NCBI RefSeq assembly: GCF_002000055.1
Contig: NZ_MVBD01000009.1
Span: 124,001-188,000 of the forward strand
Source of the DNA: Marinicella sediminis
GTDB lineage: Bacteria > Pseudomonadota > Gammaproteobacteria > Xanthomonadales > Marinicellaceae
Reading direction: 5' to 3'
Length of the DNA stretch: 64,000 nucleotides
A model generated the notes under the pieces. The model was not told where the DNA came from and did not search any database. It saw nothing but the letters and a program-made list of their open reading frames with translations. The position numbers and the translations under genes are program-made. Positions 1 to 64,000 of the stretch are shown piece by piece (position 1 is the first letter of the stretch; every line of letters begins with the position of its first letter).

Positions 1-1
1 G

Positions 2-742
2 TTTTTGTATTATGAGAAAATGCTATTGAAAAAAATCTTGCAAGGTGATGATGTACAAAGGCAAGCCGATGACATCGATGAACATAATAAAGTCATCATT
101 GCCGGGGTGGGGCGCTTTGGTCAAATCGTTGGTCGATTATTGCAATTCAACCAATTCAAGGTGACTGCACTGGATAACGATGCCAACATGATTGATACGT
201 TGCGAAAATTTGGCTGGAAGGTGTTTTTCGGTGATGCCACAAGGATGGATTTGTTGCATGCAGCTGGAATTGAACAGGCTCATTGTTTTGTGATTGCCAT
301 GGATGATCCTGAAAAAGTCATTGATCTGGCGGCTTATTTGCATGAACACCACCCAAAATTGAATTTGTTTGTTCGGGCCAGAGACCGCACCACTGCCTAT
401 CATTTGTATCAGTTGGGTATTCGGCATATATATCGGGAAACATTTGAGTCATCGGCATCCATGGGAGAAGCTGTGCTCAAACAATTGGGTATGCGTGCCT
501 ATCAGGCTAAGCGAGCGAAACTCAGGTATCAGCATGAGGATGAGATTCTGACCCGTAAAATGGCCCAATCATACTTCGAGAAAGATGAGAAAGGCCATGT
601 GCTCAACGTGCAGGAACAATTGGACAATGTGGCCAATATCCTTGCCAATGATCAGCACATCAAACAATACAGTCTGAGTCAGGACACTGGCTGGGATGAA
701 CATTCGTTGATCAATGACCTGGGCAATCAAAAAGCTGATTGA
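2..742 (+). CDS. Glutathione-regulated K+ efflux antiporter (KefB/KefC type), C-terminal part
   Basis: The reading frame is already open at the left edge, so only the cytoplasmic C-terminal part is visible. About 25 residues in, a Rossmann-type RCK/TrkA-N domain begins with the nucleotide-binding loop AGVGRFGQIVGR, followed by GDATRMDLLHAAGIEQA, the usual layout of KefB/KefC regulatory domains. In this family the RCK domain binds NAD(H) and glutathione or its adducts and gates K+/H+ exchange through a membrane antiporter half, which must lie to the left of the window. A charged tail of about 100 residues follows the Rossmann fold. The next gene is convergent, with a single base between the two stops. 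KefB, KefC and YbaL cannot be told apart from this part alone. Confidence 0.88.
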   Translation, partial: FLYYEKMLLKKILQGDDVQRQADDIDEHNKVIIAGVGRFGQIVGRLLQFNQFKVTALDNDANMIDTLRKFGWKVFFGDATRMDLLHAAGIEQAHCFVIAMDDPEKVIDLAAYLHEHHPKLNLFVRARDRTTAYHLYQLGIRHIYRETFESSASMGEAVLKQLGMRAYQAKRAKLRYQHEDEILTRKMAQSYFEKDEKGHVLNVQEQLDNVANILANDQHIKQYSLSQDTGWDEHSLINDLGNQKAD

Positions 743-743
743 G

Positions 744-1598
744 TCAGCTTGCTTGTTTTCTGAACTGTCCTGGAGTCATGCCATATTGCTTTTTAAATAC
801 TTTGATAAAAGCCGCTTCAGACTGATAACCAGAGGATAAAGCCACCTGCCAGACAGATGTGTTTTCTGATATCAGTAAATGCCTGGCGTGCTCCATGCGC
901 CAGTGCGTCATGTATTGTAATGCCGTCATGCCCACCATTTTGCTGAACAGAGCAGCAAATTTAGACCGGGACATCGCTGCTTTGCCGGCCAGTTCAGCCA
1001 GGCTCCAGGCATAATCAGGTGCTGCATGAAAAGCCACCAGTGCATGAGCCAGTTGAGGGTGGCTGAGTCCATAAAGTAACCCTGTTTTGTACACATGGCT
1101 ATCCTGTGCAGAGGTGATGTGGTACCGAATGATATAAATGAACATCACTTCTGCCAGCTTATCCAGTACCAACTGACGGCCATCATCCTGGTTTTCAGCT
1201 TCTGTCACAATTTGTTGAAACAAGCCCTTGAATCCTCTGCAATGTTCCATTTCATTGGCTTTGATGTGTAGTACATCCGGCAGTGCATCAAGAATCGGGT
1301 TGTTGATGTGGCTGAAGGTTAATTGTCCACAAATCAGTGTGGTAGATGATTCGTTGTTTGATTCCGGGCTGATCAGTTGGTGTGGGCAGTTACGCGGAAA
1401 AAAGATCAAGTCACCTGCGTTCAGATGGATCGGTTGCAAATGGTCCATCTGTAGCTGACAGTTGCCATAAGCAATGACATGAAAGCTGCTGTTGTTGGTT
1501 GGTTCTGGTGACACTCCCCACGGAGCGCAAAATTCAGAATGCAAATATATGTTGGCATCAAAATGTATGGCTTTGAAAATTTCTTGTACAACATCCAT
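744..1598 (-). CDS. AraC family transcriptional regulator with cupin sensor domain
   Basis: This is a 284-residue protein of the usual two-domain AraC layout. The N-terminal half looks like an AraC-type cupin sensor (Cupin_6-like), with the beta-strand pattern LNAGDLIFFPRNCPHQL. The last 100 residues hold two helix-turn-helix units, WSLAELAGKAAMSRSKFAAL and VWQVALSSGYQSEAAFIKVF, ending in the family signature YGMTPGQFRK. It is divergent from the small exported cupredoxin-like gene at 1703 across about 100 bases. That makes the cupredoxin-like gene, and autoregulation, the natural first guess for its target. The ligand is unknown. Confidence 0.9.
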   Translation of the reverse strand: MDVVQEIFKAIHFDANIYLHSEFCAPWGVSPEPTNNSSFHVIAYGNCQLQMDHLQPIHLNAGDLIFFPRNCPHQLISPESNNESSTTLICGQLTFSHINNPILDALPDVLHIKANEMEHCRGFKGLFQQIVTEAENQDDGRQLVLDKLAEVMFIYIIRYHITSAQDSHVYKTGLLYGLSHPQLAHALVAFHAAPDYAWSLAELAGKAAMSRSKFAALFSKMVGMTALQYMTHWRMEHARHLLISENTSVWQVALSSGYQSEAAFIKVFKKQYGMTPGQFRKQAS

Positions 1599-1702
1599 TG
1601 GACTAATGAGCTATTAATAAAGATTATCTGACATGTATCGTATCATTAAATTCGTAATATTGGACCTGTGAGTTATTATTATCAATCAACAGGAGTATTT
1701 TT

Positions 1703-2086
1703 ATGAATCAGATTAAATTATTTTCACTGATGGGACTTTTGGCCCTGTCATTTTTTTCTGCATGGCCGGTAATGGCTGAACAAGCCAGGCAAGTGAATGG
1801 TGTGACTACCATTCACCTGGATCAATATGGCGGTTATTTTGAGACCAAAGAAACCCTGGGGTCTCTGAAAGCCGGTACATATGAGTTTGTGGTGACCAAC
1901 AAAACCAATAAACTGGTGGGTTTTCAATTGCAAAACAACAAAACCCATGCACAACTGGATAAATTTCCGCTTGAGCCAAACCAAAGCCGTGTATCACGCG
2001 TTGAGATCACCACAGATGGGTTTCGCTTCAGGTGCCCGATCAATCCCACACCATGGTATGAAATTGATCATGTCAAAAGTCAGTAA
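1703..2086 (+). CDS. Exported cupredoxin-like protein
   Basis: The product is 127 residues, with a clear signal peptide (basic start, hydrophobic core, cleavage near VMAEQ at about residue 26). The mature part is beta-rich, with LKAGTYEFVVTNKTNKLVGF resembling the strand-turn-strand core of cupredoxins. It has a single cysteine near the C-terminus (FRFRCPINPTPWYEID). The His and Met that normally complete a type 1 copper site after that Cys are not where a classical blue-copper protein would have them, so copper binding is uncertain. A ribosome-binding site (AGGAG) precedes the ATG by about eight bases. It is divergent from an AraC regulator, which may control it. Confidence 0.72.
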   Translation: MNQIKLFSLMGLLALSFFSAWPVMAEQARQVNGVTTIHLDQYGGYFETKETLGSLKAGTYEFVVTNKTNKLVGFQLQNNKTHAQLDKFPLEPNQSRVSRVEITTDGFRFRCPINPTPWYEIDHVKSQ

Positions 2087-2103
2087 GCCAGGGCTGTTTT
2101 CAC

Positions 2104-2871
2104 TCAGAGGTCGTATTCAATGACCACTGGTGCATGATCAGAAAAGCGTTCATCTTTATAAATATGAGCGCTTTTTACTTTGTCCTTTAAACAGGGAGAA
2201 GTGATGTGGTAATCGATTCGCCAGCCGGTGTTATTGGCCCAGGCCTGCCCCCGGTTTGACCACCAGGAGTATTGGTGTTCTCCTGGTTCAGCTACGCGAA
2301 AAGCATCGACCAGATTCTTCTGTTCAAACAAATTGCTCATCCATTCCCGTTCTTCGGGTAAAAATCCCGAATTCTTTTGGTTGCCACGCCAGTTCTTGAT
2401 GTCAATTTTCTTGTGGGCGATGTTCCAATCTCCACAAACCACGAAGGGCTTGTCTTTGTTTTTTAAATTGTCCAGCACTGGTTCCAGGCGTTCCATGCAA
2501 AGGTATTTGAATGCCTGCCTTTCTTCTTTGGCTGACCCTGATGGCAAATACAATGAGGCCACGATCAGATCTCCTAAATCCACTTCTACCCAGCGCCCTT
2601 CCTGATCAAACTCAGGCCAGTCGATGCCGTAGCGTACAGTTTGAGGTTGGTGCTTGGTGTAGATGGAAACCCCGGAATAACCTTTTTTAACGGCATCGGC
2701 CTGATAAAAATGATGCCCTGCCGGCACGAAGAGTTTGGGATCCAGTTGATGCAGCTGTGCTTTGGTTTCCTGAATACACACCACATCGGCTTCCTGTTGC
2801 TTCATCCAGTCAAAAAAACCCTTACGTTGGGCTGCACGAATGCCATTGGCATTGAGGGTAATGATTTTCAT
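2104..2871 (-). CDS. xthA: Exodeoxyribonuclease III (AP endonuclease)
   Basis: This 255-residue protein belongs to the exonuclease/endonuclease/phosphatase superfamily and has the normal length for ExoIII. Family motifs appear in order: the N-terminal metal-binding start ITLNANGIRAA, the glutamate site CIQETKAQ, the GYSGVSIYTK segment, the VVCGDWNIAH catalytic loop, the WRIDYHITS segment and the C-terminal FSDHAPVVIEYDL with the catalytic Asp-His pair. ExoIII cleaves DNA 5' of abasic sites and removes nucleotides from 3' ends during base excision repair. It is divergently arranged with pyrE across about 100 bases. The N-terminal phrase ITLNANGIRAA also fits the single-chain bacterial ExoA type, so the exact subgroup is open. 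Confidence 0.94.
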   Translation of the reverse strand: MKIITLNANGIRAAQRKGFFDWMKQQEADVVCIQETKAQLHQLDPKLFVPAGHHFYQADAVKKGYSGVSIYTKHQPQTVRYGIDWPEFDQEGRWVEVDLGDLIVASLYLPSGSAKEERQAFKYLCMERLEPVLDNLKNKDKPFVVCGDWNIAHKKIDIKNWRGNQKNSGFLPEEREWMSNLFEQKNLVDAFRVAEPGEHQYSWWSNRGQAWANNTGWRIDYHITSPCLKDKVKSAHIYKDERFSDHAPVVIEYDL

Positions 2872-2969
2872 GGGTCAAATAAATTGAAAAGGTTAATTAT
2901 AACATTTCAGGGCTTGAAAAATAGCCGCAGTTCTCCGATGATAGTCGCTCATTCATCACTGTATTTACT

Positions 2970-3599
2970 ATGAGCGTAGCCCAGGATTTTCTGGCATTGG
3001 CCATCCACAAAAATGTCCTTAATTTTGGTGAGTTCACCCTCAAATCAGGCAGGGTAAGCCCTTATTTTTTCAACGCCGGATTGTTTGATGATGGTCATTC
3101 TTTACTGAAACTGGGACACCATTATGCCCAGACCATTCGTCATTCCGGTATCGAATTTGATATGTTGTACGGACCCGCTTACAAAGGCATTCCACTGGCC
3201 ACCACAATTGCTGTGGCCTGGTATGAGTTGTATCAGGAAAATCTGCCAGTGGCGTTCAACCGCAAAGAACGGAAAGACCATGGTGAAGGAGGACAGCTGA
3301 TTGGTGCACCAGTCCGGGGCAGGGTGCTGATCGTTGATGATGTGGTCTCTGCAGGCACTTCAGTGCGTGAATCTATTGAGCTTATCAGCCAGCATGATGC
3401 CAGTGTGGTTGGAATTGCAGTGGCCCTGGACAGGCAGGAAAAGGGGGCAGGTGAGTTATCTGCCATGCAGGAATTACAGCAACAGTATGGCTTACAAACC
3501 ATCAGCATAGCTAACTTGTCCTCATTATTTGAATACCTCAAAGATGACCAGGAAACGCTGAAGAAAGTGCAGAGTTATCGTGATCAATATGGTGTCTGA
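2970..3599 (+). CDS. pyrE: Orotate phosphoribosyltransferase
   Basis: This 209-residue type I phosphoribosyltransferase converts orotate and PRPP into orotidine 5'-phosphate in pyrimidine synthesis. The PRPP-binding signature is present as VLIVDDVVSAGTS. The flexible catalytic loop appears as FNRKERKDHGEGGQLIGAP, and the N-terminal FTLKSGRVSPYFFNAG is diagnostic of the enterobacterial-type PyrE. Length is normal. apaH starts six bases after its stop, so the two are probably cotranscribed. Confidence 0.96.
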   Translation: MSVAQDFLALAIHKNVLNFGEFTLKSGRVSPYFFNAGLFDDGHSLLKLGHHYAQTIRHSGIEFDMLYGPAYKGIPLATTIAVAWYELYQENLPVAFNRKERKDHGEGGQLIGAPVRGRVLIVDDVVSAGTSVRESIELISQHDASVVGIAVALDRQEKGAGELSAMQELQQQYGLQTISIANLSSLFEYLKDDQETLKKVQSYRDQYGV

Positions 3600-3604
3600 C
3601 TGAG

Positions 3605-4390
3605 ATGGCCACTTACGTCATCGGCGATGTACAAGGGTGTTTTGATGCACTGATGAAACTCATCAGGAAGATTGGTTTTGACCAGCAATCAGACCGGCTG
3701 GTTTTTTGTGGTGATCTGGTTAACCGCGGTGGTCGTAGCCTGGATACATTGCGCTGGATTTATGCCCACCAGAGATGCTGTCAGACTGTGTTGGGAAATC
3801 ATGATCTCAGTTTGCTGGGTCGTTTTTATAAAAACCCTGGAAGCGTATCAAACAAAGAGTTTAAAGCCATTTTCAGGGCTCCGGATGTCAGCTTATTGAT
3901 GGCATGGCTGATGCAATGTCCCTTGTATCTGGATTTGGGCGAGCAGGTGGTGATTCATGCCGGACTCTATCCGGGCTGGGACCTCACCGCATTCAAGAAG
4001 CTGGCTGATGATACCCATGTTGAGATGAACCGCCATCCAACTGCTTTTTTTAATGCCATGTATGGCAACAATCCAAAGAGCTGGGACCCTGAAGTGGATG
4101 AGCCGCTCAGACATCGTTTTGTGATCAATGCCACAACCCGTATGCGGTTTGTTAAGACTGACCTGTCTTTGAATTTCACAGAGAATAAGAAGCAGCCCAA
4201 GTCAGCCTCTTTAAAACCCTGGTTTACTTTCCCTGTCATCCAGTCATTACCACAACACATTATTTTTGGTCACTGGTCGGCGCTGGGATTGTATCAGGAT
4301 CAGCATGTCACGTGCCTGGATTCCGGTAAGGTGTGGGGTGGTCAGCTCACTGCCATGAGACTGGAAGACCGGCAATTATTCAGCGTCTGA
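3605..4390 (+). CDS. apaH: Symmetrical bis(5'-nucleosyl)-tetraphosphatase
   Basis: This 261-residue calcineurin-like phosphoesterase hydrolyses Ap4A and removes Np4-type caps from RNA. The metal-binding motifs are all in place: YVIGDVQGCFDAL, FCGDLVNRGGRS, TVLGNHDLSLL, VIHAGLYPGWD and IIFGHWSALG, and the C-terminal CLDSGKVWGGQLTA is typical of ApaH. It follows pyrE directly and probably shares its transcript. About 140 bases with no recognised signal separate it from glnS. Confidence 0.95.
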   Translation: MATYVIGDVQGCFDALMKLIRKIGFDQQSDRLVFCGDLVNRGGRSLDTLRWIYAHQRCCQTVLGNHDLSLLGRFYKNPGSVSNKEFKAIFRAPDVSLLMAWLMQCPLYLDLGEQVVIHAGLYPGWDLTAFKKLADDTHVEMNRHPTAFFNAMYGNNPKSWDPEVDEPLRHRFVINATTRMRFVKTDLSLNFTENKKQPKSASLKPWFTFPVIQSLPQHIIFGHWSALGLYQDQHVTCLDSGKVWGGQLTAMRLEDRQLFSV

Positions 4391-4532
4391 TGAGCATGGG
4401 TTCTTCCCACAGGTCATGTGCCTGCAGTCAGTCCTCTGATGGCCACAATTAAAACCATCATGAAGCTCGATTTTTCAGCAGTTTGCTGGCAAAATATGGC
4501 GCTTTACACGTTGATAAAACTGACCGCGACTG

Positions 4533-6212
4533 ATGACTGATAAAAACGTTACCGAAAACTTCATCACCCACATCATTGATGAAGATCTGGCCAATAAAAA
4601 ACACAACCATGTGGTTACCCGTTTTCCACCAGAACCCAATGGGTACCTGCACATCGGGCATGCCAAAAGCATCTGCCTGAATTTTGGCGTCGCTGCTGAT
4701 TACCAGGGAACCTGTCACTTGCGATTTGACGACACCAATCCTGAAAAAGAGAGCAGGGAGTATGCAGAATCGATTCAGCGGGACATTCAGTGGTTGGGAT
4801 TCGATTGGAAAACCAATCAATTTCATGCGTCTGATTATTTTGATCAGTTGTATGCCTATGCTGAAGAGCTGATAGAAAAAGGCCTGGCATATGTCGATGA
4901 CCAGACCCCGGAAGAAATGCGGGAAAATCGTGGCGATTTCAACCGCCCGGGTGTGAACAGCCCTTTTCGCGATCGCAGTCCTGAAGAAAACCTCGCTCTT
5001 TTCAGGGCGATGAAAGCCGGTGAGTTTGCCGATGGTGCCAGGGTGTTGCGGGCTAAAATTGACATGCAGTCAGGAAACATCAATATGCGTGATCCGGTGA
5101 TTTACCGCATCAGGCGTCTGCACCACATCAACACCGGTGACAAATGGTGTATTTACCCTATGTATGATTTCACGCATTGCATTTCTGATGCGATTGAAGG
5201 CATCACCCATTCGTTGTGTACCCTTGAATTTGAAGATCACAGGCCATTGTATGATTGGTTCCTGGATCACATAGACATTGATTGTCATCCACAACAGATT
5301 GAATTTTCCCGCCTTAATGTGTCTTTCACCATCACATCAAAACGACGGTTGAGTAAATTGGTCGAAGAAGGCATCGTTGATGGCTGGGATGACCCACGGA
5401 TGTCAACCATATCAGGCTTGCGCCGACGTGGCTACCCACCAGAAGCTATACGTGATTTTGTTAAACAGGTTGGAGTCAGTAAAAAAGAATCTGTGATTTC
5501 CATGACTGTGCTGGAAGATGCGATTCGTCATCACCTGAATCAATCCGCCCCCAGGGTCATGGGCGTTTTGCGCCCTTTGAAAGTGGTTATTGAGAATTAT
5601 CCTGAGGGTCAGGTTGAAATGCTCAACGGAGCCAATCATCCACAGAACGAATCCTTTGGCAGCCGACAAATACCTTTCAGTCGGGAGATTTATGTTGAGC
5701 AAAGTGACTACAAAGAAAATGCCAATCGTAAGTTCTTTCGATTAACTGAAGGCAGGGAAGTGCGCTTGCGTCACGCTTATTACATCACTTGTCGTGAAGC
5801 CATCAAAGACGAACAGGGTAATGTGGTTGAATTGCGCTGCACCTATGACCCGGAAAGCCGTGGCGGTACAGCTGACGGACGCAAAGTTAAAGGTACCATC
5901 CATTGGATTTCGGCGGAACATGCTGAGCCCATCGAAGTGCGTTTATATGACCGACTGTTTAACCATCCTAAACCAGCCTCATTGGAAAACTTCACGGATG
6001 CGATTAATTCTGAATCCCTTGAAATTCTTCCCAATGCCATGTTGGAGCCAGGCATAGCAGACCAGGACAGCGAGGTGGTTTATCAGTTTGAGCGCAATGC
6101 TTATTTCAAAAGGGATAAAACCCATGAGACCGATAAACCGGTGTTCAATCAGGTGGTTTCCATGCGGGATTCCTGGTCGAAAATTGAACAGGAAGTTAAT
6201 GAAAGCAACTGA
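4533..6212 (+). CDS. glnS: Glutaminyl-tRNA synthetase
   Basis: This 559-residue class I aminoacyl-tRNA synthetase attaches glutamine to tRNA-Gln. The HIGH signature is seen in [16 protein letters not shown] near residue 35. The second signature, equivalent to KMSKS, is [10 protein letters not shown] near residue 270. The C-terminal half (from about residue 340) has the two beta-barrel anticodon-binding domains, with [19 protein letters not shown] characteristic of GlnRS rather than GluRS. Length matches the enterobacterial enzyme. A strong hairpin terminator follows the stop. Confidence 0.97.
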
Positions 6213-6228
6213 TGCTTGATGTAACACC

Positions 6229-6260
6229 AAAAAGGGCTGTTGAAAAACAGCCCTTTTTTT
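6229..6260 (+). terminator. Intrinsic terminator after glnS (bidirectional)
   Basis: A 13-base stem (AAAAAGGGCTGTT paired with its complement) with a GAAA loop is followed by a run of T. The A-rich 5' side makes it usable in reverse, so it can also stop the convergent DUF1338 gene ending at 6279. Confidence 0.9.
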
Positions 6261-6278
6261 ATTCCGCTGTGGTAGACA

Positions 6279-7079
6279 TCATTGGGTGTCGGTGCTTTCA
6301 AATATTTTATCAGCTGAGGCTGCAATAAATCCCTGGTACAAACGACCAGTTTCAGTGGGGTAGCGCTTTGCGAATTCATAAAAACAACTGGGCACCAGGT
6401 GATTGACGTCACTGAATTCCAGGTTAACCATTGGAGCCATGGTTGATGACTGCTCTAACAATTGTTCAGGAGTTCCCTTGATCAGCCCTCCTGATTCATT
6501 CATGGCAAAATCATGATCTATGATGAATTGATTCAGGCTTTCGATATCAAAAAATGTGGTCAGGTGATTTATGGAAACGGTGAAATGGTTGGCACGGTAC
6601 CCAAAAGCCGCCGTCCAGGCAGCGTATTCGCTTTCCTGAAGTAAAGCAATGTATTGAGAGAAACTCAATGACCAGGGTCTGCCACTGTACAGAAAGTCAG
6701 GTTCCCTGACTTGATCTGGAGTGACTTGTTCATCGAGTTCACGGATGGTGTCCTGTAAATCATTTGAAAATTGTTCAGTGAGTAATTCAGAAATGAATAT
6801 TTTTGGCAGGTTTGCATTTTTGGCATGTTCAAAATGATAAGCACGCAGTTTTTTAGCGACAAAGTCATAATCACCGCGATTTTCGTAACCCATGGCAAGA
6901 AAATGATCGCTGAGGACATCAATACCTAATTTTGAAGTGTTGAATGTACGTAATGCCACATGGTCATTAACCACGGTTTCACCGCGGTCTTCCAGTAAAG
7001 CATGAATGGCCTTGGCTTGTGGATTGATGGCAGTGTATTGTTGCCACAGGTGGGTGAAAAATTCTTCGACGACGTGCAT
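6279..7079 (-). CDS. DUF1338 family protein (2-oxoadipate dioxygenase/decarboxylase-like)
   Basis: This 266-residue cytoplasmic protein has the DUF1338 pattern: NDHVALRTFNTSKLGIDVLS near the N-terminus (metal-ligand His in DHVALRTF), and NHFTVSINHL with a further His in the middle. Characterised DUF1338 members (HglS type) are Fe(II)-dependent enzymes that turn 2-oxoadipate into 2-hydroxyglutarate in lysine breakdown. This protein is shorter than HglS, so the substrate is not assured. A class III aminotransferase lies two genes upstream on the same strand, with asnS between, which is compatible with an amino-acid catabolic role. Confidence 0.82.
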   Translation of the reverse strand: MHVVEEFFTHLWQQYTAINPQAKAIHALLEDRGETVVNDHVALRTFNTSKLGIDVLSDHFLAMGYENRGDYDFVAKKLRAYHFEHAKNANLPKIFISELLTEQFSNDLQDTIRELDEQVTPDQVREPDFLYSGRPWSLSFSQYIALLQESEYAAWTAAFGYRANHFTVSINHLTTFFDIESLNQFIIDHDFAMNESGGLIKGTPEQLLEQSSTMAPMVNLEFSDVNHLVPSCFYEFAKRYPTETGRLYQGFIAASADKIFESTDTQ

Positions 7080-7146
7080 GAATGCTCAGTTTATTAAATC
7101 CGCGTATTATAATAAATTAAAACTAGAGTAATAAACCCAGACCTGT

Positions 7147-7174
7147 AAAAAAGGCAGCGTGAGCTGCCTTTTTT
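7147..7174 (-). terminator. Intrinsic terminator after asnS
   Basis: A near-perfect inverted repeat (AAAAAAGGCAGC, loop GTGA, then its complement ending in TTTTTT) lies 20 bases past the asnS stop. Its symmetry makes it functional on the minus strand, where it ends asnS before the DUF1338 gene. Confidence 0.88.
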
Positions 7175-7193
7175 CTGATCAGTTCAAAGTCTG

Positions 7194-8591
7194 TTAAAAA
7201 CGCGCAGATCCAGGTGTTCTCGGAAATGGGATCACGTCTCTGACATTTGACAATCCAGTCACATAACTCACCAAGCGTTCAAAGCCTGCACCGAAGCCGG
7301 CATGTGGCACCGTTCCATAACGCCTCAGATCAGTATACCAGCTATACTCGTCAGGGTTGAGCTGATGCTGTTCCATGCGTTTTAGCAGATAATCCAATCG
7401 TTCTTCACGCTGAGCACCACCCATGATTTCACCAATCCCTGGAACCAGGACATCCATTGCAGCGACGGTCTTACCATCGTCATTCATGCGCATATAGAAT
7501 GGCTTGATTTCTTCCGGGTAATTCATTACCACAATGGGTTTTTTGAAATGCTCTTCTGTGAGGAATCGCTCATGTTCTGTTTGCAAATCCAGCCCCCATT
7601 CAACCGGGTATTCAAATGTTTTGCCTGATTTTTTCAGAATCTCCAGAGCGTCTGCATAATCAACCCGTTCAAAGTGATCATCACTGAGTGTTTCCAATCT
7701 GGCAATGGCTGTCTTATCCACAAAACCATTGAAAAAGGTCATGTCATCCATGTTGTTATCCAAAACTTGTTTGATGACAAATTTGAGAAAATCTTCACCC
7801 AATTGAGCGGCATCATTCAAATCAGCAAATGCCACTTCTGGTTCAATCATCCAGAACTCAGCTAAATGCCTTTGGGTGTGTGAATTCTCGGCGCGGAAGG
7901 TAGGTCCGAAAGTGTAGACCTTGCTCAGCGCACAGGCGTATGTTTCTGCATTCAATTGCCCGGATACCGTCAGGTAGGCTTCTTTTCCAAAAAAGTCCTT
8001 GGAAAAATCAACTTTTCCTTTGTCGTCCTTGGGCAGGTTCATCAGGTCCAGCGTAGAAACCCTGAACAAATCGCCGGCGCCTTCACAGTCACTGGCTGTG
8101 ATGATGGGGGTATGCAACCAGAAATAACCATTTTGGTTGAAGTATTGATGCACGGCTTGAGCCATCGTGTTGCGGACCCGCAACATGGCGCTGAAGGTGT
8201 TGGTACGGGGTCTGAGGTGGGCCACTTCACGCAAAAATTCCATGGTATGGCGTTTAGGCTGAACCGGATAAGTATCCGGGTTCTCAACCCAGCCGACCAC
8301 TTCAACCTGGTCAGCATGAATCTCAAATTTTTGACCTTTTCCACCGGATTCAACGAGTTTACCCTGCACAATCACCGAACACCCGGTAAATAATTTGAGC
8401 ATGTCATCGTAATTATCCAGTTCATTGTTGGCCACGACCTGGATGCCATCGAAACAGGAACCATCATGTACCACCAGAAATGAAAAACCGCCTTTGGAGT
8501 GACGGGTGGTTCGAATCCAGCCTTTGATCTCAACGGCAGTGTCTACGCCGACGGTGTCATTCAACAAGGCTTTAATTGCATGGGTTTGCAT
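7194..8591 (-). CDS. asnS: Asparaginyl-tRNA synthetase
   Basis: This 465-residue class II aminoacyl-tRNA synthetase charges tRNA-Asn. An N-terminal OB-fold anticodon-binding domain (roughly residues 15-110, with [20 protein letters not shown]) precedes the catalytic core. Motif 2 is seen around [20 protein letters not shown] and motif 3 around [17 protein letters not shown]. The ending [16 protein letters not shown] is typical of AsnRS. Length is normal. An aminotransferase gene lies upstream, separated by a terminator hairpin, so asnS probably has its own promoter in the short gap. Confidence 0.97.
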
Positions 8592-8610
8592 AGGTTTGTA
8601 ACTCCTTATA

Positions 8611-8639
8611 AGAAAGCCACTGGCCTGCAGTGGCTTTCA
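8611..8639 (-). terminator. Hairpin between aminotransferase gene and asnS
   Basis: An 11-base perfect stem (GAAAGCCACTG and its complement) with a five-base loop lies between the aminotransferase stop at 8663 and the asnS start at 8591. On the minus strand it is followed only by a short T-containing tract, so it may be a weak terminator or attenuator-like element. Confidence 0.6.
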
Positions 8640-8662
8640 TTATTAACTGAATCGGATTGTCT

Positions 8663-10168
8663 TCAGCTGGCTTTATCCAGCGAATTGGCTTTTGGTCCAT
8701 TGATCAAAGCCTGTTCAACACCGTTGACGATCAAATCAACTTCTTTTTCGGTGATGTTGAAATGAGGGGTGAAACGCAATGAATTTTCACCACCATGAAT
8801 CACTCCCAGACCGTGATAACGCAGGTATTCTTCGATGCTGTTTTTGCCGTAGGCTTTGTATTGTGGGTCCAACTCGCATGAAAACAGCAGGCCAGTACCT
8901 TGCACATTGGTGATTTCCCCATTCATTTTTTCTGCCAGTTGCTTCAGTTTGCTGACAAAAAGTTTGCCTTTTTCGCGGATGTTTTCTCTGGTTTCAGCCG
9001 TCAACTGAGTCAAGACATTGTAGGCCACATCCAAGGCTTTTGGATTGGCTGTCATGGTGTTGCCATAGATCCCAACCACGTACATGCTGGCAGCTTTTTT
9101 GTTCAGGGCCAGTACCGACAGTGGGTAATGACCTGCATTCAGGGCTTTTGAATAGGTTTCCATATCAGGTGCCGGCAGGTTTTCAAATCCCGGGTAATCG
9201 CAAATCGACAAACAACCCTGGGCACGCAGACCAGCCTGGATTGAGTCCACCAGGAACAACGTACCATGAGCTTCGGTCAATTCTCTGGCAGCCAGATAAA
9301 ACTCCGGAGTCACGGCCATACCTGGGTTGCCTTCACCCATGACAGGTTCCATAAAGAAGGATTCAATGAACTCATTGTTGTTGGCAGCATCATCAAAAGC
9401 TTGTTTCAGTGCATCAACGTCATTGATGGGTATCGTGATCAGGTTATTTCGACCCTGAAATGATGCCAGGTTCTTTTTGTAGGATTTCAGAGAGGAGTCT
9501 GAGTATTGGGCAGGGCGATCTGTGCGGCCGTGAAAAGCACCTTCCAAGGCCATGATTTTGATGGTTTTGCCATAATTTTCACCATTGATGCCAGTTTGTC
9601 TCTTGGCATTGACATCGGAGATTCTGGAGGCCACAGTGACGGCTTCAGAACCTGAGTTCATGCAGATGAATTTTTCAAATGGACATACCTCATGGGCCAC
9701 ACCAATTTCTTTTTTCAGCAGGTCAGACAACTGTCTCTGGTAGTAGCTAGGTGTCATGATGTTGGCCATCACATGAGGTTTGGCCATGGTTTGCAAAACA
9801 TGGTCAGCAGCATGACCAGCACCCAACATGCCGTATCCGCCACTGTCATGTAACACGGCTCCTTTGAGGGTGATAACCCACGGGCCTTTGCCAGCCAGTG
9901 CCACGTAAGGGTTTACGGCATCAGCGGCATAAAAGTTGATGAAATCTTTGTGGATGAAACTTAACTGTGCTTCTTCATCCATATCAATCAACTCAGGATA
10001 AAGGCTCTTTACCTGCTGAAATTCTTTCATCGCCAGTTCAATGGCGGTCACCAATTGCTCATCTGAAGCGATGAAATCCTGGATCACTTCGTCACTCAAT
10101 CCATGGGTTAATACGGATCCTTGTGCACTTCTCAACTGAAGTAAATGATTAAATACGGTCATTCTCAA
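8663..10168 (-). CDS. Class III PLP-dependent aminotransferase
   Basis: This 501-residue fold-type I enzyme has the class III pattern: GAGHAADHVLQT, FICMNSGSEAVTVASRIS (phosphate-binding NSGSEA), LEGAFHGRTDRP, the PLP-ring Asp in LFLVDSIQAGLR, and the Schiff-base lysine in ETYSKALNAGHYPLSV. The C-terminus GLGVIHGGENSLRFTPHFNI binds the substrate carboxylate. It would transfer an amino group from an omega-amino or amino acid donor to a 2-oxo acid. I cannot name the substrate. It is somewhat longer than typical members, and its N-terminal 60 residues are not familiar. A DUF1338 gene lies downstream past asnS, which would fit lysine or similar amino-acid breakdown. Confidence 0.88.
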   Translation of the reverse strand: MRMTVFNHLLQLRSAQGSVLTHGLSDEVIQDFIASDEQLVTAIELAMKEFQQVKSLYPELIDMDEEAQLSFIHKDFINFYAADAVNPYVALAGKGPWVITLKGAVLHDSGGYGMLGAGHAADHVLQTMAKPHVMANIMTPSYYQRQLSDLLKKEIGVAHEVCPFEKFICMNSGSEAVTVASRISDVNAKRQTGINGENYGKTIKIMALEGAFHGRTDRPAQYSDSSLKSYKKNLASFQGRNNLITIPINDVDALKQAFDDAANNNEFIESFFMEPVMGEGNPGMAVTPEFYLAARELTEAHGTLFLVDSIQAGLRAQGCLSICDYPGFENLPAPDMETYSKALNAGHYPLSVLALNKKAASMYVVGIYGNTMTANPKALDVAYNVLTQLTAETRENIREKGKLFVSKLKQLAEKMNGEITNVQGTGLLFSCELDPQYKAYGKNSIEEYLRYHGLGVIHGGENSLRFTPHFNITEKEVDLIVNGVEQALINGPKANSLDKAS

Positions 10169-10261
10169 TCTCTGTTAATTATCAGGGGATGGATTTTATC
10201 ATGAAAAGCCTTGAAACCCAATCATCACAAGTGTTGAGTGATGGGTCTGGTGACAACTGTA

Positions 10262-10966
10262 TTATTGGCTGAACAAAGCAAACCCCTTGTCATCAACTTT
10301 AAGGAAACTGGATTGGTGGTGCCAGTCACCCAGCACAATGCGGCGCCGGCCGTTGTTGGCATGAATGGCAGGACGGTGGGTATGACCATGTATCAGGGTT
10401 TTGACCTGGTGGTGATCAAACAAATCATCAATCGCCTGTTGATTAACATCCATGATGGTTTGTTCGCTTGACTGCGTGTGTTGTTGGCTGGCCTGGCGGG
10501 CTTTTTGGGCAAATTCTATGCGTTGTTCGATGCTTAAACTGAGGAAATGATTTTGCCACTGAGGATCACGAAACTGCTGCCTGATCTGCTGGTATGCCAG
10601 ATCATCAGTGCATTCGGCATCACCATGAACCAGTAACACAGGTTCTCCTTGTAATTCAATGACATGTGGTTCTTGCAATAATTTCATGCCACAAGAGTCG
10701 GCAAAAGTTTCACCCAGCAGGAAATCACGGTTTCCCGCCATGAAATACAGCTCAACGTCGTTTTCCCGAAGCCCGCACAGGGCTTGTTGAGCCAGCTGCG
10801 CGGTTTTATCAAGCGCATCATCACCCAGCCAGTATTCAAAAAAGTCACCCAGAATATATAAGGCCCGTGCATGACGGGCCTGGGTATGACAAAACTGAAT
10901 GAATGACCTTGTTGTCTGTGGTTGCTGATCGCACAGATGCAAATCAGAAATGAACAAGGTGGTCAT
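10262..10966 (-). CDS. lpxH: UDP-2,3-diacylglucosamine diphosphatase
   Basis: This 234-residue calcineurin-like phosphoesterase cleaves UDP-2,3-diacylglucosamine to lipid X in lipid A synthesis at the inner membrane. Metal-site motifs are complete: LFISDLHLCDQQPQTT, ILGDFFEYWLGDD, MAGNRDFLLG, LVHGDAECTDD and LIHGHTHRPAIH. The family Cys-Asp pair and length match LpxH. It sits three bases after a cyclophilin gene on the same strand; a ppi-lpxH pair is also found in Escherichia coli, which supports cotranscription. Confidence 0.94.
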   Translation of the reverse strand: MTTLFISDLHLCDQQPQTTRSFIQFCHTQARHARALYILGDFFEYWLGDDALDKTAQLAQQALCGLRENDVELYFMAGNRDFLLGETFADSCGMKLLQEPHVIELQGEPVLLVHGDAECTDDLAYQQIRQQFRDPQWQNHFLSLSIEQRIEFAQKARQASQQHTQSSEQTIMDVNQQAIDDLFDHHQVKTLIHGHTHRPAIHANNGRRRIVLGDWHHQSSFLKVDDKGFALFSQ

Positions 10967-10969
10967 GGT

Positions 10970-11563
10970 TTATTCTGTGGCACCAGCCTGTGGTAATTGT
11001 TCAATCACTTCCACAGACTTGATCACCACATTTTGCATCGGTACATCTTGTCGGAATGGCATACGCCCTGCGGTTGGTTTGAACCTGATTTCATCCACAA
11101 CATCCATGCCTTTCACGACTTCGCCAAATACAGCATATCCCCAGGTTTGGGTGTTTTGCTCACCTGTGAAGTTCAATGCTGCATTGTCCTGAACATTGAT
11201 GAAAAATTGAGCAGTGGCAGAATGTGGGTCCGGTAATCTGGCCATGGAGATGGTGCCACGCAGGTTTTTCAGGCCGTTGTTGGCTTCGTTTTGAATGGGG
11301 GCTTTGGTGGGTTTTCGTTCAAGGTCTTCAGTAAAGCCTCCGCCTTGTATCATAAAGGTGCTGATGACCCGATGAAAAACCGTGCCATTGTAAAAATCTT
11401 CATTGACATAACTGAGGAAGTTTTCCACAGTCAAAGGTGCTTTGTCATTATACAGTTTGAGGTAGATGTCGCCCTCAGAAGTACTCATTTTAACCAGGGT
11501 ATTTTGTGCCATCAAAGAGAAGCTGGTCAGCATCATGGCTGCTAAAACAAAGATTTTATTCAT
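10970..11563 (-). CDS. Cyclophilin-type peptidyl-prolyl isomerase, exported
   Basis: The ATG at 11563 is preferred over a start eight codons upstream because it places a signal peptide ([20 protein letters not shown]) at the very N-terminus, giving 197 residues. The cyclophilin core shows [35 protein letters not shown] and [15 protein letters not shown], which include the Arg, Phe and Gln residues of the active site. It should catalyse proline isomerisation in the periplasm, as PpiA does. The following lpxH is three bases away and likely in the same operon. Confidence 0.92.
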
Positions 11564-11743
11564 GTCTTGCTCACGTTGGAATTTCAAAGCACAACATGAT
11601 AACTTGCCATTTGTTTTTTTACCAGTTTGTCAGGTCACTGATCGGTTTTTTTTGCAGAAGGCAAGTCATGGGAGTGCTCTTGTCTATCGGCCAGAACAGC
11701 AAACTGTTATAATGCCGATTCGTTCAAGCACTAATATAAATAC

Positions 11744-12934
11744 ATGGAATCATTGTTTCATTCTGCCCGCACACAGCCCGTTAAAATTTTACTTCTGGGT
11801 GCTGGTGAATTAGGTAAAGAAGTGGTCATAGAGGCGCAGCGATTAGGCGTTCATGTGGTCGCTGTTGACCGTTATGCGCAGGCCCCAGCCATGCAGGTCG
11901 CTGATGAGTCAGCGGTCATCGACATGACAGACCCGCAGGCGTTGAGGTCGGTCATTGAACAACATCAACCTGATCTGGTGGTGCCTGAGATTGAGGCCAT
12001 TGCGACTGAAGAACTGCTCAAATTGGAATCAGAAGGGGTGCGGGTGGTGCCAACCGCCCTGGCAGCCAGGTTGACCATGGATCGAGAAGGTATCAGGCGA
12101 CTGGCCGCTGAAGAGTTGGAAGTGCTCACCAGTGCCTATGAGTTTGTTGAAGATTATGACGCCTTTTGCAAGGCTGTAGACCGGGTGGGTATGCCTTGTG
12201 TGGTAAAACCAGTGATGAGCTCATCAGGCAAAGGACAGTCAACCATTCATGCCGAAAACGATATTCAAAAAGCCTGGGATTATTCACAAAGTGGAGGCAG
12301 AACCGGAGCCGGGCGGGTTATTGTCGAGGGTTTCGTGAAATTTGATTATGAAATCACTTTATTAACCATCAGGCACTGCGATGGCACATCATTTTGCGAA
12401 CCCATTGGTCATCGCCAGGAAGATGGAGATTATCAGGAGTCCTGGCAGCCTCAGCCGATGACAGATGTGTCGATGGCAAAAGCCAAAGAAATTGCCAAAA
12501 AAGTCACAGATGCTTTGGGTGGTTATGGCTTGTTCGGAGTTGAACTGTTTGTTCGGGGTGATGAAGTGATTTTTTCTGAAGTATCACCCAGACCTCATGA
12601 CACCGGAATGGTGACCATGATTTCACAGGACCTGAGTCAATTTGCCTTGCATGTCCGGGCGATTCTTGGTTTGCCCATTCCAACCATAGAGCACAACGGG
12701 CCTTCTGCATCACATGTGATCGTGGCTCATGGTACCGGACATCATCCAACCTTCAGCAAAGTGGGTGAAGCATTGACTCAGCGTGGAACACAGGTTCGTC
12801 TGTTTGGTAAGCCGGAAATCAACGGTAAAAGGCGGTTAGGGGTGTGTCTGGCCACAGCCAGGTCATTGAATGCCGCCAGAAAGAAAGCCTCAGACATGGC
12901 TGAAACCATTCAGGTTCACATTCACCAGGATTGA
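11744..12934 (+). CDS. purT: Formate-dependent phosphoribosylglycinamide formyltransferase
   Basis: This 396-residue ATP-grasp enzyme makes formyl-GAR from GAR, formate and ATP in purine synthesis. An N-terminal Rossmann-like domain ([20 protein letters not shown]) is followed by the ATP-grasp core with [15 protein letters not shown] and the metal-site region [20 protein letters not shown] and [11 protein letters not shown]. Length matches PurT. The next gene, rlmKL, starts one base after the stop, implying translational coupling or cotranscription. Confidence 0.96.
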
Positions 12935-12935
12935 T

Positions 12936-15065
12936 ATGACCACATACCAAGCTTTTGTTTCCTGCCCCAAACACCTCGAATTGCTGTTGAAAGATGAACT
13001 GCTTGAATTGGGGGCCACAGAAGCGGCAGAAGGTCTGGCTGGAGTCAACATCACTGCCGACGCCCACGCTTTGATGACCATCATCATGTGGACACGATTG
13101 GCCAACCGGGTTTATTTGAAACTCGATACCGCACCGTGTGCAGATAAGAATGACCTGTATAAAGCGGTGTCTTCGGTTGACTGGAATGCGTTGTGTCTGG
13201 ACTCCCCCAAAACCCTGGCCATCCGTTTTTCAGGCACCAATCAGGCATTGAAAAACACTCACTTTTCTTCACAGGTGGTCAAGGATGCCATTTGTGATCA
13301 GCTCAATGAGACATATGGCTGGCGACCCAAAGTGGTAAAAAACGATGGCCATTTAAGCGTTTATTGCCGGCTGAAGTATAAACAGCTGGATGTGTTTCAG
13401 GATTTGACTGGTCACAGCCTTCACCAAAGGGGTTACCGAGGCACCAATACCCTGGCGCCTTTGAAGGAAAACCTCGCAGCAGCGATTTTAATCAGGGCTG
13501 GCTGGTCAGCGGCAGCTGCTCAAAACCATAACCTGATTGATCCTATGTGTGGATCGGGCACACTGTTAACTGAGGGCTGGCAAATGGCTTGTGATATGGC
13601 CCCCAACCAACAGCTTAAAAGCCATGCATTATTCTCCTGGCAAGGGTTTCATGCCCAGCAATGGAGTCAGTTGGTGCTCAATGCAGAAGCGCGGGCTGAG
13701 GCTGGCATGCAGCAATTCAGAGGGCAGTTAATTGGCGTTGATCACCACAAAGCATCAGTCAAGCAGGCCAATGACAACCTGGCTCATTTGCCTCACAATA
13801 AGCGCATCACTTTTCAATATCAAACCCTGGATAAATTCAGGATTCCGCCACGCAACAACCTCATTGTCTGTAATCCGCCTTATGGAGTCAGGCTACAAAA
13901 GAACTACCTGTCCAGCTGGATACAATTGAGGGATTGGTTGCACAGCAAAGTCAAAGATGGGCGAGCAGCGATTTTGTGTCCTGACGAAGCCAAGGCCTGG
14001 TTGCTGGGTTATCGTGGCAGTGGGTCTTATGCCTTGCTCAATGGCAACATCCCCATTCAATTGCGTTTATTTGACATCAATAAATCCCAACAACTTCAAG
14101 TGCCTGAGGGGCAATTGTTTGCGTTGCCTGCAGCGGCACAAATGCTGGCCAACAGGCTGAAAAAAAATCAGCAAGGACTACAACGTTGGATCAATGACCA
14201 TGCCATTGAAGCCTACCGTTTATATGATGCAGATATACCCGAATATGCAGTGGCCATCGATTGTTATCAAAATCATGTTCACATACAGGAGTACCAGGCA
14301 CCCAAAACCATTGCTGACAAAGCAGCGCAAAACCACCTCAATCAAGTCTTACTGGCAGTACAGTCTGTGATTCAGCCAAAAGCAGAGAAACTGCATTTAA
14401 AAACCCGGCAAAAGCAACGCAGCAACCAGCAATACAATAAACTCAATGAACAAGAAGATCGTTTTGTGATTCAGGAACATCAGCGAAAATACCTGGTTGA
14501 TCTTGAGCAATACCTGGACACCGGACTGTTTCTTGATCATCGATGGTTGCGTAACCGGGTTGAGTCTGAAGCCAGAGGCAAACGGGTGCTTAATCTGTTT
14601 TGTTACACCGGTGCTATTTCTGTGGCAGCGGCCTGTGGTGATGCCGCTGCAGTACATAGTGTGGATACTTCTAATACCTACCTTAAGTGGGCTGAAGAGA
14701 ACTTTGCACTCAATGGTTTGCGGCAACCGGAACATCGGTTTATTCGTCAGGATGTACTGCGTTTTCTTGATGGTTATCAGGGCGACCCATTTGACCTGAT
14801 CATAGCAGATCCCCCGACTTTTTCTAATTCCCATTCACGTGATGAAGATTGGGAGGTACAAAAAGACCACAGTCAATTGATCAATAAATGCATGAATATA
14901 TTGTCTGATAACGGCAGAATGTATTTCTCAAATAACTTTAAGAAATTTTCTTTAGATGCTGATATTAAAGATAAATATAAAGTTGAAAATATCACGAAAA
15001 CGAGTTTTGATCCCGACTTTCAGGGCTCCGGTATACATCATTGTTTTCAGATCATGCACCGTTAA
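12936..15065 (+). CDS. rlmL: Bifunctional 23S rRNA methyltransferase RlmKL
   Basis: The ATG at 12936 is chosen because it gives the conserved N-terminus MTTYQAFVSCPKHLELLLK and follows the purT stop; a longer frame merely overlaps purT. The product is 709 residues. A ferredoxin-like/THUMP region (1-160) is followed by the RlmL methyltransferase, with the SAM loop LIDPMCGSGTLLTE and catalytic LIVCNPPYGVRL. The C-terminal RlmK methyltransferase has RVLNLFCYTGAISVAAA and LIIADPPTFSNS. In E. coli the fused enzyme makes m2G2445 and m7G2069 in 23S rRNA. Both active sites look intact. Confidence 0.95.
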   Translation: MTTYQAFVSCPKHLELLLKDELLELGATEAAEGLAGVNITADAHALMTIIMWTRLANRVYLKLDTAPCADKNDLYKAVSSVDWNALCLDSPKTLAIRFSGTNQALKNTHFSSQVVKDAICDQLNETYGWRPKVVKNDGHLSVYCRLKYKQLDVFQDLTGHSLHQRGYRGTNTLAPLKENLAAAILIRAGWSAAAAQNHNLIDPMCGSGTLLTEGWQMACDMAPNQQLKSHALFSWQGFHAQQWSQLVLNAEARAEAGMQQFRGQLIGVDHHKASVKQANDNLAHLPHNKRITFQYQTLDKFRIPPRNNLIVCNPPYGVRLQKNYLSSWIQLRDWLHSKVKDGRAAILCPDEAKAWLLGYRGSGSYALLNGNIPIQLRLFDINKSQQLQVPEGQLFALPAAAQMLANRLKKNQQGLQRWINDHAIEAYRLYDADIPEYAVAIDCYQNHVHIQEYQAPKTIADKAAQNHLNQVLLAVQSVIQPKAEKLHLKTRQKQRSNQQYNKLNEQEDRFVIQEHQRKYLVDLEQYLDTGLFLDHRWLRNRVESEARGKRVLNLFCYTGAISVAAACGDAAAVHSVDTSNTYLKWAEENFALNGLRQPEHRFIRQDVLRFLDGYQGDPFDLIIADPPTFSNSHSRDEDWEVQKDHSQLINKCMNILSDNGRMYFSNNFKKFSLDADIKDKYKVENITKTSFDPDFQGSGIHHCFQIMHR

Positions 15066-15146
15066 ATCACCACTGGCTGGATAATTGACTGGAATTTAAC
15101 TGCTGAGGCCTTATCATGTGGATTTAACACAACACCAAGGAATCCC

Positions 15147-16025
15147 ATGATACGTTTGTTAATTACTTCGTTCTTGCTGACAACCAGCATCAATACCCAG
15201 GCACAGCCACAGGAATACCTGGATTGGAAAGACGGACGGCTTGAACGGTTAACACAGCCTCACGGTTGGTTGAGTCTGGTCGGTTTGGAATGGCTGTACA
15301 CCGGTGACAACCGAATAGGAGCAGCGGCTGATAATGACATCGTCTTATCCCACGGTCCTGATTATTTAGGTAATTTGCAGTTGTCAGCAGACAGCAGCAT
15401 GCGTTTTGTGCCCGTTGCTGACAGTGGCATCATGGCCAACGGCGAACCACTGGCAGATACCATTGATGTGTTTGCTGATACCAGTGAACAGGTCACCACC
15501 GAATTCACCATTGGCAGTTTTTTGTTTTATGTGGTCGAACGCGACAAAATGGCTTTTCGCATCAAAGATGCCAGGGCACCAACACGGATAGATTTCAAAG
15601 GACTCGATTATTTTCCCTACGACCCTGATTTGCGTATAGTGGCCCGTTTTGTGCCTTATGAACCGGCTAAAATTATTCCCACTGTCAATGTTTTAGGGGT
15701 CTTGAATGATTCGCTCTCACCAGGACGCCTGGAGTTCAATATTGCTGGTAAGTCTTACAGTCTGGATGCCCTGGATTCCGACAATGCCTATTACATGATT
15801 TTTGCAGATCGCACCAATGGCAGAAGCACCTATGGCCCAGGCAGATTTGTGTATACCGATGGTAAAGTCAATGAACAAGGCGAGGTGGTGATTGATTTTA
15901 ACAAGGCTTACAATCCTCCGTGTGCTTTCACTGCTTACTCAACTTGCACCTTGCCTCCCAGGCAAAATCGTTTGCCGGTATTCATTGAAGCCGGTGAACG
16001 AAAATATGCCAACAGTGTCTATTGA
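15147..16025 (+). CDS. DUF1684 family exported protein
   Basis: This 292-residue protein has an N-terminal signal peptide (cleavage near TQAQPQ at about residue 19). It matches the DUF1684 pattern: the start YLDWKDGRLERLTQPHGWLS, a central ARAPTRIDFKGLDYFPYD, and the conserved ending VIDFNKAYNPPCAFTAYSTC followed by PPRQNRLPVFIEAGE. The biochemical function of DUF1684 is unknown. It has a good ribosome-binding site (AAGGA) and its own short upstream gap. The mscS-type gene begins about 40 bases after it, on the same strand. Confidence 0.88.
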   Translation: MIRLLITSFLLTTSINTQAQPQEYLDWKDGRLERLTQPHGWLSLVGLEWLYTGDNRIGAAADNDIVLSHGPDYLGNLQLSADSSMRFVPVADSGIMANGEPLADTIDVFADTSEQVTTEFTIGSFLFYVVERDKMAFRIKDARAPTRIDFKGLDYFPYDPDLRIVARFVPYEPAKIIPTVNVLGVLNDSLSPGRLEFNIAGKSYSLDALDSDNAYYMIFADRTNGRSTYGPGRFVYTDGKVNEQGEVVIDFNKAYNPPCAFTAYSTCTLPPRQNRLPVFIEAGERKYANSVY

Positions 16026-16065
16026 CCAGAACTATAATGATTATTCATTTATACATTGATTCAAG

Positions 16066-16935
16066 ATGATTGAAGCCCTGAAAACAACCGCCTTCACTTT
16101 AGGCAATGAAGTTACAGTCAGCTGGCTGCAAATCATTTATTCCATTGTTTTTATCTTTGTGGCCTGGTATGCCAGTCGCCTGTTGGCGTATCTGATCGTG
16201 CGTAAAATCCTCAGCAAAACCAAAATCAGTCAGGATACCAAGGCAATCATTCAACGCATATTGTTCTTCACCATGCTGATAATGGTGGTTTTATCGGTTT
16301 TGAGCTATCTGGGGATCCCGTTGGCCACCTTTGCTTTTATTTCCGGTGCAGTGGCCATAGGTTTTGGATTTGGGGCAAAAAACATCATCGAAAATTTCCT
16401 CAGTGGCTGGATTCTGATGTCGGAACGGCCAATCAGAATTGGTGACATCATTGAAATGGATGGAAACCTGGGTATGGTGATCGAGATTGGTAATCGGTCG
16501 ACTCAGATCAAGCGCAATGACGGTGCACATATTGTGGTGCCCAACAGCCAGGTATTGGAATCGAGGCTGATCAACTGGACCTTGCATGATCCGTACATCC
16601 GCACATCAGTACGGGTAGGGGTGGCCTATGGCAGTGATGTGGCGTTGGTCAAGCGCTTACTGAGTGAAGTGATGGCTGATCATGAATTGATTCAGGCAGA
16701 TCCGCAAACGGTTGTGGTGTTTGAAGATTTTGGTGACAGTGCATTGGTTTTTGATGCCTTTTTTTGGGTATCTGTGCAATCAGGAAGGGAAATGCGCCTG
16801 GTCAGAAGCGACGTTCGGTTTAAAATTGAACAACGGTTTAACGAGCATGGGGTGGTGGTTTCGTTCCCACAACGAGATGTTCACTTAAACGTCACCAATG
16901 CAGACCAACTGTTCCGTCAACCAGGAGCTCAGTGA
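16066..16935 (+). CDS. Small-conductance mechanosensitive channel, MscS family
   Basis: This 289-residue inner-membrane protein has three predicted N-terminal membrane helices, with the pore-lining third helix recognisable as FISGAVAIGFGFGAKNIIEN. The cytoplasmic beta domain follows, with RPIRIGDIIEMDGNLGMVIE, RSTQIKRNDGAHIVVPNS and SRLINWTLHD, all standard MscS elements. It should open under membrane tension and release solutes at hypo-osmotic shock. Its stop overlaps the start of the CorA/ZntB gene, so the two are translationally coupled. Confidence 0.93.
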   Translation: MIEALKTTAFTLGNEVTVSWLQIIYSIVFIFVAWYASRLLAYLIVRKILSKTKISQDTKAIIQRILFFTMLIMVVLSVLSYLGIPLATFAFISGAVAIGFGFGAKNIIENFLSGWILMSERPIRIGDIIEMDGNLGMVIEIGNRSTQIKRNDGAHIVVPNSQVLESRLINWTLHDPYIRTSVRVGVAYGSDVALVKRLLSEVMADHELIQADPQTVVVFEDFGDSALVFDAFFWVSVQSGREMRLVRSDVRFKIEQRFNEHGVVVSFPQRDVHLNVTNADQLFRQPGAQ

Positions 16936-17879
16936 TGACAGAATCCAAAATATCCACTTTACAGCTCAATGGCAAAGGCGGCTTGGCCAATGAAGGTGAA
17001 GAGCCTGCCTGGTTGTGGCACCATGTGAAGTACACCGACCGAAAGGCCAGTAAATGGATCGCCAACCACCCAGGCCTGTCAGAGTTGGCCCAACTGACTT
17101 TGCTGAATCAGGAAACCCGCCCACGTGCACACCTGAATGATCATGAAGTGTTGCTGTCTCTCAGAGGCATCAATTTCAATGAGGCGGCACAACCTGAGGA
17201 CATGATTTCAGTGCGCTTGTGGATGGGGCCTGATGTGGTCATCACCAGTGCCAGTCATGGCAGTCAATCCATCCGCAACATCCGGGCCAAACTGGAACAA
17301 AAAACCGGACCGGGTAATGGTGAAGAGTTGATTCTGATGCTGATTGAGCAATTGGCAGAACTGACTGACGATTTTGTTGACAAATTGGATGAACGGCTGG
17401 ATGACATTGAAGACCAGCTGGAGTCCATTGACCTGTCACAATTTAATCCCATGATGAGTCAAATCAGAAGACAAACCGCCAGCATTCGGCGCTATCTGTT
17501 GCCCCAGAAGGAAGCCATAGATAAATTATACCGAACCAAGAACAAGGCGTTTTCTGAACAGTTCTATGATCAAATGTATGTGCAAACTGATCAGTTCATG
17601 AAATTGATTGAAAACCTTGATCTGATGCGCGAACGCTGCATGATGCTCCAGGAGCAATACATGGCCATCATCAGTCATCAGCAGAACAGCCGGTTATACA
17701 TTTTGGCCATTGTGTCTGCGGTTTTTCTGCCATTGACATTCTTGTCGGGGTTGTTTGGCATGAATGTAGCCGGGTTACCCGGCACAGAGGATCCACAGGC
17801 TTTTAACTGGGTCATTGCTTTCAGTGTTGGCCTGACAGTTGTGTTGCTGATATGGTTCAAGAAGAGCCGCTGGTTTTAG
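16935..17879 (+). CDS. zntB: CorA-family zinc transporter ZntB-like
   Basis: The ATG at 16935 overlaps the TGA of the mscS gene; a GTG one codon earlier is also possible. The product has 314 residues and the CorA layout: a large N-terminal cytoplasmic domain, a long helical stalk (about 150-250, rich in Glu, Gln and Leu) and two C-terminal membrane helices. The pore signature is FGMNVAGLPG, which follows the ZntB pattern more than classical CorA. ZntB moves zinc across the inner membrane. tamA starts seven bases after its stop. Confidence 0.9.
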   Translation: MTESKISTLQLNGKGGLANEGEEPAWLWHHVKYTDRKASKWIANHPGLSELAQLTLLNQETRPRAHLNDHEVLLSLRGINFNEAAQPEDMISVRLWMGPDVVITSASHGSQSIRNIRAKLEQKTGPGNGEELILMLIEQLAELTDDFVDKLDERLDDIEDQLESIDLSQFNPMMSQIRRQTASIRRYLLPQKEAIDKLYRTKNKAFSEQFYDQMYVQTDQFMKLIENLDLMRERCMMLQEQYMAIISHQQNSRLYILAIVSAVFLPLTFLSGLFGMNVAGLPGTEDPQAFNWVIAFSVGLTVVLLIWFKKSRWF

Positions 17880-17886
17880 CTTTTTG

Positions 17887-19629
17887 ATGGGTTTATTACA
17901 GCTCAGAACCGGTTTGTTTATTGGGCTTCTCAGTTGGCAGATGGTTGCACATTGTGAATCAGTCATTAATTGGGACATCAATGGCGTCAATGACCAACAA
18001 CAAAGCAACATCAGACTGTATCTGGAAGGATCAAGGTTTGACTGTCAGTCGATAAGAACACCCAACAGTCGACAACGTCAGGCAGTCAGGGACCAGGTCC
18101 GTCTTGCCATGCAGCCTTTTGGTTACTTCAATCCCGATACCACCATTAATTCTCCGCTTGGAAGCGATTGTCAACCCATCCGTTTGACCATTGATCCGGG
18201 TCAGGTGACGCTGATCAGTCAGCTAAACCTGGAGATCACTGGTGAAGGTGCAGACTTACCTTGGTGGCAGGAAGCCGCCAAAAATCATCAGTTACAGGTG
18301 GGTAAACCATTGATTCAATCTGCTTATGAGGCAGTGAAAAAGAAGTGGTTGAATCAGGCTGATGAATTGTTCTATCAGGATGCCGGTTTTACGGTTCAGC
18401 AAATTCGTGTGCAGGCTGACACCAACCAGGCAGCCGTTGAGTTGTCATTCAATACCGGAATCAGGTATCGCCTGAAGAACATCACCATCAAGGAAGAGCC
18501 TGCCGTATTGGACAACGATTTACTGAATCATCTGTTGCCATTGGAAAGTGGACAGTATATATCCAGGTCCGAATTGTACGATGTTCAACAAAAACTCAAT
18601 TCAAGCGGATATTTCAACCAGGTATTGTTTGATGTCCGGCAGGATGAACATTTTGCTGCAACCTTGGATCTGGTTGTTATGCTCAGCCCTGCAGCCAAGT
18701 TTGATTATTCTGCGGGCGTTGGATTCTCCACAGATGCCGGTGCCAAAGCCTCATTTCAGTATAACAACCACCGGGTCAATAAAATGGGGCATCAATATCA
18801 GTTAAACCTGCAAGGTTCTGAACTGGCATCTGATTTAAACATGTCATATAAAATTCCAGCTCAACAAAACCCGACGAATCAATGGTATGGGCTACACCTT
18901 GCCTACAAGGATGAAGAGACTGATCAAGTCAGTCGGGAAATCAGGAAGTGGGGAATCAGTGAGACCAGAATCAGTGATAATCATTGGCAAAACATCAATT
19001 TTCTGGATTGGGTTCAGGAGTCATTTGATACCGGTGTTGCCAGCGGCAAGACCGTGCTTTATGTGCCGGGTACCAGTTGGTCATTGACTCAGGCTGATGA
19101 TGTTTCCAGGCCGTACAGAGGATACAGGATGCAGGCCGAACTTAAGTTGGCCAGCACGGATTTGTTGTCTGATGCATCTTTTGCCCAGTTCACGTTTAAT
19201 GGTAAATACATACATGGTTTGGGTGAGGCAGGCCGCTTACTGTACCGAATGCAACTGGGCAGCACCGCAACCAGTGATTTTGAGCAATTACCCACCAGCT
19301 ACCGGTTTTATGCGGGTGGTGACCAGAGCATTCGTGGATTTGATTATGAACAAGTCACGCCCCGTAATGAGCAGGGTGATGCCATCGGTGGCAAACATCT
19401 GCTGACAGGAAGTGTAGAATATGAACACCCACTGGCTGCCCAGTGGGCTGCTGCGGTATTCACCGACTTTGGGGATGCTTTTTCTAAAGAGTTGGACTTC
19501 AAACAATCAGTGGGGGCTGGCATCAGGTGGTTTTCACCCATTGGTCCCATCAGGCTTGATCTGGCTAAATCCATCAGTCAGGACAATGCTTCATACCGCT
19601 TACACATCACTGTGGGACCAGATTTATGA
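17887..19629 (+). CDS. tamA: Translocation and assembly module outer-membrane protein TamA
   Basis: This 580-residue Omp85-family protein has a signal peptide (cleavage near AHCES) and three POTRA-like domains (about residues 30-265), followed by a 16-strand barrel. The barrel carries the conserved FYAGGDQSIRGFDYEQV segment and ends in YRLHITVGPDL with a terminal hydrophobic pattern. TamA works with TamB to insert outer-membrane proteins and is implicated in phospholipid transport. The next gene, tamB, overlaps its stop by four bases, which confirms the pairing. Confidence 0.94.
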   Translation: MGLLQLRTGLFIGLLSWQMVAHCESVINWDINGVNDQQQSNIRLYLEGSRFDCQSIRTPNSRQRQAVRDQVRLAMQPFGYFNPDTTINSPLGSDCQPIRLTIDPGQVTLISQLNLEITGEGADLPWWQEAAKNHQLQVGKPLIQSAYEAVKKKWLNQADELFYQDAGFTVQQIRVQADTNQAAVELSFNTGIRYRLKNITIKEEPAVLDNDLLNHLLPLESGQYISRSELYDVQQKLNSSGYFNQVLFDVRQDEHFAATLDLVVMLSPAAKFDYSAGVGFSTDAGAKASFQYNNHRVNKMGHQYQLNLQGSELASDLNMSYKIPAQQNPTNQWYGLHLAYKDEETDQVSREIRKWGISETRISDNHWQNINFLDWVQESFDTGVASGKTVLYVPGTSWSLTQADDVSRPYRGYRMQAELKLASTDLLSDASFAQFTFNGKYIHGLGEAGRLLYRMQLGSTATSDFEQLPTSYRFYAGGDQSIRGFDYEQVTPRNEQGDAIGGKHLLTGSVEYEHPLAAQWAAAVFTDFGDAFSKELDFKQSVGAGIRWFSPIGPIRLDLAKSISQDNASYRLHITVGPDL

Positions 19630-22600
19630 TGCTTCGGTTGATGAAAAAACTGTTGCTGATATCCATGGTGCTGATGCTGCTGGTCGCAATCATTGCCTAT
19701 TACTTGCTGTATACGTCTGCAGGTGCCAGTCAAACCCTTAGATACCTCATCAATCATCAGCAGTTACCGGTCACCTTTGGAGAGCTGAATGGCCAACTTG
19801 GCAAGCAGCTGGAGATCAGGCAAGTGGTTTATCATGATGATCAATATCACCTCACCATTGGTCAGCTGCAATACCAGTTGGATTGGTCGCTGTGGAAGCG
19901 TGAGGTACACATTTCAATGTTGCAAATCAATGATGTCAACATTCAAAGTATGAATCATATCCAGAACTCAGATACCAGCCAGGTTTTGCCAGCATTGTCT
20001 TTACCAGGGCGGTTAATGATCGATCAATTTGAAGTTAACAACCTGACTTATCAGGACCAGGAATTTGCCGAAGATATCCCGCAAATCTCAGCAGCACTCA
20101 GTTGGCAGAATGACCATCTTGATGTGATTGAGTTGAAAATTGATCACGAGCAAATTAATCTCAATGCAAGGGGAGCTGTCATGATGTCAGCAAATTGGCC
20201 ATTCGATACTGACATCAGCTGGCAATGGCAGAATGATCAATCTGCAGAAGCCTTCACAATCTCAGGGGAGAGTCGCATTGACGGAACTGCCAATCGTATA
20301 ACGGGCCGGCATCTATTGGCGGTTGATCACCCTCACATCTCCGGCAAGACTCGTTGGCTGACACAATTGAGCAGCGGCGCCGGATCTGTGCTGAATATAC
20401 AAATGGCTGAACCAGGACAACTGACAGTCAAGATGGCGCAGGGTGATGTTCAGCTTGACTTGTCCCAGGCTGAAGTCAGTGGTCAGCCTGATAGTTATCA
20501 AGCCAGCATGCAGGCAAAAGTGCTGTATGGCCAGTTCCCAGAAGGTCGGTTGGAGGTGACCGGTAAAGGTGGTCTGGGTGGCTTTGATGTCGAACAACTC
20601 AAATGGGAAGCTGATGATCAACAACTACTGGCGTCCCTGTCTGTAGGGTGGCAAGAAGCGGTCACCATCAATTCACATTTGACGGTCAATGAGTTTGATC
20701 CTGGCAGGTGGGGACTTGATTGGCCGGGACAGGTGTCAGGCGAATTACAAATGGATGCTGAGCAATATAATGATGATTGGTATCTGCGTCTTAATCACAG
20801 TCAACTGCAAGGAACATTGAAAAGTCAGGCATTTAAATTCAGTGGGACCGGTCAATGGTTGAAAGACAACTACCAGGCCAATGACCTGATTCTTCGTCTG
20901 GGGGTCAATGAACTGCATATTGATGGTCAGTATGGTGATGGCATGGTTGAAGGTTCCATCAAAGTGGATTGGCCGGAACTGACATTGATCGATCCTCAAT
21001 TGAAGGGTCAGGCTAAAGGGCAGATTTTGCTGAGTGGTGACTTTGGAAACCCTGATTTTTCCGGATCACTGAATTCAGCTGTTGTTGCTTACGCCGGTGT
21101 AAAGGCATCAGGAGTCAAGTGGTTGTTTGACGGTACCTGGGACAAGCGACTGCACAGTCAGCTTCAGATTGCTGATCTGGTCTTCAGGAATCGCAGTCTC
21201 AGTGCTGTGGAACTCAACGCCACAGGTTGGTTGAACAGCCATGACATTGATTTGAATATGGCGGCCGGTGAAATACAAACAACACTCAATCTGCAAGGTC
21301 AGTTAATGACAACACAACCAATGCCAATCTGGCAAGGGATACTGATGAAACACGAGGTGGTACTGGCAGACGGACGACAAATCAGCATGAACCAGCCGGC
21401 CAAAATCAGTTGGGGCGAAGTGTTTGAAATTTCTGAAGTGTGCTGGAACGGAGTGGCCGCCGGACAACTGTGTGTGCAATCGGATCAAATCAGTGCTTCG
21501 GCGCCTGTCACGGGTCAGCTGTCAGTGCAGTCATTCAGTGCAGATGCTTTCAGACCATTGTTACCTGAGCAATGGCGAGTGACTGGGTTGATCAATGGCA
21601 CTGCCAGTTATGAGCTCAGTGAACAGGCCGTTCAGCTCAGTTCGGATTTTCATTTAGCCGCCGGACAGCTTGGCGTCAGAACGCCAGATGGTCAGTGGAT
21701 CACACAGGGTATCAATGAGCTCACATTGAATGCCAAAAATGAAGGGCAAAATGTCGGTGTCTCATCATCAGTTGTACTTGATGATGACAGTTTTATTCGC
21801 CTCAAGGCAGAACTCTTTCAGCAGGACAGTGAACAGGATTGGCAGATCAATGCCGACATGTCAGGTCAAATCAACAACCAGGCTCTGGTCACTGGGTTGA
21901 CTGATGAAATCAGTGAACTCAGAGGCGCGGTTCATTTATCTGGCAGGGTTGCGGGTTCTTTGCGCAGCCCGGATATTTTCTGGGAACTGTCGCAACCTGA
22001 AGGTCACCTGAAGCTGACCCGCATGGGTACCCGCCTCGAACAGGTGGCATTAAGCATTGAAACCCGCCGGGAACGTGATCCGGTTTATCAGATTGAACTC
22101 CAAGGGTTCAGTCAAAGTGATCGTCACCGGGGTGAGTTGTTACTGACCGGAAGCATGATTACTCAGCCAGAATGGGTGTTTAAAGGTCAGCTGCAAGGCA
22201 CTCACTTCACCGTGATGAATTTGCCTGAACTGACCATAGATATCTCACCTGATCTGACTGTTGAAGCCAACAAGAAGCAGGCGCGTATCGCTGGTGATGT
22301 GACCATCCCTTACGGTCATGTGGCCATCAAGTCCCTGCCTCCGGAGGGGGTCAGTAACTCACCAGATTTGGTGGTAATCAGAGACCAAAAGAATGAGCCG
22401 GAAGAATTGAGTTATCCCATAATATTGGATGTCAATGCCAGGATTATAGATCCTGTTCAGTTGGACGTGATTGGCTTAAGTGCGGACATGACCGGCCAGT
22501 TGAATATCAGGCAAGGTATTGAACAACAGTTAACTGGTTATGGTGACCTGAAGCTGATCAATGGACGGTATGAAGTTTATGGACAAAAACTCAACATCGA

Positions 22601-23147
22601 CACAGGTGAACTGAATTTTGCCGGCGACCTTGCAAACCCCAGACTTAATGTGAAAGCAACCAGACAAGCCACTGTGGATGATGTAAAGGCGGGTGTGAAG
22701 CTGACGGGGACGGTCGAGAACCTGCGCTCAGAATTGTATTCTGAACCAACCATGCCGGATGTGGAAAAACTGGCCTATATCATGACTGGCCAAGGCATCA
22801 AAGGGGCCGGTAATCTCGATTCTGAATCACTGAAACAAGCTGCCATCGTCCTGGGACTGAATCAGAGCAGTCCGGTATTTAAACAAATACAACAGCAGTT
22901 TGGGATTGATGTGTTGACGGTGAAACGCAATGGCGCACAATCAGAATCAGTGATTGAAGCAGGTAAAAAAATCAATGATGACCTTTACATTTCCTATAAT
23001 CAGGGTTTGTTTAACCGGCTCGGATTTTGGGTATTAAAATACCGCATCAATCAATACCTCAATTTGCAAACCACTCAGGGTGATGACCAGTCAGTGGAAT
23101 TGGTGTATACCAGAAAATCAGAACCCCCAAAGCAAAAACGTCCCTGA
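19626..23147 (+). CDS. tamB: Translocation and assembly module protein TamB
   Basis: This 1173-residue AsmA/TamB-type protein has one N-terminal membrane helix (KLLLISMVLMLLVAIIAYYL) and a very long beta-helical periplasmic body. It ends in the conserved DUF490 (TamB) domain from about residue 850, including KLAYIMTGQGIKGAG and LTVKRNGAQSESVIEAGKKI. Length is normal for the family. It spans the periplasm and pairs with TamA at the outer membrane. The ATG overlaps the tamA stop. Confidence 0.94.
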   Translation: MMLRLMKKLLLISMVLMLLVAIIAYYLLYTSAGASQTLRYLINHQQLPVTFGELNGQLGKQLEIRQVVYHDDQYHLTIGQLQYQLDWSLWKREVHISMLQINDVNIQSMNHIQNSDTSQVLPALSLPGRLMIDQFEVNNLTYQDQEFAEDIPQISAALSWQNDHLDVIELKIDHEQINLNARGAVMMSANWPFDTDISWQWQNDQSAEAFTISGESRIDGTANRITGRHLLAVDHPHISGKTRWLTQLSSGAGSVLNIQMAEPGQLTVKMAQGDVQLDLSQAEVSGQPDSYQASMQAKVLYGQFPEGRLEVTGKGGLGGFDVEQLKWEADDQQLLASLSVGWQEAVTINSHLTVNEFDPGRWGLDWPGQVSGELQMDAEQYNDDWYLRLNHSQLQGTLKSQAFKFSGTGQWLKDNYQANDLILRLGVNELHIDGQYGDGMVEGSIKVDWPELTLIDPQLKGQAKGQILLSGDFGNPDFSGSLNSAVVAYAGVKASGVKWLFDGTWDKRLHSQLQIADLVFRNRSLSAVELNATGWLNSHDIDLNMAAGEIQTTLNLQGQLMTTQPMPIWQGILMKHEVVLADGRQISMNQPAKISWGEVFEISEVCWNGVAAGQLCVQSDQISASAPVTGQLSVQSFSADAFRPLLPEQWRVTGLINGTASYELSEQAVQLSSDFHLAAGQLGVRTPDGQWITQGINELTLNAKNEGQNVGVSSSVVLDDDSFIRLKAELFQQDSEQDWQINADMSGQINNQALVTGLTDEISELRGAVHLSGRVAGSLRSPDIFWELSQPEGHLKLTRMGTRLEQVALSIETRRERDPVYQIELQGFSQSDRHRGELLLTGSMITQPEWVFKGQLQGTHFTVMNLPELTIDISPDLTVEANKKQARIAGDVTIPYGHVAIKSLPPEGVSNSPDLVVIRDQKNEPEELSYPIILDVNARIIDPVQLDVIGLSADMTGQLNIRQGIEQQLTGYGDLKLINGRYEVYGQKLNIDTGELNFAGDLANPRLNVKATRQATVDDVKAGVKLTGTVENLRSELYSEPTMPDVEKLAYIMTGQGIKGAGNLDSESLKQAAIVLGLNQSSPVFKQIQQQFGIDVLTVKRNGAQSESVIEAGKKINDDLYISYNQGLFNRLGFWVLKYRINQYLNLQTTQGDDQSVELVYTRKSEPPKQKRP

Positions 23148-23232
23148 CTTAACAACAGTTACTTTGATTCTTGTCAAGTTATGCCGCCCAGTTATATGAA
23201 ATGATATTGATATATCAAGCCAGGGGAAAATC

Positions 23233-24411
23233 ATGAAACAAACCATTCGTTATTGTTACATCACAACCATCAGTTTAATGACACTGTTGATGACATCATT
23301 ACCCAATCAGGCAGGCGAAATCACGGAATGGAATATGCTCAATGTGATCACTGACCCGGGGCCATACATCCCTGAATTCACCTATCAAAGTCATATTTAT
23401 GATGATGAATTCCTGAGCCATGAACTGGGTTCTGTTATCTGGGTGGAAAGTGATGTCATGTCGCCAGGGCTCGGGATCGTAAACAATGATGATGTCAACG
23501 GCTCGAACTGTGTGATGACTGCCGGGGTTAACCCAAATGATTTAACAGTCAAACAATGCAGTGATCCATTTCAATCCAGTAAGCGGTTTAAACTATCAAC
23601 CACCTCAACTGGCGGTGTGTTGGACCTGGTGTTTGATGTTGATTTGGCTGGAGGGGTATCCAAACCTTACCGGTTTTTGGCCAAATACCTCAATTCAACG
23701 AACCGAACCATTTCTGACATCAGGATTGAACCTGGATTTGGACTGGGCGGTGATTTTGTGCCTGCACCTGGTGGCATGGGGCTGGACTTTTCAGATCGTG
23801 ATGGCGTTATTTGGATGGCTGATGTCAATACCGGTGAGACCGATTCAATCAATCTTGATGCCTTGTTTCCGTTTGGGTTGTTTGGTGATGCGGCCACAGA
23901 TCCAAATCATGATCTTGATGGCTACTTTGACGCCACAGACAGAGCCCGGTTTAACCTCAGAGCCAACAGGGGTCAAATCATCAGTACCGGTATTTCTGCC
24001 AATTATCATAACGTGTTTGGCGATTTCCTGGCTAAATCCCAGGCCATCAGTGGTTATTTCTGGGATCATGATGATGACGATGAAACCGACCCTTATCTCA
24101 TTGCTCATCAGACAGAGGCTGGTTGGTATACCTTGCGGCCAGATCAGTGGTGGCTGGATTTTATGCTGCCCATTCCTGATACCAATTTACTGGATGGCTC
24201 AATAGCAGAATCCACCTTAAACGACTGGGCAGCCAATCCGGATGACTTTGGAATCGATCTGATTGAAGACCTCGCCAACCTGAATCTTAATTTTCACCTG
24301 ACCATCGGTGACATCAGTACCTGGCCTGGGTATGACAGCATTTCTGAAACCGCGCAGTTCACTTTACGGGTTTCTTCCTTCAGTGTTATTTTTGCCAATG
24401 GATTTGACTGA
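23233..24411 (+). CDS. Secreted choice-of-anchor F type protein
   Basis: This 392-residue exported protein has a signal peptide (about 1-27). It starts with EITEWNMLNVITDPGPYIPE and has the repeated small-residue and aspartate-rich texture of choice-of-anchor family F proteins, including GIVNNDDVNGSNCVMTAGVN and SDPFQSSKRFKLST. Most members of this family end in an LPXTG-, PEP-CTERM- or other-type anchor. Here the tail is instead FSVIFANGFD, close to the F-x-D-G-F-E tail of the next gene. It has a good ribosome-binding site (CAGGGGAAAA). Function is unknown; surface location is inferred. Confidence 0.8.
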   Translation: MKQTIRYCYITTISLMTLLMTSLPNQAGEITEWNMLNVITDPGPYIPEFTYQSHIYDDEFLSHELGSVIWVESDVMSPGLGIVNNDDVNGSNCVMTAGVNPNDLTVKQCSDPFQSSKRFKLSTTSTGGVLDLVFDVDLAGGVSKPYRFLAKYLNSTNRTISDIRIEPGFGLGGDFVPAPGGMGLDFSDRDGVIWMADVNTGETDSINLDALFPFGLFGDAATDPNHDLDGYFDATDRARFNLRANRGQIISTGISANYHNVFGDFLAKSQAISGYFWDHDDDDETDPYLIAHQTEAGWYTLRPDQWWLDFMLPIPDTNLLDGSIAESTLNDWAANPDDFGIDLIEDLANLNLNFHLTIGDISTWPGYDSISETAQFTLRVSSFSVIFANGFD

Positions 24412-24514
24412 ATACTGGCAGACTGACTTTTTTGATGCAAAACATCACAAAATAGTGGCGTAATTAATACATAACTGACGCATGGTTGTTAAGTTCACAA
24501 CAACTTGAGGTGAG

Positions 24515-25747
24515 ATGATGCGGATCAGTCAGTTATTATTTTTGCTTGGCTTAACTAGCCTTGCCATGCCTTTAATGGCAGGTGCCACCAAAGGTGCATG
24601 GCATACCGTGCCGGTATTTAACCAGGCACCATTGGAGGTTAAAATCGGGACCTATTCTGAAGGTGCCAACCCAGACTTGTTGTTTGCCATATTATGGAAT
24701 GATGGTAACAACAACCGCCTTGATGCGGTCAGGATACCCGCGCCGTATGATGGCACAGGTATCACCAGCACTTCACTGGAGAACACCGCCACATTGTTCG
24801 CCCTTGGAGATATTTGTACCGATGGAATGAATGTGGTGGTTCCCTACATCAAAGATTTCAATCTGGAAGTGTCCAGGTACAACGGCAATTCATGGAGTCA
24901 GTCTACTGTCCCAGGCACCACCACCAATAATTTTGACAATGCGGATTGTTCACAAACTTCTGATGGGATGTTTCTCAGTACGCATGATTTGACCGACAGT
25001 AAAACTGAAATCTATCAATCCACCAATGCAGGGGGCAGTTATACATTCTATGGAAGATATACATCCAGCGGACCTTTTGACGGGGCCATCAGGGAACCTT
25101 ATGCATCCAATTTCGATGACCGGACACTCATGGGGTTAAATCAATTGCCTAATGGACAGGTCAGAGTGACTCATACCAGTACCGCCGGACCTTCACCAAA
25201 TTTCAATCACACACCCATTGAGTTGCTTGCACCACCCAATGGGTTCACTTTTGTTAAAGAAGGCGGTGCCAGATTCAATGGAGCCGGGGTAACCTTTACC
25301 TACAATTCGCAAGGTACCGCAAGGGTTGTTGAGTTTCCTGAAGCAGGTCCTTTCAGTGTGGTCGAGCGTGATCTGGGCCCCATCAATAACACAGGGTCGC
25401 AATTCACTTTCCAAGGCGGTGCCGTATTTACTTTTTTTGATATGGACAACGAGCCTGTCACTACCAAAGCCCTTTGGGGCGATTATTGGTTTTTTGATTC
25501 TTTCAATGGGGCAGCACCCACAGCTGTTGATCCTACATTTCCGCTCAGTGGTATTGGTGGTCCGGTCGATGTTTGTCAATTGGAATTGACAGGCGAGTAT
25601 ACCCAGGAGACAAATCTGGTTGTTGGTGGGCCCAGAATTGGCAGTGATGGCACGGATTTGCGCATGCGCCAGGTGGGTGTTGATTCAGTTTTTAAAGATG
25701 GCTTTGAATCCGGTGACACCACTGCCTGGTTTGCCACTTGTCCCTGA
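24515..25747 (+). CDS. Secreted protein with F-x-D-G-F-E tail
   Basis: This 410-residue exported protein has a signal peptide (cleavage near LMAGATKG). The body is predicted beta-rich with many Asn/Thr/Gly and evenly spaced aromatic residues, compatible with a propeller, but I do not recognise a named domain. The C-terminus reads VFKDGFESGDTTAWFATCP, a tail I associate with exported proteins of Marinicella- and Xanthomonadales-type bacteria. A terminator hairpin follows. Together with the preceding gene it forms a small block of same-strand exported proteins. Confidence 0.72.
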   Translation: MMRISQLLFLLGLTSLAMPLMAGATKGAWHTVPVFNQAPLEVKIGTYSEGANPDLLFAILWNDGNNNRLDAVRIPAPYDGTGITSTSLENTATLFALGDICTDGMNVVVPYIKDFNLEVSRYNGNSWSQSTVPGTTTNNFDNADCSQTSDGMFLSTHDLTDSKTEIYQSTNAGGSYTFYGRYTSSGPFDGAIREPYASNFDDRTLMGLNQLPNGQVRVTHTSTAGPSPNFNHTPIELLAPPNGFTFVKEGGARFNGAGVTFTYNSQGTARVVEFPEAGPFSVVERDLGPINNTGSQFTFQGGAVFTFFDMDNEPVTTKALWGDYWFFDSFNGAAPTAVDPTFPLSGIGGPVDVCQLELTGEYTQETNLVVGGPRIGSDGTDLRMRQVGVDSVFKDGFESGDTTAWFATCP

Positions 25748-25775
25748 TCCATCATCAACAGGGCGGAGTAAAACA

Positions 25776-25809
25776 GACTCCTGGCTGAGGATTCACAGGA
25801 GTCGTTTTT
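25776..25809 (+). terminator. Intrinsic terminator after the secreted-protein gene
   Basis: An 8-base stem (GACTCCTG / CAGGAGTC) with a 12-base loop is followed by GTTTTTG. It lies about 30 bases past the stop at 25747. Confidence 0.7.
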
Positions 25810-25895
25810 GCTGTGATGCATCAATGACGATTTTCACTGTCTTTTCAGGTCATAATGATGATATCTTATGTGGTTCTGAAAAAGAATCATTTGAT

Positions 25896-28800
25896 ATGTT
25901 GAGCAATCTGAACCTGCACCTGTTGATCATCCCTGGTATTTACCTTTTGCTGTTGGTGGTCCCGCCACAAGCCATGGCCAGTGAAGTTGCCTATGTGAAT
26001 TGGGAGAATCACCCGGTACATGCCCTGGATATATCGCCAGACAAATCCCGGCTGGCTGTGACCCATACGGCTGACAACCGGGTACAGTTGTTTGATGTGT
26101 CATTGGGTTACCCGGTGCGCATGGGTCATGTCAAAGTGGGTGTGGATCCGGTTTCAGTGCGTTTTCGCAACAACAATGAATTGTGGGTGGTTAATCACAT
26201 TTCGGACTCAATTTCAGTGGTTGATTTCAATGCTCGCAGGGTAGTTAAAACGATACCAACTGGTGATGAGCCCTTTGATGTGGTCTTTGCCAATGAACGT
26301 GCCTTTGTCAGCTGTTCCCAGGTTAACCAGGTTTGGGTATTCAACCCAGCTGACCCCGAAGAGGCTGTCATGATCATAGATGTGATGGCAGAGGACCCAA
26401 GGGCTATGACAGTCAACACAGATGGCAGTCGGGTTTATGTGGCCAGTTTTGAGTCAGGCAATCGAACCACCATCCTTGGAGGTGGCATTGATGAAACTGA
26501 AAACACCCTTCCGTCGATCAACCCGGTCAATCGCCAAGCCTCTCCTTATGGTGGGCAAAATCCACCGCCCAATGATGGCAATCAATTTTTTCCGGCGATT
26601 GATCCTGAACTACCCACGCCTCCTAAAGTGTCGCTGATTGTTAAACAACAGCCTGATGGTCGCTGGCTGGATGACAACGGTGAAGACTGGACGCATATGA
26701 TTTCCGGCCCACAGGCTGGGTTATCTGGAAGGGTTCCTGGTTGGGAGTTGTTGGATCATGACATTTCAGTGATCAACACCGATACCTTTGAAGTCAGTTA
26801 TGTTTCCGGGCTGATGAACCTTGGGATGGCCATCGGTTATAACTCAGCCACTGCTCAAATCACCCTGGTAGGTACCGATGCGACCAATGAAGTGCGTTTC
26901 GAACCGGTGCTTAAAGGGGTGTTCCTGCGCGTTAACCTGGGTGTGGTTGACGAGAATAACCCTCATCAACCGATGGTGGTCGATCTGAACCCGCACCTGG
27001 ATTACCAAGCCGGCACCATTGCTCAGGAAAGCCGCGATCAATCCTTGGGTGATCCCCGGGGAGTGATTTGGCAAGATGATGGCTCCAGGGGCTACGTCTC
27101 AGGTATGGGCTCTAATAATGTGATTGTGATCAATGCCAATGGTGAACGACAGGGCATCATAGAAGTGGGGGAGGGTGCCACAGGTTTGGGTTTGGATGAA
27201 AGTCAGCAACGGCTCTATGTTTGGAATCATTTTGCAGCCACGCTTTCTGTCATTGACACCAGCACACAACAACAGGTTTCGGTGACTGATGTGTTTAACC
27301 CGTTGCCAGAATCCATCAAAAACGGTCGCCGGTTTCTCTATGACACCCACGAGACTTCTGGCTTGGGCCACATCGCCTGTGCGTCCTGCCATGTTGATGG
27401 ACGAATGGACCGCCTGGCCTGGGATCTGGGCGATCCGGCTGGTGAAATGAAAAGCTTCAATCAGAACTGTCAGACCACCGTGGCCTTGTTAAATACCCCC
27501 GGATGTGATGATTTCCATCCCATGAAAGGACCGATGATGACCCAGACTTTCCAGGATATCATTGGGCATGAACCTTTTCATTGGCGGGGAGACCGAGATG
27601 GTTTAGAAGAATTCAACGCTGCTTTCATTGGCCTCAATGGGGATGATCAAGCATTGAATGGCAGTCAGATGCAGCAATTTGAGGACATGCTGGATACCAT
27701 CACCTTTCCACCAAACCCTTTCAGAAAAATTGACAATACATTGCCTCAAAGCATCGATTTAACCAATCATTATACATCGGGACGATTTTCGCCGGCAGGT
27801 CAGCCACTGGGTACGGGGAATCCGGTCAATGGCCTGGCGCTTTATAACAGTGGTTTGCTTGACAGTGTGTTTCAGTGTGCCAGTTGCCACACACTACCTA
27901 CCGGTATGGCAGTCAATGGTGCATTGAAACCAGGTATATTGAATTTAGATGTGGGTGGCAGCATCATGCCCATTGGCCCCATGGGAGAAAACCACCTGGG
28001 GGTAGTCAGTGTCGACGGTTCGACCCAGAAATCCATCAAGACCCCGCAATTAAGGAATTTGTATGACAAGGTGGGGTTTGAGACGTCGCGTGCTCAATCG
28101 CTTGCTGGTTTTGGTTTTTTACATGATGGAGCGGTAGATTCGGTTGCCAGATTCCTCAGTGCCGGGGCATTCAGTGTTGCATCTGATCAGGAAGTGGCAG
28201 ACTTGGTCGCCTTGATGATGGCATTTTCGGGCTCTGAGCTGAATACAGGCTTCGTCCCATTGGGTAACACCGCGCCGGTGTCACAAGACAGCCATGCTGG
28301 GGTGGGGCAGCAATACACCCTCACACAAGCTTCTCAGGTGGATGCAAGGGTCAGTGAACTTTTGCAGGTGGCCGATTCTGGCAAAGTCGATCTGGTGGCA
28401 CGATCAGGGCATGGTAACGACTATTTATACAAACCTTCAGTTCAGCAGTTTGCTGACTCACTAGACAACCGGTTAAGCCCATTGGGGCTGATGGCACTGG
28501 TTACCAATGAAAACCCGATTACATACACGCTGTTGCCCAGCGGTTTAGGCGAACGTCTCGCCTTCGACCGGGATGGTGATGGGGTTTATGATGATCAGGA
28601 AATCATCGATGGTTCTGATCCGACTGATGCCCTGTCTGCGGGTATCAAACCCACAGCCGGCTTGTGGTTTAATCCGCAACGCAGCGGCCATGGCATGGAC
28701 ATTCAAATGGCAGGAAACCGCCTGTTCATGACCTGGTATACCTACAACGATGACGGCACGCCAACCTGGTACCTGGCAGCCAATGAGTATTCACCAGACT

Positions 28801-29357
28801 GGCAGGCTGATTTGGTGTCATTCACCTGGGATGAACAAACCCGCAGTACTCAGTTCGACGTGGTTGGCTCAGTTCATCTTGATTTCAGTACAGCACAACA
28901 AGCGACTTTTTCCTGGGACATCGGTGGACGGACTGGAACGGAAGATTTTCAATACTTTATTTTTGGCGCGCCTGACACAGTGAATCAATGGACCGGCTCT
29001 TATTATGACGCTTCAGACAGTGGTTGGGGCATCACAGTGGGTACCCAAGGCAGTGCCATCGTCTCAATCATTTACTATTTTAATGAAAATGGAGCGCCGG
29101 TCTGGGCGATTGGCGCGGGTCAAAATGATCAGGTAACCAGTTTGGATATGTATACCAACAGGGGTTTTTGCCCTGATTGTGCTTATCAGGAGCCGACATT
29201 TGAACTGGCTGGCGTGCAGGGGTTGGTGTTTTTGAATGAGCGGAACATTCAATTTGATGTGACTTTGCAATCTCCAACTCTACCAATTAACTGGAACACC
29301 ACCAATGCCACGTTGACCCCGTTGTCCAACCCGTTTTTTGATCCTGCACGTCAATGA
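25896..29357 (+). CDS. Exported beta-propeller di-heme cytochrome-like protein
   Basis: The ATG at 25896 places a signal peptide at the N-terminus (hydrophobic core LLIIPGIYLLLLVV, cleavage near AMASEV), giving 1153 residues. Longer in-frame starts only add non-signal sequence. From about 30 to 450 there are YVTN/YncE-type propeller strands (RLAVTHTADNRVQLFDV, NELWVVNHISDSISVVDF). Two c-type heme motifs CASCH lie at about residues 495 and 661, in a region resembling MauG/cytochrome c peroxidase-type di-heme proteins. The last 230 residues hold two W-Y-rich repeats (SGHGMDI, WYTYNDDGTPTWY). It is probably a periplasmic or surface redox protein; the partner is unknown. Confidence 0.8.
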   Translation: MLSNLNLHLLIIPGIYLLLLVVPPQAMASEVAYVNWENHPVHALDISPDKSRLAVTHTADNRVQLFDVSLGYPVRMGHVKVGVDPVSVRFRNNNELWVVNHISDSISVVDFNARRVVKTIPTGDEPFDVVFANERAFVSCSQVNQVWVFNPADPEEAVMIIDVMAEDPRAMTVNTDGSRVYVASFESGNRTTILGGGIDETENTLPSINPVNRQASPYGGQNPPPNDGNQFFPAIDPELPTPPKVSLIVKQQPDGRWLDDNGEDWTHMISGPQAGLSGRVPGWELLDHDISVINTDTFEVSYVSGLMNLGMAIGYNSATAQITLVGTDATNEVRFEPVLKGVFLRVNLGVVDENNPHQPMVVDLNPHLDYQAGTIAQESRDQSLGDPRGVIWQDDGSRGYVSGMGSNNVIVINANGERQGIIEVGEGATGLGLDESQQRLYVWNHFAATLSVIDTSTQQQVSVTDVFNPLPESIKNGRRFLYDTHETSGLGHIACASCHVDGRMDRLAWDLGDPAGEMKSFNQNCQTTVALLNTPGCDDFHPMKGPMMTQTFQDIIGHEPFHWRGDRDGLEEFNAAFIGLNGDDQALNGSQMQQFEDMLDTITFPPNPFRKIDNTLPQSIDLTNHYTSGRFSPAGQPLGTGNPVNGLALYNSGLLDSVFQCASCHTLPTGMAVNGALKPGILNLDVGGSIMPIGPMGENHLGVVSVDGSTQKSIKTPQLRNLYDKVGFETSRAQSLAGFGFLHDGAVDSVARFLSAGAFSVASDQEVADLVALMMAFSGSELNTGFVPLGNTAPVSQDSHAGVGQQYTLTQASQVDARVSELLQVADSGKVDLVARSGHGNDYLYKPSVQQFADSLDNRLSPLGLMALVTNENPITYTLLPSGLGERLAFDRDGDGVYDDQEIIDGSDPTDALSAGIKPTAGLWFNPQRSGHGMDIQMAGNRLFMTWYTYNDDGTPTWYLAANEYSPDWQADLVSFTWDEQTRSTQFDVVGSVHLDFSTAQQATFSWDIGGRTGTEDFQYFIFGAPDTVNQWTGSYYDASDSGWGITVGTQGSAIVSIIYYFNENGAPVWAIGAGQNDQVTSLDMYTNRGFCPDCAYQEPTFELAGVQGLVFLNERNIQFDVTLQSPTLPINWNTTNATLTPLSNPFFDPARQ

Positions 29358-29404
29358 TGACATGAGTTGATCAGTATCTGAGCAGGTAAATCAGACACAA
29401 CGCA

Positions 29405-31222
29405 TTAAAAACTCACCACATTGGTCATTCCTGGTGAGCCTTCCAGGTAGCTTACCTGCCAACTGGCACTTTGTGCTGCACAATCAGTACAGCGGTACAG
29501 GCTTGAATAGGTATGAGTGCGGATGGCAGCAACAGACTGGCCGTTGACTGACACACTGATGACCTTCATGGGCATTTTAAAGCCTGGCAAATTGGTGATC
29601 AACAGGTGCTGACCTCCCTTGAGTTCAACTTTGACTTCAGTGCTTTGCCAGTCAGGGTTCTTTTTGATTCGACGTTGGTAATCATGCTGGTAATTTTCTT
29701 CCCAGGCCATTTGCTGCTCTGATATATCGACCGGCTCATAGAAGGTGGTGTTGCCAATTTGGCTGAGGGCAGAAGCGCTGATGACTTCAGTAAACTGAGG
29801 AGGCACGCCGATCACATGGCGGCTGACTGCTGCCGGGCCATAATACAAGCCTTTTCCACAGATCCCCAGGTGCTCCATGCCACTGTGGGCAAACAACAGG
29901 TTACTGTAAGGGCCGTGTACGGCAAGTGGTTGTTGTGAGCAGGTGTAATTGCCATGGGCCTTGGCCTGGTGGGCCTGGATTTCATAACTGTCAAATGATA
30001 AGGATGCATCAAAAGATTTGGCGTCGTGCAGCACCAAGCTGGGTACTTTTAAGGTGCTGTGGTGTAAATGCAAGGTGGTTTGTAATTGGGTGGTGACAAA
30101 AACCAAAGGCATCACAGCCAGGAATAAACGTGTGATGAATACCGTATGTCCTTGACAGGCAATCAAATACCAACCAATGCCTGTGACCAGGGAAGTGCTC
30201 AAACTGATGATGTAAGTCATGTACCAGGGGGTATTGGCGCGAATGAGCAATAAGCCAATGGCTGATAACAGCATAAACAGCCACACATTCAGGAGCAGTG
30301 TTTTTAGTTGTTGACCAGTGGAGCGCCAAACAAACAAAGGAGCCAGGAAAGCAGTGATTTGCAACAAAAGTTGCAGCCCTGTTAACCCATAAGCCACAGT
30401 GGGGTTAAACATCGCCTTAAACATGGCAAATGGTCCAACCACCCAGATACCTGCCAATAAATCCAGAAAACCACCCATGTTCAAGGCGGGCTTGTATTTA
30501 TCCGCATAAGTCAACAAGCCGGACATCATGGGTTCATTGCTGATCAGGGCGTGAATGATGACCGGTAGAAAGACCAACACCAGGCCCATCAGGAAAGCAC
30601 CGGCACTGACTGCTTTGCGCTCACTGCTGAGCCATTTCTGAAACACAAAAAAGCCAGCCAGGAAAGCCGTAGGATGGGCATGAAAAGCCAAACCGCACAC
30701 AACCCCGGCGAACAACCACCGCATGGGTTTACTTTGGCCATTTAATTGAAGGGACAAATAAATGACCCAAAGTACCATGGGTTCTACCAGATTGGTGTGT
30801 GTGAAGGTAATGCTTTGCATGAGGTTTAAAGCAATCATCATCAACCCAGCCAGTAAACACCAGCCCAACATTCGGTCTGCCACCAACAGACCGATCCGGT
30901 AAACCAGATAAAACTTACTGGCGTTGAGTATGGCGGTGATGATGGCATTGATCAGCCAGCTTTGGCCCACCAGTAGCCCAGGGGAAAGCAGATAAAACCA
31001 CCAGGGTCCTATGTCAAAGCTGAAAGCCATTTGTGGACCCAATAAAGGAAGATGCCCCGTGTTGGCGATCTGCCAGGCCATGAGGAAATCACGTGTGGTG
31101 TCGGTGTTGGCATAACTGAACAAACTGACCGCTGTCAGTAACACTGCGGGAATTAACCACAAACGATCGCTCATCGGCATGTTGGAGGTGGTTGATTGAT
31201 CAGGCGCGGTGCGGGTGTTCAA
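29405..31222 (-). CDS. Polytopic membrane protein, glycosyltransferase family 39-like
   Basis: This 605-residue protein has about ten hydrophobic membrane segments from residue 20 to 350, then a soluble C-terminal domain of about 220 residues. The first periplasmic loop contains the acidic motif DTTRDFLMAWQIANTGHLPL, which resembles the Asp-containing loop of GT39/ArnT/PMT C-type glycosyltransferases that use polyprenyl-phosphate sugars. A TTG start at 31222 has a fair ribosome-binding site (AGGGAA); ATG codons at 31180 and 31174 are alternatives. Donor and acceptor are unknown. It is convergent with the preceding propeller gene. Confidence 0.62.
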   Translation of the reverse strand: MNTRTAPDQSTTSNMPMSDRLWLIPAVLLTAVSLFSYANTDTTRDFLMAWQIANTGHLPLLGPQMAFSFDIGPWWFYLLSPGLLVGQSWLINAIITAILNASKFYLVYRIGLLVADRMLGWCLLAGLMMIALNLMQSITFTHTNLVEPMVLWVIYLSLQLNGQSKPMRWLFAGVVCGLAFHAHPTAFLAGFFVFQKWLSSERKAVSAGAFLMGLVLVFLPVIIHALISNEPMMSGLLTYADKYKPALNMGGFLDLLAGIWVVGPFAMFKAMFNPTVAYGLTGLQLLLQITAFLAPLFVWRSTGQQLKTLLLNVWLFMLLSAIGLLLIRANTPWYMTYIISLSTSLVTGIGWYLIACQGHTVFITRLFLAVMPLVFVTTQLQTTLHLHHSTLKVPSLVLHDAKSFDASLSFDSYEIQAHQAKAHGNYTCSQQPLAVHGPYSNLLFAHSGMEHLGICGKGLYYGPAAVSRHVIGVPPQFTEVISASALSQIGNTTFYEPVDISEQQMAWEENYQHDYQRRIKKNPDWQSTEVKVELKGGQHLLITNLPGFKMPMKVISVSVNGQSVAAIRTHTYSSLYRCTDCAAQSASWQVSYLEGSPGMTNVVSF

Positions 31223-31486
31223 CGTCAGGTTCCCTGTTTGTTAGAAATGGTGTTGGTTAAAGTTTTTGTATTGCAGCTGCTTGGAGCGGCATGATCATTA
31301 AAACCCATGATACGCATAAGTTCAACCACTATACAGGCTGAATCCTCAGTCTGTAAAAGCTGGTGTGAACCAGACTTTCACGCAATACTGCATCGGCATT
31401 GACATGGGCTGTGTTTTAATCCGATTCATCAATACATTATCCACAACATTGCATGGCAATGAATCACAATCCTGAGAGGTATTTTT

Positions 31487-31927
31487 ATGAAACTGTTTAT
31501 TGTAACCAACCTGATGTTGCTCTCCTTGTCCACACAAGCAAAGATTTGCGAGTTATCCATCAACAGCACTGATCAAATGAAATTTGATCAAACAGAACTG
31601 TCTGTTGATGCGGATTGCACAACTGTTAAACTCACCCTTAACCATACCGGTCAATTGGCAAAGAATGTCATGGGGCATAACTGGGTGCTGAGTAAAACAT
31701 CCGATTTTCAAAGTGTTGCTCAGGCTGGAATGACTGCTGGTCTTGATAATCATTATGTTCCTGTGAATGATGATCGAGTGCTGGCATACACCGAAGTCAT
31801 TGGCGGTGGAGAAAGCACCACCATCACCTTTTCAACTGAAGGGCTGAATGCCGGTGAGGAGTACACTTTCTTCTGTTCTTTTCCTGGTCATTGGGCCATC
31901 ATGAAAGGGCAGTTTAACATCAGTTAA
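31487..31927 (+). CDS. azu: Azurin
   Basis: This 146-residue precursor has an 18-residue signal peptide (cleavage STQA/K). All four classical type 1 copper ligands are present: His64 (VMGHNW), Cys130 (TFFCSF), His135 (FPGHWA) and Met139 (AIMKG), equal to mature His46, Cys112, His117 and Met121. The cysteines near residues 21 and 44 match the azurin disulfide. Azurin is a periplasmic electron carrier. It stands alone with a strong terminator behind it. Confidence 0.97.
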   Translation: MKLFIVTNLMLLSLSTQAKICELSINSTDQMKFDQTELSVDADCTTVKLTLNHTGQLAKNVMGHNWVLSKTSDFQSVAQAGMTAGLDNHYVPVNDDRVLAYTEVIGGGESTTITFSTEGLNAGEEYTFFCSFPGHWAIMKGQFNIS

Positions 31928-31981
31928 AGTCCAGGCGTCTGCGCTTCATTCTCACTGAGTGGTGCTCCTGTGAGCATGCAC

Positions 31982-32016
31982 AAAACCCCGGCTCATTACC
32001 GGGGTTTTGATTTTTT
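31982..32016 (+). terminator. Intrinsic terminator after azurin
   Basis: A perfect 10-base stem (AAAACCCCGG / CCGGGGTTTT) with loop CTCATTA is followed by a T-rich tract (GATTTTTT). It lies about 55 bases past the azurin stop and can act in both directions. Confidence 0.9.
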
Positions 32017-32134
32017 CAGGGCCTTGTAATGATCCTTTACAGGTCCATTTTCTTGTTCTATCAGTCCATTCGCCACACCAGTAAACATTGTCGATAGACA
32101 TTAGTATACAAGCGATTGGTACATCCATGACAAT

Positions 32135-33706
32135 TTGACATTTCCGGTGAATGAATCACATAATGAGTCACCTTCAAACAACAATGATATGACGCAGAAC
32201 ACCATTCATTACCTCTCCTGGATTGATGTTGATAATGAGCTTCACAGTGTGCGCTTACTGGCTGGCCAGCGTTATGTGATTGGCCGGTCCGATCAGGCAG
32301 ACGTCGAAGTACTCAACACCAGTGTTTCCAGGCAACATCTGGAGTTGTTCTGGCAACAAGGAGCGTTGTTGATTCGTGATTTGCGCTCGAGCTATGGAAC
32401 CTGGGCTGATAATCAGCGCGTTGAACGAGATGACACCCCAATATTGCATGCCGACACTGAGTTAAAGTTGGGTAACCTCAGTATGTGGTATGAACGACGG
32501 CTGGACAATGAATCACAAGAAATGTTTCAAACTTGTTTTCATCCGCCTACCAAGGATGATGAGGTCGAGTTATCATCAGAATTCAATGACTTCCGCCGTA
32601 AACTTTTGTTTTTGCTTCAAGACAATTTTGGTGACAACACCCTGAATATTAAATTGATCCGAAAAATTGATGATGAATTGCACGAATTGATCAATGCCCA
32701 GGAGCTCAGGCTCAAAGAACAGCGCATTTTAAATTCAATCAGTCATATTCTTAATCGCAGTCTGACCCTCAAAGAACTGCTGAAAACCTCACTGAATCTG
32801 GTCAGTAAAGTGCTCAATGCGGAGCGTGGTTTTGTGGTGGTTAAAGATCCTGGTAATGAACTGATGGAGATTCCGGCTGTGCGTCATTTTGAGGATTTCG
32901 AGTGGCACTCACAACCGGCTGAACCCAGAGCCTTCAGCCAGAAACTGGTACAAAAATGTTTCCGGCAAAACAAAATTCTGATCATTGGAGACAGCATGCT
33001 GAATGACAGCATGGACGATCTGGCGCCAACCGAAGATGGTGGTGGGCGAAGTGTGGTGGTGATTCCATTGGTACAGGATACCCAGGTAATTGGTGTGATT
33101 TATCTGGACAACCAGCAACAGGCACATAATTTCAATCCACAACAAATACCATTCCTGACCACATTTGCGGCACACACCAGCATCGCTTTGCACAACAGCT
33201 TGTTGTACAAACGGGCCATCACAGACGACCTGACTCAGCTTTTTACCCGACAACACATTGATGAGGCGTTGGCTCTTGAAATGCAGCGCGCCATTCGTTA
33301 TGAACATGATTTGTCACTGTTGATCCTTGACCTGGATCACTTCAAGTCCATCAATGACAGTCATGGGCATACCACTGGTGACCAGGTGCTGAAGGCTTTT
33401 TCTGAGATCATCAGAGCGCACATCCGCGAGTGTGACATGGCCGGGCGATTTGGTGGAGAAGAGTTCATCGTGATTCTCGCAGAGACTGACATCAAAGGAG
33501 CATTCATCCTGGCTGAACGCATCAGACACGCCACCGAGCAGTTGCGCATCGATAAATCTGGAGAATCGATCAGCTTAACGGTCAGTATTGGTGCCGCCAG
33601 TGCACATGTCAGCCAGGACAATAACACTGTGTTGTTTATTGAAGCGGCAGACAAGGCGCTTTATCAGGCCAAAGAACAAGGCAGGAATCAAACGGTGTGT
33701 GCCTGA
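32135..33706 (+). CDS. FHA-GAF-GGDEF diguanylate cyclase
   Basis: The product has up to 523 residues. The N-terminal FHA domain (about 25-125) has the phosphothreonine-binding pattern YVIGRSDQADVEVLNTSVSR followed by HLELFW. A GAF-like sensor follows (about 200-345), then a GGDEF domain with the active-site signature GRFGGEEF and an intact inhibitory site RECD five residues before GGEEF. The enzyme should make cyclic di-GMP and be product-inhibited. The start is uncertain: TTG 32135, GTG 32147 or ATG 32189 all keep the FHA domain and none has a convincing ribosome-binding site. The next gene encodes a Ser/Thr kinase, a natural source of the phosphothreonine ligand. Confidence 0.93.
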   Translation: MTFPVNESHNESPSNNNDMTQNTIHYLSWIDVDNELHSVRLLAGQRYVIGRSDQADVEVLNTSVSRQHLELFWQQGALLIRDLRSSYGTWADNQRVERDDTPILHADTELKLGNLSMWYERRLDNESQEMFQTCFHPPTKDDEVELSSEFNDFRRKLLFLLQDNFGDNTLNIKLIRKIDDELHELINAQELRLKEQRILNSISHILNRSLTLKELLKTSLNLVSKVLNAERGFVVVKDPGNELMEIPAVRHFEDFEWHSQPAEPRAFSQKLVQKCFRQNKILIIGDSMLNDSMDDLAPTEDGGGRSVVVIPLVQDTQVIGVIYLDNQQQAHNFNPQQIPFLTTFAAHTSIALHNSLLYKRAITDDLTQLFTRQHIDEALALEMQRAIRYEHDLSLLILDLDHFKSINDSHGHTTGDQVLKAFSEIIRAHIRECDMAGRFGGEEFIVILAETDIKGAFILAERIRHATEQLRIDKSGESISLTVSIGAASAHVSQDNNTVLFIEAADKALYQAKEQGRNQTVCA

Positions 33707-33820
33707 AGTTAGCTGATAATTCACTTCAATGAAATGACCCAGTTGATTGATTTGACGTAGGTATTTTTAAATTCTATAATTAATTTCTTAGTGGCTGACT
33801 GATGAAAGAACGGGAATCGC

Positions 33821-36676
33821 ATGACCGATAACAAATGGACAGTTTGTCCGCAGTGTCTGCATCAGAATCCACCTCAAAACGCGCAGTGTGCTTTGTGCGA
33901 TTATCCACTGAATGGTTGTGGCTCGACCGATGTGAATTGGGCAGCCATCACCACCGTCCAGGGAAATCCAAATCAAATCCAGCACCCATCAGATGCAGCT
34001 GACACTGACCCAGATCGAACCATGGCACCAAAATCCACAGCATCTGACCCTGATCAGACCCTGGCACCTGGAAAGTCAACGATCAATCAACAACCATTGG
34101 GTGAACAGCACACCTTTCATCTGGCCGGTGACCTGGCTCATTTCGAAGTGTTGGAAATTCTTGGCCAGGGTGGTATGGGCGCGGTATACCATGCCAGAGA
34201 CAAAACCCTGCACCGCGATGTGGCCCTTAAAATGCTTCGCCCGTTCGCCGCTTCTCAACTGCTGAATGATGATGCTTTGCTGGAAGAAGCCCGTATGGCC
34301 AGTAAACTCAATCATCCCAACATCGTAACAATTTATGACATAGCGAGGGCTGAAAACAGCAATTACATCGTGATGGAGTGGGTTGACGGTCAAGCACTCA
34401 GTGAACTGATTCCTGATAATGGTTTTGAGTTGAGTGAAGCCATTGGTATGGTCTGTCAGATTGCAGACGGGCTGGTTGCCGCACATCAAAAATACATCAT
34501 TCATCGTGACATCAAACCACAAAACATCATGCTAACTCATGATGGCACCATCAAAATTCTGGATTTTGGTATCGCCGGGCTCATCAGCCAGCTGCCAGAC
34601 CGGTCACCAACTCCCCACCATCCCGATACCACCACACCAGCGGCAGGTACCCCGGCTTACATGTCACCTGAACAAGCCCAGAATCTCAACCTGGATCAAC
34701 GTTCAGATGTTTTTTCGCTGGGCACATTGCTGTACCAGATGCTGACTGGCAAACAGCCATTCAAGGGCGCTGATGTCAAAGAAGTCAGGGAAGCCATCTG
34801 CAGTGGTGATCATCAGCCAGTGACCACACACATTCCAGACTTGCCGGTTGATGTGGTGCACCTTTTGCAGCGCATGATGGCCACCAAAAAAGACCAGCGC
34901 TGGCAGAATTCTGCCGATCTGGCAGTCGAATTGCATCGCCTGCATGATGAGCTGACTCTTCAAAAAAACTGGTGGCAACGTCGTCATTGGTTCAGTCAGG
35001 TCGCCATTTTGATTCCCTTTGTCCTGGCCATGGGATGGACAGTCAAAGAATGGGTCTTTCCGGCAACCACTCAGCAATTGATACAGCGGCAATTACAGGA
35101 GGCAAGCAAGGTCGCTATTCTGCCATTCATCAACATCAGTGGAGATCCTTTGATTCAGCTTTTTGGAGATGGTTTGGCGGTGAATCTGGGCACTGATTTG
35201 GCCACAGTCGCCAGTGAGCTGGGTAATACCTGGGTGGTGCCAGCCACAGAAATCAGTCGGATGAAGGAAACCACTCCCAAAGCCGTTGCCGATAAGTACG
35301 GCGTTGAGCTGATCCTGACTGGTAGCATGCAACACCTGGGTTCAACCCGGTTGATTGTGCTCAACTTATTAGATGCCCAAAGTGGTCAGCAATTGAAAAC
35401 CTCGGAAGTCGAAGTCAGTGCCAATGAACTGTTTACCGGCCATGCCAAAGTCAGGGAACAGGCATTGGCATTGCTGGATTGGCAGGTTGCAGATCACTTG
35501 ATTGACTCTTTGAATGCCGATAAACCGCAGCTGGATGGGGCTTACAAAGCGTATGTGGAGGGCAGGGGATACTTATACCGTTATGATCAGACGGATAACC
35601 AGGTAAAAGCGCTTGAGGCCTTTCAACAGGCCATTGAGCTGGAACCTGATTACGCGCGGGCTTATGAAGGGCTGGCTGAAGCCCAACTGGTTCAATACAC
35701 CGTCAGCCGTGATGAACAGTGGCTCACAGCCATGCAAAATACCATCGGTAAACTGGAAGCGATCAGTGGCCCTGATGCCAGCACCCATTATCTGTCGGCA
35801 GAAGCAGCGATGAAACACGGCCGCTATCAACAGGCTGCTGATTTATACCAACTGGCCATCGAACAAAACGATCGGCTGATCCGGGCACACATGGGCCTGG
35901 CCAGTGCGCTGGACAAGCTTGGTCGTCCGGTGGATGCTGAGCGTATTTATGAGCAATTAAGACGAATGGCGCCAAATAACTGGCGGGTGATTTCGAAAAC
36001 CGGGATATTTCATTCACAGAATGGTGAATATGAAAAAGCCCTCAGTGCATTTCTTAAACTGACTGAAATCAGTCCCAACAATCATTACGGTTATCGAAAT
36101 GCCGCAGGGGTTTATTATGTGATGGGCGACATTGAGAATGCGATCAGGTATACCCGTTTGGCCATTGATCAAAGGCCTTCTGATGTGGCATATTCAAACT
36201 TGGGTACCATGTTGTTTTACATCAAAAACTACAATGAAGCTGTAGAAGCTTATCAAAAGGCAGTGGCGTTACGGGACAATCAATATTTATTGTGGGGCAA
36301 CTTAGCTGATGCCTATAAGCTCAGTGGTAATGAAGACAAAAATCCAGCTTATCAACGCGCAGCTGAGCTGGCGCAGAGTGAATTGAAAACCAATCCGAAA
36401 GACTCAATGGCAAGGGTTCACCTTGCTTATTATTTAGCTAATTTGTCCCGGTTGGATGAAGCCATGGCGTATGTCAATGACATCAGTGAGGGTCACACGG
36501 GACTGGAGCACTTTGTGGCAGCGACAACCCATGACTTAATCGGTAATCTGCGTTTAACTCAACATCATCTCATCAAGGCCATTGAAAAAAAATATCCGCT
36601 TGAAGAAATTACACAGTCACCTTTGCTCAGCCAGATTCGTCAAAGTGCAGAGTGGGATCAAGTTGTCAGCAAATAA
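33821..36676 (+). CDS. Membrane Ser/Thr protein kinase with zinc ribbon, TolB-like and TPR domains
   Basis: This 951-residue protein starts with a zinc-ribbon-like CPQC...CALC pair (residues about 7-30). The protein kinase domain spans about 105-380, with the glycine loop LGQGGMGAVY (about 114), catalytic HRDIKPQN (about 228), DFGIAG (about 248) and GTPAYMSPEQ. A membrane helix lies near 391-412. A TolB/FlgO-like domain follows (KVAILPFINISGDP, residues about 430-580), and TPR repeats fill the rest. All catalytic residues are intact. It is a Hanks-type kinase anchored in the inner membrane with a periplasmic sensory half. The FHA-GGDEF gene upstream suggests a phosphosignalling pair. The terminator hairpin begins at the stop codon. 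Confidence 0.93.
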   Translation: MTDNKWTVCPQCLHQNPPQNAQCALCDYPLNGCGSTDVNWAAITTVQGNPNQIQHPSDAADTDPDRTMAPKSTASDPDQTLAPGKSTINQQPLGEQHTFHLAGDLAHFEVLEILGQGGMGAVYHARDKTLHRDVALKMLRPFAASQLLNDDALLEEARMASKLNHPNIVTIYDIARAENSNYIVMEWVDGQALSELIPDNGFELSEAIGMVCQIADGLVAAHQKYIIHRDIKPQNIMLTHDGTIKILDFGIAGLISQLPDRSPTPHHPDTTTPAAGTPAYMSPEQAQNLNLDQRSDVFSLGTLLYQMLTGKQPFKGADVKEVREAICSGDHQPVTTHIPDLPVDVVHLLQRMMATKKDQRWQNSADLAVELHRLHDELTLQKNWWQRRHWFSQVAILIPFVLAMGWTVKEWVFPATTQQLIQRQLQEASKVAILPFINISGDPLIQLFGDGLAVNLGTDLATVASELGNTWVVPATEISRMKETTPKAVADKYGVELILTGSMQHLGSTRLIVLNLLDAQSGQQLKTSEVEVSANELFTGHAKVREQALALLDWQVADHLIDSLNADKPQLDGAYKAYVEGRGYLYRYDQTDNQVKALEAFQQAIELEPDYARAYEGLAEAQLVQYTVSRDEQWLTAMQNTIGKLEAISGPDASTHYLSAEAAMKHGRYQQAADLYQLAIEQNDRLIRAHMGLASALDKLGRPVDAERIYEQLRRMAPNNWRVISKTGIFHSQNGEYEKALSAFLKLTEISPNNHYGYRNAAGVYYVMGDIENAIRYTRLAIDQRPSDVAYSNLGTMLFYIKNYNEAVEAYQKAVALRDNQYLLWGNLADAYKLSGNEDKNPAYQRAAELAQSELKTNPKDSMARVHLAYYLANLSRLDEAMAYVNDISEGHTGLEHFVAATTHDLIGNLRLTQHHLIKAIEKKYPLEEITQSPLLSQIRQSAEWDQVVSK

Positions 36677-36704
36677 AAAGCCACAACAGTTTGTTGTGAC
36701 TTTT
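36675..36704 (+). terminator. Bidirectional terminator after the kinase gene
   Basis: A stem (CACAACA / TGTTGTG plus flanking AAAAG / CTTTT with one mismatch) starts directly at the kinase stop. On the minus strand it is followed by TTTTTATTT, so it also ends the convergent small gene at 36725. Confidence 0.8.
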
Positions 36705-36724
36705 CATGGATTTGTTGCTGCCGG

Positions 36725-37123
36725 TCAATCCGGGTCATCTGTGATGATGATGGTGGGATCCCATCTGGCTGTACAGGCACTTCCCATCGTGTTGGTGAAG
36801 TTGGCTTCAAAGAACACATCCTTGCCTTCTTTATCAATTACCTGAGCCACAAACGCCAGTTGATTCGGGTTGCCGTCATTCAGGAACTGAAGGTCGGTAT
36901 CGGTGAAACCATGCAGCCCTTCTATGCTACATTGATCACCATCCTTGGCATATAAGGTCAGGGTATATTGCTGTCCCTGAATCAGGTTCAGCGTGGCGCC
37001 ATCAACCCCTTCGCCCTGATAGGTAACATACCCTTCGCAGCGGGTGTAATAATCGTTGCTGTCATGTGGGACATTGGCAACGATGCCATCGAAATCAACA
37101 ATCACATCAATATTGGTTGTCAT
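36725..37123 (-). CDS. Small orphan protein, possible AidA/PixA-like beta protein
   Basis: This 132-residue acidic protein has no signal peptide and a good ribosome-binding site (AGAGGAAGC). The start MTTNIDVIVDFDGIVANV and regularly spaced hydrophobic strands are reminiscent of the AidA/PixA inclusion-body family, but the similarity I see is weak and I do not claim the function. It has three cysteines. It stands alone, convergent with the kinase, with a long non-coding region upstream. The N-terminal phrase resembles that of the large protein at 38309 (MTINVLIIIDG), which may be chance. Confidence 0.6.
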   Translation of the reverse strand: MTTNIDVIVDFDGIVANVPHDSNDYYTRCEGYVTYQGEGVDGATLNLIQGQQYTLTLYAKDGDQCSIEGLHGFTDTDLQFLNDGNPNQLAFVAQVIDKEGKDVFFEANFTNTMGSACTARWDPTIIITDDPD

Positions 37124-37492
37124 TTAGCTTCCTCTTGGTTGGTTATGAAACAGCGCATCTGGGACGCGCACAAGTAACGAATGCTCAATTTGAAACCCGG
37201 GTTTTGTTACGGACTCAACACACACATTGTCAGGTTCATCATAAATGAACTGGGCGTAATGTCAAAACACAATGTCTTTTCAGCCGCCTTAATTCATGGC
37301 CACCATATTCACGAGGATTGTCGTTATCAGCCCTGGGGGCGTTAAGACCACTGTGGAGCATCTCATTTCAACAAGACTTCAATGAAAATCATTCAGATGA
37401 CTGACACATTTTTTAACTTTCTCTTTTCATACTCTATTTGATTATATTTATGTCATCATTTTCACATGGTTGTCAGAGAAAAGTTGTCTTAA
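37124..37492. other. Non-coding region before surface-protein relic
   Basis: No supported gene. It carries the ribosome-binding site and presumably the promoter of the minus-strand gene ending at 37123, plus AT-rich sequence near 37400-37470. An 18-base element at 37224-37241 is nearly identical to 38045-38062. Confidence 0.5.
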
Positions 37493-37801
37493 AATTTTGC
37501 ATTTGCTGATGGTACTTTCCTGTTTGAGCAATTACCTGTTGGTCTGGCACCTGTACCACCCAACAGTCCGGTATGTTACGTAACCACCTTTGACGCTCAG
37601 GACCCAGTGCTGGACAGCTGTAATGTGCCCATCACTCCTGAAGAAGAACCCATTGAGTTGGATACCAATACCCCCAATTCACCACCGGTGACCTTTGGTG
37701 TGGAATTGTTAAGAATGGTACCAGTCAATGACCCAAGGTTTTTGGTGCTACTGCTGTTTGGTCTGCTAACCATGGCATTTTATCAAACCAGAAAACACTG
37801 A
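37493..37801 (+). pseudogene. C-terminal remnant of a surface protein with TM-basic tail
   Basis: The frame is open from 37493 to the stop at 37801 (about 102 codons) but has no plausible start, signal peptide or ribosome-binding site; a stop lies immediately upstream. It reads like the end of a larger exported protein: a Pro/Thr-rich region (VPPNSPVCYVTTFDAQDP, then EEEPIELDTNTPNSPP) followed by a hydrophobic helix and basic end, RFLVLLLFGLLTMAFYQTRK. That tail has the shape of PEP-CTERM/IPTL-type sorting signals. I call it a decayed remnant; a short expressed protein from an internal GTG (37607) is less likely. Confidence 0.62.
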
Positions 37802-37826
37802 CATCAGCGTCTTTTAATCTCATGAC

Positions 37827-37852
37827 AGGGCCTTCTTTATGAAGGCCTTTTT
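37827..37852 (+). terminator. Intrinsic terminator after surface-protein remnant
   Basis: A 7-base stem (GGCCTTC / GAAGGCC) with loop TTTAT is followed by TTTTT. It still sits 25 bases after the stop of the remnant, as expected for the end of the ancestral gene. Confidence 0.82.
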
Positions 37853-38308
37853 AATTTGCACAAATTGATAATTTTGGTCATTGAATTAACTTATTCGTTC
37901 ATTGCAGGTTTTTCATCGGCTTGATTATCGTGTGGTTTTCAGCGAATAAAGAAGTCCTGAATAAACCTCACTTCATTAAACCTTACCCATGATTTCCATT
38001 GTTATTTGTGCCATCAAGCAAATGCACATGCCCGTTGTAGGAATACATTGACAGGTTCATCAGAATATACCCATGTGTATTTGCAAATAAATAGTGAAAT
38101 ATAGTACATGGAAATAATCATTTAAAGTGTATTCATGATACGAAGTCAATGCTGAATGAAGGGGAATTCAACCACTCAGGGTTTCCTGTTACCCTTTTAA
38201 AACCCAATGATTGTTGTCCGTAATTCATGACAGCCTGATGAGTGGCAACAGATCCTCAGAACAGGAATTGTGTACGAGCAGGTTGTCTTAACCAATCTGG
38301 AGAATAAC
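37853..38308. other. Non-coding region upstream of the 1213-residue gene
   Basis: About 455 AT-rich bases without a supported gene. Only the second copy of an 18-base near-repeat (38045-38062) and the ribosome-binding site of the next gene (GGAGA at about 38298) stand out. Confidence 0.5.
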
Positions 38309-41300
38309 ATGACAATCAATGTACTGATCATTATAGACGGTGTTTATCGATTTGATGAACCGGCTGCGACCAAAGATTTTACATACAAAACCCTGGTGGA
38401 CACGCTGAACGCGGATCCCAATATGAATGTGGCCACGGCCCATCGTGAAAACCTTGATACCACAGCCACCCTGCATGCGGCCAATCCAGCCGATGCATTT
38501 AATCTGGCCACTCATGACCTGATGCAGTATGACGTCATCTGGCTGATTGGCTATCATGGCCGCAATTCAATACCGCCATCCGGTAACAGCAGTCCTGCAA
38601 GTATACCAGATGAGGAAATTGCTGCATTGACCCGCTTTATGGATGCCGGAGGTGGGGTGTTTGCCACTGGTGACCACGATTCCATTGGTTCTGTGATGTG
38701 TGGCCACATCCCACGGGTCCGGGCCATGCGTTGTTGGTTTGGTCCGAATGATTCGACCAGTCCAATGCCGGTTGGATTTCCCAGTAATTTTGATGTGATA
38801 GGACCGGGCAGGGCAGACACCGTACAAACCAACCCGCTGGGGGACTACACCATTGATGACGACGGTTCGGGTGCCTTCGTCTATTTTGAGAACCAATCTG
38901 ATTCGGTGCCACAACCCATCGTGCCAGTGGCTCCAACACATCCCATATTACGCCATGATGGCAGTGACATCATCATCTATCCTGATCATATGCACGAAGG
39001 CAGAACCCTGGGGCTGGTGACCATCGATCAGGGCTATTCCCTGGACTATGATTACACCCAATCATTGAGTTTTGATGGTGAATCATTTACTGAGTTTCCT
39101 GAGGTGGCAGGTCATCGGGAGTTACCGGCAGTGATCGCAACCGGTCAATCCATTGCTCAGCAAAACAGGGATGCCGCCAGCGGCGACACATTTGAAGACA
39201 TTGTCGGATCAGCGCTGGATCCTTTTGCTGCAGTGAAAACAGTCAATACCATGAGTACCTACGATGGCAGAAAGTCAGGTGTTGGTCGCGTGGTCACCGG
39301 CTCAACCTTCCACCATTACATTGACATCAATTTAACCGGTGACATCGATATGGTGGGCGCATTGCTGAATAAAACGGGACCTGACGCAGCTAAAAACCAT
39401 GGTTTTAATGATGACATGGGCACTTTTAATCAAATCAAAGCTGTTTTTGTCAACATCACTAAATGGCTGGCCAAACCCAAACCAGCGATAGAAATTATCT
39501 TAGAGCGCAGCACGTTCAGCCAGGATGAAGTCACCGGCAACCCAGTGTTCAATGCTGCTGTGCTGGTTACCGTTCAGGGAGTCAAGCCCAATCAGTTTCC
39601 GGGTGGAGGCATCACTGCTGGTTTGACACCGGCACAATTGGTTTCAAGGGCTCCAGCATTTGCTGGATTAACCGGTGTTGATATCACGCCCATATCTGTG
39701 GATTCCGATGATCCCGGGTTTCCAGATCGTCTGCAACGCATCACCTTTACTTATCAGGTAACCATTGATGCAGGCACAGCCTTTTCTTTTGGTGGCAACC
39801 ATCAGGACATGGAGGTCAATGCAAGTTTAAATACCCCGGCAGCCTCTGCTGTGCTGACCGACCGGGCCTGGATCCAATTAGTCAAATCAGCCAACCCCTT
39901 TATGTTGGACCTGGATGATCCGGATGCGAAAACCTGGCTCAGTTCAGACTTGCGCGTGTTCCGGTTGACTGAAGGTGATGACATTGCTGGAGAAACCCTG
40001 CAAATGGGGGCCTCACGCAGTGATGCCAATGCTTTTATTCAAAATCTGATCAACAACATTGGCATCAGTGAGTTTGAAAATGAACTGAAAGTCAAACAGT
40101 CAGAATCGGCATTGAGTGCTTTACCTGACACGACTGGGCCTAATCCGAAAAAAGTTTACAACTTTGCAGTTGCACGGGTTCGACTGAATGGCAATGCTGC
40201 TTCAGCAGATGATGTGCGGGTGTTTTTCCGGATTTTCAGGTCACAAACCACAGCGGCCCTGACTTTCAATCGCAACGGCAGTGGTGATCCCATTCAGGGC
40301 TATATGGACAATGGTGCCACTCCACCGTTGTCGGTGCCTGGTCAATCAGCGGACAGTCAATGGCTGTCCATTCCATTCTATGCGGCAACGCGAACCACAC
40401 CTCAAAATGCAGACGCCCCGAATGAACAGACCATTCAACCCACTGGCTCGGAAGTGTCACAGTTTTTTGGCGCATTGATTGATAACAATTTAACTGATTT
40501 CAGCATGGAATCAGCCCCTGGAGCGGGCGACAGCGTACCCATATCAACCTTATTGATGAATGAACATCAGTGCCTGGTGGCTCAGGTTGAATATGCCGGT
40601 ACCCCGATACCCAGTGGATCCAAACCATCGACTTCTGATAAATTGTCCCAACGCAACCTGATGGTCACAGAAGTGGCTAATCCAGGCATCGACGCCTCAA
40701 GAATGGGATTGAGTACCTTTGAGATTGAAGCCACGCCCCGGCCAATAACAGCGGAATTGCCAGCTGATGAACTGTTCATTGACTGGCAACACAAAGCCCC
40801 GGAAGGCACGGATGTAAAGATCTATATTCCCTCCTGGCAAGCAGATGCGGTGATCCAGCTGGCTGATCAGATGTATCATCGTCACGAGATTCGCAAAGTG
40901 GATGATCACACCATTGTGTTTCCAGCTGGTGGTACCAAATATGTTCCCATTCCACAACATTTTGGTCGTCAAAATGGCGTGATCTCGATCCATTTTCCAT
41001 TGGGCATCAAAAAGGGGCAGCGCTATGATTTGGCCATCCAGCAAATTACCAACAATGGCCGTCGGGTCAAATTCCCTCGCCCCAAATCACAGGAGATCAG
41101 CCTCAAAGAAGCCGTGAAGTTATTGGCATCCATTGACATCAATGTGGATGATACTAAAACAACCAAAGGCAAGAAGGCCATACCTCGGGGAGTCTATGAT
41201 CTGGGCAATAACCGCACGCTGATCACTGACTTGTCAGTTTTTGATGCCGTTGGTGACCATGCAGTATTGATTCAACAGCCTGACCCGAAAGAAATTGAGC

Positions 41301-41950
41301 GGGCCAGAAAAAAAATCAGCATTTGGCGTGAAGTGGTGGGTGCCTTTCAGGTGAGTATTCCAGTCAGCACGAAAGCCGACATGGTGCACAGGCACCTGCG
41401 GTTACTTTCCATGTTTCGCTGGCGTGCAGAGCACCTGAAGGCAGACAGCTATTGGCATGCAACATTCATGCGTTATCTGGAGTTGTTCACCAGAAAAGTA
41501 GCCGCATTGGGTGGCGACATCAATGCCATTCCAACCACTCCTGACGGTGTCATTACTGACCCCAAAGATGAAGGGGGAAACAAACCAGGTGATGACGGTC
41601 CTGGTAAAGGCGTTGATAACGGCACAAGTAATGGATCTGATGATGGATTCTTTGAGCCCAACGGTGATGACTGGCTGTCAGAAACCAATGGATTGCAACC
41701 TCCTGGCAAAAGCAAATCCCGGGCTTTTTCCGGCAAGGTCAGTGGTTTGATCTTTGATCATTTTGGTGATTTCGAAGGTTTTACCCTGGAAGCATACAAT
41801 GGCCATCATTTACGCTTCTTCAGCCGTGAAGGGGCCATACGAAAACTGGCCAGAAAGGCTTGGCTGAAACGCTATGTGGTCACTGTCATAACGGTTTCTG
41901 CTGACAGCAAAGCCGTGCGTCGGTTGTTACAACGCGGGTATGCAGACTGA
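38309..41950 (+). CDS. Large orphan protein with GATase/ThuA-like N-terminus
   Basis: The ATG at 38309 has a good ribosome-binding site (CTGGAGAATAAC); a GTG 13 codons upstream is less likely. The 1213-residue product has no signal peptide. Residues 1-280 look like a ThuA/GATase-type Rossmann domain (NVLIIIDGVYRFDEP, VIWLIGYHGRN, FMDAGGGVFATGDHDS). The middle is unrecognised beta-rich sequence. A Gly/Asp/Asn-rich linker (about 1085-1125) leads to a C-terminal module with SGLIFDHFGDFEGFTLEAYN and a basic end. I cannot name a function. Long non-coding DNA lies on both sides. Confidence 0.72.
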   Translation: MTINVLIIIDGVYRFDEPAATKDFTYKTLVDTLNADPNMNVATAHRENLDTTATLHAANPADAFNLATHDLMQYDVIWLIGYHGRNSIPPSGNSSPASIPDEEIAALTRFMDAGGGVFATGDHDSIGSVMCGHIPRVRAMRCWFGPNDSTSPMPVGFPSNFDVIGPGRADTVQTNPLGDYTIDDDGSGAFVYFENQSDSVPQPIVPVAPTHPILRHDGSDIIIYPDHMHEGRTLGLVTIDQGYSLDYDYTQSLSFDGESFTEFPEVAGHRELPAVIATGQSIAQQNRDAASGDTFEDIVGSALDPFAAVKTVNTMSTYDGRKSGVGRVVTGSTFHHYIDINLTGDIDMVGALLNKTGPDAAKNHGFNDDMGTFNQIKAVFVNITKWLAKPKPAIEIILERSTFSQDEVTGNPVFNAAVLVTVQGVKPNQFPGGGITAGLTPAQLVSRAPAFAGLTGVDITPISVDSDDPGFPDRLQRITFTYQVTIDAGTAFSFGGNHQDMEVNASLNTPAASAVLTDRAWIQLVKSANPFMLDLDDPDAKTWLSSDLRVFRLTEGDDIAGETLQMGASRSDANAFIQNLINNIGISEFENELKVKQSESALSALPDTTGPNPKKVYNFAVARVRLNGNAASADDVRVFFRIFRSQTTAALTFNRNGSGDPIQGYMDNGATPPLSVPGQSADSQWLSIPFYAATRTTPQNADAPNEQTIQPTGSEVSQFFGALIDNNLTDFSMESAPGAGDSVPISTLLMNEHQCLVAQVEYAGTPIPSGSKPSTSDKLSQRNLMVTEVANPGIDASRMGLSTFEIEATPRPITAELPADELFIDWQHKAPEGTDVKIYIPSWQADAVIQLADQMYHRHEIRKVDDHTIVFPAGGTKYVPIPQHFGRQNGVISIHFPLGIKKGQRYDLAIQQITNNGRRVKFPRPKSQEISLKEAVKLLASIDINVDDTKTTKGKKAIPRGVYDLGNNRTLITDLSVFDAVGDHAVLIQQPDPKEIERARKKISIWREVVGAFQVSIPVSTKADMVHRHLRLLSMFRWRAEHLKADSYWHATFMRYLELFTRKVAALGGDINAIPTTPDGVITDPKDEGGNKPGDDGPGKGVDNGTSNGSDDGFFEPNGDDWLSETNGLQPPGKSKSRAFSGKVSGLIFDHFGDFEGFTLEAYNGHHLRFFSREGAIRKLARKAWLKRYVVTVITVSADSKAVRRLLQRGYAD

Positions 41951-42325
41951 ATCGGCAAGGTTATGATCCAATCGCAGTTGCATTCAATCTTATGAGCAGT
42001 GGCGATCTGATCATGGCACATTAAAGTCAGGGCCATCTAAATTCTTAAATGGCCCTGACATCATCTGTACAACAAAGCAATCAAAGGGCCAGAGGATTTT
42101 GGTGAACTTTTCTGAGGGCCGGAGCTGCTTTTGTTCGCTTGATGGATTGAACAAGCATTCCTACAACCTTGGACTTATTGTCAAATACCCCTCCCGTGAT
42201 TCGGTCTTCCATATTTTTTTAATGTCTTTATTGGATAGGAAACGTTTGGAGCGGGGATTCAGAAGGAAACGGAATCAGATCACAGTGAAAAAGATGAGTA
42301 ACAGGCATGCTGTTATGGACATCTT
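41951..42325. other. Intergenic region with inverted repeat
   Basis: No supported gene. An 11-base perfect inverted repeat (GTCAGGGCCAT at 42026-42036, its complement at 42049-42059, loop 12) follows the large gene; it lacks a T-run, so it is at best a weak terminator. The rest of the region lacks clear coding sense. Confidence 0.45.
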
Positions 42326-43381
42326 TCAGAAGGATCTGAATGAGGCCGTATATTCCGGTTTGCATGCGATCACAGTTAACCAGTCCATGCCTTTACCATG
42401 GCGACCCACTTTGATTTCAGAATCGTACACAACATCTAAACCAATAGAACTCAGCATTTGACTGATCGCAGAGACAGAAAAAGACCACAAATGAACCGGG
42501 TCGGGAGTTACATCACCAATCAGGTTAAACTTTTGTTCCAGTGGCGTGGCGATGACCATCAGCTTAAAGGGGTGTTCGTTGATTTGTTTTAACAGGGAAA
42601 ATGGGTCACTCAAATGTTCGCAAAATTCAAACATGCTGATGATGTCGAAATGAGCCTCATTGCTGTGGTGTAAATTCAACTGGTCCAGCACATTTTGCTG
42701 ATAGAAACTGCGACCTTTACACCGGTTGTTGTTGGCAATTTGTATTTTACTTTCCTGCAGATCACAACCCACAACCTGCCAATGATTGCCAGTATGGCGC
42801 CCTGGATGAACCGCATTGGCAATCAAGCCATTGCCGCAACCAATGTCCAGCCATTTCCTGTTACATCGCAGGTTCATTGAATCCAGCATGGACATGTGAG
42901 ATTCGATCACACTGATGGCGTGACTTTTTCTGATGCAATGATCATAGTTTCTTTTGAATTTTAATTGTGTGTGATCGCGAAATCGATTGAAGGCATTTTT
43001 GTTTCCAGCAACACGACCTGCAATCACCGCATTTTGTTTGGCATAAAAGCGGCTGTACTCTTCATCAGAATAGCGGATATGTGGCTTGATTTGGTGAGGT
43101 GCAATCATCCCATCTTCAATTAATTTCCGGGTCAGGTTTACTTCACCGTTGTCCCAGTGTTCAACATACTCAAGTCGTTGGCTGATGATACCAAACAATC
43201 GCAACAACTCATCATCTGATTGGTTTTGTTTGGCTGCATCGATCACATCCTGCAGATAGGAATTGAGAAACAAGTCGTCATTGATCAGTTGGTTCAATTC
43301 CTGTCTGAGCGATTCGCTTTCACTGGTAGCAGGGCTTTTCAGTTTCTTGATCAAGGATTTGATGTGCGTGTTTGATGGCAT
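42326..43381 (-). CDS. Class I SAM-dependent methyltransferase
   Basis: This 351-residue soluble protein has a helical N-terminal region of about 150 residues. The Rossmann methyltransferase domain follows: SAM-binding motif I WLDIGCGNGLIANA near residue 180, motif II acidic strand WQVVGCDLQESKIQIA, and the FDIISMFEFCEHLSDPFSLL segment typical of Methyltransf_11/23 families. The substrate is unknown; the family covers small molecules, lipids and sugars. It stands alone on the minus strand between accessory genes. Confidence 0.85.
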   Translation of the reverse strand: MPSNTHIKSLIKKLKSPATSESESLRQELNQLINDDLFLNSYLQDVIDAAKQNQSDDELLRLFGIISQRLEYVEHWDNGEVNLTRKLIEDGMIAPHQIKPHIRYSDEEYSRFYAKQNAVIAGRVAGNKNAFNRFRDHTQLKFKRNYDHCIRKSHAISVIESHMSMLDSMNLRCNRKWLDIGCGNGLIANAVHPGRHTGNHWQVVGCDLQESKIQIANNNRCKGRSFYQQNVLDQLNLHHSNEAHFDIISMFEFCEHLSDPFSLLKQINEHPFKLMVIATPLEQKFNLIGDVTPDPVHLWSFSVSAISQMLSSIGLDVVYDSEIKVGRHGKGMDWLTVIACKPEYTASFRSF

Positions 43382-43723
43382 AAGCTGAGCGTTTTGATGA
43401 CCTGCTGATCATATCTGACCTGTGATTAAATAACAATCCACCGGCACAAAGAAAGAAGCGGTAACCGGATGCCTGGTTGACCATTTTCTCAATACCAGCA
43501 CCATGAAAAGAATGAGAATCCAAATTTTAAGAGTCTCGAATTTTCAAGCTATACCATATCCCTGTATTTCTACACTTCTCTGCAAAATTAACCAGTTAAT
43601 CACTCAAACTGGGTTTGCTGGAAGTCGCTGTCCTGGCATTTAGTTGGCATTGGGTGAATGGCTGATGCCATTTCAGTCAGAGAATTGGCCGGCCTGAATT
43701 ACCAGGACGGCCAAAGCTGATTT
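43382..43723. other. Intergenic region with hairpin
   Basis: No supported gene. An imperfect hairpin at 43685-43714 (TTGGCCG / CGGCCAA, with CCT/AGG inside) lies just past the end of the minus-strand DUF4932-like gene; it has no T-run in that direction. Confidence 0.4.
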
Positions 43724-45148
43724 TTAATGACTACTGGAAGGTGATGATGTGGTTTTGAAATTCAATTCGTGCTCAACCAAACCAAACCCAGTAAGCGACT
43801 TAAACCCGAGGCCAGTGAGGACCAGTTGATAGTCTTTGTCTGGAACTAAGCTGATTTCAATGGTCACCGATTTGCGGTCATCTGCAAAACTGACCTGATC
43901 GATTGCTGGATAGGCTTCCCGGCCTTTTTTGCCAAAATGGAATGAATAAGATCCCCTCATGACTCTGTCAAAGGTGAATGTGATCCGGGAGATGTCTGGA
44001 TCAACATCAGTGGATTGGTTGATGTCCGGTGTCACAGAGACCACTCTGGGTTTTTGGTCGGCCACTGTATTGACGAGCTTATCAATGTTCATTGTCGTAT
44101 GCCGGAAAAAACCGACGATTTCAGGCATGAATGATTCAAGGGTTGGAAACTGTTTCCGGTTTTTGCTGTAGCGTTCCAGTTCATTGACCAGTTCTGCTGT
44201 CCACACAAAGCCTGAATCAAGTTGCTCAGCCAATTCCCTCTCGATTTCCTCTGTTGTGGCATCATGGTCGTTCAGGTATTTAATCACAGCGGCACGAACC
44301 AGAGCTTCGGAGAACATGGTCTGCCATTTGGTGTAGGCCTGTCTGCTCATTTGTGGTTCCAGCTTGTTGAATAAAAGCCGTCCATTGTCGGATAAATCTT
44401 TGGCATATCCTGCGACCAAATGGTTGATGAAGGAGTGGTTTATTTCGTGCAGGATGGTGGAAAAGTAATCTTTCTTTTCATAGATCGGCAAACCAGATTT
44501 GTCCATGGTCCAGGCGCCGATGATGCCATAAATAATGGTGGTACCATCAGCCAGTTGAACATTTGGTCCATAGTTATGACCGCCATTACCTACGGCATTC
44601 ACCAGACGGTAAGCTCCTTTGGGCTGTTGGCCGTAAAATGATTGATACCAATTGAGGTTTAAATCATCATAAGAATGGCGGAACCGTTGAGCAACTTTTT
44701 GATACATCGCTGCCTGTTCAGTAAAAAACTGTTCACTGTTGGAGTCTCTGTAAAACTCATTCAACAGCTTGAGGAACGTCTTTGTGGTTGTTTTTTTCCA
44801 GCCTTCTGGTGTCCCTTGATTCGCCAGATTCAATAGTTGCATGTTGGGTGGTGGACTGATGCTGATGGCCATGTTCATGATGCGGTCATAACCCAGGCTG
44901 TCTTCATCCCGGACCTTTTTGATGAAGTTGATCAGTGGGTGGTTTTTATGCGGGTCATAATGCTCTTCAATGTGGTCAACATATTGAACAAAGTCTTTCG
45001 AGCTATATTCGTGACTCTCGGCTAACCTGAAGACGATGCTGAGCAGTTCCACCCGCAAATCAACTTTGGGATCCTCCAGAATATTTTGTTCGCCGGCAAA
45101 GGCGTTGAATGAGGTGGTCAAAAAGAGTAAAGCCGTTATGATTTTCAT
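43724..45148 (-). CDS. Exported DUF4932-type putative zinc metalloprotease
   Basis: This 474-residue protein has a signal peptide (cleavage near FNAFAGEQ) and a good ribosome-binding site. The zinc-binding HExxH motif is HEINH at residues 234-238 in YFSTILHEINHSFINHLV, and the overall layout fits DUF4932. The C-terminal 90 residues form an Ig-like domain (SVTPDINQSTDVDPDISRIT, TFDRVMRGSY). It should act in the periplasm or outside; its substrates are unknown. The neighbouring 45.1-46.7 kb contains degraded mobile DNA. Confidence 0.75.
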   Translation of the reverse strand: MKIITALLFLTTSFNAFAGEQNILEDPKVDLRVELLSIVFRLAESHEYSSKDFVQYVDHIEEHYDPHKNHPLINFIKKVRDEDSLGYDRIMNMAISISPPPNMQLLNLANQGTPEGWKKTTTKTFLKLLNEFYRDSNSEQFFTEQAAMYQKVAQRFRHSYDDLNLNWYQSFYGQQPKGAYRLVNAVGNGGHNYGPNVQLADGTTIIYGIIGAWTMDKSGLPIYEKKDYFSTILHEINHSFINHLVAGYAKDLSDNGRLLFNKLEPQMSRQAYTKWQTMFSEALVRAAVIKYLNDHDATTEEIERELAEQLDSGFVWTAELVNELERYSKNRKQFPTLESFMPEIVGFFRHTTMNIDKLVNTVADQKPRVVSVTPDINQSTDVDPDISRITFTFDRVMRGSYSFHFGKKGREAYPAIDQVSFADDRKSVTIEISLVPDKDYQLVLTGLGFKSLTGFGLVEHELNFKTTSSPSSSH

Positions 45149-45421
45149 GATGAGTTCCTTTAGCTGTTAAGGGGAAAATGATTGGTCGAGCCTTGGCAGA
45201 TATACATGTTTGTCTAATGATCATAGATGACTTATCGACCACCGAAAAGCACAAAGGTTCTTGTGGCTTACAAATTGGAAGCTCAACACACAGCCCGTTT
45301 AATGACAGGAAACCCTTCGATAAAGAGCGACGGAACATAGCTGGAAAGGCCGTGCGGGCACTTTCCATAGTGGTATGGCGTGAGAATTGTAGACGCTTTC
45401 AATCTGAAAATATCATCATAA

Positions 45422-46000
45422 ACATGGTGCGATAATTGGGAGATAGGTCATACCCATGGATATTTTTTTAATCAAATCAGAACACATTTACACCATAAAG
45501 TTAAGACCAGTAAAAATCGGATATGGTTAGCCAGTGCTTATTTTGTGCCTTCTTTAAAATTACGCCGATTATTAATACACGCTGCCAAACGAGGTGTTGA
45601 TATAAAACTGATGGTGCCAGGGAAAAGGACGGACAGCATGATGTCTCGATACATTGGTCAAGGATACTACAAAAAATTTCTTAAAAACAATATTAAAATT
45701 TATGAATACCAAAACCATTTTATACACAGTAAGGTAATTATAGTAGATGATTGGGTTACCATAGGCTCGTCCAATTTTGATCTGTGGAGTGCCAAGTGGA
45801 ATTTAGAAGCAAACCAAGAAATTAAAGACCCAATATTTACACAGAAAATCCCTTTGATGTATGAAAGTGATATATTGAGCTGCAATGAGATCACACAAAA
45901 TATGTGGCAAAAGCGGACTTTTACTTTGAAATTAAAAATCTATATTTGGAAATATATAGGTAAATTCATAACTATAACAGGCTTGAATGGTCGAGAATAA
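45422..46000 (+). pseudogene. Phospholipase D-family fragment (cardiolipin synthase-like)
   Basis: An open frame without a start codon runs from 45422 to 46000. From about 45475 it reads like the second half of a cardiolipin synthase or PLD-family phosphatidyltransferase: ASAYFVPSLKLRRLLIHAAK, RGVDIKLMVPGK and the HKD motif HSKVIIVDDWVTIGSSNFD. The first catalytic HKD and the N-terminal membrane part are missing. Composition is more AT-rich than its neighbours. It is likely a truncated, non-functional copy brought in or broken by rearrangement. A short protein starting at GTG 45545 is the other possibility. Confidence 0.7.
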
Positions 46001-46183
46001 AAATATTCTTATATTATTAAAAAACCCATATTTGGGGGGGGCTTACGCAGAACCCTTTAAAACCATGATTTTGGAATACTGAAAGAAATTAAGCTGTGGC
46101 CATTGTCTGAAGTGACTGTATGATATTTCTTAGGGAGTGCCTGATGTGATGAACGCCCCCAGTGACGGTATCTAAGTACCAGG

Positions 46184-46199
46184 CTTGTAAAATTACAAG
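46184..46199. repeat. Short inverted repeat upstream of the IS110 fragment
   Basis: CTTGTAA and TTACAAG form a perfect 7-base inverted repeat with a two-base loop, about 25 bases before the transposase ATG. IS110-group elements encode a structured guide (bridge) RNA at this end, so it could be part of such a remnant; this is speculative. Confidence 0.3.
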
Positions 46200-46223
46200 G
46201 ACAACTAACCGGAGACATTCATC

Positions 46224-46541
46224 ATGAAACATTGTAAATTATTATCCATCGACTTGGCAAAAACAGTCTTCCAACTGTGTGGCTTAGATCACAACCATCA
46301 TGTCATCTTCAATAAGAAGGTCACACGATCCCAACTGATTAAACCAATTCTGGACATTAAGCCTGATGCCATCGTCATGGAATCGTGTTATTCAGCCAAT
46401 CATTGGGGCAGACAGTTCCAGTCTATGGGCTTTGAAGTCAGGCTGATTCCGCCACAACACGTCAAACCCTTCGTCAAAGCCAACAAAAATGACCGGCATG
46501 ATGCCCTGGCCATTGAGACAGAGATTTGTAGAAATTCATAA
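46224..46541 (+). pseudogene. IS110-family transposase, truncated
   Basis: Only the N-terminal 105 residues remain. They match the DEDD/RuvC-like domain of IS110-family transposases: LLSIDLAKTVFQLCGLD, then MESCYSANHWGRQFQSMG, FEVRLIPPQHVKPFVKANKN and DRHDALAIE. The match ends after DALAIE and the frame closes a few codons later. A full-length enzyme is over 300 residues and includes a C-terminal serine domain, which is absent here. The start has a clear ribosome-binding site (CCGGAG). No right end was recognised. Confidence 0.9.
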
Positions 46542-46708
46542 GATTATTTGAGTGTTTTGTTGTAAGATATATATCGATAGAATTCAACAGCATTCAGGTC
46601 AGTCAAACCTGAATGGTTCATGGTGAGAAGTTGCCACAATGATCAGTGGTAACCATCACGAGTTTGGTTGAATTGTTAGCTTAATTAAAGTCAGAGAAGG
46701 GGAAGTTT

Positions 46709-47590
46709 ATGTCCATCAGAACACAACAGGTATTTTTGATGACCGCATTGGTCTTTGGGTCGCATGCAGCACAGGCCCAGGTAAACCTCACCGAGGCAGA
46801 ACAATCGGTTGTTGATCATTATAAAAACATGCAAAGCATGGGTTCTGAAGAACGTAAAACCTACCGTGAACAACTGTTTTCCGGTATGAGCCGATCGGAA
46901 CAAAAAAGTTTTCAAGAAGCCTTTAAATCCATTCGCTCCCGCTTACCTGAATTGTTGGGCATTGAAGACACCGCCACTGAAACCAATAAAAACCAGGCCT
47001 CTGCAAACTCAGGGCAATCCGTTCGGGTTCCTGGTTCTGGCATTCAGTACGACTCGGGTAATACCACCGGAACCGCAGGTGTGGCCAGCCAAATGGTTGG
47101 AAACCGCTATGATACCGCCATTAACACGATGGGTACCGCTTGTTGTTCACCGGTCGAAACTTCTGGCACCATCACCATGGCCACCTTTGAAATGGTTAAT
47201 ACTTTCTTCGGATCGGCGGTATTCAGTGTTTATTCTAATGTGGTGGGTACAGGTGCTGTACAAGTGACTTCGATGGCATACCCAGGACTGATGACTGGAT
47301 TAAACACCATCACCCTTGGTGGCGGCGGCACAGCCAACGCCTATGCCAACGGCTCATTCCTGGCTGGTATTTGGCAGTTTGACCCAACCATGACTGCGAT
47401 TGGTGTCGATACCGGTACCACCGGCGGACAAGGCCATCACGGTATCAGCCTGAATGATGGCGCCATGGGCACCATGCTGACCAATTTAAACAGCCTGAAC
47501 GCCGTTATGCGCCTGCAGGGGAATCTGGTCACCGCTTCAGTTCCTGTTGAGCTGATCGACTTCACCATTGAAGAAGACCAGGATCAGTAA
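46709..47590 (+). CDS. Exported protein with PVEL-type C-terminus
   Basis: This 293-residue protein has a signal peptide (cleavage near AQAQVN), a charged helical segment (about 25-90, DHYKNMQSMGSEERKTYREQ) and a Gly/Thr-rich beta region. It ends in VPVELIDFTIEEDQDQ. The PVELxxF phrase is often found just before a fibronectin-like domain with TASExNNxGFxxYR; here the protein stops there, while a matching domain stands alone at 63568. The ribosome-binding site (GAAGGGGAAG) is good. It is the first gene of the cluster that runs to 63918. Function is unknown. Confidence 0.68.
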   Translation: MSIRTQQVFLMTALVFGSHAAQAQVNLTEAEQSVVDHYKNMQSMGSEERKTYREQLFSGMSRSEQKSFQEAFKSIRSRLPELLGIEDTATETNKNQASANSGQSVRVPGSGIQYDSGNTTGTAGVASQMVGNRYDTAINTMGTACCSPVETSGTITMATFEMVNTFFGSAVFSVYSNVVGTGAVQVTSMAYPGLMTGLNTITLGGGGTANAYANGSFLAGIWQFDPTMTAIGVDTGTTGGQGHHGISLNDGAMGTMLTNLNSLNAVMRLQGNLVTASVPVELIDFTIEEDQDQ

Positions 47591-47620
47591 CACTTTATCA
47601 ATCATTCAAGAACATCATTT

Positions 47621-49753
47621 ATGAAAACCAAATGGTTTATGAATTTGGTGTTTTTGGCTGCCTTTTTGATCATCACCGGGTGTGATGAACGCAGTCCGGA
47701 ACCCACCTTCAATGTACTGATTGTGACCTTTGACACCACCCGGGCTGATCACATCGGTACTTATGGCAAGTCAGATGCCCTGACCCCCAACCTTGATGAA
47801 TTGGCTTCAGATGGGGTGGTTTATGAGCGTGCCGTGACCCACATCCCGATCACCTTGCCATCTCACAGCAGTATGTTCACGGGGAAGGTGCCATTCACCC
47901 ATGGAGTCAGGGACAACGGACTGTTTTCTCTGGGACCGGAACAATTGACCTTGGCCGAAATCCTGAAAAACACTGGCTATGAAACCGGGGCAGCCATTGG
48001 TTCATTTCCCCTCACGTCTCAATTTGGCATTGATCAGGGTTTTGATTACTACAACGAACACATCACTCAGAAGTATGAAGATGTGCATGGTGAGCGCACC
48101 ATACCTAAACATCAGTTGTTTTTTGATGAGCGACCTGCCGGCGCAGTCAATGAAGCAATCATGCCGTGGATCAGGTACCACCACAACAAACCTTTCTTCG
48201 CCTGGCTGCACTATTTTGACCCCCACCATCCACATGAACCACCTGCACCCTATGATCAGTCATTCATCCATGATCTGTATTCCGGAGAAATTGCCTATTC
48301 GGATGAAGCGTTTGGGATGTTGATTGACCAGTTGAAACAATTGGGGGTCTATGACAACACACTCATTGTATTCACCTCTGATCATGGAGAAGGTAATGGA
48401 GAGCACAATGAAGCAACCCATTCATTGTTGATTTACAACGCCACCCAACATGTTCCGCTGATCATCAAGTACCCGAATCAGGAACATGCCGGAACCCGAA
48501 TCAAGCAATGGGTTGGCTTGGTGGATATTTTCCCCACAGTGCTGGATGTGCTAGGTCTTGAGGTACCTGAAGACATTCAAGGACAGGTGTTGGCACGTGC
48601 AGATCAGCCCGTTGATACCAACGCGGAGATATACCTGGAAACCCTCTCACCAAGGTTTTCCCGTGGTTGGGGTGAACAGCGGGGCATCATCAAAAACGAA
48701 CACAAATACATCCATGGCCCCCGCCAGGAACTCTATAACCTGATTGATGACCCCCGGGAATTGAACAACATCATCGATCAGCATCAAGCGCTGGCCAATA
48801 ACCTCAAGTCCGATTTGCAGGATTATTTGGATGAGTATCAAATCACTGGGATGAATGCCTCCATCAATGTGGACAGCCAAACCTTGAATACCCTCAGAGG
48901 TTTGGGATACGTTCAATCCAGTGGTGATATGGTTGATGTCATAGAAGAAAAACTGAGTGAAGCGGGTGATCCTCCACAAGATCATGTGGGCACCATCAGT
49001 ATTTATTCTCACGCCAAAAATTTATTATTCCAGGGCGAATACATTGAAGCCAACCGCTATTTACAATCTTTGTTGAATCTTGAGCCGGATAATCTGGCGT
49101 ATTTGGAATTGAAAATTCAAGCAGACATTCAATTGGGTGCTTTGGAGTCGGCAAAAAATCACCTTAAATCTTTGCCCAATGACCTGCATGGCACCTTATC
49201 ACCAGCTAAGCGCTTAAGCCTTTTGGGGCGCATCGCGTTGGCTCAAGGAGACCACAATTCCGCACAAAGACTTCTGGCTGATGCTGAAAACCTCGAACCC
49301 AGCATCAGTGGTCAATTACAGTTGGCCACAATTGCTGAGCAGAACAACCAATCGGAGCTGGCCCAAAAACACCTTGAACGGGCTTTAAGCCTCGAAGAAA
49401 ACAATGTAGAAGTGCTCAACACTCTGGCGATAAACCATTCAAAAAGAGGTGATTGGCTGGCAGCTGAACAATACTTCTCACAGGCCATTGAGCATCATCC
49501 TTACCATCAGTTAACTCATTACAATTACGGTGTTTTCTTATATGAAGTGGCCGATTATGAGTCTGCATTGAAAGCCTTTGAGCAAGCGATCCGTTTACAA
49601 GACAACTACCCCAAGGCCTTATTTGCCATCATCGAAACCCATATGGCCCTGGGACAACCTGCCAAAGCCCATCATTGGTATGACCATTTTGAAATGGTGA
49701 ATCCGAACCACACCTTGTTTGCCAAAGCGCAAAACCTGTTGGAAACTAAATGA
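47621..49753 (+). CDS. Sulfatase-fold lipoprotein with C-terminal TPRs
   Basis: This 710-residue predicted lipoprotein has its lipobox at IITGC, Cys21. Residues about 28-385 form an alkaline phosphatase/sulfatase fold: LIVTFDTTRADHIGTYG, then ITLPSHSSMFTGKVPFTHGV, IVFTSDHGEGNGEH. The position of the formylglycine Cys in true sulfatases is Thr78 (I-T-L-P-S-H), so sulfatase activity by the usual mechanism is unlikely; a Thr nucleophile is used by some phospho-transferases of this superfamily. TPRs fill about 460-700. The stop overlaps the start of the next PPIase gene by four bases, indicating one operon. Confidence 0.83.
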   Translation: MKTKWFMNLVFLAAFLIITGCDERSPEPTFNVLIVTFDTTRADHIGTYGKSDALTPNLDELASDGVVYERAVTHIPITLPSHSSMFTGKVPFTHGVRDNGLFSLGPEQLTLAEILKNTGYETGAAIGSFPLTSQFGIDQGFDYYNEHITQKYEDVHGERTIPKHQLFFDERPAGAVNEAIMPWIRYHHNKPFFAWLHYFDPHHPHEPPAPYDQSFIHDLYSGEIAYSDEAFGMLIDQLKQLGVYDNTLIVFTSDHGEGNGEHNEATHSLLIYNATQHVPLIIKYPNQEHAGTRIKQWVGLVDIFPTVLDVLGLEVPEDIQGQVLARADQPVDTNAEIYLETLSPRFSRGWGEQRGIIKNEHKYIHGPRQELYNLIDDPRELNNIIDQHQALANNLKSDLQDYLDEYQITGMNASINVDSQTLNTLRGLGYVQSSGDMVDVIEEKLSEAGDPPQDHVGTISIYSHAKNLLFQGEYIEANRYLQSLLNLEPDNLAYLELKIQADIQLGALESAKNHLKSLPNDLHGTLSPAKRLSLLGRIALAQGDHNSAQRLLADAENLEPSISGQLQLATIAEQNNQSELAQKHLERALSLEENNVEVLNTLAINHSKRGDWLAAEQYFSQAIEHHPYHQLTHYNYGVFLYEVADYESALKAFEQAIRLQDNYPKALFAIIETHMALGQPAKAHHWYDHFEMVNPNHTLFAKAQNLLETK

Positions 49754-51411
49754 AACAAATCATAATAATCTCCATGCTGTTTTTACTGAGTGCTTGTGGA
49801 ACACATGATCAAAAACGTCTGTCTGATGATGTCGTGTTGGCCAGTTCTCAAGAGCTGTCTGTGACATTGGCTGAATTACGTGAGCACATCACCGATTTAC
49901 CTGTTCATCTGCGATGGAACAGCGAACTGGATCCCCAGCAATGGTATGCTGATCAAATCAATTTGATCATGATTCAAAAGTTACTGCTCACAGAAGCGAA
50001 GTTGATCGGATATGAGCAAGATCCGAAATACCTCAACAAAGTCAGAAACCTGGAGCGTATGGTTTATTCAAGCCAATATTTGAATGAATTTCAGCCACCA
50101 CAAAAACCCAGTGAAGCGGAATTGAAAAATCATTATGAGGAACATTTGGATGAATTTGTGTTTCCCGAGTCCCGGCGGGTTTTTCACATATTTCAATCCC
50201 ATAAAGAGGGTGTGGAAACCACCAAACAACGCATGCAGTCATTGCGCAATCGACTGATAAAAGGGGAGAACATTCAGTTATTGGCCCCGGAATATTCTGA
50301 ATCAGAATCAAGACACAAAAAGGGATTGATTGGTTTGATCAAACAAGGGGATTTGTCTGCTGATTTTGATCGGGTGGTGTTCAAACTCAACATCAACCAA
50401 CCCAGCGAACTCATCAGAACTGCTGATGGGTACCACATTTTTGTGGTTTCAGAAGTGTTGCCTGCACAGTCTTACTCTTTTGAGTCCGTGCAGGGAATGA
50501 TCTTGCAGCGACTACAGGTTCAGCACACTTTGGCATTTATCCAGGAAAAGGCCGAATTACTGGAACCACCTGAACCATTTATGGTGCCTGATATGGATCA
50601 ACTGCAGCAATTGATGCGTCAGGGCAATCCGCAAGCACCTTTGATTCAAGTGGGCAACTATTCAAAGCCCATGGCACAGTTCATGTTTGAGATGAGGGAA
50701 ATGCAGGCTAAGATGGGCGCAGTACGCGACCCCCAAATGGGGCTGAAAATGCTGACAGAGACTGCTTATCGTGAGTGGATTTACCAACACATGCAAGCTG
50801 AACAAGCCACACCTGCACATCCTGATCGATTGGCCAAGGCCAAAGAGGACCTACTGATTGATGAATACAGGCCCGTAAAGTTACGGGCATACGTGAATCA
50901 AAATCCTCAATTATTGAATGACTACTTTGCGGGAAATGAGATGCGATTTTCAACACCCGTGATGGTTCAGTTGAAACGTTTGCAAATTCCCATCGAAGAG
51001 GGGATTAATTTGATGCCTGATCTAGAACAGTTGATCAGTCGACTGGATCTGGGTGAAGTTAAATTGGAAGAGGTGGCTGAGCAATACCAAGGCCAGGTTC
51101 AGCCCTTACCTCTGATGAATGCACAAAACCTGAAACGGATTGACCCAAGGATGCTCAGATTTGCTTTTTTGCTGAACCCTCAGGAACATACACCACCGTA
51201 CCGTACAGAGAACCATTACATTATCCTCAAACTCATTGAAAGGAAAGAAGCCAAAGTTCAGCCTTTGGCCACGATCAGAGATCAGGTGATGAATCAATTC
51301 ATTCGCTCTCATTCAGCTGATTTGTTTTCTCAGCTCAAAGAACAACTGCTCTCTGAAGTCAAAATCCATCGTACGCTGTTGAGTGATGTACACCTGTCAC
51401 TGCAACAGTGA
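49750..51411 (+). CDS. Parvulin-type peptidyl-prolyl isomerase lipoprotein
   Basis: This 553-residue predicted lipoprotein (lipobox LLSAC, Cys16) has a SurA/PpiC-like layout. A helical N-terminal chaperone part is followed by a parvulin domain at about 135-240 (RRVFHIFQSHKEGVETTKQR, RHKKGLIGLIKQGDLSADFD, SELIRTADGYHIFVVSE), and a second, more diverged parvulin-like region lies at about 395-500. Members help fold exported proteins and are often found in secretion or polysaccharide loci. It overlaps the sulfatase-like gene and is convergent with a similar gene, six bases apart. Confidence 0.85.
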   Translation: MKQIIIISMLFLLSACGTHDQKRLSDDVVLASSQELSVTLAELREHITDLPVHLRWNSELDPQQWYADQINLIMIQKLLLTEAKLIGYEQDPKYLNKVRNLERMVYSSQYLNEFQPPQKPSEAELKNHYEEHLDEFVFPESRRVFHIFQSHKEGVETTKQRMQSLRNRLIKGENIQLLAPEYSESESRHKKGLIGLIKQGDLSADFDRVVFKLNINQPSELIRTADGYHIFVVSEVLPAQSYSFESVQGMILQRLQVQHTLAFIQEKAELLEPPEPFMVPDMDQLQQLMRQGNPQAPLIQVGNYSKPMAQFMFEMREMQAKMGAVRDPQMGLKMLTETAYREWIYQHMQAEQATPAHPDRLAKAKEDLLIDEYRPVKLRAYVNQNPQLLNDYFAGNEMRFSTPVMVQLKRLQIPIEEGINLMPDLEQLISRLDLGEVKLEEVAEQYQGQVQPLPLMNAQNLKRIDPRMLRFAFLLNPQEHTPPYRTENHYIILKLIERKEAKVQPLATIRDQVMNQFIRSHSADLFSQLKEQLLSEVKIHRTLLSDVHLSLQQ

Positions 51412-51417
51412 ACGACA

Positions 51418-53055
51418 TCAATCCAGATAATAGGTGATGTCTTGTGCTTGCAGCAATTTGGTGGTGATCGCCGTTTTCAGTTGAGATTTTTGATTCGCCA
51501 ACAGTTCTTTGCGGATGATGCCTTGAGCTTCTGAAAACGTCATCAAACGATTAGCCTGAACATCATCCAATCGCAGGATCCACACATAACCTTGTTCAGT
51601 CTCAACCAAACCACTGTATTGGCCAGCATCAATTCTGAGCAGTGCCCGCATCAAATCAATCCCCAAAACCTGTCCCAGACGGTTTTTGCCTATGGTGCCA
51701 ATCAGACCATCTGGATAACGATCTGCAAATGCCGAATATTGATTGGCTGTGGTGGCAAAATCCACAGAGCCATGATTGATTTCATGCAGTAATTCAGCCG
51801 CTTTTTGATGCGCCAGAATTCGATTGCCATTAATAGCTATGGCCAAACCAGAAACGGTGTATTGAGCTGGTAAGACATATGAATCAGGGTGGTTTTGAAA
51901 CTGATCTTCGATGTCTTTAAGATGGGGTTCCGATAATTCCTTTGCGATCAATTGCCGGAGAATGTGTTCGGCCGAGCGTTGTGTCACCAAGGACTCACCT
52001 GCCAAAACCCATGAACTGCGGATATCAACACCGGTGGCATCAAACATGGCTCGCTTGATGGCGTAGGCTTCAATGCGCTGTCGATGTGACTGTTCGAATT
52101 CAGATTTCCAGGGTTTTTGTCGAAGATTCTGTCCCAACAACCAACCCAATTCCCTGGTATTGAGTCTCCATTGATTGGTGATCACTTGCGCTTCTGAATC
52201 GATCAGTTTCTCACCAGTTTTTGGCCATTTTATGTTCAGCTTCAATGCCGTCAGAAAATTGTTTTGCAGGAACTGCCATTGGGCATTGAATGCCTTGTTT
52301 TTGACCTGTTGGGTGGCACGTTTCATCAGTTTTTGATCACTTAATACCGAAGCTGATATGTGTCTTTCACAATAAAACAACATCACCCCATGACTGCTTT
52401 GAATGACTTCACTCATCTGATTGGGCTGCAGTTGCATCACCAATTCATCCAACTCAGCAGCCAGTAAGCCTGGAGGCACGTTACCGATCAATCCTTTTTG
52501 TAAGCGTGACTGTGAATCAGAATAATTGGTGGCGGCTGTTTTGAATCCATCGAGGTCATTTATCTGAGTTCGCAGGTCTGTCATCCAGTCCAACAATTCA
52601 CGTTTGTGTTTCGGGTCAGCATTTGGTGGATAACGTTTGAAAATTTGATACAAACGCAGTTTGGGCGGTCGTTTTGGACGGTTTTTTAATTCGTTAAAGC
52701 GTGCATTGATGGTAAGCGGATCTGGTTCAAGGACTTGTATCACCAATTGTTTATGGTGTTCAAACGCTTTCTGGTACAAAAACTCTTGGGCCTGAAAACG
52801 GATCTTATCTGCGTTGTCAGTTGAAAGGTGTTGATTGTGCTGTAATAAAACTTGTTCCAGAAAATACCCGTTGATGTAGCTTTTTATGTTCGCTGATCCG
52901 TTGAGGTTTCTTAATTTTGACCAGTGAGCAAAAGACTCAGCACTCAGCATGATGCTGCTATCATGGTTTTGGGCAATGAGTTTTGACGGCGGTTGCCGTT
53001 GGGTACAAGCAACTAACACCAAAGTGAATATGATTGTCAGATACAGTTTATTCAT
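51418..53055 (-). CDS. Second parvulin-type peptidyl-prolyl isomerase lipoprotein
   Basis: The ATG at 53055 places a lipoprotein signal (LVLVACTQ, Cys17) at the start; a longer frame adds six residues only. The product has 545 residues and two parvulin regions: about 130-240 (LRLYQIFKRYPPNADPKHKR, LQKGLIGNVPPGLLAAELDE) and about 400-510 (YPDGLIGTIGKNRLGQVLGI, YSGLVETEQGYVWILRLDD). It is similar in plan to the convergent gene at 49750. The C25 peptidase gene lies directly upstream, and their ends overlap by eight bases, so both are likely on one minus-strand transcript. Confidence 0.86.
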   Translation of the reverse strand: MNKLYLTIIFTLVLVACTQRQPPSKLIAQNHDSSIMLSAESFAHWSKLRNLNGSANIKSYINGYFLEQVLLQHNQHLSTDNADKIRFQAQEFLYQKAFEHHKQLVIQVLEPDPLTINARFNELKNRPKRPPKLRLYQIFKRYPPNADPKHKRELLDWMTDLRTQINDLDGFKTAATNYSDSQSRLQKGLIGNVPPGLLAAELDELVMQLQPNQMSEVIQSSHGVMLFYCERHISASVLSDQKLMKRATQQVKNKAFNAQWQFLQNNFLTALKLNIKWPKTGEKLIDSEAQVITNQWRLNTRELGWLLGQNLRQKPWKSEFEQSHRQRIEAYAIKRAMFDATGVDIRSSWVLAGESLVTQRSAEHILRQLIAKELSEPHLKDIEDQFQNHPDSYVLPAQYTVSGLAIAINGNRILAHQKAAELLHEINHGSVDFATTANQYSAFADRYPDGLIGTIGKNRLGQVLGIDLMRALLRIDAGQYSGLVETEQGYVWILRLDDVQANRLMTFSEAQGIIRKELLANQKSQLKTAITTKLLQAQDITYYLD

Positions 53056-55468
53056 AGAAGTTAATATATCCATAAAAGTTCAGTTCAAGCTTCTGGTCAT
53101 TGGCATAAACCCGAACCGTGGCTGTGTTGTTGATCAACGTCAATTGCAGCTGATTGGTTGTGGATTTGAAATGTTGTTCGGTTAAGAGTTGCCCAAGCGC
53201 ATCGAATTGTCTGACATGTATTTCGCCGCTGAACTGTTCATTGGGAATCGTTATGGCCAGTTCCTTGCTTTTCAAACTAAACTGAATCGTTTCATCCGGT
53301 GTGTTGAGCTTCAGGGATGGGTCACCAAGTACCACATAGGTATCGACAAAATGATTTCTGAGACCATTTGTTCTGGCCAGGTTCAGTGCTTCACCAATGG
53401 ATTGTTTTTGCAAGAGGGCATTGATTAAATCCTGACTGAATTTAATGGGCGGATAGTTGCGTGCGGATGAACCAATGATCGCCACTGAGCCATGATTGGG
53501 TTTTAACAACAACAACTCCGAAAATGAACTTGAATTGGGGTGGTCAAATGGGGCAGACGAGCAGGTCATGCTGAGTACCACTGGCCATTTATCATTATTC
53601 AACTGTTGAATGTGTGAGCGGTCAAACAGGACCGGTAATCGGGTTTCCGGGTGTTTCCCGATTTCCCACATATAACGACCACCATGTCCATAAAAATGTA
53701 CCAGGCCGAAACCGTCATTGATGGCATCAACAATGCTTTGGGCGCCATCCAACACATGCTTGTTCTCATCCAAGGTTCGTGAGATTTCGGTTTTTTCCAG
53801 GTTCAATCCAGAAATGATTCGGAGGTTCCTTTTCTGGTATAAATCTTCTGCTGGGGTGAGCATATTGAACCGGCTGTTCCACGCCCCGGGCTGACTGTCT
53901 TTGTGGTGATGTATTGTCTTGTGGATGATCGCATCAAGTTCATCCAAAGTATTGACTGGAAATCGACCAACTGCTACCGGGCTGGTTGAATGATCATCGA
54001 TCAAGGTATAAGGGGTGTCGCTGGCGGCAGGGCCATGGTCGGTGAATACCTGAAAGGTAGGCACCAGGTTGTTGTGGGCATGGGCAGGTATTTGGGGTAA
54101 ATAGCTCAGGGCATCCTGATGGGTGAACCAATTGCTGTCACCAACCAGTAATGTGAACTGCAGCTCCTTTGAACTGTTTTGTGCGACAAATTGTATGGCC
54201 CTTTTGATGGCTTGTGCACCAAGGTGTCCATGATCAAACCGATCATACACAGCCAATGAATCCCAGACCAGTACAGATTTCCCCTGACGCTCGTGCCATT
54301 GAATCAGTGGGGCCAGATTGGTCATAAAGGCAGGGTGACTGATGATGAGGTAGTCTGCCTGGATGTTGAGCGTTGATGGCTCAGCGGTTGGTCTGACCAG
54401 CTGTACCTCACGGATATCTTTGGTAGGCACATACACCACACTGCCATCTGACTGTAATTCATTGGGTGCCGATAACACCATGGGTTGACGGCCGGCCTGG
54501 ATTGTTGTGCGGTGCTGGTTTGACCAATAGATGTGGCCTGTGCTTCGGGGTTGAACCTCAATGGCGCCATCACCAACGACCTTCAATTGACGGTAATTAG
54601 TTAACACAACTGAATGCTGATGTTCCAACTCAATCCAATCCAGATACATCAGATCGATCACCGCTTGTCCACCCAATGTTCGGGGTGTGACAGAAAGTGA
54701 GAGTTCATTGTCTGAGTCGGTGAAACGCGAGGCATCAACTGTAAATTCAGCCAGGTGATGTACTTGCCCGTTCCACTTGGCCAATCCCAGTGTTTCACCG
54801 TTGAGATCCACAGTCAGTACATGGTCAAATTCAACTTCGGTCTTGGACTGTGTTGTGTTCCAGCCACGTAATTTAATGCGTATAGTGACTTGATGTGGTT
54901 TGGAACTGATTGATTGAAGAGCCAAAGGAATCCTGATTGGGGCTTGGGCGGCTGAACTCAACTTGTACCAATACCAGCTGGTCGTTGAATGTTCAGCATC
55001 ATTGGACGACAAAGGTGCTCTGACAAGGTTCTCTTCCAGGTGTTGTTTGAACAACAGGGGTGAATATTCACCTGAATTGAGTGGCGGATCAACCGATGAG
55101 GAATGGCCAATCTGGCCCGATTCGCCCAGAATAAGTCGATACACATTGATGATGGATACCGGATCAAACCATTCATTTTGACCGCGTTTGTGTTCACCGA
55201 TAAATTCAATGCTTTCACCAGGTTCCCAAATACCGTCTCCATCGTCATTGATCCAAATAGTTTGTGGTTCACCTTGGGCGGTTAAATTGATTTGATCAAA
55301 ACGAGGGGCTTGTTCCAAAGCTGTAATTTGATGATGATTGATCCGATAAACCCCATCGGCATTGACATACACGTTTAAACTGGAAACAGATGTAGCGGTC
55401 GACTCAGCAGCCGGTGCCGATAGGCCAAAGAGTAATCCAAAAATTGTGGTTAAGCGCACTGTGGGCAT
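53048..55468 (-). CDS. Exported C25 (gingipain-type) cysteine peptidase
   Basis: The 806-residue product starts at ATG 55468, with a signal peptide (cleavage near SAPAAES). A longer version from TTG 55489 is possible. The C-terminal half contains a caspase-like peptidase C25 fold, with the catalytic His595 in HFYGHGGRYMWEIG and Cys636 in LSMTCSSAPFDHP. The first 400 residues are beta-rich adhesion-like domains. In Bacteroidetes C25 members include gingipains and the PorU sortase; this protein has no type IX C-terminal domain that I can see. It overlaps the downstream PPIase gene by eight bases, suggesting the PPIase assists it or acts on the same substrates. Confidence 0.85.
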   Translation of the reverse strand: MPTVRLTTIFGLLFGLSAPAAESTATSVSSLNVYVNADGVYRINHHQITALEQAPRFDQINLTAQGEPQTIWINDDGDGIWEPGESIEFIGEHKRGQNEWFDPVSIINVYRLILGESGQIGHSSSVDPPLNSGEYSPLLFKQHLEENLVRAPLSSNDAEHSTTSWYWYKLSSAAQAPIRIPLALQSISSKPHQVTIRIKLRGWNTTQSKTEVEFDHVLTVDLNGETLGLAKWNGQVHHLAEFTVDASRFTDSDNELSLSVTPRTLGGQAVIDLMYLDWIELEHQHSVVLTNYRQLKVVGDGAIEVQPRSTGHIYWSNQHRTTIQAGRQPMVLSAPNELQSDGSVVYVPTKDIREVQLVRPTAEPSTLNIQADYLIISHPAFMTNLAPLIQWHERQGKSVLVWDSLAVYDRFDHGHLGAQAIKRAIQFVAQNSSKELQFTLLVGDSNWFTHQDALSYLPQIPAHAHNNLVPTFQVFTDHGPAASDTPYTLIDDHSTSPVAVGRFPVNTLDELDAIIHKTIHHHKDSQPGAWNSRFNMLTPAEDLYQKRNLRIISGLNLEKTEISRTLDENKHVLDGAQSIVDAINDGFGLVHFYGHGGRYMWEIGKHPETRLPVLFDRSHIQQLNNDKWPVVLSMTCSSAPFDHPNSSSFSELLLLKPNHGSVAIIGSSARNYPPIKFSQDLINALLQKQSIGEALNLARTNGLRNHFVDTYVVLGDPSLKLNTPDETIQFSLKSKELAITIPNEQFSGEIHVRQFDALGQLLTEQHFKSTTNQLQLTLINNTATVRVYANDQKLELNFYGYINFYE

Positions 55469-55469
55469 A

Positions 55470-55499
55470 AGAAAAAAAGGGGTAATCAAATTACCCCTT
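55470..55499 (-). terminator. Intrinsic terminator before the C25 peptidase gene
   Basis: On the minus strand, AAGGGGTAA pairs with its complement around a five-base loop and is followed by a T-run. It lies about 30 bases past the stop of the DUF11 gene and ends only one base before the ATG of the peptidase gene. Confidence 0.85.
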
Positions 55500-55527
55500 C
55501 AGATCAATTCTGTATCAAAGTTCAGTC

Positions 55528-57396
55528 TCAGTCATGGCGACTTCGCAATGATTTGAATCGCATCATCACTGTGGCAGCCATGAATAATGCCAGTAACATC
55601 AGTCCCAACAAGCTGGTGCTGGGCACTTGAATTGGGTTGCCAAATACAGTCAATATCAAGATGGCTGAAGATGTGGCTGCATAGTTGGCATCACCACTGT
55701 AAGAGGCTGTGAGGTTGCGATCGCCTGACTCGCTGATGACCAGAACACAGCTGGTGTCGGGCAGGGTGGCCACACAACTGAAAGTACCATCACTGATGGT
55801 GACTGTTCCGGTCGGCGGCAACACAGCAGGTGGCACAGGATCAATGGTGAATGTCACAGTGGTAGGTGCACTGTTTTGAACTGGGTTCGGGTTTGCAGAC
55901 ACAATGGCCAGTGTCACACTGCCGGTCACCACTTCATGAGGTTCTGCGCCCGAGGTCACTGGAGGGTTGGTGCCATCACCGGCATAGTCAGCCACCAAAG
56001 AGCGTGTGCCCACGGTGGTCAGATTAATCACACAACTGCCGGCAGCCACGGTGTCTACACAACTGTCCACACCATCTGAGACTGTGACATTACCGGTGGG
56101 CGCACTGCCTGTTACTGTATAAGCCACGGTCACTCCCTCGCCGACCGTTGAAGGGTCGGGGGTGGCACTGGTGATGGTGATGCTGGTGACATCTGTGGTT
56201 TCAGATGTGCTGTTGTTCCCAGCATTCGTGTCTGTCTCTGTGGCAGTGACAGAAGCGTTGTTGGTCAGTGTGCCTCCAGTACCCGGGTCAATGGAGACAA
56301 CCAGGTTGTATTGGGCCGATGATCCTGAAACAATGGTTCCCAATGTACAGGTGGGTACCGCAGCGGGATCTTCCGCACAACCGCTGGTTGAAACCAAAGT
56401 CATGCCTGCAGGCAAGGTGTCTGTCACCACCACGTTGGTGGCATCAGAAGGACCCGCGTTAGCAACATCAATGGTGTAAGTGACGTTGCCGCCAACAGCC
56501 ACTGGATCAACATCATCGGATTTGGTGATCGATAGGTCGATTTCAGGTTGAACCACAGTGTCTTCACTGGTGCTGTTGTTGCCAGGGGTGTTGTCAGTTG
56601 CATCTGAGGTCACAGAGGCATTGTTGGTGATCGTACCGGTAGTGGCATCAACCGTTACCTGAAGCGTGTATGAAGCGGAAGAACCAGCTGTGATGGTACC
56701 CAGACTACAGGTTGGGTTGCCATTGGGATCTTCTGCACATCCTGTGGTGGATACAAAGGTCACACCCCCAGGCAATGTGTCGGTGACCACCACGTTGGTG
56801 GCATCAGAAGGGCCGGCATTAGAAACATCAATGGTGTAAGTTAATGTGCCACCTGGGCTCACGGGGTCCACATCATCCACTTTGGTGATGCTTAAATCGG
56901 CTTCAATTCCAATCACGGTGTCTGAATCAGTGGCTGAGTTGTTGCCTGGGGCAGGGTCAGTGGTACCAACAGGTTCAGTGACGGTCACTGTGTTGCTCAG
57001 GCCACCAGCAGCTGCATTGCTGGGAATGTCGCACGTGGACGTGTAAGTGGCCGTACCAGCATTTAGCAAGTCGACCAGTGTGTCATTCAGGTTTCCTGCA
57101 ACAGGTCCTGTGGTACATGCTGAACCTGCTGAAGCCACACAGGTGGTCGAACAATTGGTCAGCGCAGCAGGAAAAGTATCTGCCACCGTTACACCAGTCA
57201 CATCATCCGGACCGTTGTTGGTCACCACCATGGTATAGGTCACGGATCCGCCAGCCACCGCAGCGGTCACGCCATCAGTTTTAGTAACGGATAAATCAGC
57301 AGTTGAACCACCTGCCTGAACAATCCCGGTAAACAGCGTTAACAAAATGAACACACTGATTGATTGCTTCTTAATGTTGATTGTGAATTCGACCAC
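55528..57396 (-). CDS. DUF11/Ig-repeat surface protein with sorting-like tail
   Basis: The GTG at 57396 is preferred: it has an excellent ribosome-binding site (CAGGGGGATCAA) and gives a signal peptide (ISVFILLTLFTGIVQAG), while longer frames do not. The 622-residue product holds three DUF11 repeats of about 120 residues (from about 33, 166 and 286; DLSITK...TDTLPAG), two Ig-like repeats (about 406-575, VTVSDG / VTISDGTFSC), and the tail VPSTSLLGLMLLALFMAATV plus basic FKSLRSR. This tail has the shape of the IPTL/PEP-CTERM type of cell-surface sorting signal. It is a likely client of the neighbouring enzymes. Confidence 0.86.
   Translation of the reverse strand: MVEFTINIKKQSISVFILLTLFTGIVQAGGSTADLSVTKTDGVTAAVAGGSVTYTMVVTNNGPDDVTGVTVADTFPAALTNCSTTCVASAGSACTTGPVAGNLNDTLVDLLNAGTATYTSTCDIPSNAAAGGLSNTVTVTEPVGTTDPAPGNNSATDSDTVIGIEADLSITKVDDVDPVSPGGTLTYTIDVSNAGPSDATNVVVTDTLPGGVTFVSTTGCAEDPNGNPTCSLGTITAGSSASYTLQVTVDATTGTITNNASVTSDATDNTPGNNSTSEDTVVQPEIDLSITKSDDVDPVAVGGNVTYTIDVANAGPSDATNVVVTDTLPAGMTLVSTSGCAEDPAAVPTCTLGTIVSGSSAQYNLVVSIDPGTGGTLTNNASVTATETDTNAGNNSTSETTDVTSITITSATPDPSTVGEGVTVAYTVTGSAPTGNVTVSDGVDSCVDTVAAGSCVINLTTVGTRSLVADYAGDGTNPPVTSGAEPHEVVTGSVTLAIVSANPNPVQNSAPTTVTFTIDPVPPAVLPPTGTVTISDGTFSCVATLPDTSCVLVISESGDRNLTASYSGDANYAATSSAILILTVFGNPIQVPSTSLLGLMLLALFMAATVMMRFKSLRSRHD
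56411..56840. repeat. Direct repeats within DUF11 coding region
   Basis: Two stretches 360 bases apart (56411-56480 and 56771-56840) are nearly identical and encode the same part of neighbouring DUF11 repeats, pointing to recent duplication or gene conversion. Confidence 0.75.
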
Positions 57397-57518
57397 TTGA
57401 TCCCCCTGATGAATGTTGAAATTATTAACAAAATGATAACTCAGTGTGGGTGAAATTTCTACTAAAAACATGATCTCAAAAGCATTTATGCGGCACAAAC
57501 AGGCCTTGGAATGTCCTT

Positions 57519-60500
57519 TCAAGAAGAACGAAATGATTGATTCAGTCTGCGGAGGGATTCAAGAGCAAAATTTGAGCCATTGTTTTGCATGTATTTGAGC
57601 CGTTCAAGCAAAGCCCTGAGGGTTTTTTGAGCGCTTGAATTGAGCGGGCCACTTTGATTGGCTATGCGTTTAAAATCGTACATCACAGCCACCAATACCT
57701 CTTGGTTTTCAAGCTCCAATGCCAGCTTGGCCCTGGTTTCTAATAAGTGCAAGCTTTGTCTGGCAGACAACAATTCATCCGTGAATGCCAATGCTTGTTG
57801 TAAATAATCGTGTTCACGACTTTGCAAGCGCCAATTTATGCGCAGTATTTTGGCCATGTCATACAACACATGATCGGCAGGAATCTGACCCAGTTGCTCA
57901 TCATGAGGTTTCACGGCGGTCCATTTCTGCAATCTTAACAAGCGCCAGTTTTCAAGCACCAGGCTGGTTAATTGATCGGTTTCGATGAGCGCCACAAGTG
58001 TTGGATTGCGTAATGACAAGACGGGTTCTTTGGCCATGAGAAATTGTCCGGCGGTCAGGGCATGGTTGGACGAACTGAGTGAGTTTAGCAATGTGGCTTT
58101 GGCCTGTTGTTTATCAACAAACACATACTGCATCATCGACATGCTCAATTGCTTGAGTTCTGAATTTTGCATCCGCTCAATCATGGCATTGAGGCGAATC
58201 ATTTGACCTTCTTTGATTAATCGATTGACCGCTGACAATGTCTGCGATGGCTCAAAATCGTCCAACCGCCAGTCATCATCGGCAAACAATCGATCAAATT
58301 CGGTTTTGGGTAACGACCGGCTGATGACCTTCGGGGATCGGATCTTCATCACATTGTGCTGATCAGTGGACAGTTCAGCACCATCAGAAAAAGATCGGCT
58401 TTGTGAGGCGTTCAATCGCCTGGAAAGCATCAGTTCCAGCCAGGAATTTACCCCCAGCAAACGCCATTCAGATAAATCCTGAGATCTGTTGAAGGTGTCC
58501 TCGCTGATGTTCAATGGCTCATTAGATGCCATAAAGAGCAGGCCACCCTGAGACAAGGGTTGATACAATTCCACGTGTCTAAACTCTGCATTCAATGTGG
58601 CCAGCAATGAGCGCAATAAATGCTGATCAACATAGCGCAAACCAATCCACTGAACAAACACACCTGACTGATTCAGCCTGGATTCTACCAGCGCAAAAAA
58701 TTCCCGGGTGTACAGGTTTGAAGCACCCGCCGTCCAGGGGTGAGACGGTTGGGATATCACCACATCAAATTGTTGCTGACTGTTTCTCAAAGCATTGCGG
58801 GCATCGTTGTGATGTAAGTGAAGCCGCGGATCAGCCAATGGATCTTCCCGGCGCCAGCTGGCCACGCTTTGATTGGCATGAATCACTTCTTCTTCCAGTT
58901 CAACCACATCAACCCTGCGAACGGTGTGGGGTACTGCCTGCAGGGTCAAACCAGCACCTAAACCAATGATCAACGCATCCTGGGTTTGCGGCCGGCTCAT
59001 CACCGGTAACTTCGAAAGCCACCAGGCCAGATGGTATTTGCTGATTCGGTCACCTGGGGCTTGCACAGAGGATTCAGGTAGGCCATTGGTCAGCAGACGT
59101 TTTTCATTGTTTTTATTTAGCATGATGACCGTGGCACTCTGACCAACGGCCAAGAAATCAATGTCAGCCGTTTGTTGTTTAACACCCAGCGGAGAATGAC
59201 TCAAGACCCGCAAAGGCTCTTGTATGGGGAGCACTGCCAGCAACACAATCAACAGACCGAGGATGGCTTTGGTGATGCCTGACTGATGCGATTTGTATGC
59301 CACGAAGCACCCTGCAAACAAACTCAGTATGGTGAGTATCCGGGCAGTGTCGGCAAAGCCAAATTGACTGAGTAACACGAATCCGCACAACAAGGCACCG
59401 CATATGGCTCCGGTGGTGTTCCAGGCGTAAATCCGTGCAGAAATGGCCGGTGCCTGTTTAAAATTTCTGGTACATATTTGAGTGGCCAAAGGAAACGTGG
59501 CGCCTATCAGTAAGGCACCTGGGAGCAGGGTCAAGGCACCCAAAAGCATGGCGCTGAAGACGAAAACAAGGCTGCCAAAATCTTGGTTGATGGGCAGCGC
59601 TGTCAGCTGATCGGCGAATGTGAAGCTGATGAAAAACATGGCTGCGATACCCACTTGAAGGCAGGTGAATCCCAACATTTTGTTATTGGCTTGAGTCAGC
59701 TTGAAGCCAATGATTGCTCCAAGTCCAATCCCCAGTAAAAACATGAACAGCATCACGCCAAAAGCGTACACACTGCCACCCAGCAGGTGACTCAGCAACC
59801 GGGTCCACATCACTTCATGAGAAAAAGACACCACCCCTGAGACAAACATGATGCCCAGCATCCATCGATGTTGCAGCTCAATATTGAATGGTCTGGTGCT
59901 GTCAGGGCTTTCGGATGACTGGGTCTGAAAAAACACGATTCCCAGGAAGAAGATGAACACATTGATGCCAACAGCGACATAGATGCTGTGCTGCAACCCA
60001 AAGTCCGGGATCAGCCAAAAAGCCGCCAGTAATGCACCGAGGCAAGCGCCCAAAGTATTGGTGGCGTACAAAAAACCGATGCCTGAACCAACGGTGCGGT
60101 CAGAGGTGATCACGTATTTACTGAGCAAAGGCAGGGTGGCCCCCATCAGGGCGGTGGGAATGATTAGCACTGCGAACGCCCCCAACACATAGATGGGTGC
60201 GTGCAGTTGATTGACGCTGGTCATCTCTTGTGTGCCAATAAACCAAGTGAACACGTGACCGCCAGCATCAATCAGGCCGGACATGCTCAGGGCGATGATG
60301 GCCAGCAACAATTCAAACAGCGCGTACCAGATGACCGGTCGTTTGACCCGATGAATCAGGCGTCCCATCAAATAGGCACCCAGTGCCAAACCACCCATGT
60401 AAGCCGCCAGGACCGCCGCAACAGCCACTTCGGTGCTGCCAAAAATGAGGGAAAACTGTTGTGACCAAATCACTTGATAAACCAGACCAGTCAGTCCGGA

Positions 60501-60542
60501 CAAAAAGAACAAGGTCATTAACAGCAGGTTTTTCAATGGCAT
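57519..60542 (-). CDS. Fused multi-pass membrane and spermidine synthase-like protein
   Basis: This 1007-residue protein starts with about 13 membrane segments (residues 5-430, MPLKNLLLMTLFFLSGLTGL). A spermidine synthase-fold domain (about 450-690) follows, with SAM-like nucleotide loop IIGLGAGLTLQAV, acidic strand DVVELEEEV and the loop VVISQPSHPWTAGASNLYTR, then a soluble helical C-terminus. In SpeE the loop holds two catalytic Asp; here Gln and His sit at those places, so polyamine synthesis is doubtful. Such fused proteins are common in bacteria and uncharacterised as far as I know. It precedes the DUF11 gene on the same strand. Confidence 0.87.
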   Translation of the reverse strand: MPLKNLLLMTLFFLSGLTGLVYQVIWSQQFSLIFGSTEVAVAAVLAAYMGGLALGAYLMGRLIHRVKRPVIWYALFELLLAIIALSMSGLIDAGGHVFTWFIGTQEMTSVNQLHAPIYVLGAFAVLIIPTALMGATLPLLSKYVITSDRTVGSGIGFLYATNTLGACLGALLAAFWLIPDFGLQHSIYVAVGINVFIFFLGIVFFQTQSSESPDSTRPFNIELQHRWMLGIMFVSGVVSFSHEVMWTRLLSHLLGGSVYAFGVMLFMFLLGIGLGAIIGFKLTQANNKMLGFTCLQVGIAAMFFISFTFADQLTALPINQDFGSLVFVFSAMLLGALTLLPGALLIGATFPLATQICTRNFKQAPAISARIYAWNTTGAICGALLCGFVLLSQFGFADTARILTILSLFAGCFVAYKSHQSGITKAILGLLIVLLAVLPIQEPLRVLSHSPLGVKQQTADIDFLAVGQSATVIMLNKNNEKRLLTNGLPESSVQAPGDRISKYHLAWWLSKLPVMSRPQTQDALIIGLGAGLTLQAVPHTVRRVDVVELEEEVIHANQSVASWRREDPLADPRLHLHHNDARNALRNSQQQFDVVISQPSHPWTAGASNLYTREFFALVESRLNQSGVFVQWIGLRYVDQHLLRSLLATLNAEFRHVELYQPLSQGGLLFMASNEPLNISEDTFNRSQDLSEWRLLGVNSWLELMLSRRLNASQSRSFSDGAELSTDQHNVMKIRSPKVISRSLPKTEFDRLFADDDWRLDDFEPSQTLSAVNRLIKEGQMIRLNAMIERMQNSELKQLSMSMMQYVFVDKQQAKATLLNSLSSSNHALTAGQFLMAKEPVLSLRNPTLVALIETDQLTSLVLENWRLLRLQKWTAVKPHDEQLGQIPADHVLYDMAKILRINWRLQSREHDYLQQALAFTDELLSARQSLHLLETRAKLALELENQEVLVAVMYDFKRIANQSGPLNSSAQKTLRALLERLKYMQNNGSNFALESLRRLNQSFRSS

Positions 60543-60991
60543 GTGATTGGATGTCTGAGAAATGGTATCAAGTTGTGTTATCGTGGCGATTATATGTTAA
60601 TTAACCCATGAGATGACTGTTAATCGACATCTGGTATCAAAGACCCGGGCTGAACACGCTCAAATCGATGTTGCATTGAATCATGAATGGCCATATTATT
60701 TAAACCTCAAGTTGGATTTAAACAGGCGAAATGTAAAGATGCAGCATTGATCAGTTGCCAGGCAAGCAGGTAATTAATGACCAACAGATCATTCAAATGA
60801 CTGAACCGAAGTTGAATTAATTTGGCTATAATGATACCGGTTTTTTTTAACCACAGTTCAGGGTGCTGGCTTGTGTTTTGTCGGGTGAATGATCCATGGT
60901 TAAAACAATCGGTTGTTCCAGGGATGGGTTGGATTAAATTTGTTAAATGTTGAATGCTGCGATCATTACCCATTGCCCCTTGAAAAATATC
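60543..60991. other. Divergent promoter region
   Basis: A 449-base region between two divergent genes. Perfect -10 boxes TATAAT are seen at 60589-60594 (minus strand, toward the fused membrane protein) and 60827-60832 (plus strand, toward the phosphatase-family gene), but neither has a clear -35 at normal spacing. No gene is supported here. Confidence 0.45.
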
Positions 60992-63571
60992 ATGAGTTTC
61001 AATCAGTCATTAATCGTTGCCTTTTTTGACATCAAGCAATTCATTCAACGGATCGTTTCATTGCTGTTGGTGATGCTTTTGATTGCTCAAACCAGTGGTG
61101 CCAGAACTGTGGTTTTGGGCTTTGATGGCATGGACCCACAGTTGTTACAGAACTGGATGGACTCTGGGGACTTGCCAAACTTTAAGGCACTTGCAGACAG
61201 CGGGCATTTTCAAGAATTGCAAACCACCAATCCCGCTCAATCCCCGGTGGCTTGGGCCTCGTTTGCTACCGGCTTGAACCCGGGCGGGCATGGCATCTTT
61301 GATTTTGTGCATCGAAATCCAGCAACCCAACAGGCAGATTATTCCATTTCCGGACTCAAGCCAGCCGGTCCGGATGAATGGTTCGGACTGCTTCATGTGC
61401 TGGGTCATCAACACACCTACAACAAAAGAATTGGTAAACCGTTCTGGATCACGGCCCAACAAAAAAACCTCAACAGCAGCATTCTGCGGGTTCCTGCCAC
61501 CTATCCACCTGATGACATCCACCGCATGTTCTCTGGCATGGGGGTACCTGATTTACTGGGCACCCAGGGCACATACAGTTACTACAGCACCAAATATGTG
61601 AATCCCGGCAGCGTGGGTGGTGAAGTTGTTCGGGTGTCAATTCAGAATAAAGCCATCGAAACAAGCATCAAAGGACCAGAAAATCCAGTGGGGGAAGGGC
61701 ATTTATCCGCGCCCATGACCATCACCAATCATGGCCCAAAACAGGTGAAAATAGAGTTGGGTGGTGAACAGATCATTTTGACAGAGGGTGCCTTTAGCGA
61801 ATGGATTCCGCTTGATTTTAAGTACTACCGGATTTTTGCAGTCAGTGGTATGGTTCGATTGCATTTGGTTGAGGCCTTTCCACGCTTCAAAATGTATGTT
61901 TCACCGATCCACATTGACCCCTCAAAACCTTTGGTGCCGATCGCTTCGCCAGCTGATTTCACCGCCATGATGTCTGAAAAAATGGGTTTGTTTCACACCC
62001 TGGGCATGCCTGAAGAAACCTGGTCGCTGAACGATGGTTTGATCAGTGATCAGGCTTTTTTAGAGGTGGTTGAAACGGTCCTTGCTGAGCGGGAAGCCAT
62101 GTTTTTTGATCAATTGGCGGATCCGGACAATGAGCTGGTGGTCTCTGTGTTTGTCCAAACTGATCGGGTCAGCCACATGTTCTGGAGACAGTTGGATCCG
62201 CTGCACCCTGCCCATGATGAACACGGGAACAGTGACAACCCGATTATGTGGATCTATCAGCAAGCCGACCGGATTCTGGGTAAAACCATGAAACAGCTCA
62301 AGGTGGATGATCGACTGATGGTGTTGAGTGATCACGGGTTTGCTCCCTATTACCGACATGCACACCTCAATCGCTGGTTGGAGCAGGCGGGTTACCTGAC
62401 CCTGAAAGAGGGGCACACAGATGCTTCATTTTCGCTGGAACACATCGACTGGTCACAAACCAGGGCTTATGCCATGGGTTTAAATGGTATCTACCTGAAC
62501 AAACAAGGTCGCGAAACAGCGGGCATTGTCACCGCAGATGAGGCGTCTGCTTTGACCGGTGAATTGAAGCGTGGTTTATCTGAGTGGTTTGATCCTGAGC
62601 GTGATCATGCTGTGGTGAGGAACGTGTTTGATCGTTCCGATATTTATCAGGGCATGAATCAGCAACTGGCACCCGATTTAATTCTGGGCTATGACCGTGG
62701 TTACCGGGCATCCTGGCAAACTGTGCTGGGAGGTGCTCCAGATGAGTTGTTGTCAGACAACACCGATAAATGGAGTGGTGATCATTGCATCGATCCGGCC
62801 TTGGTACCTGGGATACTGCTGACCAATTTTCCGGTGACTGATGTCCAATCGATTGAACAGATGGCCGAACTGGCCTCCCGGCCACACAAGCAAACCCCTT
62901 TCAGGGTGTTGGATTATCCCGGTGGGTGGTTGGATGTTCCCAGAGATTTCAGCCATGCTGTGTTCAAGCAATTGGCGGGTTTGGGGTATGCCAATGTGTC
63001 CTGGCTGTTGGCTGGTGTGCTGGTATATGGTCTGTTTGTGTTGACTAGTCGAATGGCCGGCACAATGCACCACAAAAAAAAGGCAGTGGCTGTTACGATC
63101 TGGGTGGTTTGGGTGTTGTTGATCACCGCCCACGTCCATGGCGTTTGGATGGCGTCATCAGAAATAAGTCGTGAGTCTTCCACCGAGCTGAACTTGGCTG
63201 TGGTGCCGAAAAACACAGTCTCCACACCTACGGTACAATGGCAAAACACCAGACAAAACATCATCGGCTATAAGCCCAAATTGACACAACCCAATCAATG
63301 GCAAATCGACGTTGATGACCGTTCACTGCAGTTGGTGGAAACCGATGGCTATGTGTTGTGGCATGCCAATTTGGAGCATCCTTTATTGGGACTGGTTGCC
63401 CACCAATGGTGGCATCGTTGGCTGTCACATCCTGGTGGTTATGTGGATCCGGCCGGTCAAATCCGAGCCATTAAACTTTTTCACCCGATCCCGAACAGGT
63501 GGTGGATGTGGCTGTTGTTGGGCTTGTTGGTGTCCATAATTTTGAATCGTTTTGTGTTGAGGAAATCATGA
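60992..63571 (+). CDS. Alkaline-phosphatase-superfamily membrane enzyme
   Basis: The ATG at 60992 is chosen for its short N-terminus before the membrane segment; 60947 is also possible. The 859-residue product belongs to the type I phosphodiesterase/nucleotide pyrophosphatase group: metal site VVLGFDGMDPQLL (Asp45), nucleophile region PAQSPVAWASFATG (Ser84 probable), FVQTDRVSHMFWRQLDP and LMVLSDHGFAPYYRHAHL. Three hydrophobic helices near the C-terminus (about 675-865) anchor it, so the enzyme domain is likely periplasmic. The substrate is unknown. Its stop overlaps the start of the small lipoprotein gene by four bases. Confidence 0.87.
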   Translation: MSFNQSLIVAFFDIKQFIQRIVSLLLVMLLIAQTSGARTVVLGFDGMDPQLLQNWMDSGDLPNFKALADSGHFQELQTTNPAQSPVAWASFATGLNPGGHGIFDFVHRNPATQQADYSISGLKPAGPDEWFGLLHVLGHQHTYNKRIGKPFWITAQQKNLNSSILRVPATYPPDDIHRMFSGMGVPDLLGTQGTYSYYSTKYVNPGSVGGEVVRVSIQNKAIETSIKGPENPVGEGHLSAPMTITNHGPKQVKIELGGEQIILTEGAFSEWIPLDFKYYRIFAVSGMVRLHLVEAFPRFKMYVSPIHIDPSKPLVPIASPADFTAMMSEKMGLFHTLGMPEETWSLNDGLISDQAFLEVVETVLAEREAMFFDQLADPDNELVVSVFVQTDRVSHMFWRQLDPLHPAHDEHGNSDNPIMWIYQQADRILGKTMKQLKVDDRLMVLSDHGFAPYYRHAHLNRWLEQAGYLTLKEGHTDASFSLEHIDWSQTRAYAMGLNGIYLNKQGRETAGIVTADEASALTGELKRGLSEWFDPERDHAVVRNVFDRSDIYQGMNQQLAPDLILGYDRGYRASWQTVLGGAPDELLSDNTDKWSGDHCIDPALVPGILLTNFPVTDVQSIEQMAELASRPHKQTPFRVLDYPGGWLDVPRDFSHAVFKQLAGLGYANVSWLLAGVLVYGLFVLTSRMAGTMHHKKKAVAVTIWVVWVLLITAHVHGVWMASSEISRESSTELNLAVVPKNTVSTPTVQWQNTRQNIIGYKPKLTQPNQWQIDVDDRSLQLVETDGYVLWHANLEHPLLGLVAHQWWHRWLSHPGGYVDPAGQIRAIKLFHPIPNRWWMWLLLGLLVSIILNRFVLRKS

Positions 63572-63918
63572 AGGGTCATGGGCGTCTGCTGGGTTTATTG
63601 TGTGTTTTGTTGTTATCGCTGGTGGCTTGTGCCCAGAAGCATTCAGCGTTTACCCTCAAGTGGAAAACCGCCAGTGAAGTGAATAATCTGGGCTACAATG
63701 TGTATCGTGCCGAGCTGGAGGCCGGGCCATTCAAACAAATTAATTCGCAAATCATTCAGGGTGCAGGGACCACTGATCTGATCAGCCAGTACTCTTACAC
63801 CGACGAGACTGTCAGAAAAAGGCAGGTTTATTATTATTACATTGAAAGTGTTTCCGAGAACGGTCAAAAGAAACGCTTCACACCCGTGCTTAAGTCCAAC
63901 GCTAAAAATTCGCCATAG
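63568..63918 (+). CDS. Small fibronectin-like lipoprotein
   Basis: The ATG at 63568 overlaps the previous stop, and gives a lipoprotein signal (LLLSLVACAQ, Cys21). The 116-residue product is little more than one fibronectin type III-like module with the pattern TLKWKTASEVNNLGYNVYR and VYYYYIESVSENGQKKRFTP. This is the module usually found after a PVELxxF phrase in larger exported proteins. Translational coupling with the phosphatase-family enzyme suggests a shared role, perhaps as a periplasmic partner. Function is unknown. Confidence 0.8.
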   Translation: MKGHGRLLGLLCVLLLSLVACAQKHSAFTLKWKTASEVNNLGYNVYRAELEAGPFKQINSQIIQGAGTTDLISQYSYTDETVRKRQVYYYYIESVSENGQKKRFTPVLKSNAKNSP

Positions 63919-64000
63919 GGGGTGTGAAGCCTTCATATTGGTCATTTCCTTCGATGATTTCGATGAATTGATCGACTGGAATGTTTGACCACTGCTGTAT
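63902..64000 (-). CDS. C-terminal end of an unknown gene (partial)
   Basis: On the minus strand a frame is open from the right edge to a TAG at 63902-63904 and encodes 32 residues ending in EGFTPPMANF. It overlaps the end of the convergent lipoprotein gene by 17 bases. The reading is simple, amino-acid use is plausible, and the start must lie outside the window. Product unknown. Confidence 0.5.
   Translation of the reverse strand: MQQWSNIPVDQFIEIIEGNDQYEGFTPPMANF

Follow-up and report, generated by a model that had tools for sequence, protein, structure and literature searches.

A ten-residue C-terminal tail linked to a C25 peptidase and a fibronectin-III-like lipoprotein in several bacterial phyla

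The 64,000-nucleotide stretch of the Marinicella sediminis genome analysed here (the window) carries a conserved set of nine genes, A to I (Table 1), and the conserved core associated with it consists of the C25 peptidase E, the lipoprotein I and a C-terminal tail of the form PVELxxFxV[D/E]. This ten-residue tag appears to mark exported proteins in bacteria of several phyla. Our preferred reading, to which we give a probability of about 55%, is that the PVEL tail completes the domain of I in trans and is then handed to the PorU-like E, by a docking step and a chemistry that we infer. Few signals are known for the finishing or placing of bacterial surface proteins, and most of them end in a membrane segment. 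If true, the reading would reveal a hitherto undescribed route by which such proteins are processed or anchored, and would take PorU-type chemistry outside Bacteroidota. It would also allow surface proteins of acidobacteria and of this bacterium's relatives to be predicted by a simple rule, and the tag, short and genetically encoded, could serve for display.

The cassette and its conservation

All nine genes that a first-pass annotation had grouped as a candidate system for surface proteins were found in the window. Its further statement that several genes overlap by 4-8 bases stands in part: the 4-base ATGA overlaps of B with C (49750-49753) and of H with I (63568-63571) are real, that of D with E measures 26 bases with the listed start of D and 8 with its next ATG, and that of F with G hinges on an implausibly early TTG start for F. 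For I, a GTG at 63499 is probably too early to be the start. G scores 131 bits against MFS_SpdSyn (cut-off 40), which places it in the wider MFS_SpdSyn subfamily, and falls under the SpeE equivalog scores (NF002010, 81.8 versus 260; TIGR00417, 69.5 versus 249.6).

Table 1. Genes of the cassette and the tail of A, with positions in the window
Feature	Position	Strand	Description
A	46709-47590	+	Exported protein, 293 aa; no Pfam or NCBIfam family; sole PVEL-tail client by pattern in the window's genome
Tail of A	47543-47587	+	PVELIDFTIEEDQDQ; ten-residue core PVELIDFTIE at 47543-47572
B	47621-49753	+	Sulfatase-fold lipoprotein with C-terminal TPRs (Pfam Sulfatase and TPR); Thr of TLPSH at the usual nucleophile position
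C	49750-51411	+	Parvulin lipoprotein; two matched rotamase stretches
D	51418-53073	-	Second double-parvulin lipoprotein; two matched rotamase stretches
E	53048-55489	-	Short C25 peptidase; PorU-like N-terminal part; presumed dyad His602/Cys643; C-terminal part of ~75 aa
F	55528-57522	-	DUF11 and Big_3_5 repeats; putatively degenerate IPTL-CTERM tail; start codon uncertain
G	57519-60542	-	Membrane protein with a fused spermidine-synthase-like domain; QPSHP at the position of the usual acidic motif
H	60947-63571	+	Alkaline-phosphatase-superfamily membrane enzyme; Phosphodiest, 124 bits
I	63568-63918	+	Lipoprotein; fibronectin-III domain predicted, strand A missing; proposed PVEL-tail receptor

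The grouping is not a product of chance, because one other genome of the order (G019) has homologues of all nine genes within ~20 kb. The first-pass annotation had held that the set would be accidental if its homologues were scattered in other genomes; besides the full set in G019, parts of it surround the same short C25 peptidase in other genomes of the order, in one deltaproteobacterium and in acidobacteria. Cultivated species that carry the cassette include Wenzhouxiangella sediminis and Pseudofulvimonas gallinarii. Homologues of A occur in G019, G040, G041 and G176, and B is a neighbour in these four genomes as well as in G036 and G180. B-profile matches of 172-223 bits also adjoin E in three loci (L259, L260 and L319), a fourth (L264) being excluded since there the frames of B and E lie on opposite strands and overlap.

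Within the order, E (>690 bits) and I (>120 bits) are found in the identical 19 of 250 genomes, a count taken over related genomes that are not independent of one another. A search of named genomes with the I alignment gave 121 loci, of which 80 were kept, and 44 of these 80 contain an E-type match. The match is present in 24 of 28 acidobacterial loci (on the same strand and within 300 bp in 19 of the 28), in both deltaproteobacterial loci, and in 17 of 47 from gamma- and other proteobacteria, where the loci span ~20 kb or less and many end at contig ends. In Gammaproteobacteria I often lies at a distance from E. The corresponding search of named genomes with E alone returned four pattern stretches and no relative.

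The PVEL tail and its clients

The tail sits at the extreme C-terminus, and A is its carrier in the window. The first-pass annotation had listed A only as a client and I as a small lipoprotein; A bears the tail that is linked to the C25 peptidase, and I is the key partner. In all, 61 tails were read, 48 of them exactly ten residues long, with a pattern that detects PVE[LF]xx[FY] only. Sites at the recurrent false positive PVEFDMYYS, the end of glutamine synthetase, were excluded from the count (four cases), as was one PVELLEY site in an 83-residue frame (L147 of G036), by the length rule.

The genome-wide scan took in 8 of the 19 genomes of the order that carry E, and every one of the eight has at least one tail: five have a single tail and one (G041) has 34. 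No tail was seen at 31 pattern sites in seven genomes of the order that have no E, sister genera included. Among the other 11 genomes with E, the fetched neighbourhoods were free of tails in 10. Luminiphilus (G251), in which E and I are both present, has no tail at its six pattern sites. A and I were at one point suspected of being a private pair, because the pattern counts in the window's genome (G000) and in G019 are not above control; this idea was dropped with the reading of further clients in G036, G100, G034 and G041.

After removal of the tail, BLAST sorted 60 clients into 46 groups, one of the 61 tails, whose frame has 17 residues and lies at a contig end, having been left out. Pfam families on ten clients include CAP, FG-GAP_2, beta-helix, lamin-tail and FTP/M36. 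By a crude check 44 of the 60 have a signal peptide, and some of the failures end at a contig or locus end. The earlier suggestion that the set points to the handling of exported proteins is upheld. No literature on the PVEL tail was found among the listed matches in CC-licensed PMC articles, as far as the text available from these goes.

Lipoprotein I and the long C25 proteins

The structure model of I (pLDDT 85) is predicted to have a fibronectin-III (Fn3) fold. Its Foldseek probability is 1.00 to many Fn3 chains, with no hit at E <= 0.001 (best 0.011), and VIA-align Z scores against Fn3 reach 9.8. The domain comprises ~96 residues. Its first strand, residues 6-14 (SAFTLKWKT), includes the Trp of strand B, and the model suggests that strand A of a complete Fn3 sandwich is absent. 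The comparison is with a related Fn3-like domain that lies upstream of the C25 domain, in the same chain, in long C25 proteins of the order. A model of this single-chain domain (pLDDT 86) has an extra strand at residues 7-15, on PITLKSFEATQL, ahead of strand B. The two models have 11 listed PDB entries in common, and in every one of these the match of I begins 9-16 chain residues later (17 versus 3 in 3mpc, for instance, and 19 versus 3 in 4o00), the alignment folded for I having been trimmed beforehand of the N-terminal stretches of ~30 residues that several species have.

Strand A of the long C25 proteins has the form P[VI]TLxxFxA, and the tail PVELQSFSVE resembles such strands as PVTLSSFQAL and PITLKSFEAT. 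The long proteins themselves were rejected as members of the tail system because two genomes in which C25 is only of the long type (G021 and G046) showed no PVEL tail at any site read. I is lipid-anchored in the window and in several relatives, and is apparently soluble in others. In several species, among them G041 with its 34 clients, ~30 residues separate the signal peptide of I from strand B, and this stretch could fill the strand gap in cis. I also matches the PorU long-form N-terminal model weakly (15.9 bits versus 40, residues 10-45), a match set aside because much of the signal peptide lies inside it.

Peptidase E and a proposed mechanism

E matches Pfam peptidase family C25 (PF01364) with 212.1 bits (gathering cut-off 23). 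In alignments with 1cvr and 6za2, its GHGG (His602) and MTC (Cys643) motifs fall on GHGS/GHGG and a Cys, and both residues, which we take to be the catalytic dyad of the gingipain/PorU type, are invariant across six aligned homologues.

Under our preferred reading, exported proteins of unrelated folds would end in a tag equivalent to the first beta-strand of an Fn3-like domain, and I would be a domain of the same kind made without that strand. The tail of a client would dock into I by strand complementation, making the domain complete, and membrane-anchored I would present the client to E, the relative of PorU and the gingipains. E might then cleave the client, transfer it, or do both; alternatively, I might simply retain the client at the surface. 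The parvulins C and D may aid the folding of clients, and B, G and H may provide an acceptor or modify it. The location of client, I and E is likewise something that we infer. A more specific version, which we offer tentatively and consider doubtful, is a hitherto undescribed class of surface-protein tag, a split beta-sandwich, in which clients in Gammaproteobacteria, Deltaproteobacteria and Acidobacteriota carry the first strand and the lipoprotein the rest, and assembly licenses E to act as a PorU-like transpeptidase that joins the client to an acceptor made or modified by G, H and B, the neighbouring membrane enzymes. This would amount to a split, simplified counterpart of the type IX signal outside Bacteroidota.

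Alternative readings

The competitor with an appreciable, if minority, chance of being correct is that the tail is a signal cut or transferred by E with no binding by I. In this case I would be the Fn3 domain of the long C25 proteins in detached form, serving E as an accessory subunit and either supplying its own first strand or needing none. The adjacency and strict co-occurrence of E and I fit such a subunit, as do the fusion of a related domain to C25 in the long homologues and the frequent N-terminal extension of I homologues; however, it is strand A, missing from I, that the tail resembles, and the long C25 proteins retain that strand. It is improbable that the tail is a leftover for folding or stability, kept after the rest of the domain downstream of it was lost, that it has no receptor and that its co-occurrence with E and I is purely historical. 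The tail does have the look of a strand from a common domain, but it ends the proteins of 46 BLAST groups, in most cases at exact length, and a single genome holds 34.

The first-pass annotation had the set acting on proteins with a VPST-transmembrane-basic tail such as that of F, a version in which this would be XrtH/IPTL-CTERM sorting with the C25 peptidase as a helper. F does adjoin E in the window and in G019, G040, G176 and G180. Its VPST tail, judged by sequence, appears to be a weak or degenerate IPTL-CTERM: the NCBIfam model gives 9.9 bits in the window and 12.5 and 17.6 for orthologues (cut-off 20.5; the G019 orthologue is not listed), and the IPTL-like tails of the G040 and G176 orthologues score 21.8 and 16.6 with Pfam (cut-off 20.8). 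XrtH is encoded on another contig of the window's genome (G000:C34; 163 bits versus 86), and all 12 of 61 relatives with the short C25 peptidase have it; yet XrtH matches occur in 56 of the 61 (55 over cut-off), with or without the C25 gene. All 17 other members of the genus lack this C25 gene; 16 of them have XrtH and the 17th a fragment under cut-off. Of the 80 named I loci, one contains a homologue of F. The VPST tail was rejected as the signal of the cassette, this version is very improbable, and F is a probable XrtH client, a neighbour and not part of the core.

Least probable of all is a type IX secretion system or its remnant, for although PorU is nearest to E among solved structures and NCBIfam models, E reaches 172.7 bits against the PorU cut-off of 420 (NF033707) and no type IX C-terminal model is listed for any of the 16 tail proteins scanned; SprA (PF14349) had no match in 22 genomes, a search that does not decide the matter because the controls were silent too.

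Relation to known systems

Type IX secretion in Bacteroidota places a C-terminal beta-sandwich signal on many secreted proteins, and its PorU belongs, like E, to the C25 family and has an N-terminal part that E resembles. Here, by contrast, the preferred reading would leave the client with a ten-residue strand only, the rest of the sandwich being a separate lipoprotein, in other phyla. The long C25 proteins, in which a domain related to I precedes C25, differ in having strand A in the same chain. PEP-CTERM, IPTL-CTERM, GlyGly-CTERM and MYXO-CTERM are likewise short C-terminal signals that many proteins carry, each with a protease dedicated to it, and were traced by phylogenetic profiling of the kind used here. 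Unlike them, the PVEL tail has neither a transmembrane segment nor a basic end, and its protease is of family C25 and not an integral membrane exosortase, rhombosortase or CAAX-type enzyme.

In the donor-strand complementation of chaperone-usher pili, a short strand of one protein completes the incomplete Ig-like domain of another, much as the PVEL strand would complete that of I. The difference is that here many exported proteins would donate the strand, as their C-terminal tail, to an acceptor that is a peptidase-linked lipoprotein.

A core pair and a C-terminal tail

The C25 peptidase (E), the small lipoprotein (I) and a PVELxxFxV[D/E] tail at the extreme C-terminus of exported proteins (the clients, of which A is the one in the window) are best read as parts of one system, with a probability of about 0.85. 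When 250 genomes of the order were searched with a profile of E, 22 matched at E <= 1e-60, 19 of them with a short-type E scoring above 690 bits, and in four genomes long proteins scored 217-238 bits, with G180 carrying both types. The corresponding profile of I matched 24 genomes at 1e-5, strongly (above 120 bits) in 19, and in the other five only weakly (under 34 bits) and inside long frames. The short-E and strong-I sets are the same 19 genomes (G000, the window's own, and G019, G025, G030, G034, G036, G040, G041, G043, G045, G054, G060, G100, G104, G126, G158, G176, G180 and G213), drawn from seven families (f1, f3, f5, f8, f9, f10 and f12); in several of these families other members have neither gene.

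Among named genomes the search confirmed 121 relatives of I, and 80 loci were kept, some of which belong to the 19 genomes of the order. An E-type match (above 120 bits with the profile of alignment A1) was present in 44 of these 80 loci, 37 of which are shorter than 20 kb. With phyla assigned from record titles, such matches occurred in 24 of 28 acidobacterial loci, 17 of 47 gamma- or other proteobacterial loci and both deltaproteobacterial loci, and in neither the single BRC1 nor the single Poribacteria record. The E and I frames, taken from stop to stop, share a strand and are no more than 300 bp apart in 27/80 loci, 19 of these acidobacterial. One of the 44, L265 (CAMBFS010000167.1), is titled Klebsiella pneumoniae, and is probably foreign, from a mislabelled or contaminated metagenome bin.

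The tail emerged as an unforeseen common ending among neighbourhood ORFs, where PVEL-like endings were found in 10 of 3466 frames, and a scrambled control gave 0 matches. Eight belong to exported proteins encoded around E (L032, L033 twice, L034, L043, L054 twice, L057); the other two (L062, L123) were judged spurious. Each genome was then searched separately with a degenerate DNA pattern encoding PVE[LF]xx[FY] and the letters read, a tail being counted where PVE[LF]xx[FY]x[VIAL] was followed by the frame end within 20 residues in a frame of >100 residues (or one cut by the locus start), with glutamine synthetase sites excluded. Tails were found in all eight genomes of the order that were scanned and have E and I, and in none of the seven examined that lack the pair, two of which are congeneric with tail-bearing genomes (G003 with the window's genome, G021 with G019).

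Tails counted per site, and genes of the set found around E
Genome	E and I	Tails/sites	Genes
G000	yes	1/8	A to I
G019	yes	1/5	A to I, in about 20 kb
G034	yes	1/4	
G036	yes	5/11	E, C, B, G, I, H
G040	yes	1/10 read (of 11)	E, F, B, C, A, second parvulin, I
G041	yes	34/45	E, A, two parvulins, B
G043	yes	1/10	
G100	yes	3/14	E with I; also G
G104	yes		E with I and H
G176	yes		E, F, B, C, A
G180	yes		B, F, E
G250 (acidobacterial, L279; outside order)	yes	9/12 read (of 16)	
G252 (deltaproteobacterial, L259; outside order)	yes	5/12 read (of 32)	
G251 (Luminiphilus, L327; outside order)	yes	0/6	
G003	no	0/5	
G021	no	0/3	
G046	no	0/3	
G047	no	0/11	
G049	no	0/4	
G050	no	0/3	
G052	no	0/2	

The tail is exactly ten residues long in 48 of 61 cases, with F (55) or Y (6) at position 7, mostly V (34) or I (25) at position 9, and D (25) or E (22) at position 10. 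The proteins that bear it are diverse: 60 clients with usable frames fell into 46 BLAST groups once tail and signal were removed, and Pfam matches on ten clients included FG-GAP_2, FTP/M36, CAP, lamin-tail, beta-helix and beta-propeller families, with three of the ten matching none. Among the papers listed by searches of CC-licensed PMC text, none was on this tail.

Conservation of the cassette

The first-pass annotation listed the nine genes accurately, and its grouping of them is real with near certainty, since they are found together again in G019 and as subsets elsewhere. Full-length homologues of E are scattered among 61 genomes (the window's counted), and around the remaining E genes of the order, either I is distant or the fetched stretch contains no gene of the set. 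B-profile matches of 172-223 bits adjoin E in L259, L260 and L319, and acidobacterial L283 has a G homologue (1042 bits). Across the 80 I loci, B exceeds 100 bits in seven, C in four and D in two, and G exceeds 200 bits in three and H in two; outside the window's relatives these five genes are therefore occasional neighbours and not core.

Features of the window
Feature	Position	Description
Exported proteins (two)	23233-24411; 24515-25747	other recurring tail type (FANGFD; VFKDGFESGDTTAWFATCP)
Fragments directly before A	45545-46541	PLD-like (PLDc_2, 82.6 bits); IS110-type transposase (27.7 bits, slightly below cut-off of 29)
A to I	46709-63918	nine genes; B/C and H/I overlap by 4 bases
A		exported protein, ends PVELIDFTIEEDQDQ
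B		sulfatase-fold TPR lipoprotein
C and D		parvulin lipoproteins
E		C25 peptidase, the one C25 gene of the genome
F		DUF11/Ig repeat protein
G	57519-60542	membrane protein with fused spermidine-synthase-like domain
H		alkaline-phosphatase-superfamily membrane enzyme
I		small lipoprotein

G scores far under SpeE cut-offs. It reads QPSHP at the place of the acidic motif of true synthases, so polyamine synthesis may not be its role. In B, a simple expression (T[LA]PSH) matches the Thr of its TLPSH in 4/6 sequences examined. From the fragments before A, the cassette seems to adjoin decayed mobile DNA.

Relation to known sorting systems

Membership of T9SS is unsupported, no T9SS tail model, nor any other NCBIfam tail model, being listed for the 16 clients scanned (15 PVEL, one PVQL). 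A search for SprA (PF14349) gave no match in 22 genomes and none in its controls either. The VPST-TM-basic tail of F, which had been proposed as the signal, is most likely part of the XrtH system, for which a match is present in 56/61 relatives. Long C25 genes are also common in relatives, and the E/I pair does not follow them. Sister genera commonly have long C25 proteins fused to an Fn3-like domain (L103, L014, L015, L018, L019, L021, L022, L024 and L029), with up to eight matching C25 stretches per genome.

Predicted fold of I and the proposed place of the tail

No Pfam or NCBIfam family matched I above cut-off, and its profile matched the Fn3-like protein 3mpc (E 0.0033) from chain residue 21. 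An AlphaFold2 model of the window's I, begun at the lipidated Cys and built from 17 sequences (the others cut to about 14 residues ahead of the conserved Trp), has a pLDDT of 85.1 (69 over the first ten residues), and its first strand, residues 6-14, contains the strand B Trp. In the long C25 proteins an I-related domain lies upstream of C25 in a single chain and is preceded by tail-like segments (PITLKSFEA, PVTLSWFSA, PVTLSSFQA, PVTLSYFEA); its model (6 sequences, pLDDT 85.8) has an extra strand, residues 7-15 (LKSFEATQL), ahead of strand B. By VIA-align both models fall on Fn3 domains, with Z up to 9.8 for I and 8.9 for the long-C25 domain. In all 11 PDB entries listed for both, the match of I begins 9 to 16 chain residues later (for instance 17 vs 3 in 3mpc and 8omw, 19 vs 3 in 4o00 and 8os3); for a few entries listed with the I model only, the match begins nearer the chain start (4m6a, 11). 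The later starts of I and the extra strand of the long-C25 domain indicate that, in these models, the tail-like segment is strand A of the Fn3-like domain and I is without it. From the fold comparison, strand complementation, with the client tail taking this place in I, is somewhat favored. Frames of 461-510 residues with a weaker I-like domain occur at L107-L110 (G060, G126, G158, G213), preceded in one by RPVEMPVPEG.

A possible mechanism

Clients would be exported via Sec, and I, a lipoprotein in the window and in several relatives, would offer an open edge at the strand A place, which the client tail would close. Because E is a relative of PorU and gingipain (profile match to 6za2, E 2.4e-33) with a conserved dyad, a cut or transfer of the client near the tail would be the likeliest chemistry; transpeptidation by E is itself doubtful, and I might serve as a holdfast with no cut. 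Parvulins would suit slow-folding exported clients and the proline at the tag start. B and H are of the alkaline-phosphatase superfamily and G has a SAM-binding-type domain; that they make or trim a lipid acceptor would be a guess.

The two exported proteins with the other recurring tail type match no Pfam family; a DGFESGDTxxW ending, known from relatives, may be a further C-terminal signal.
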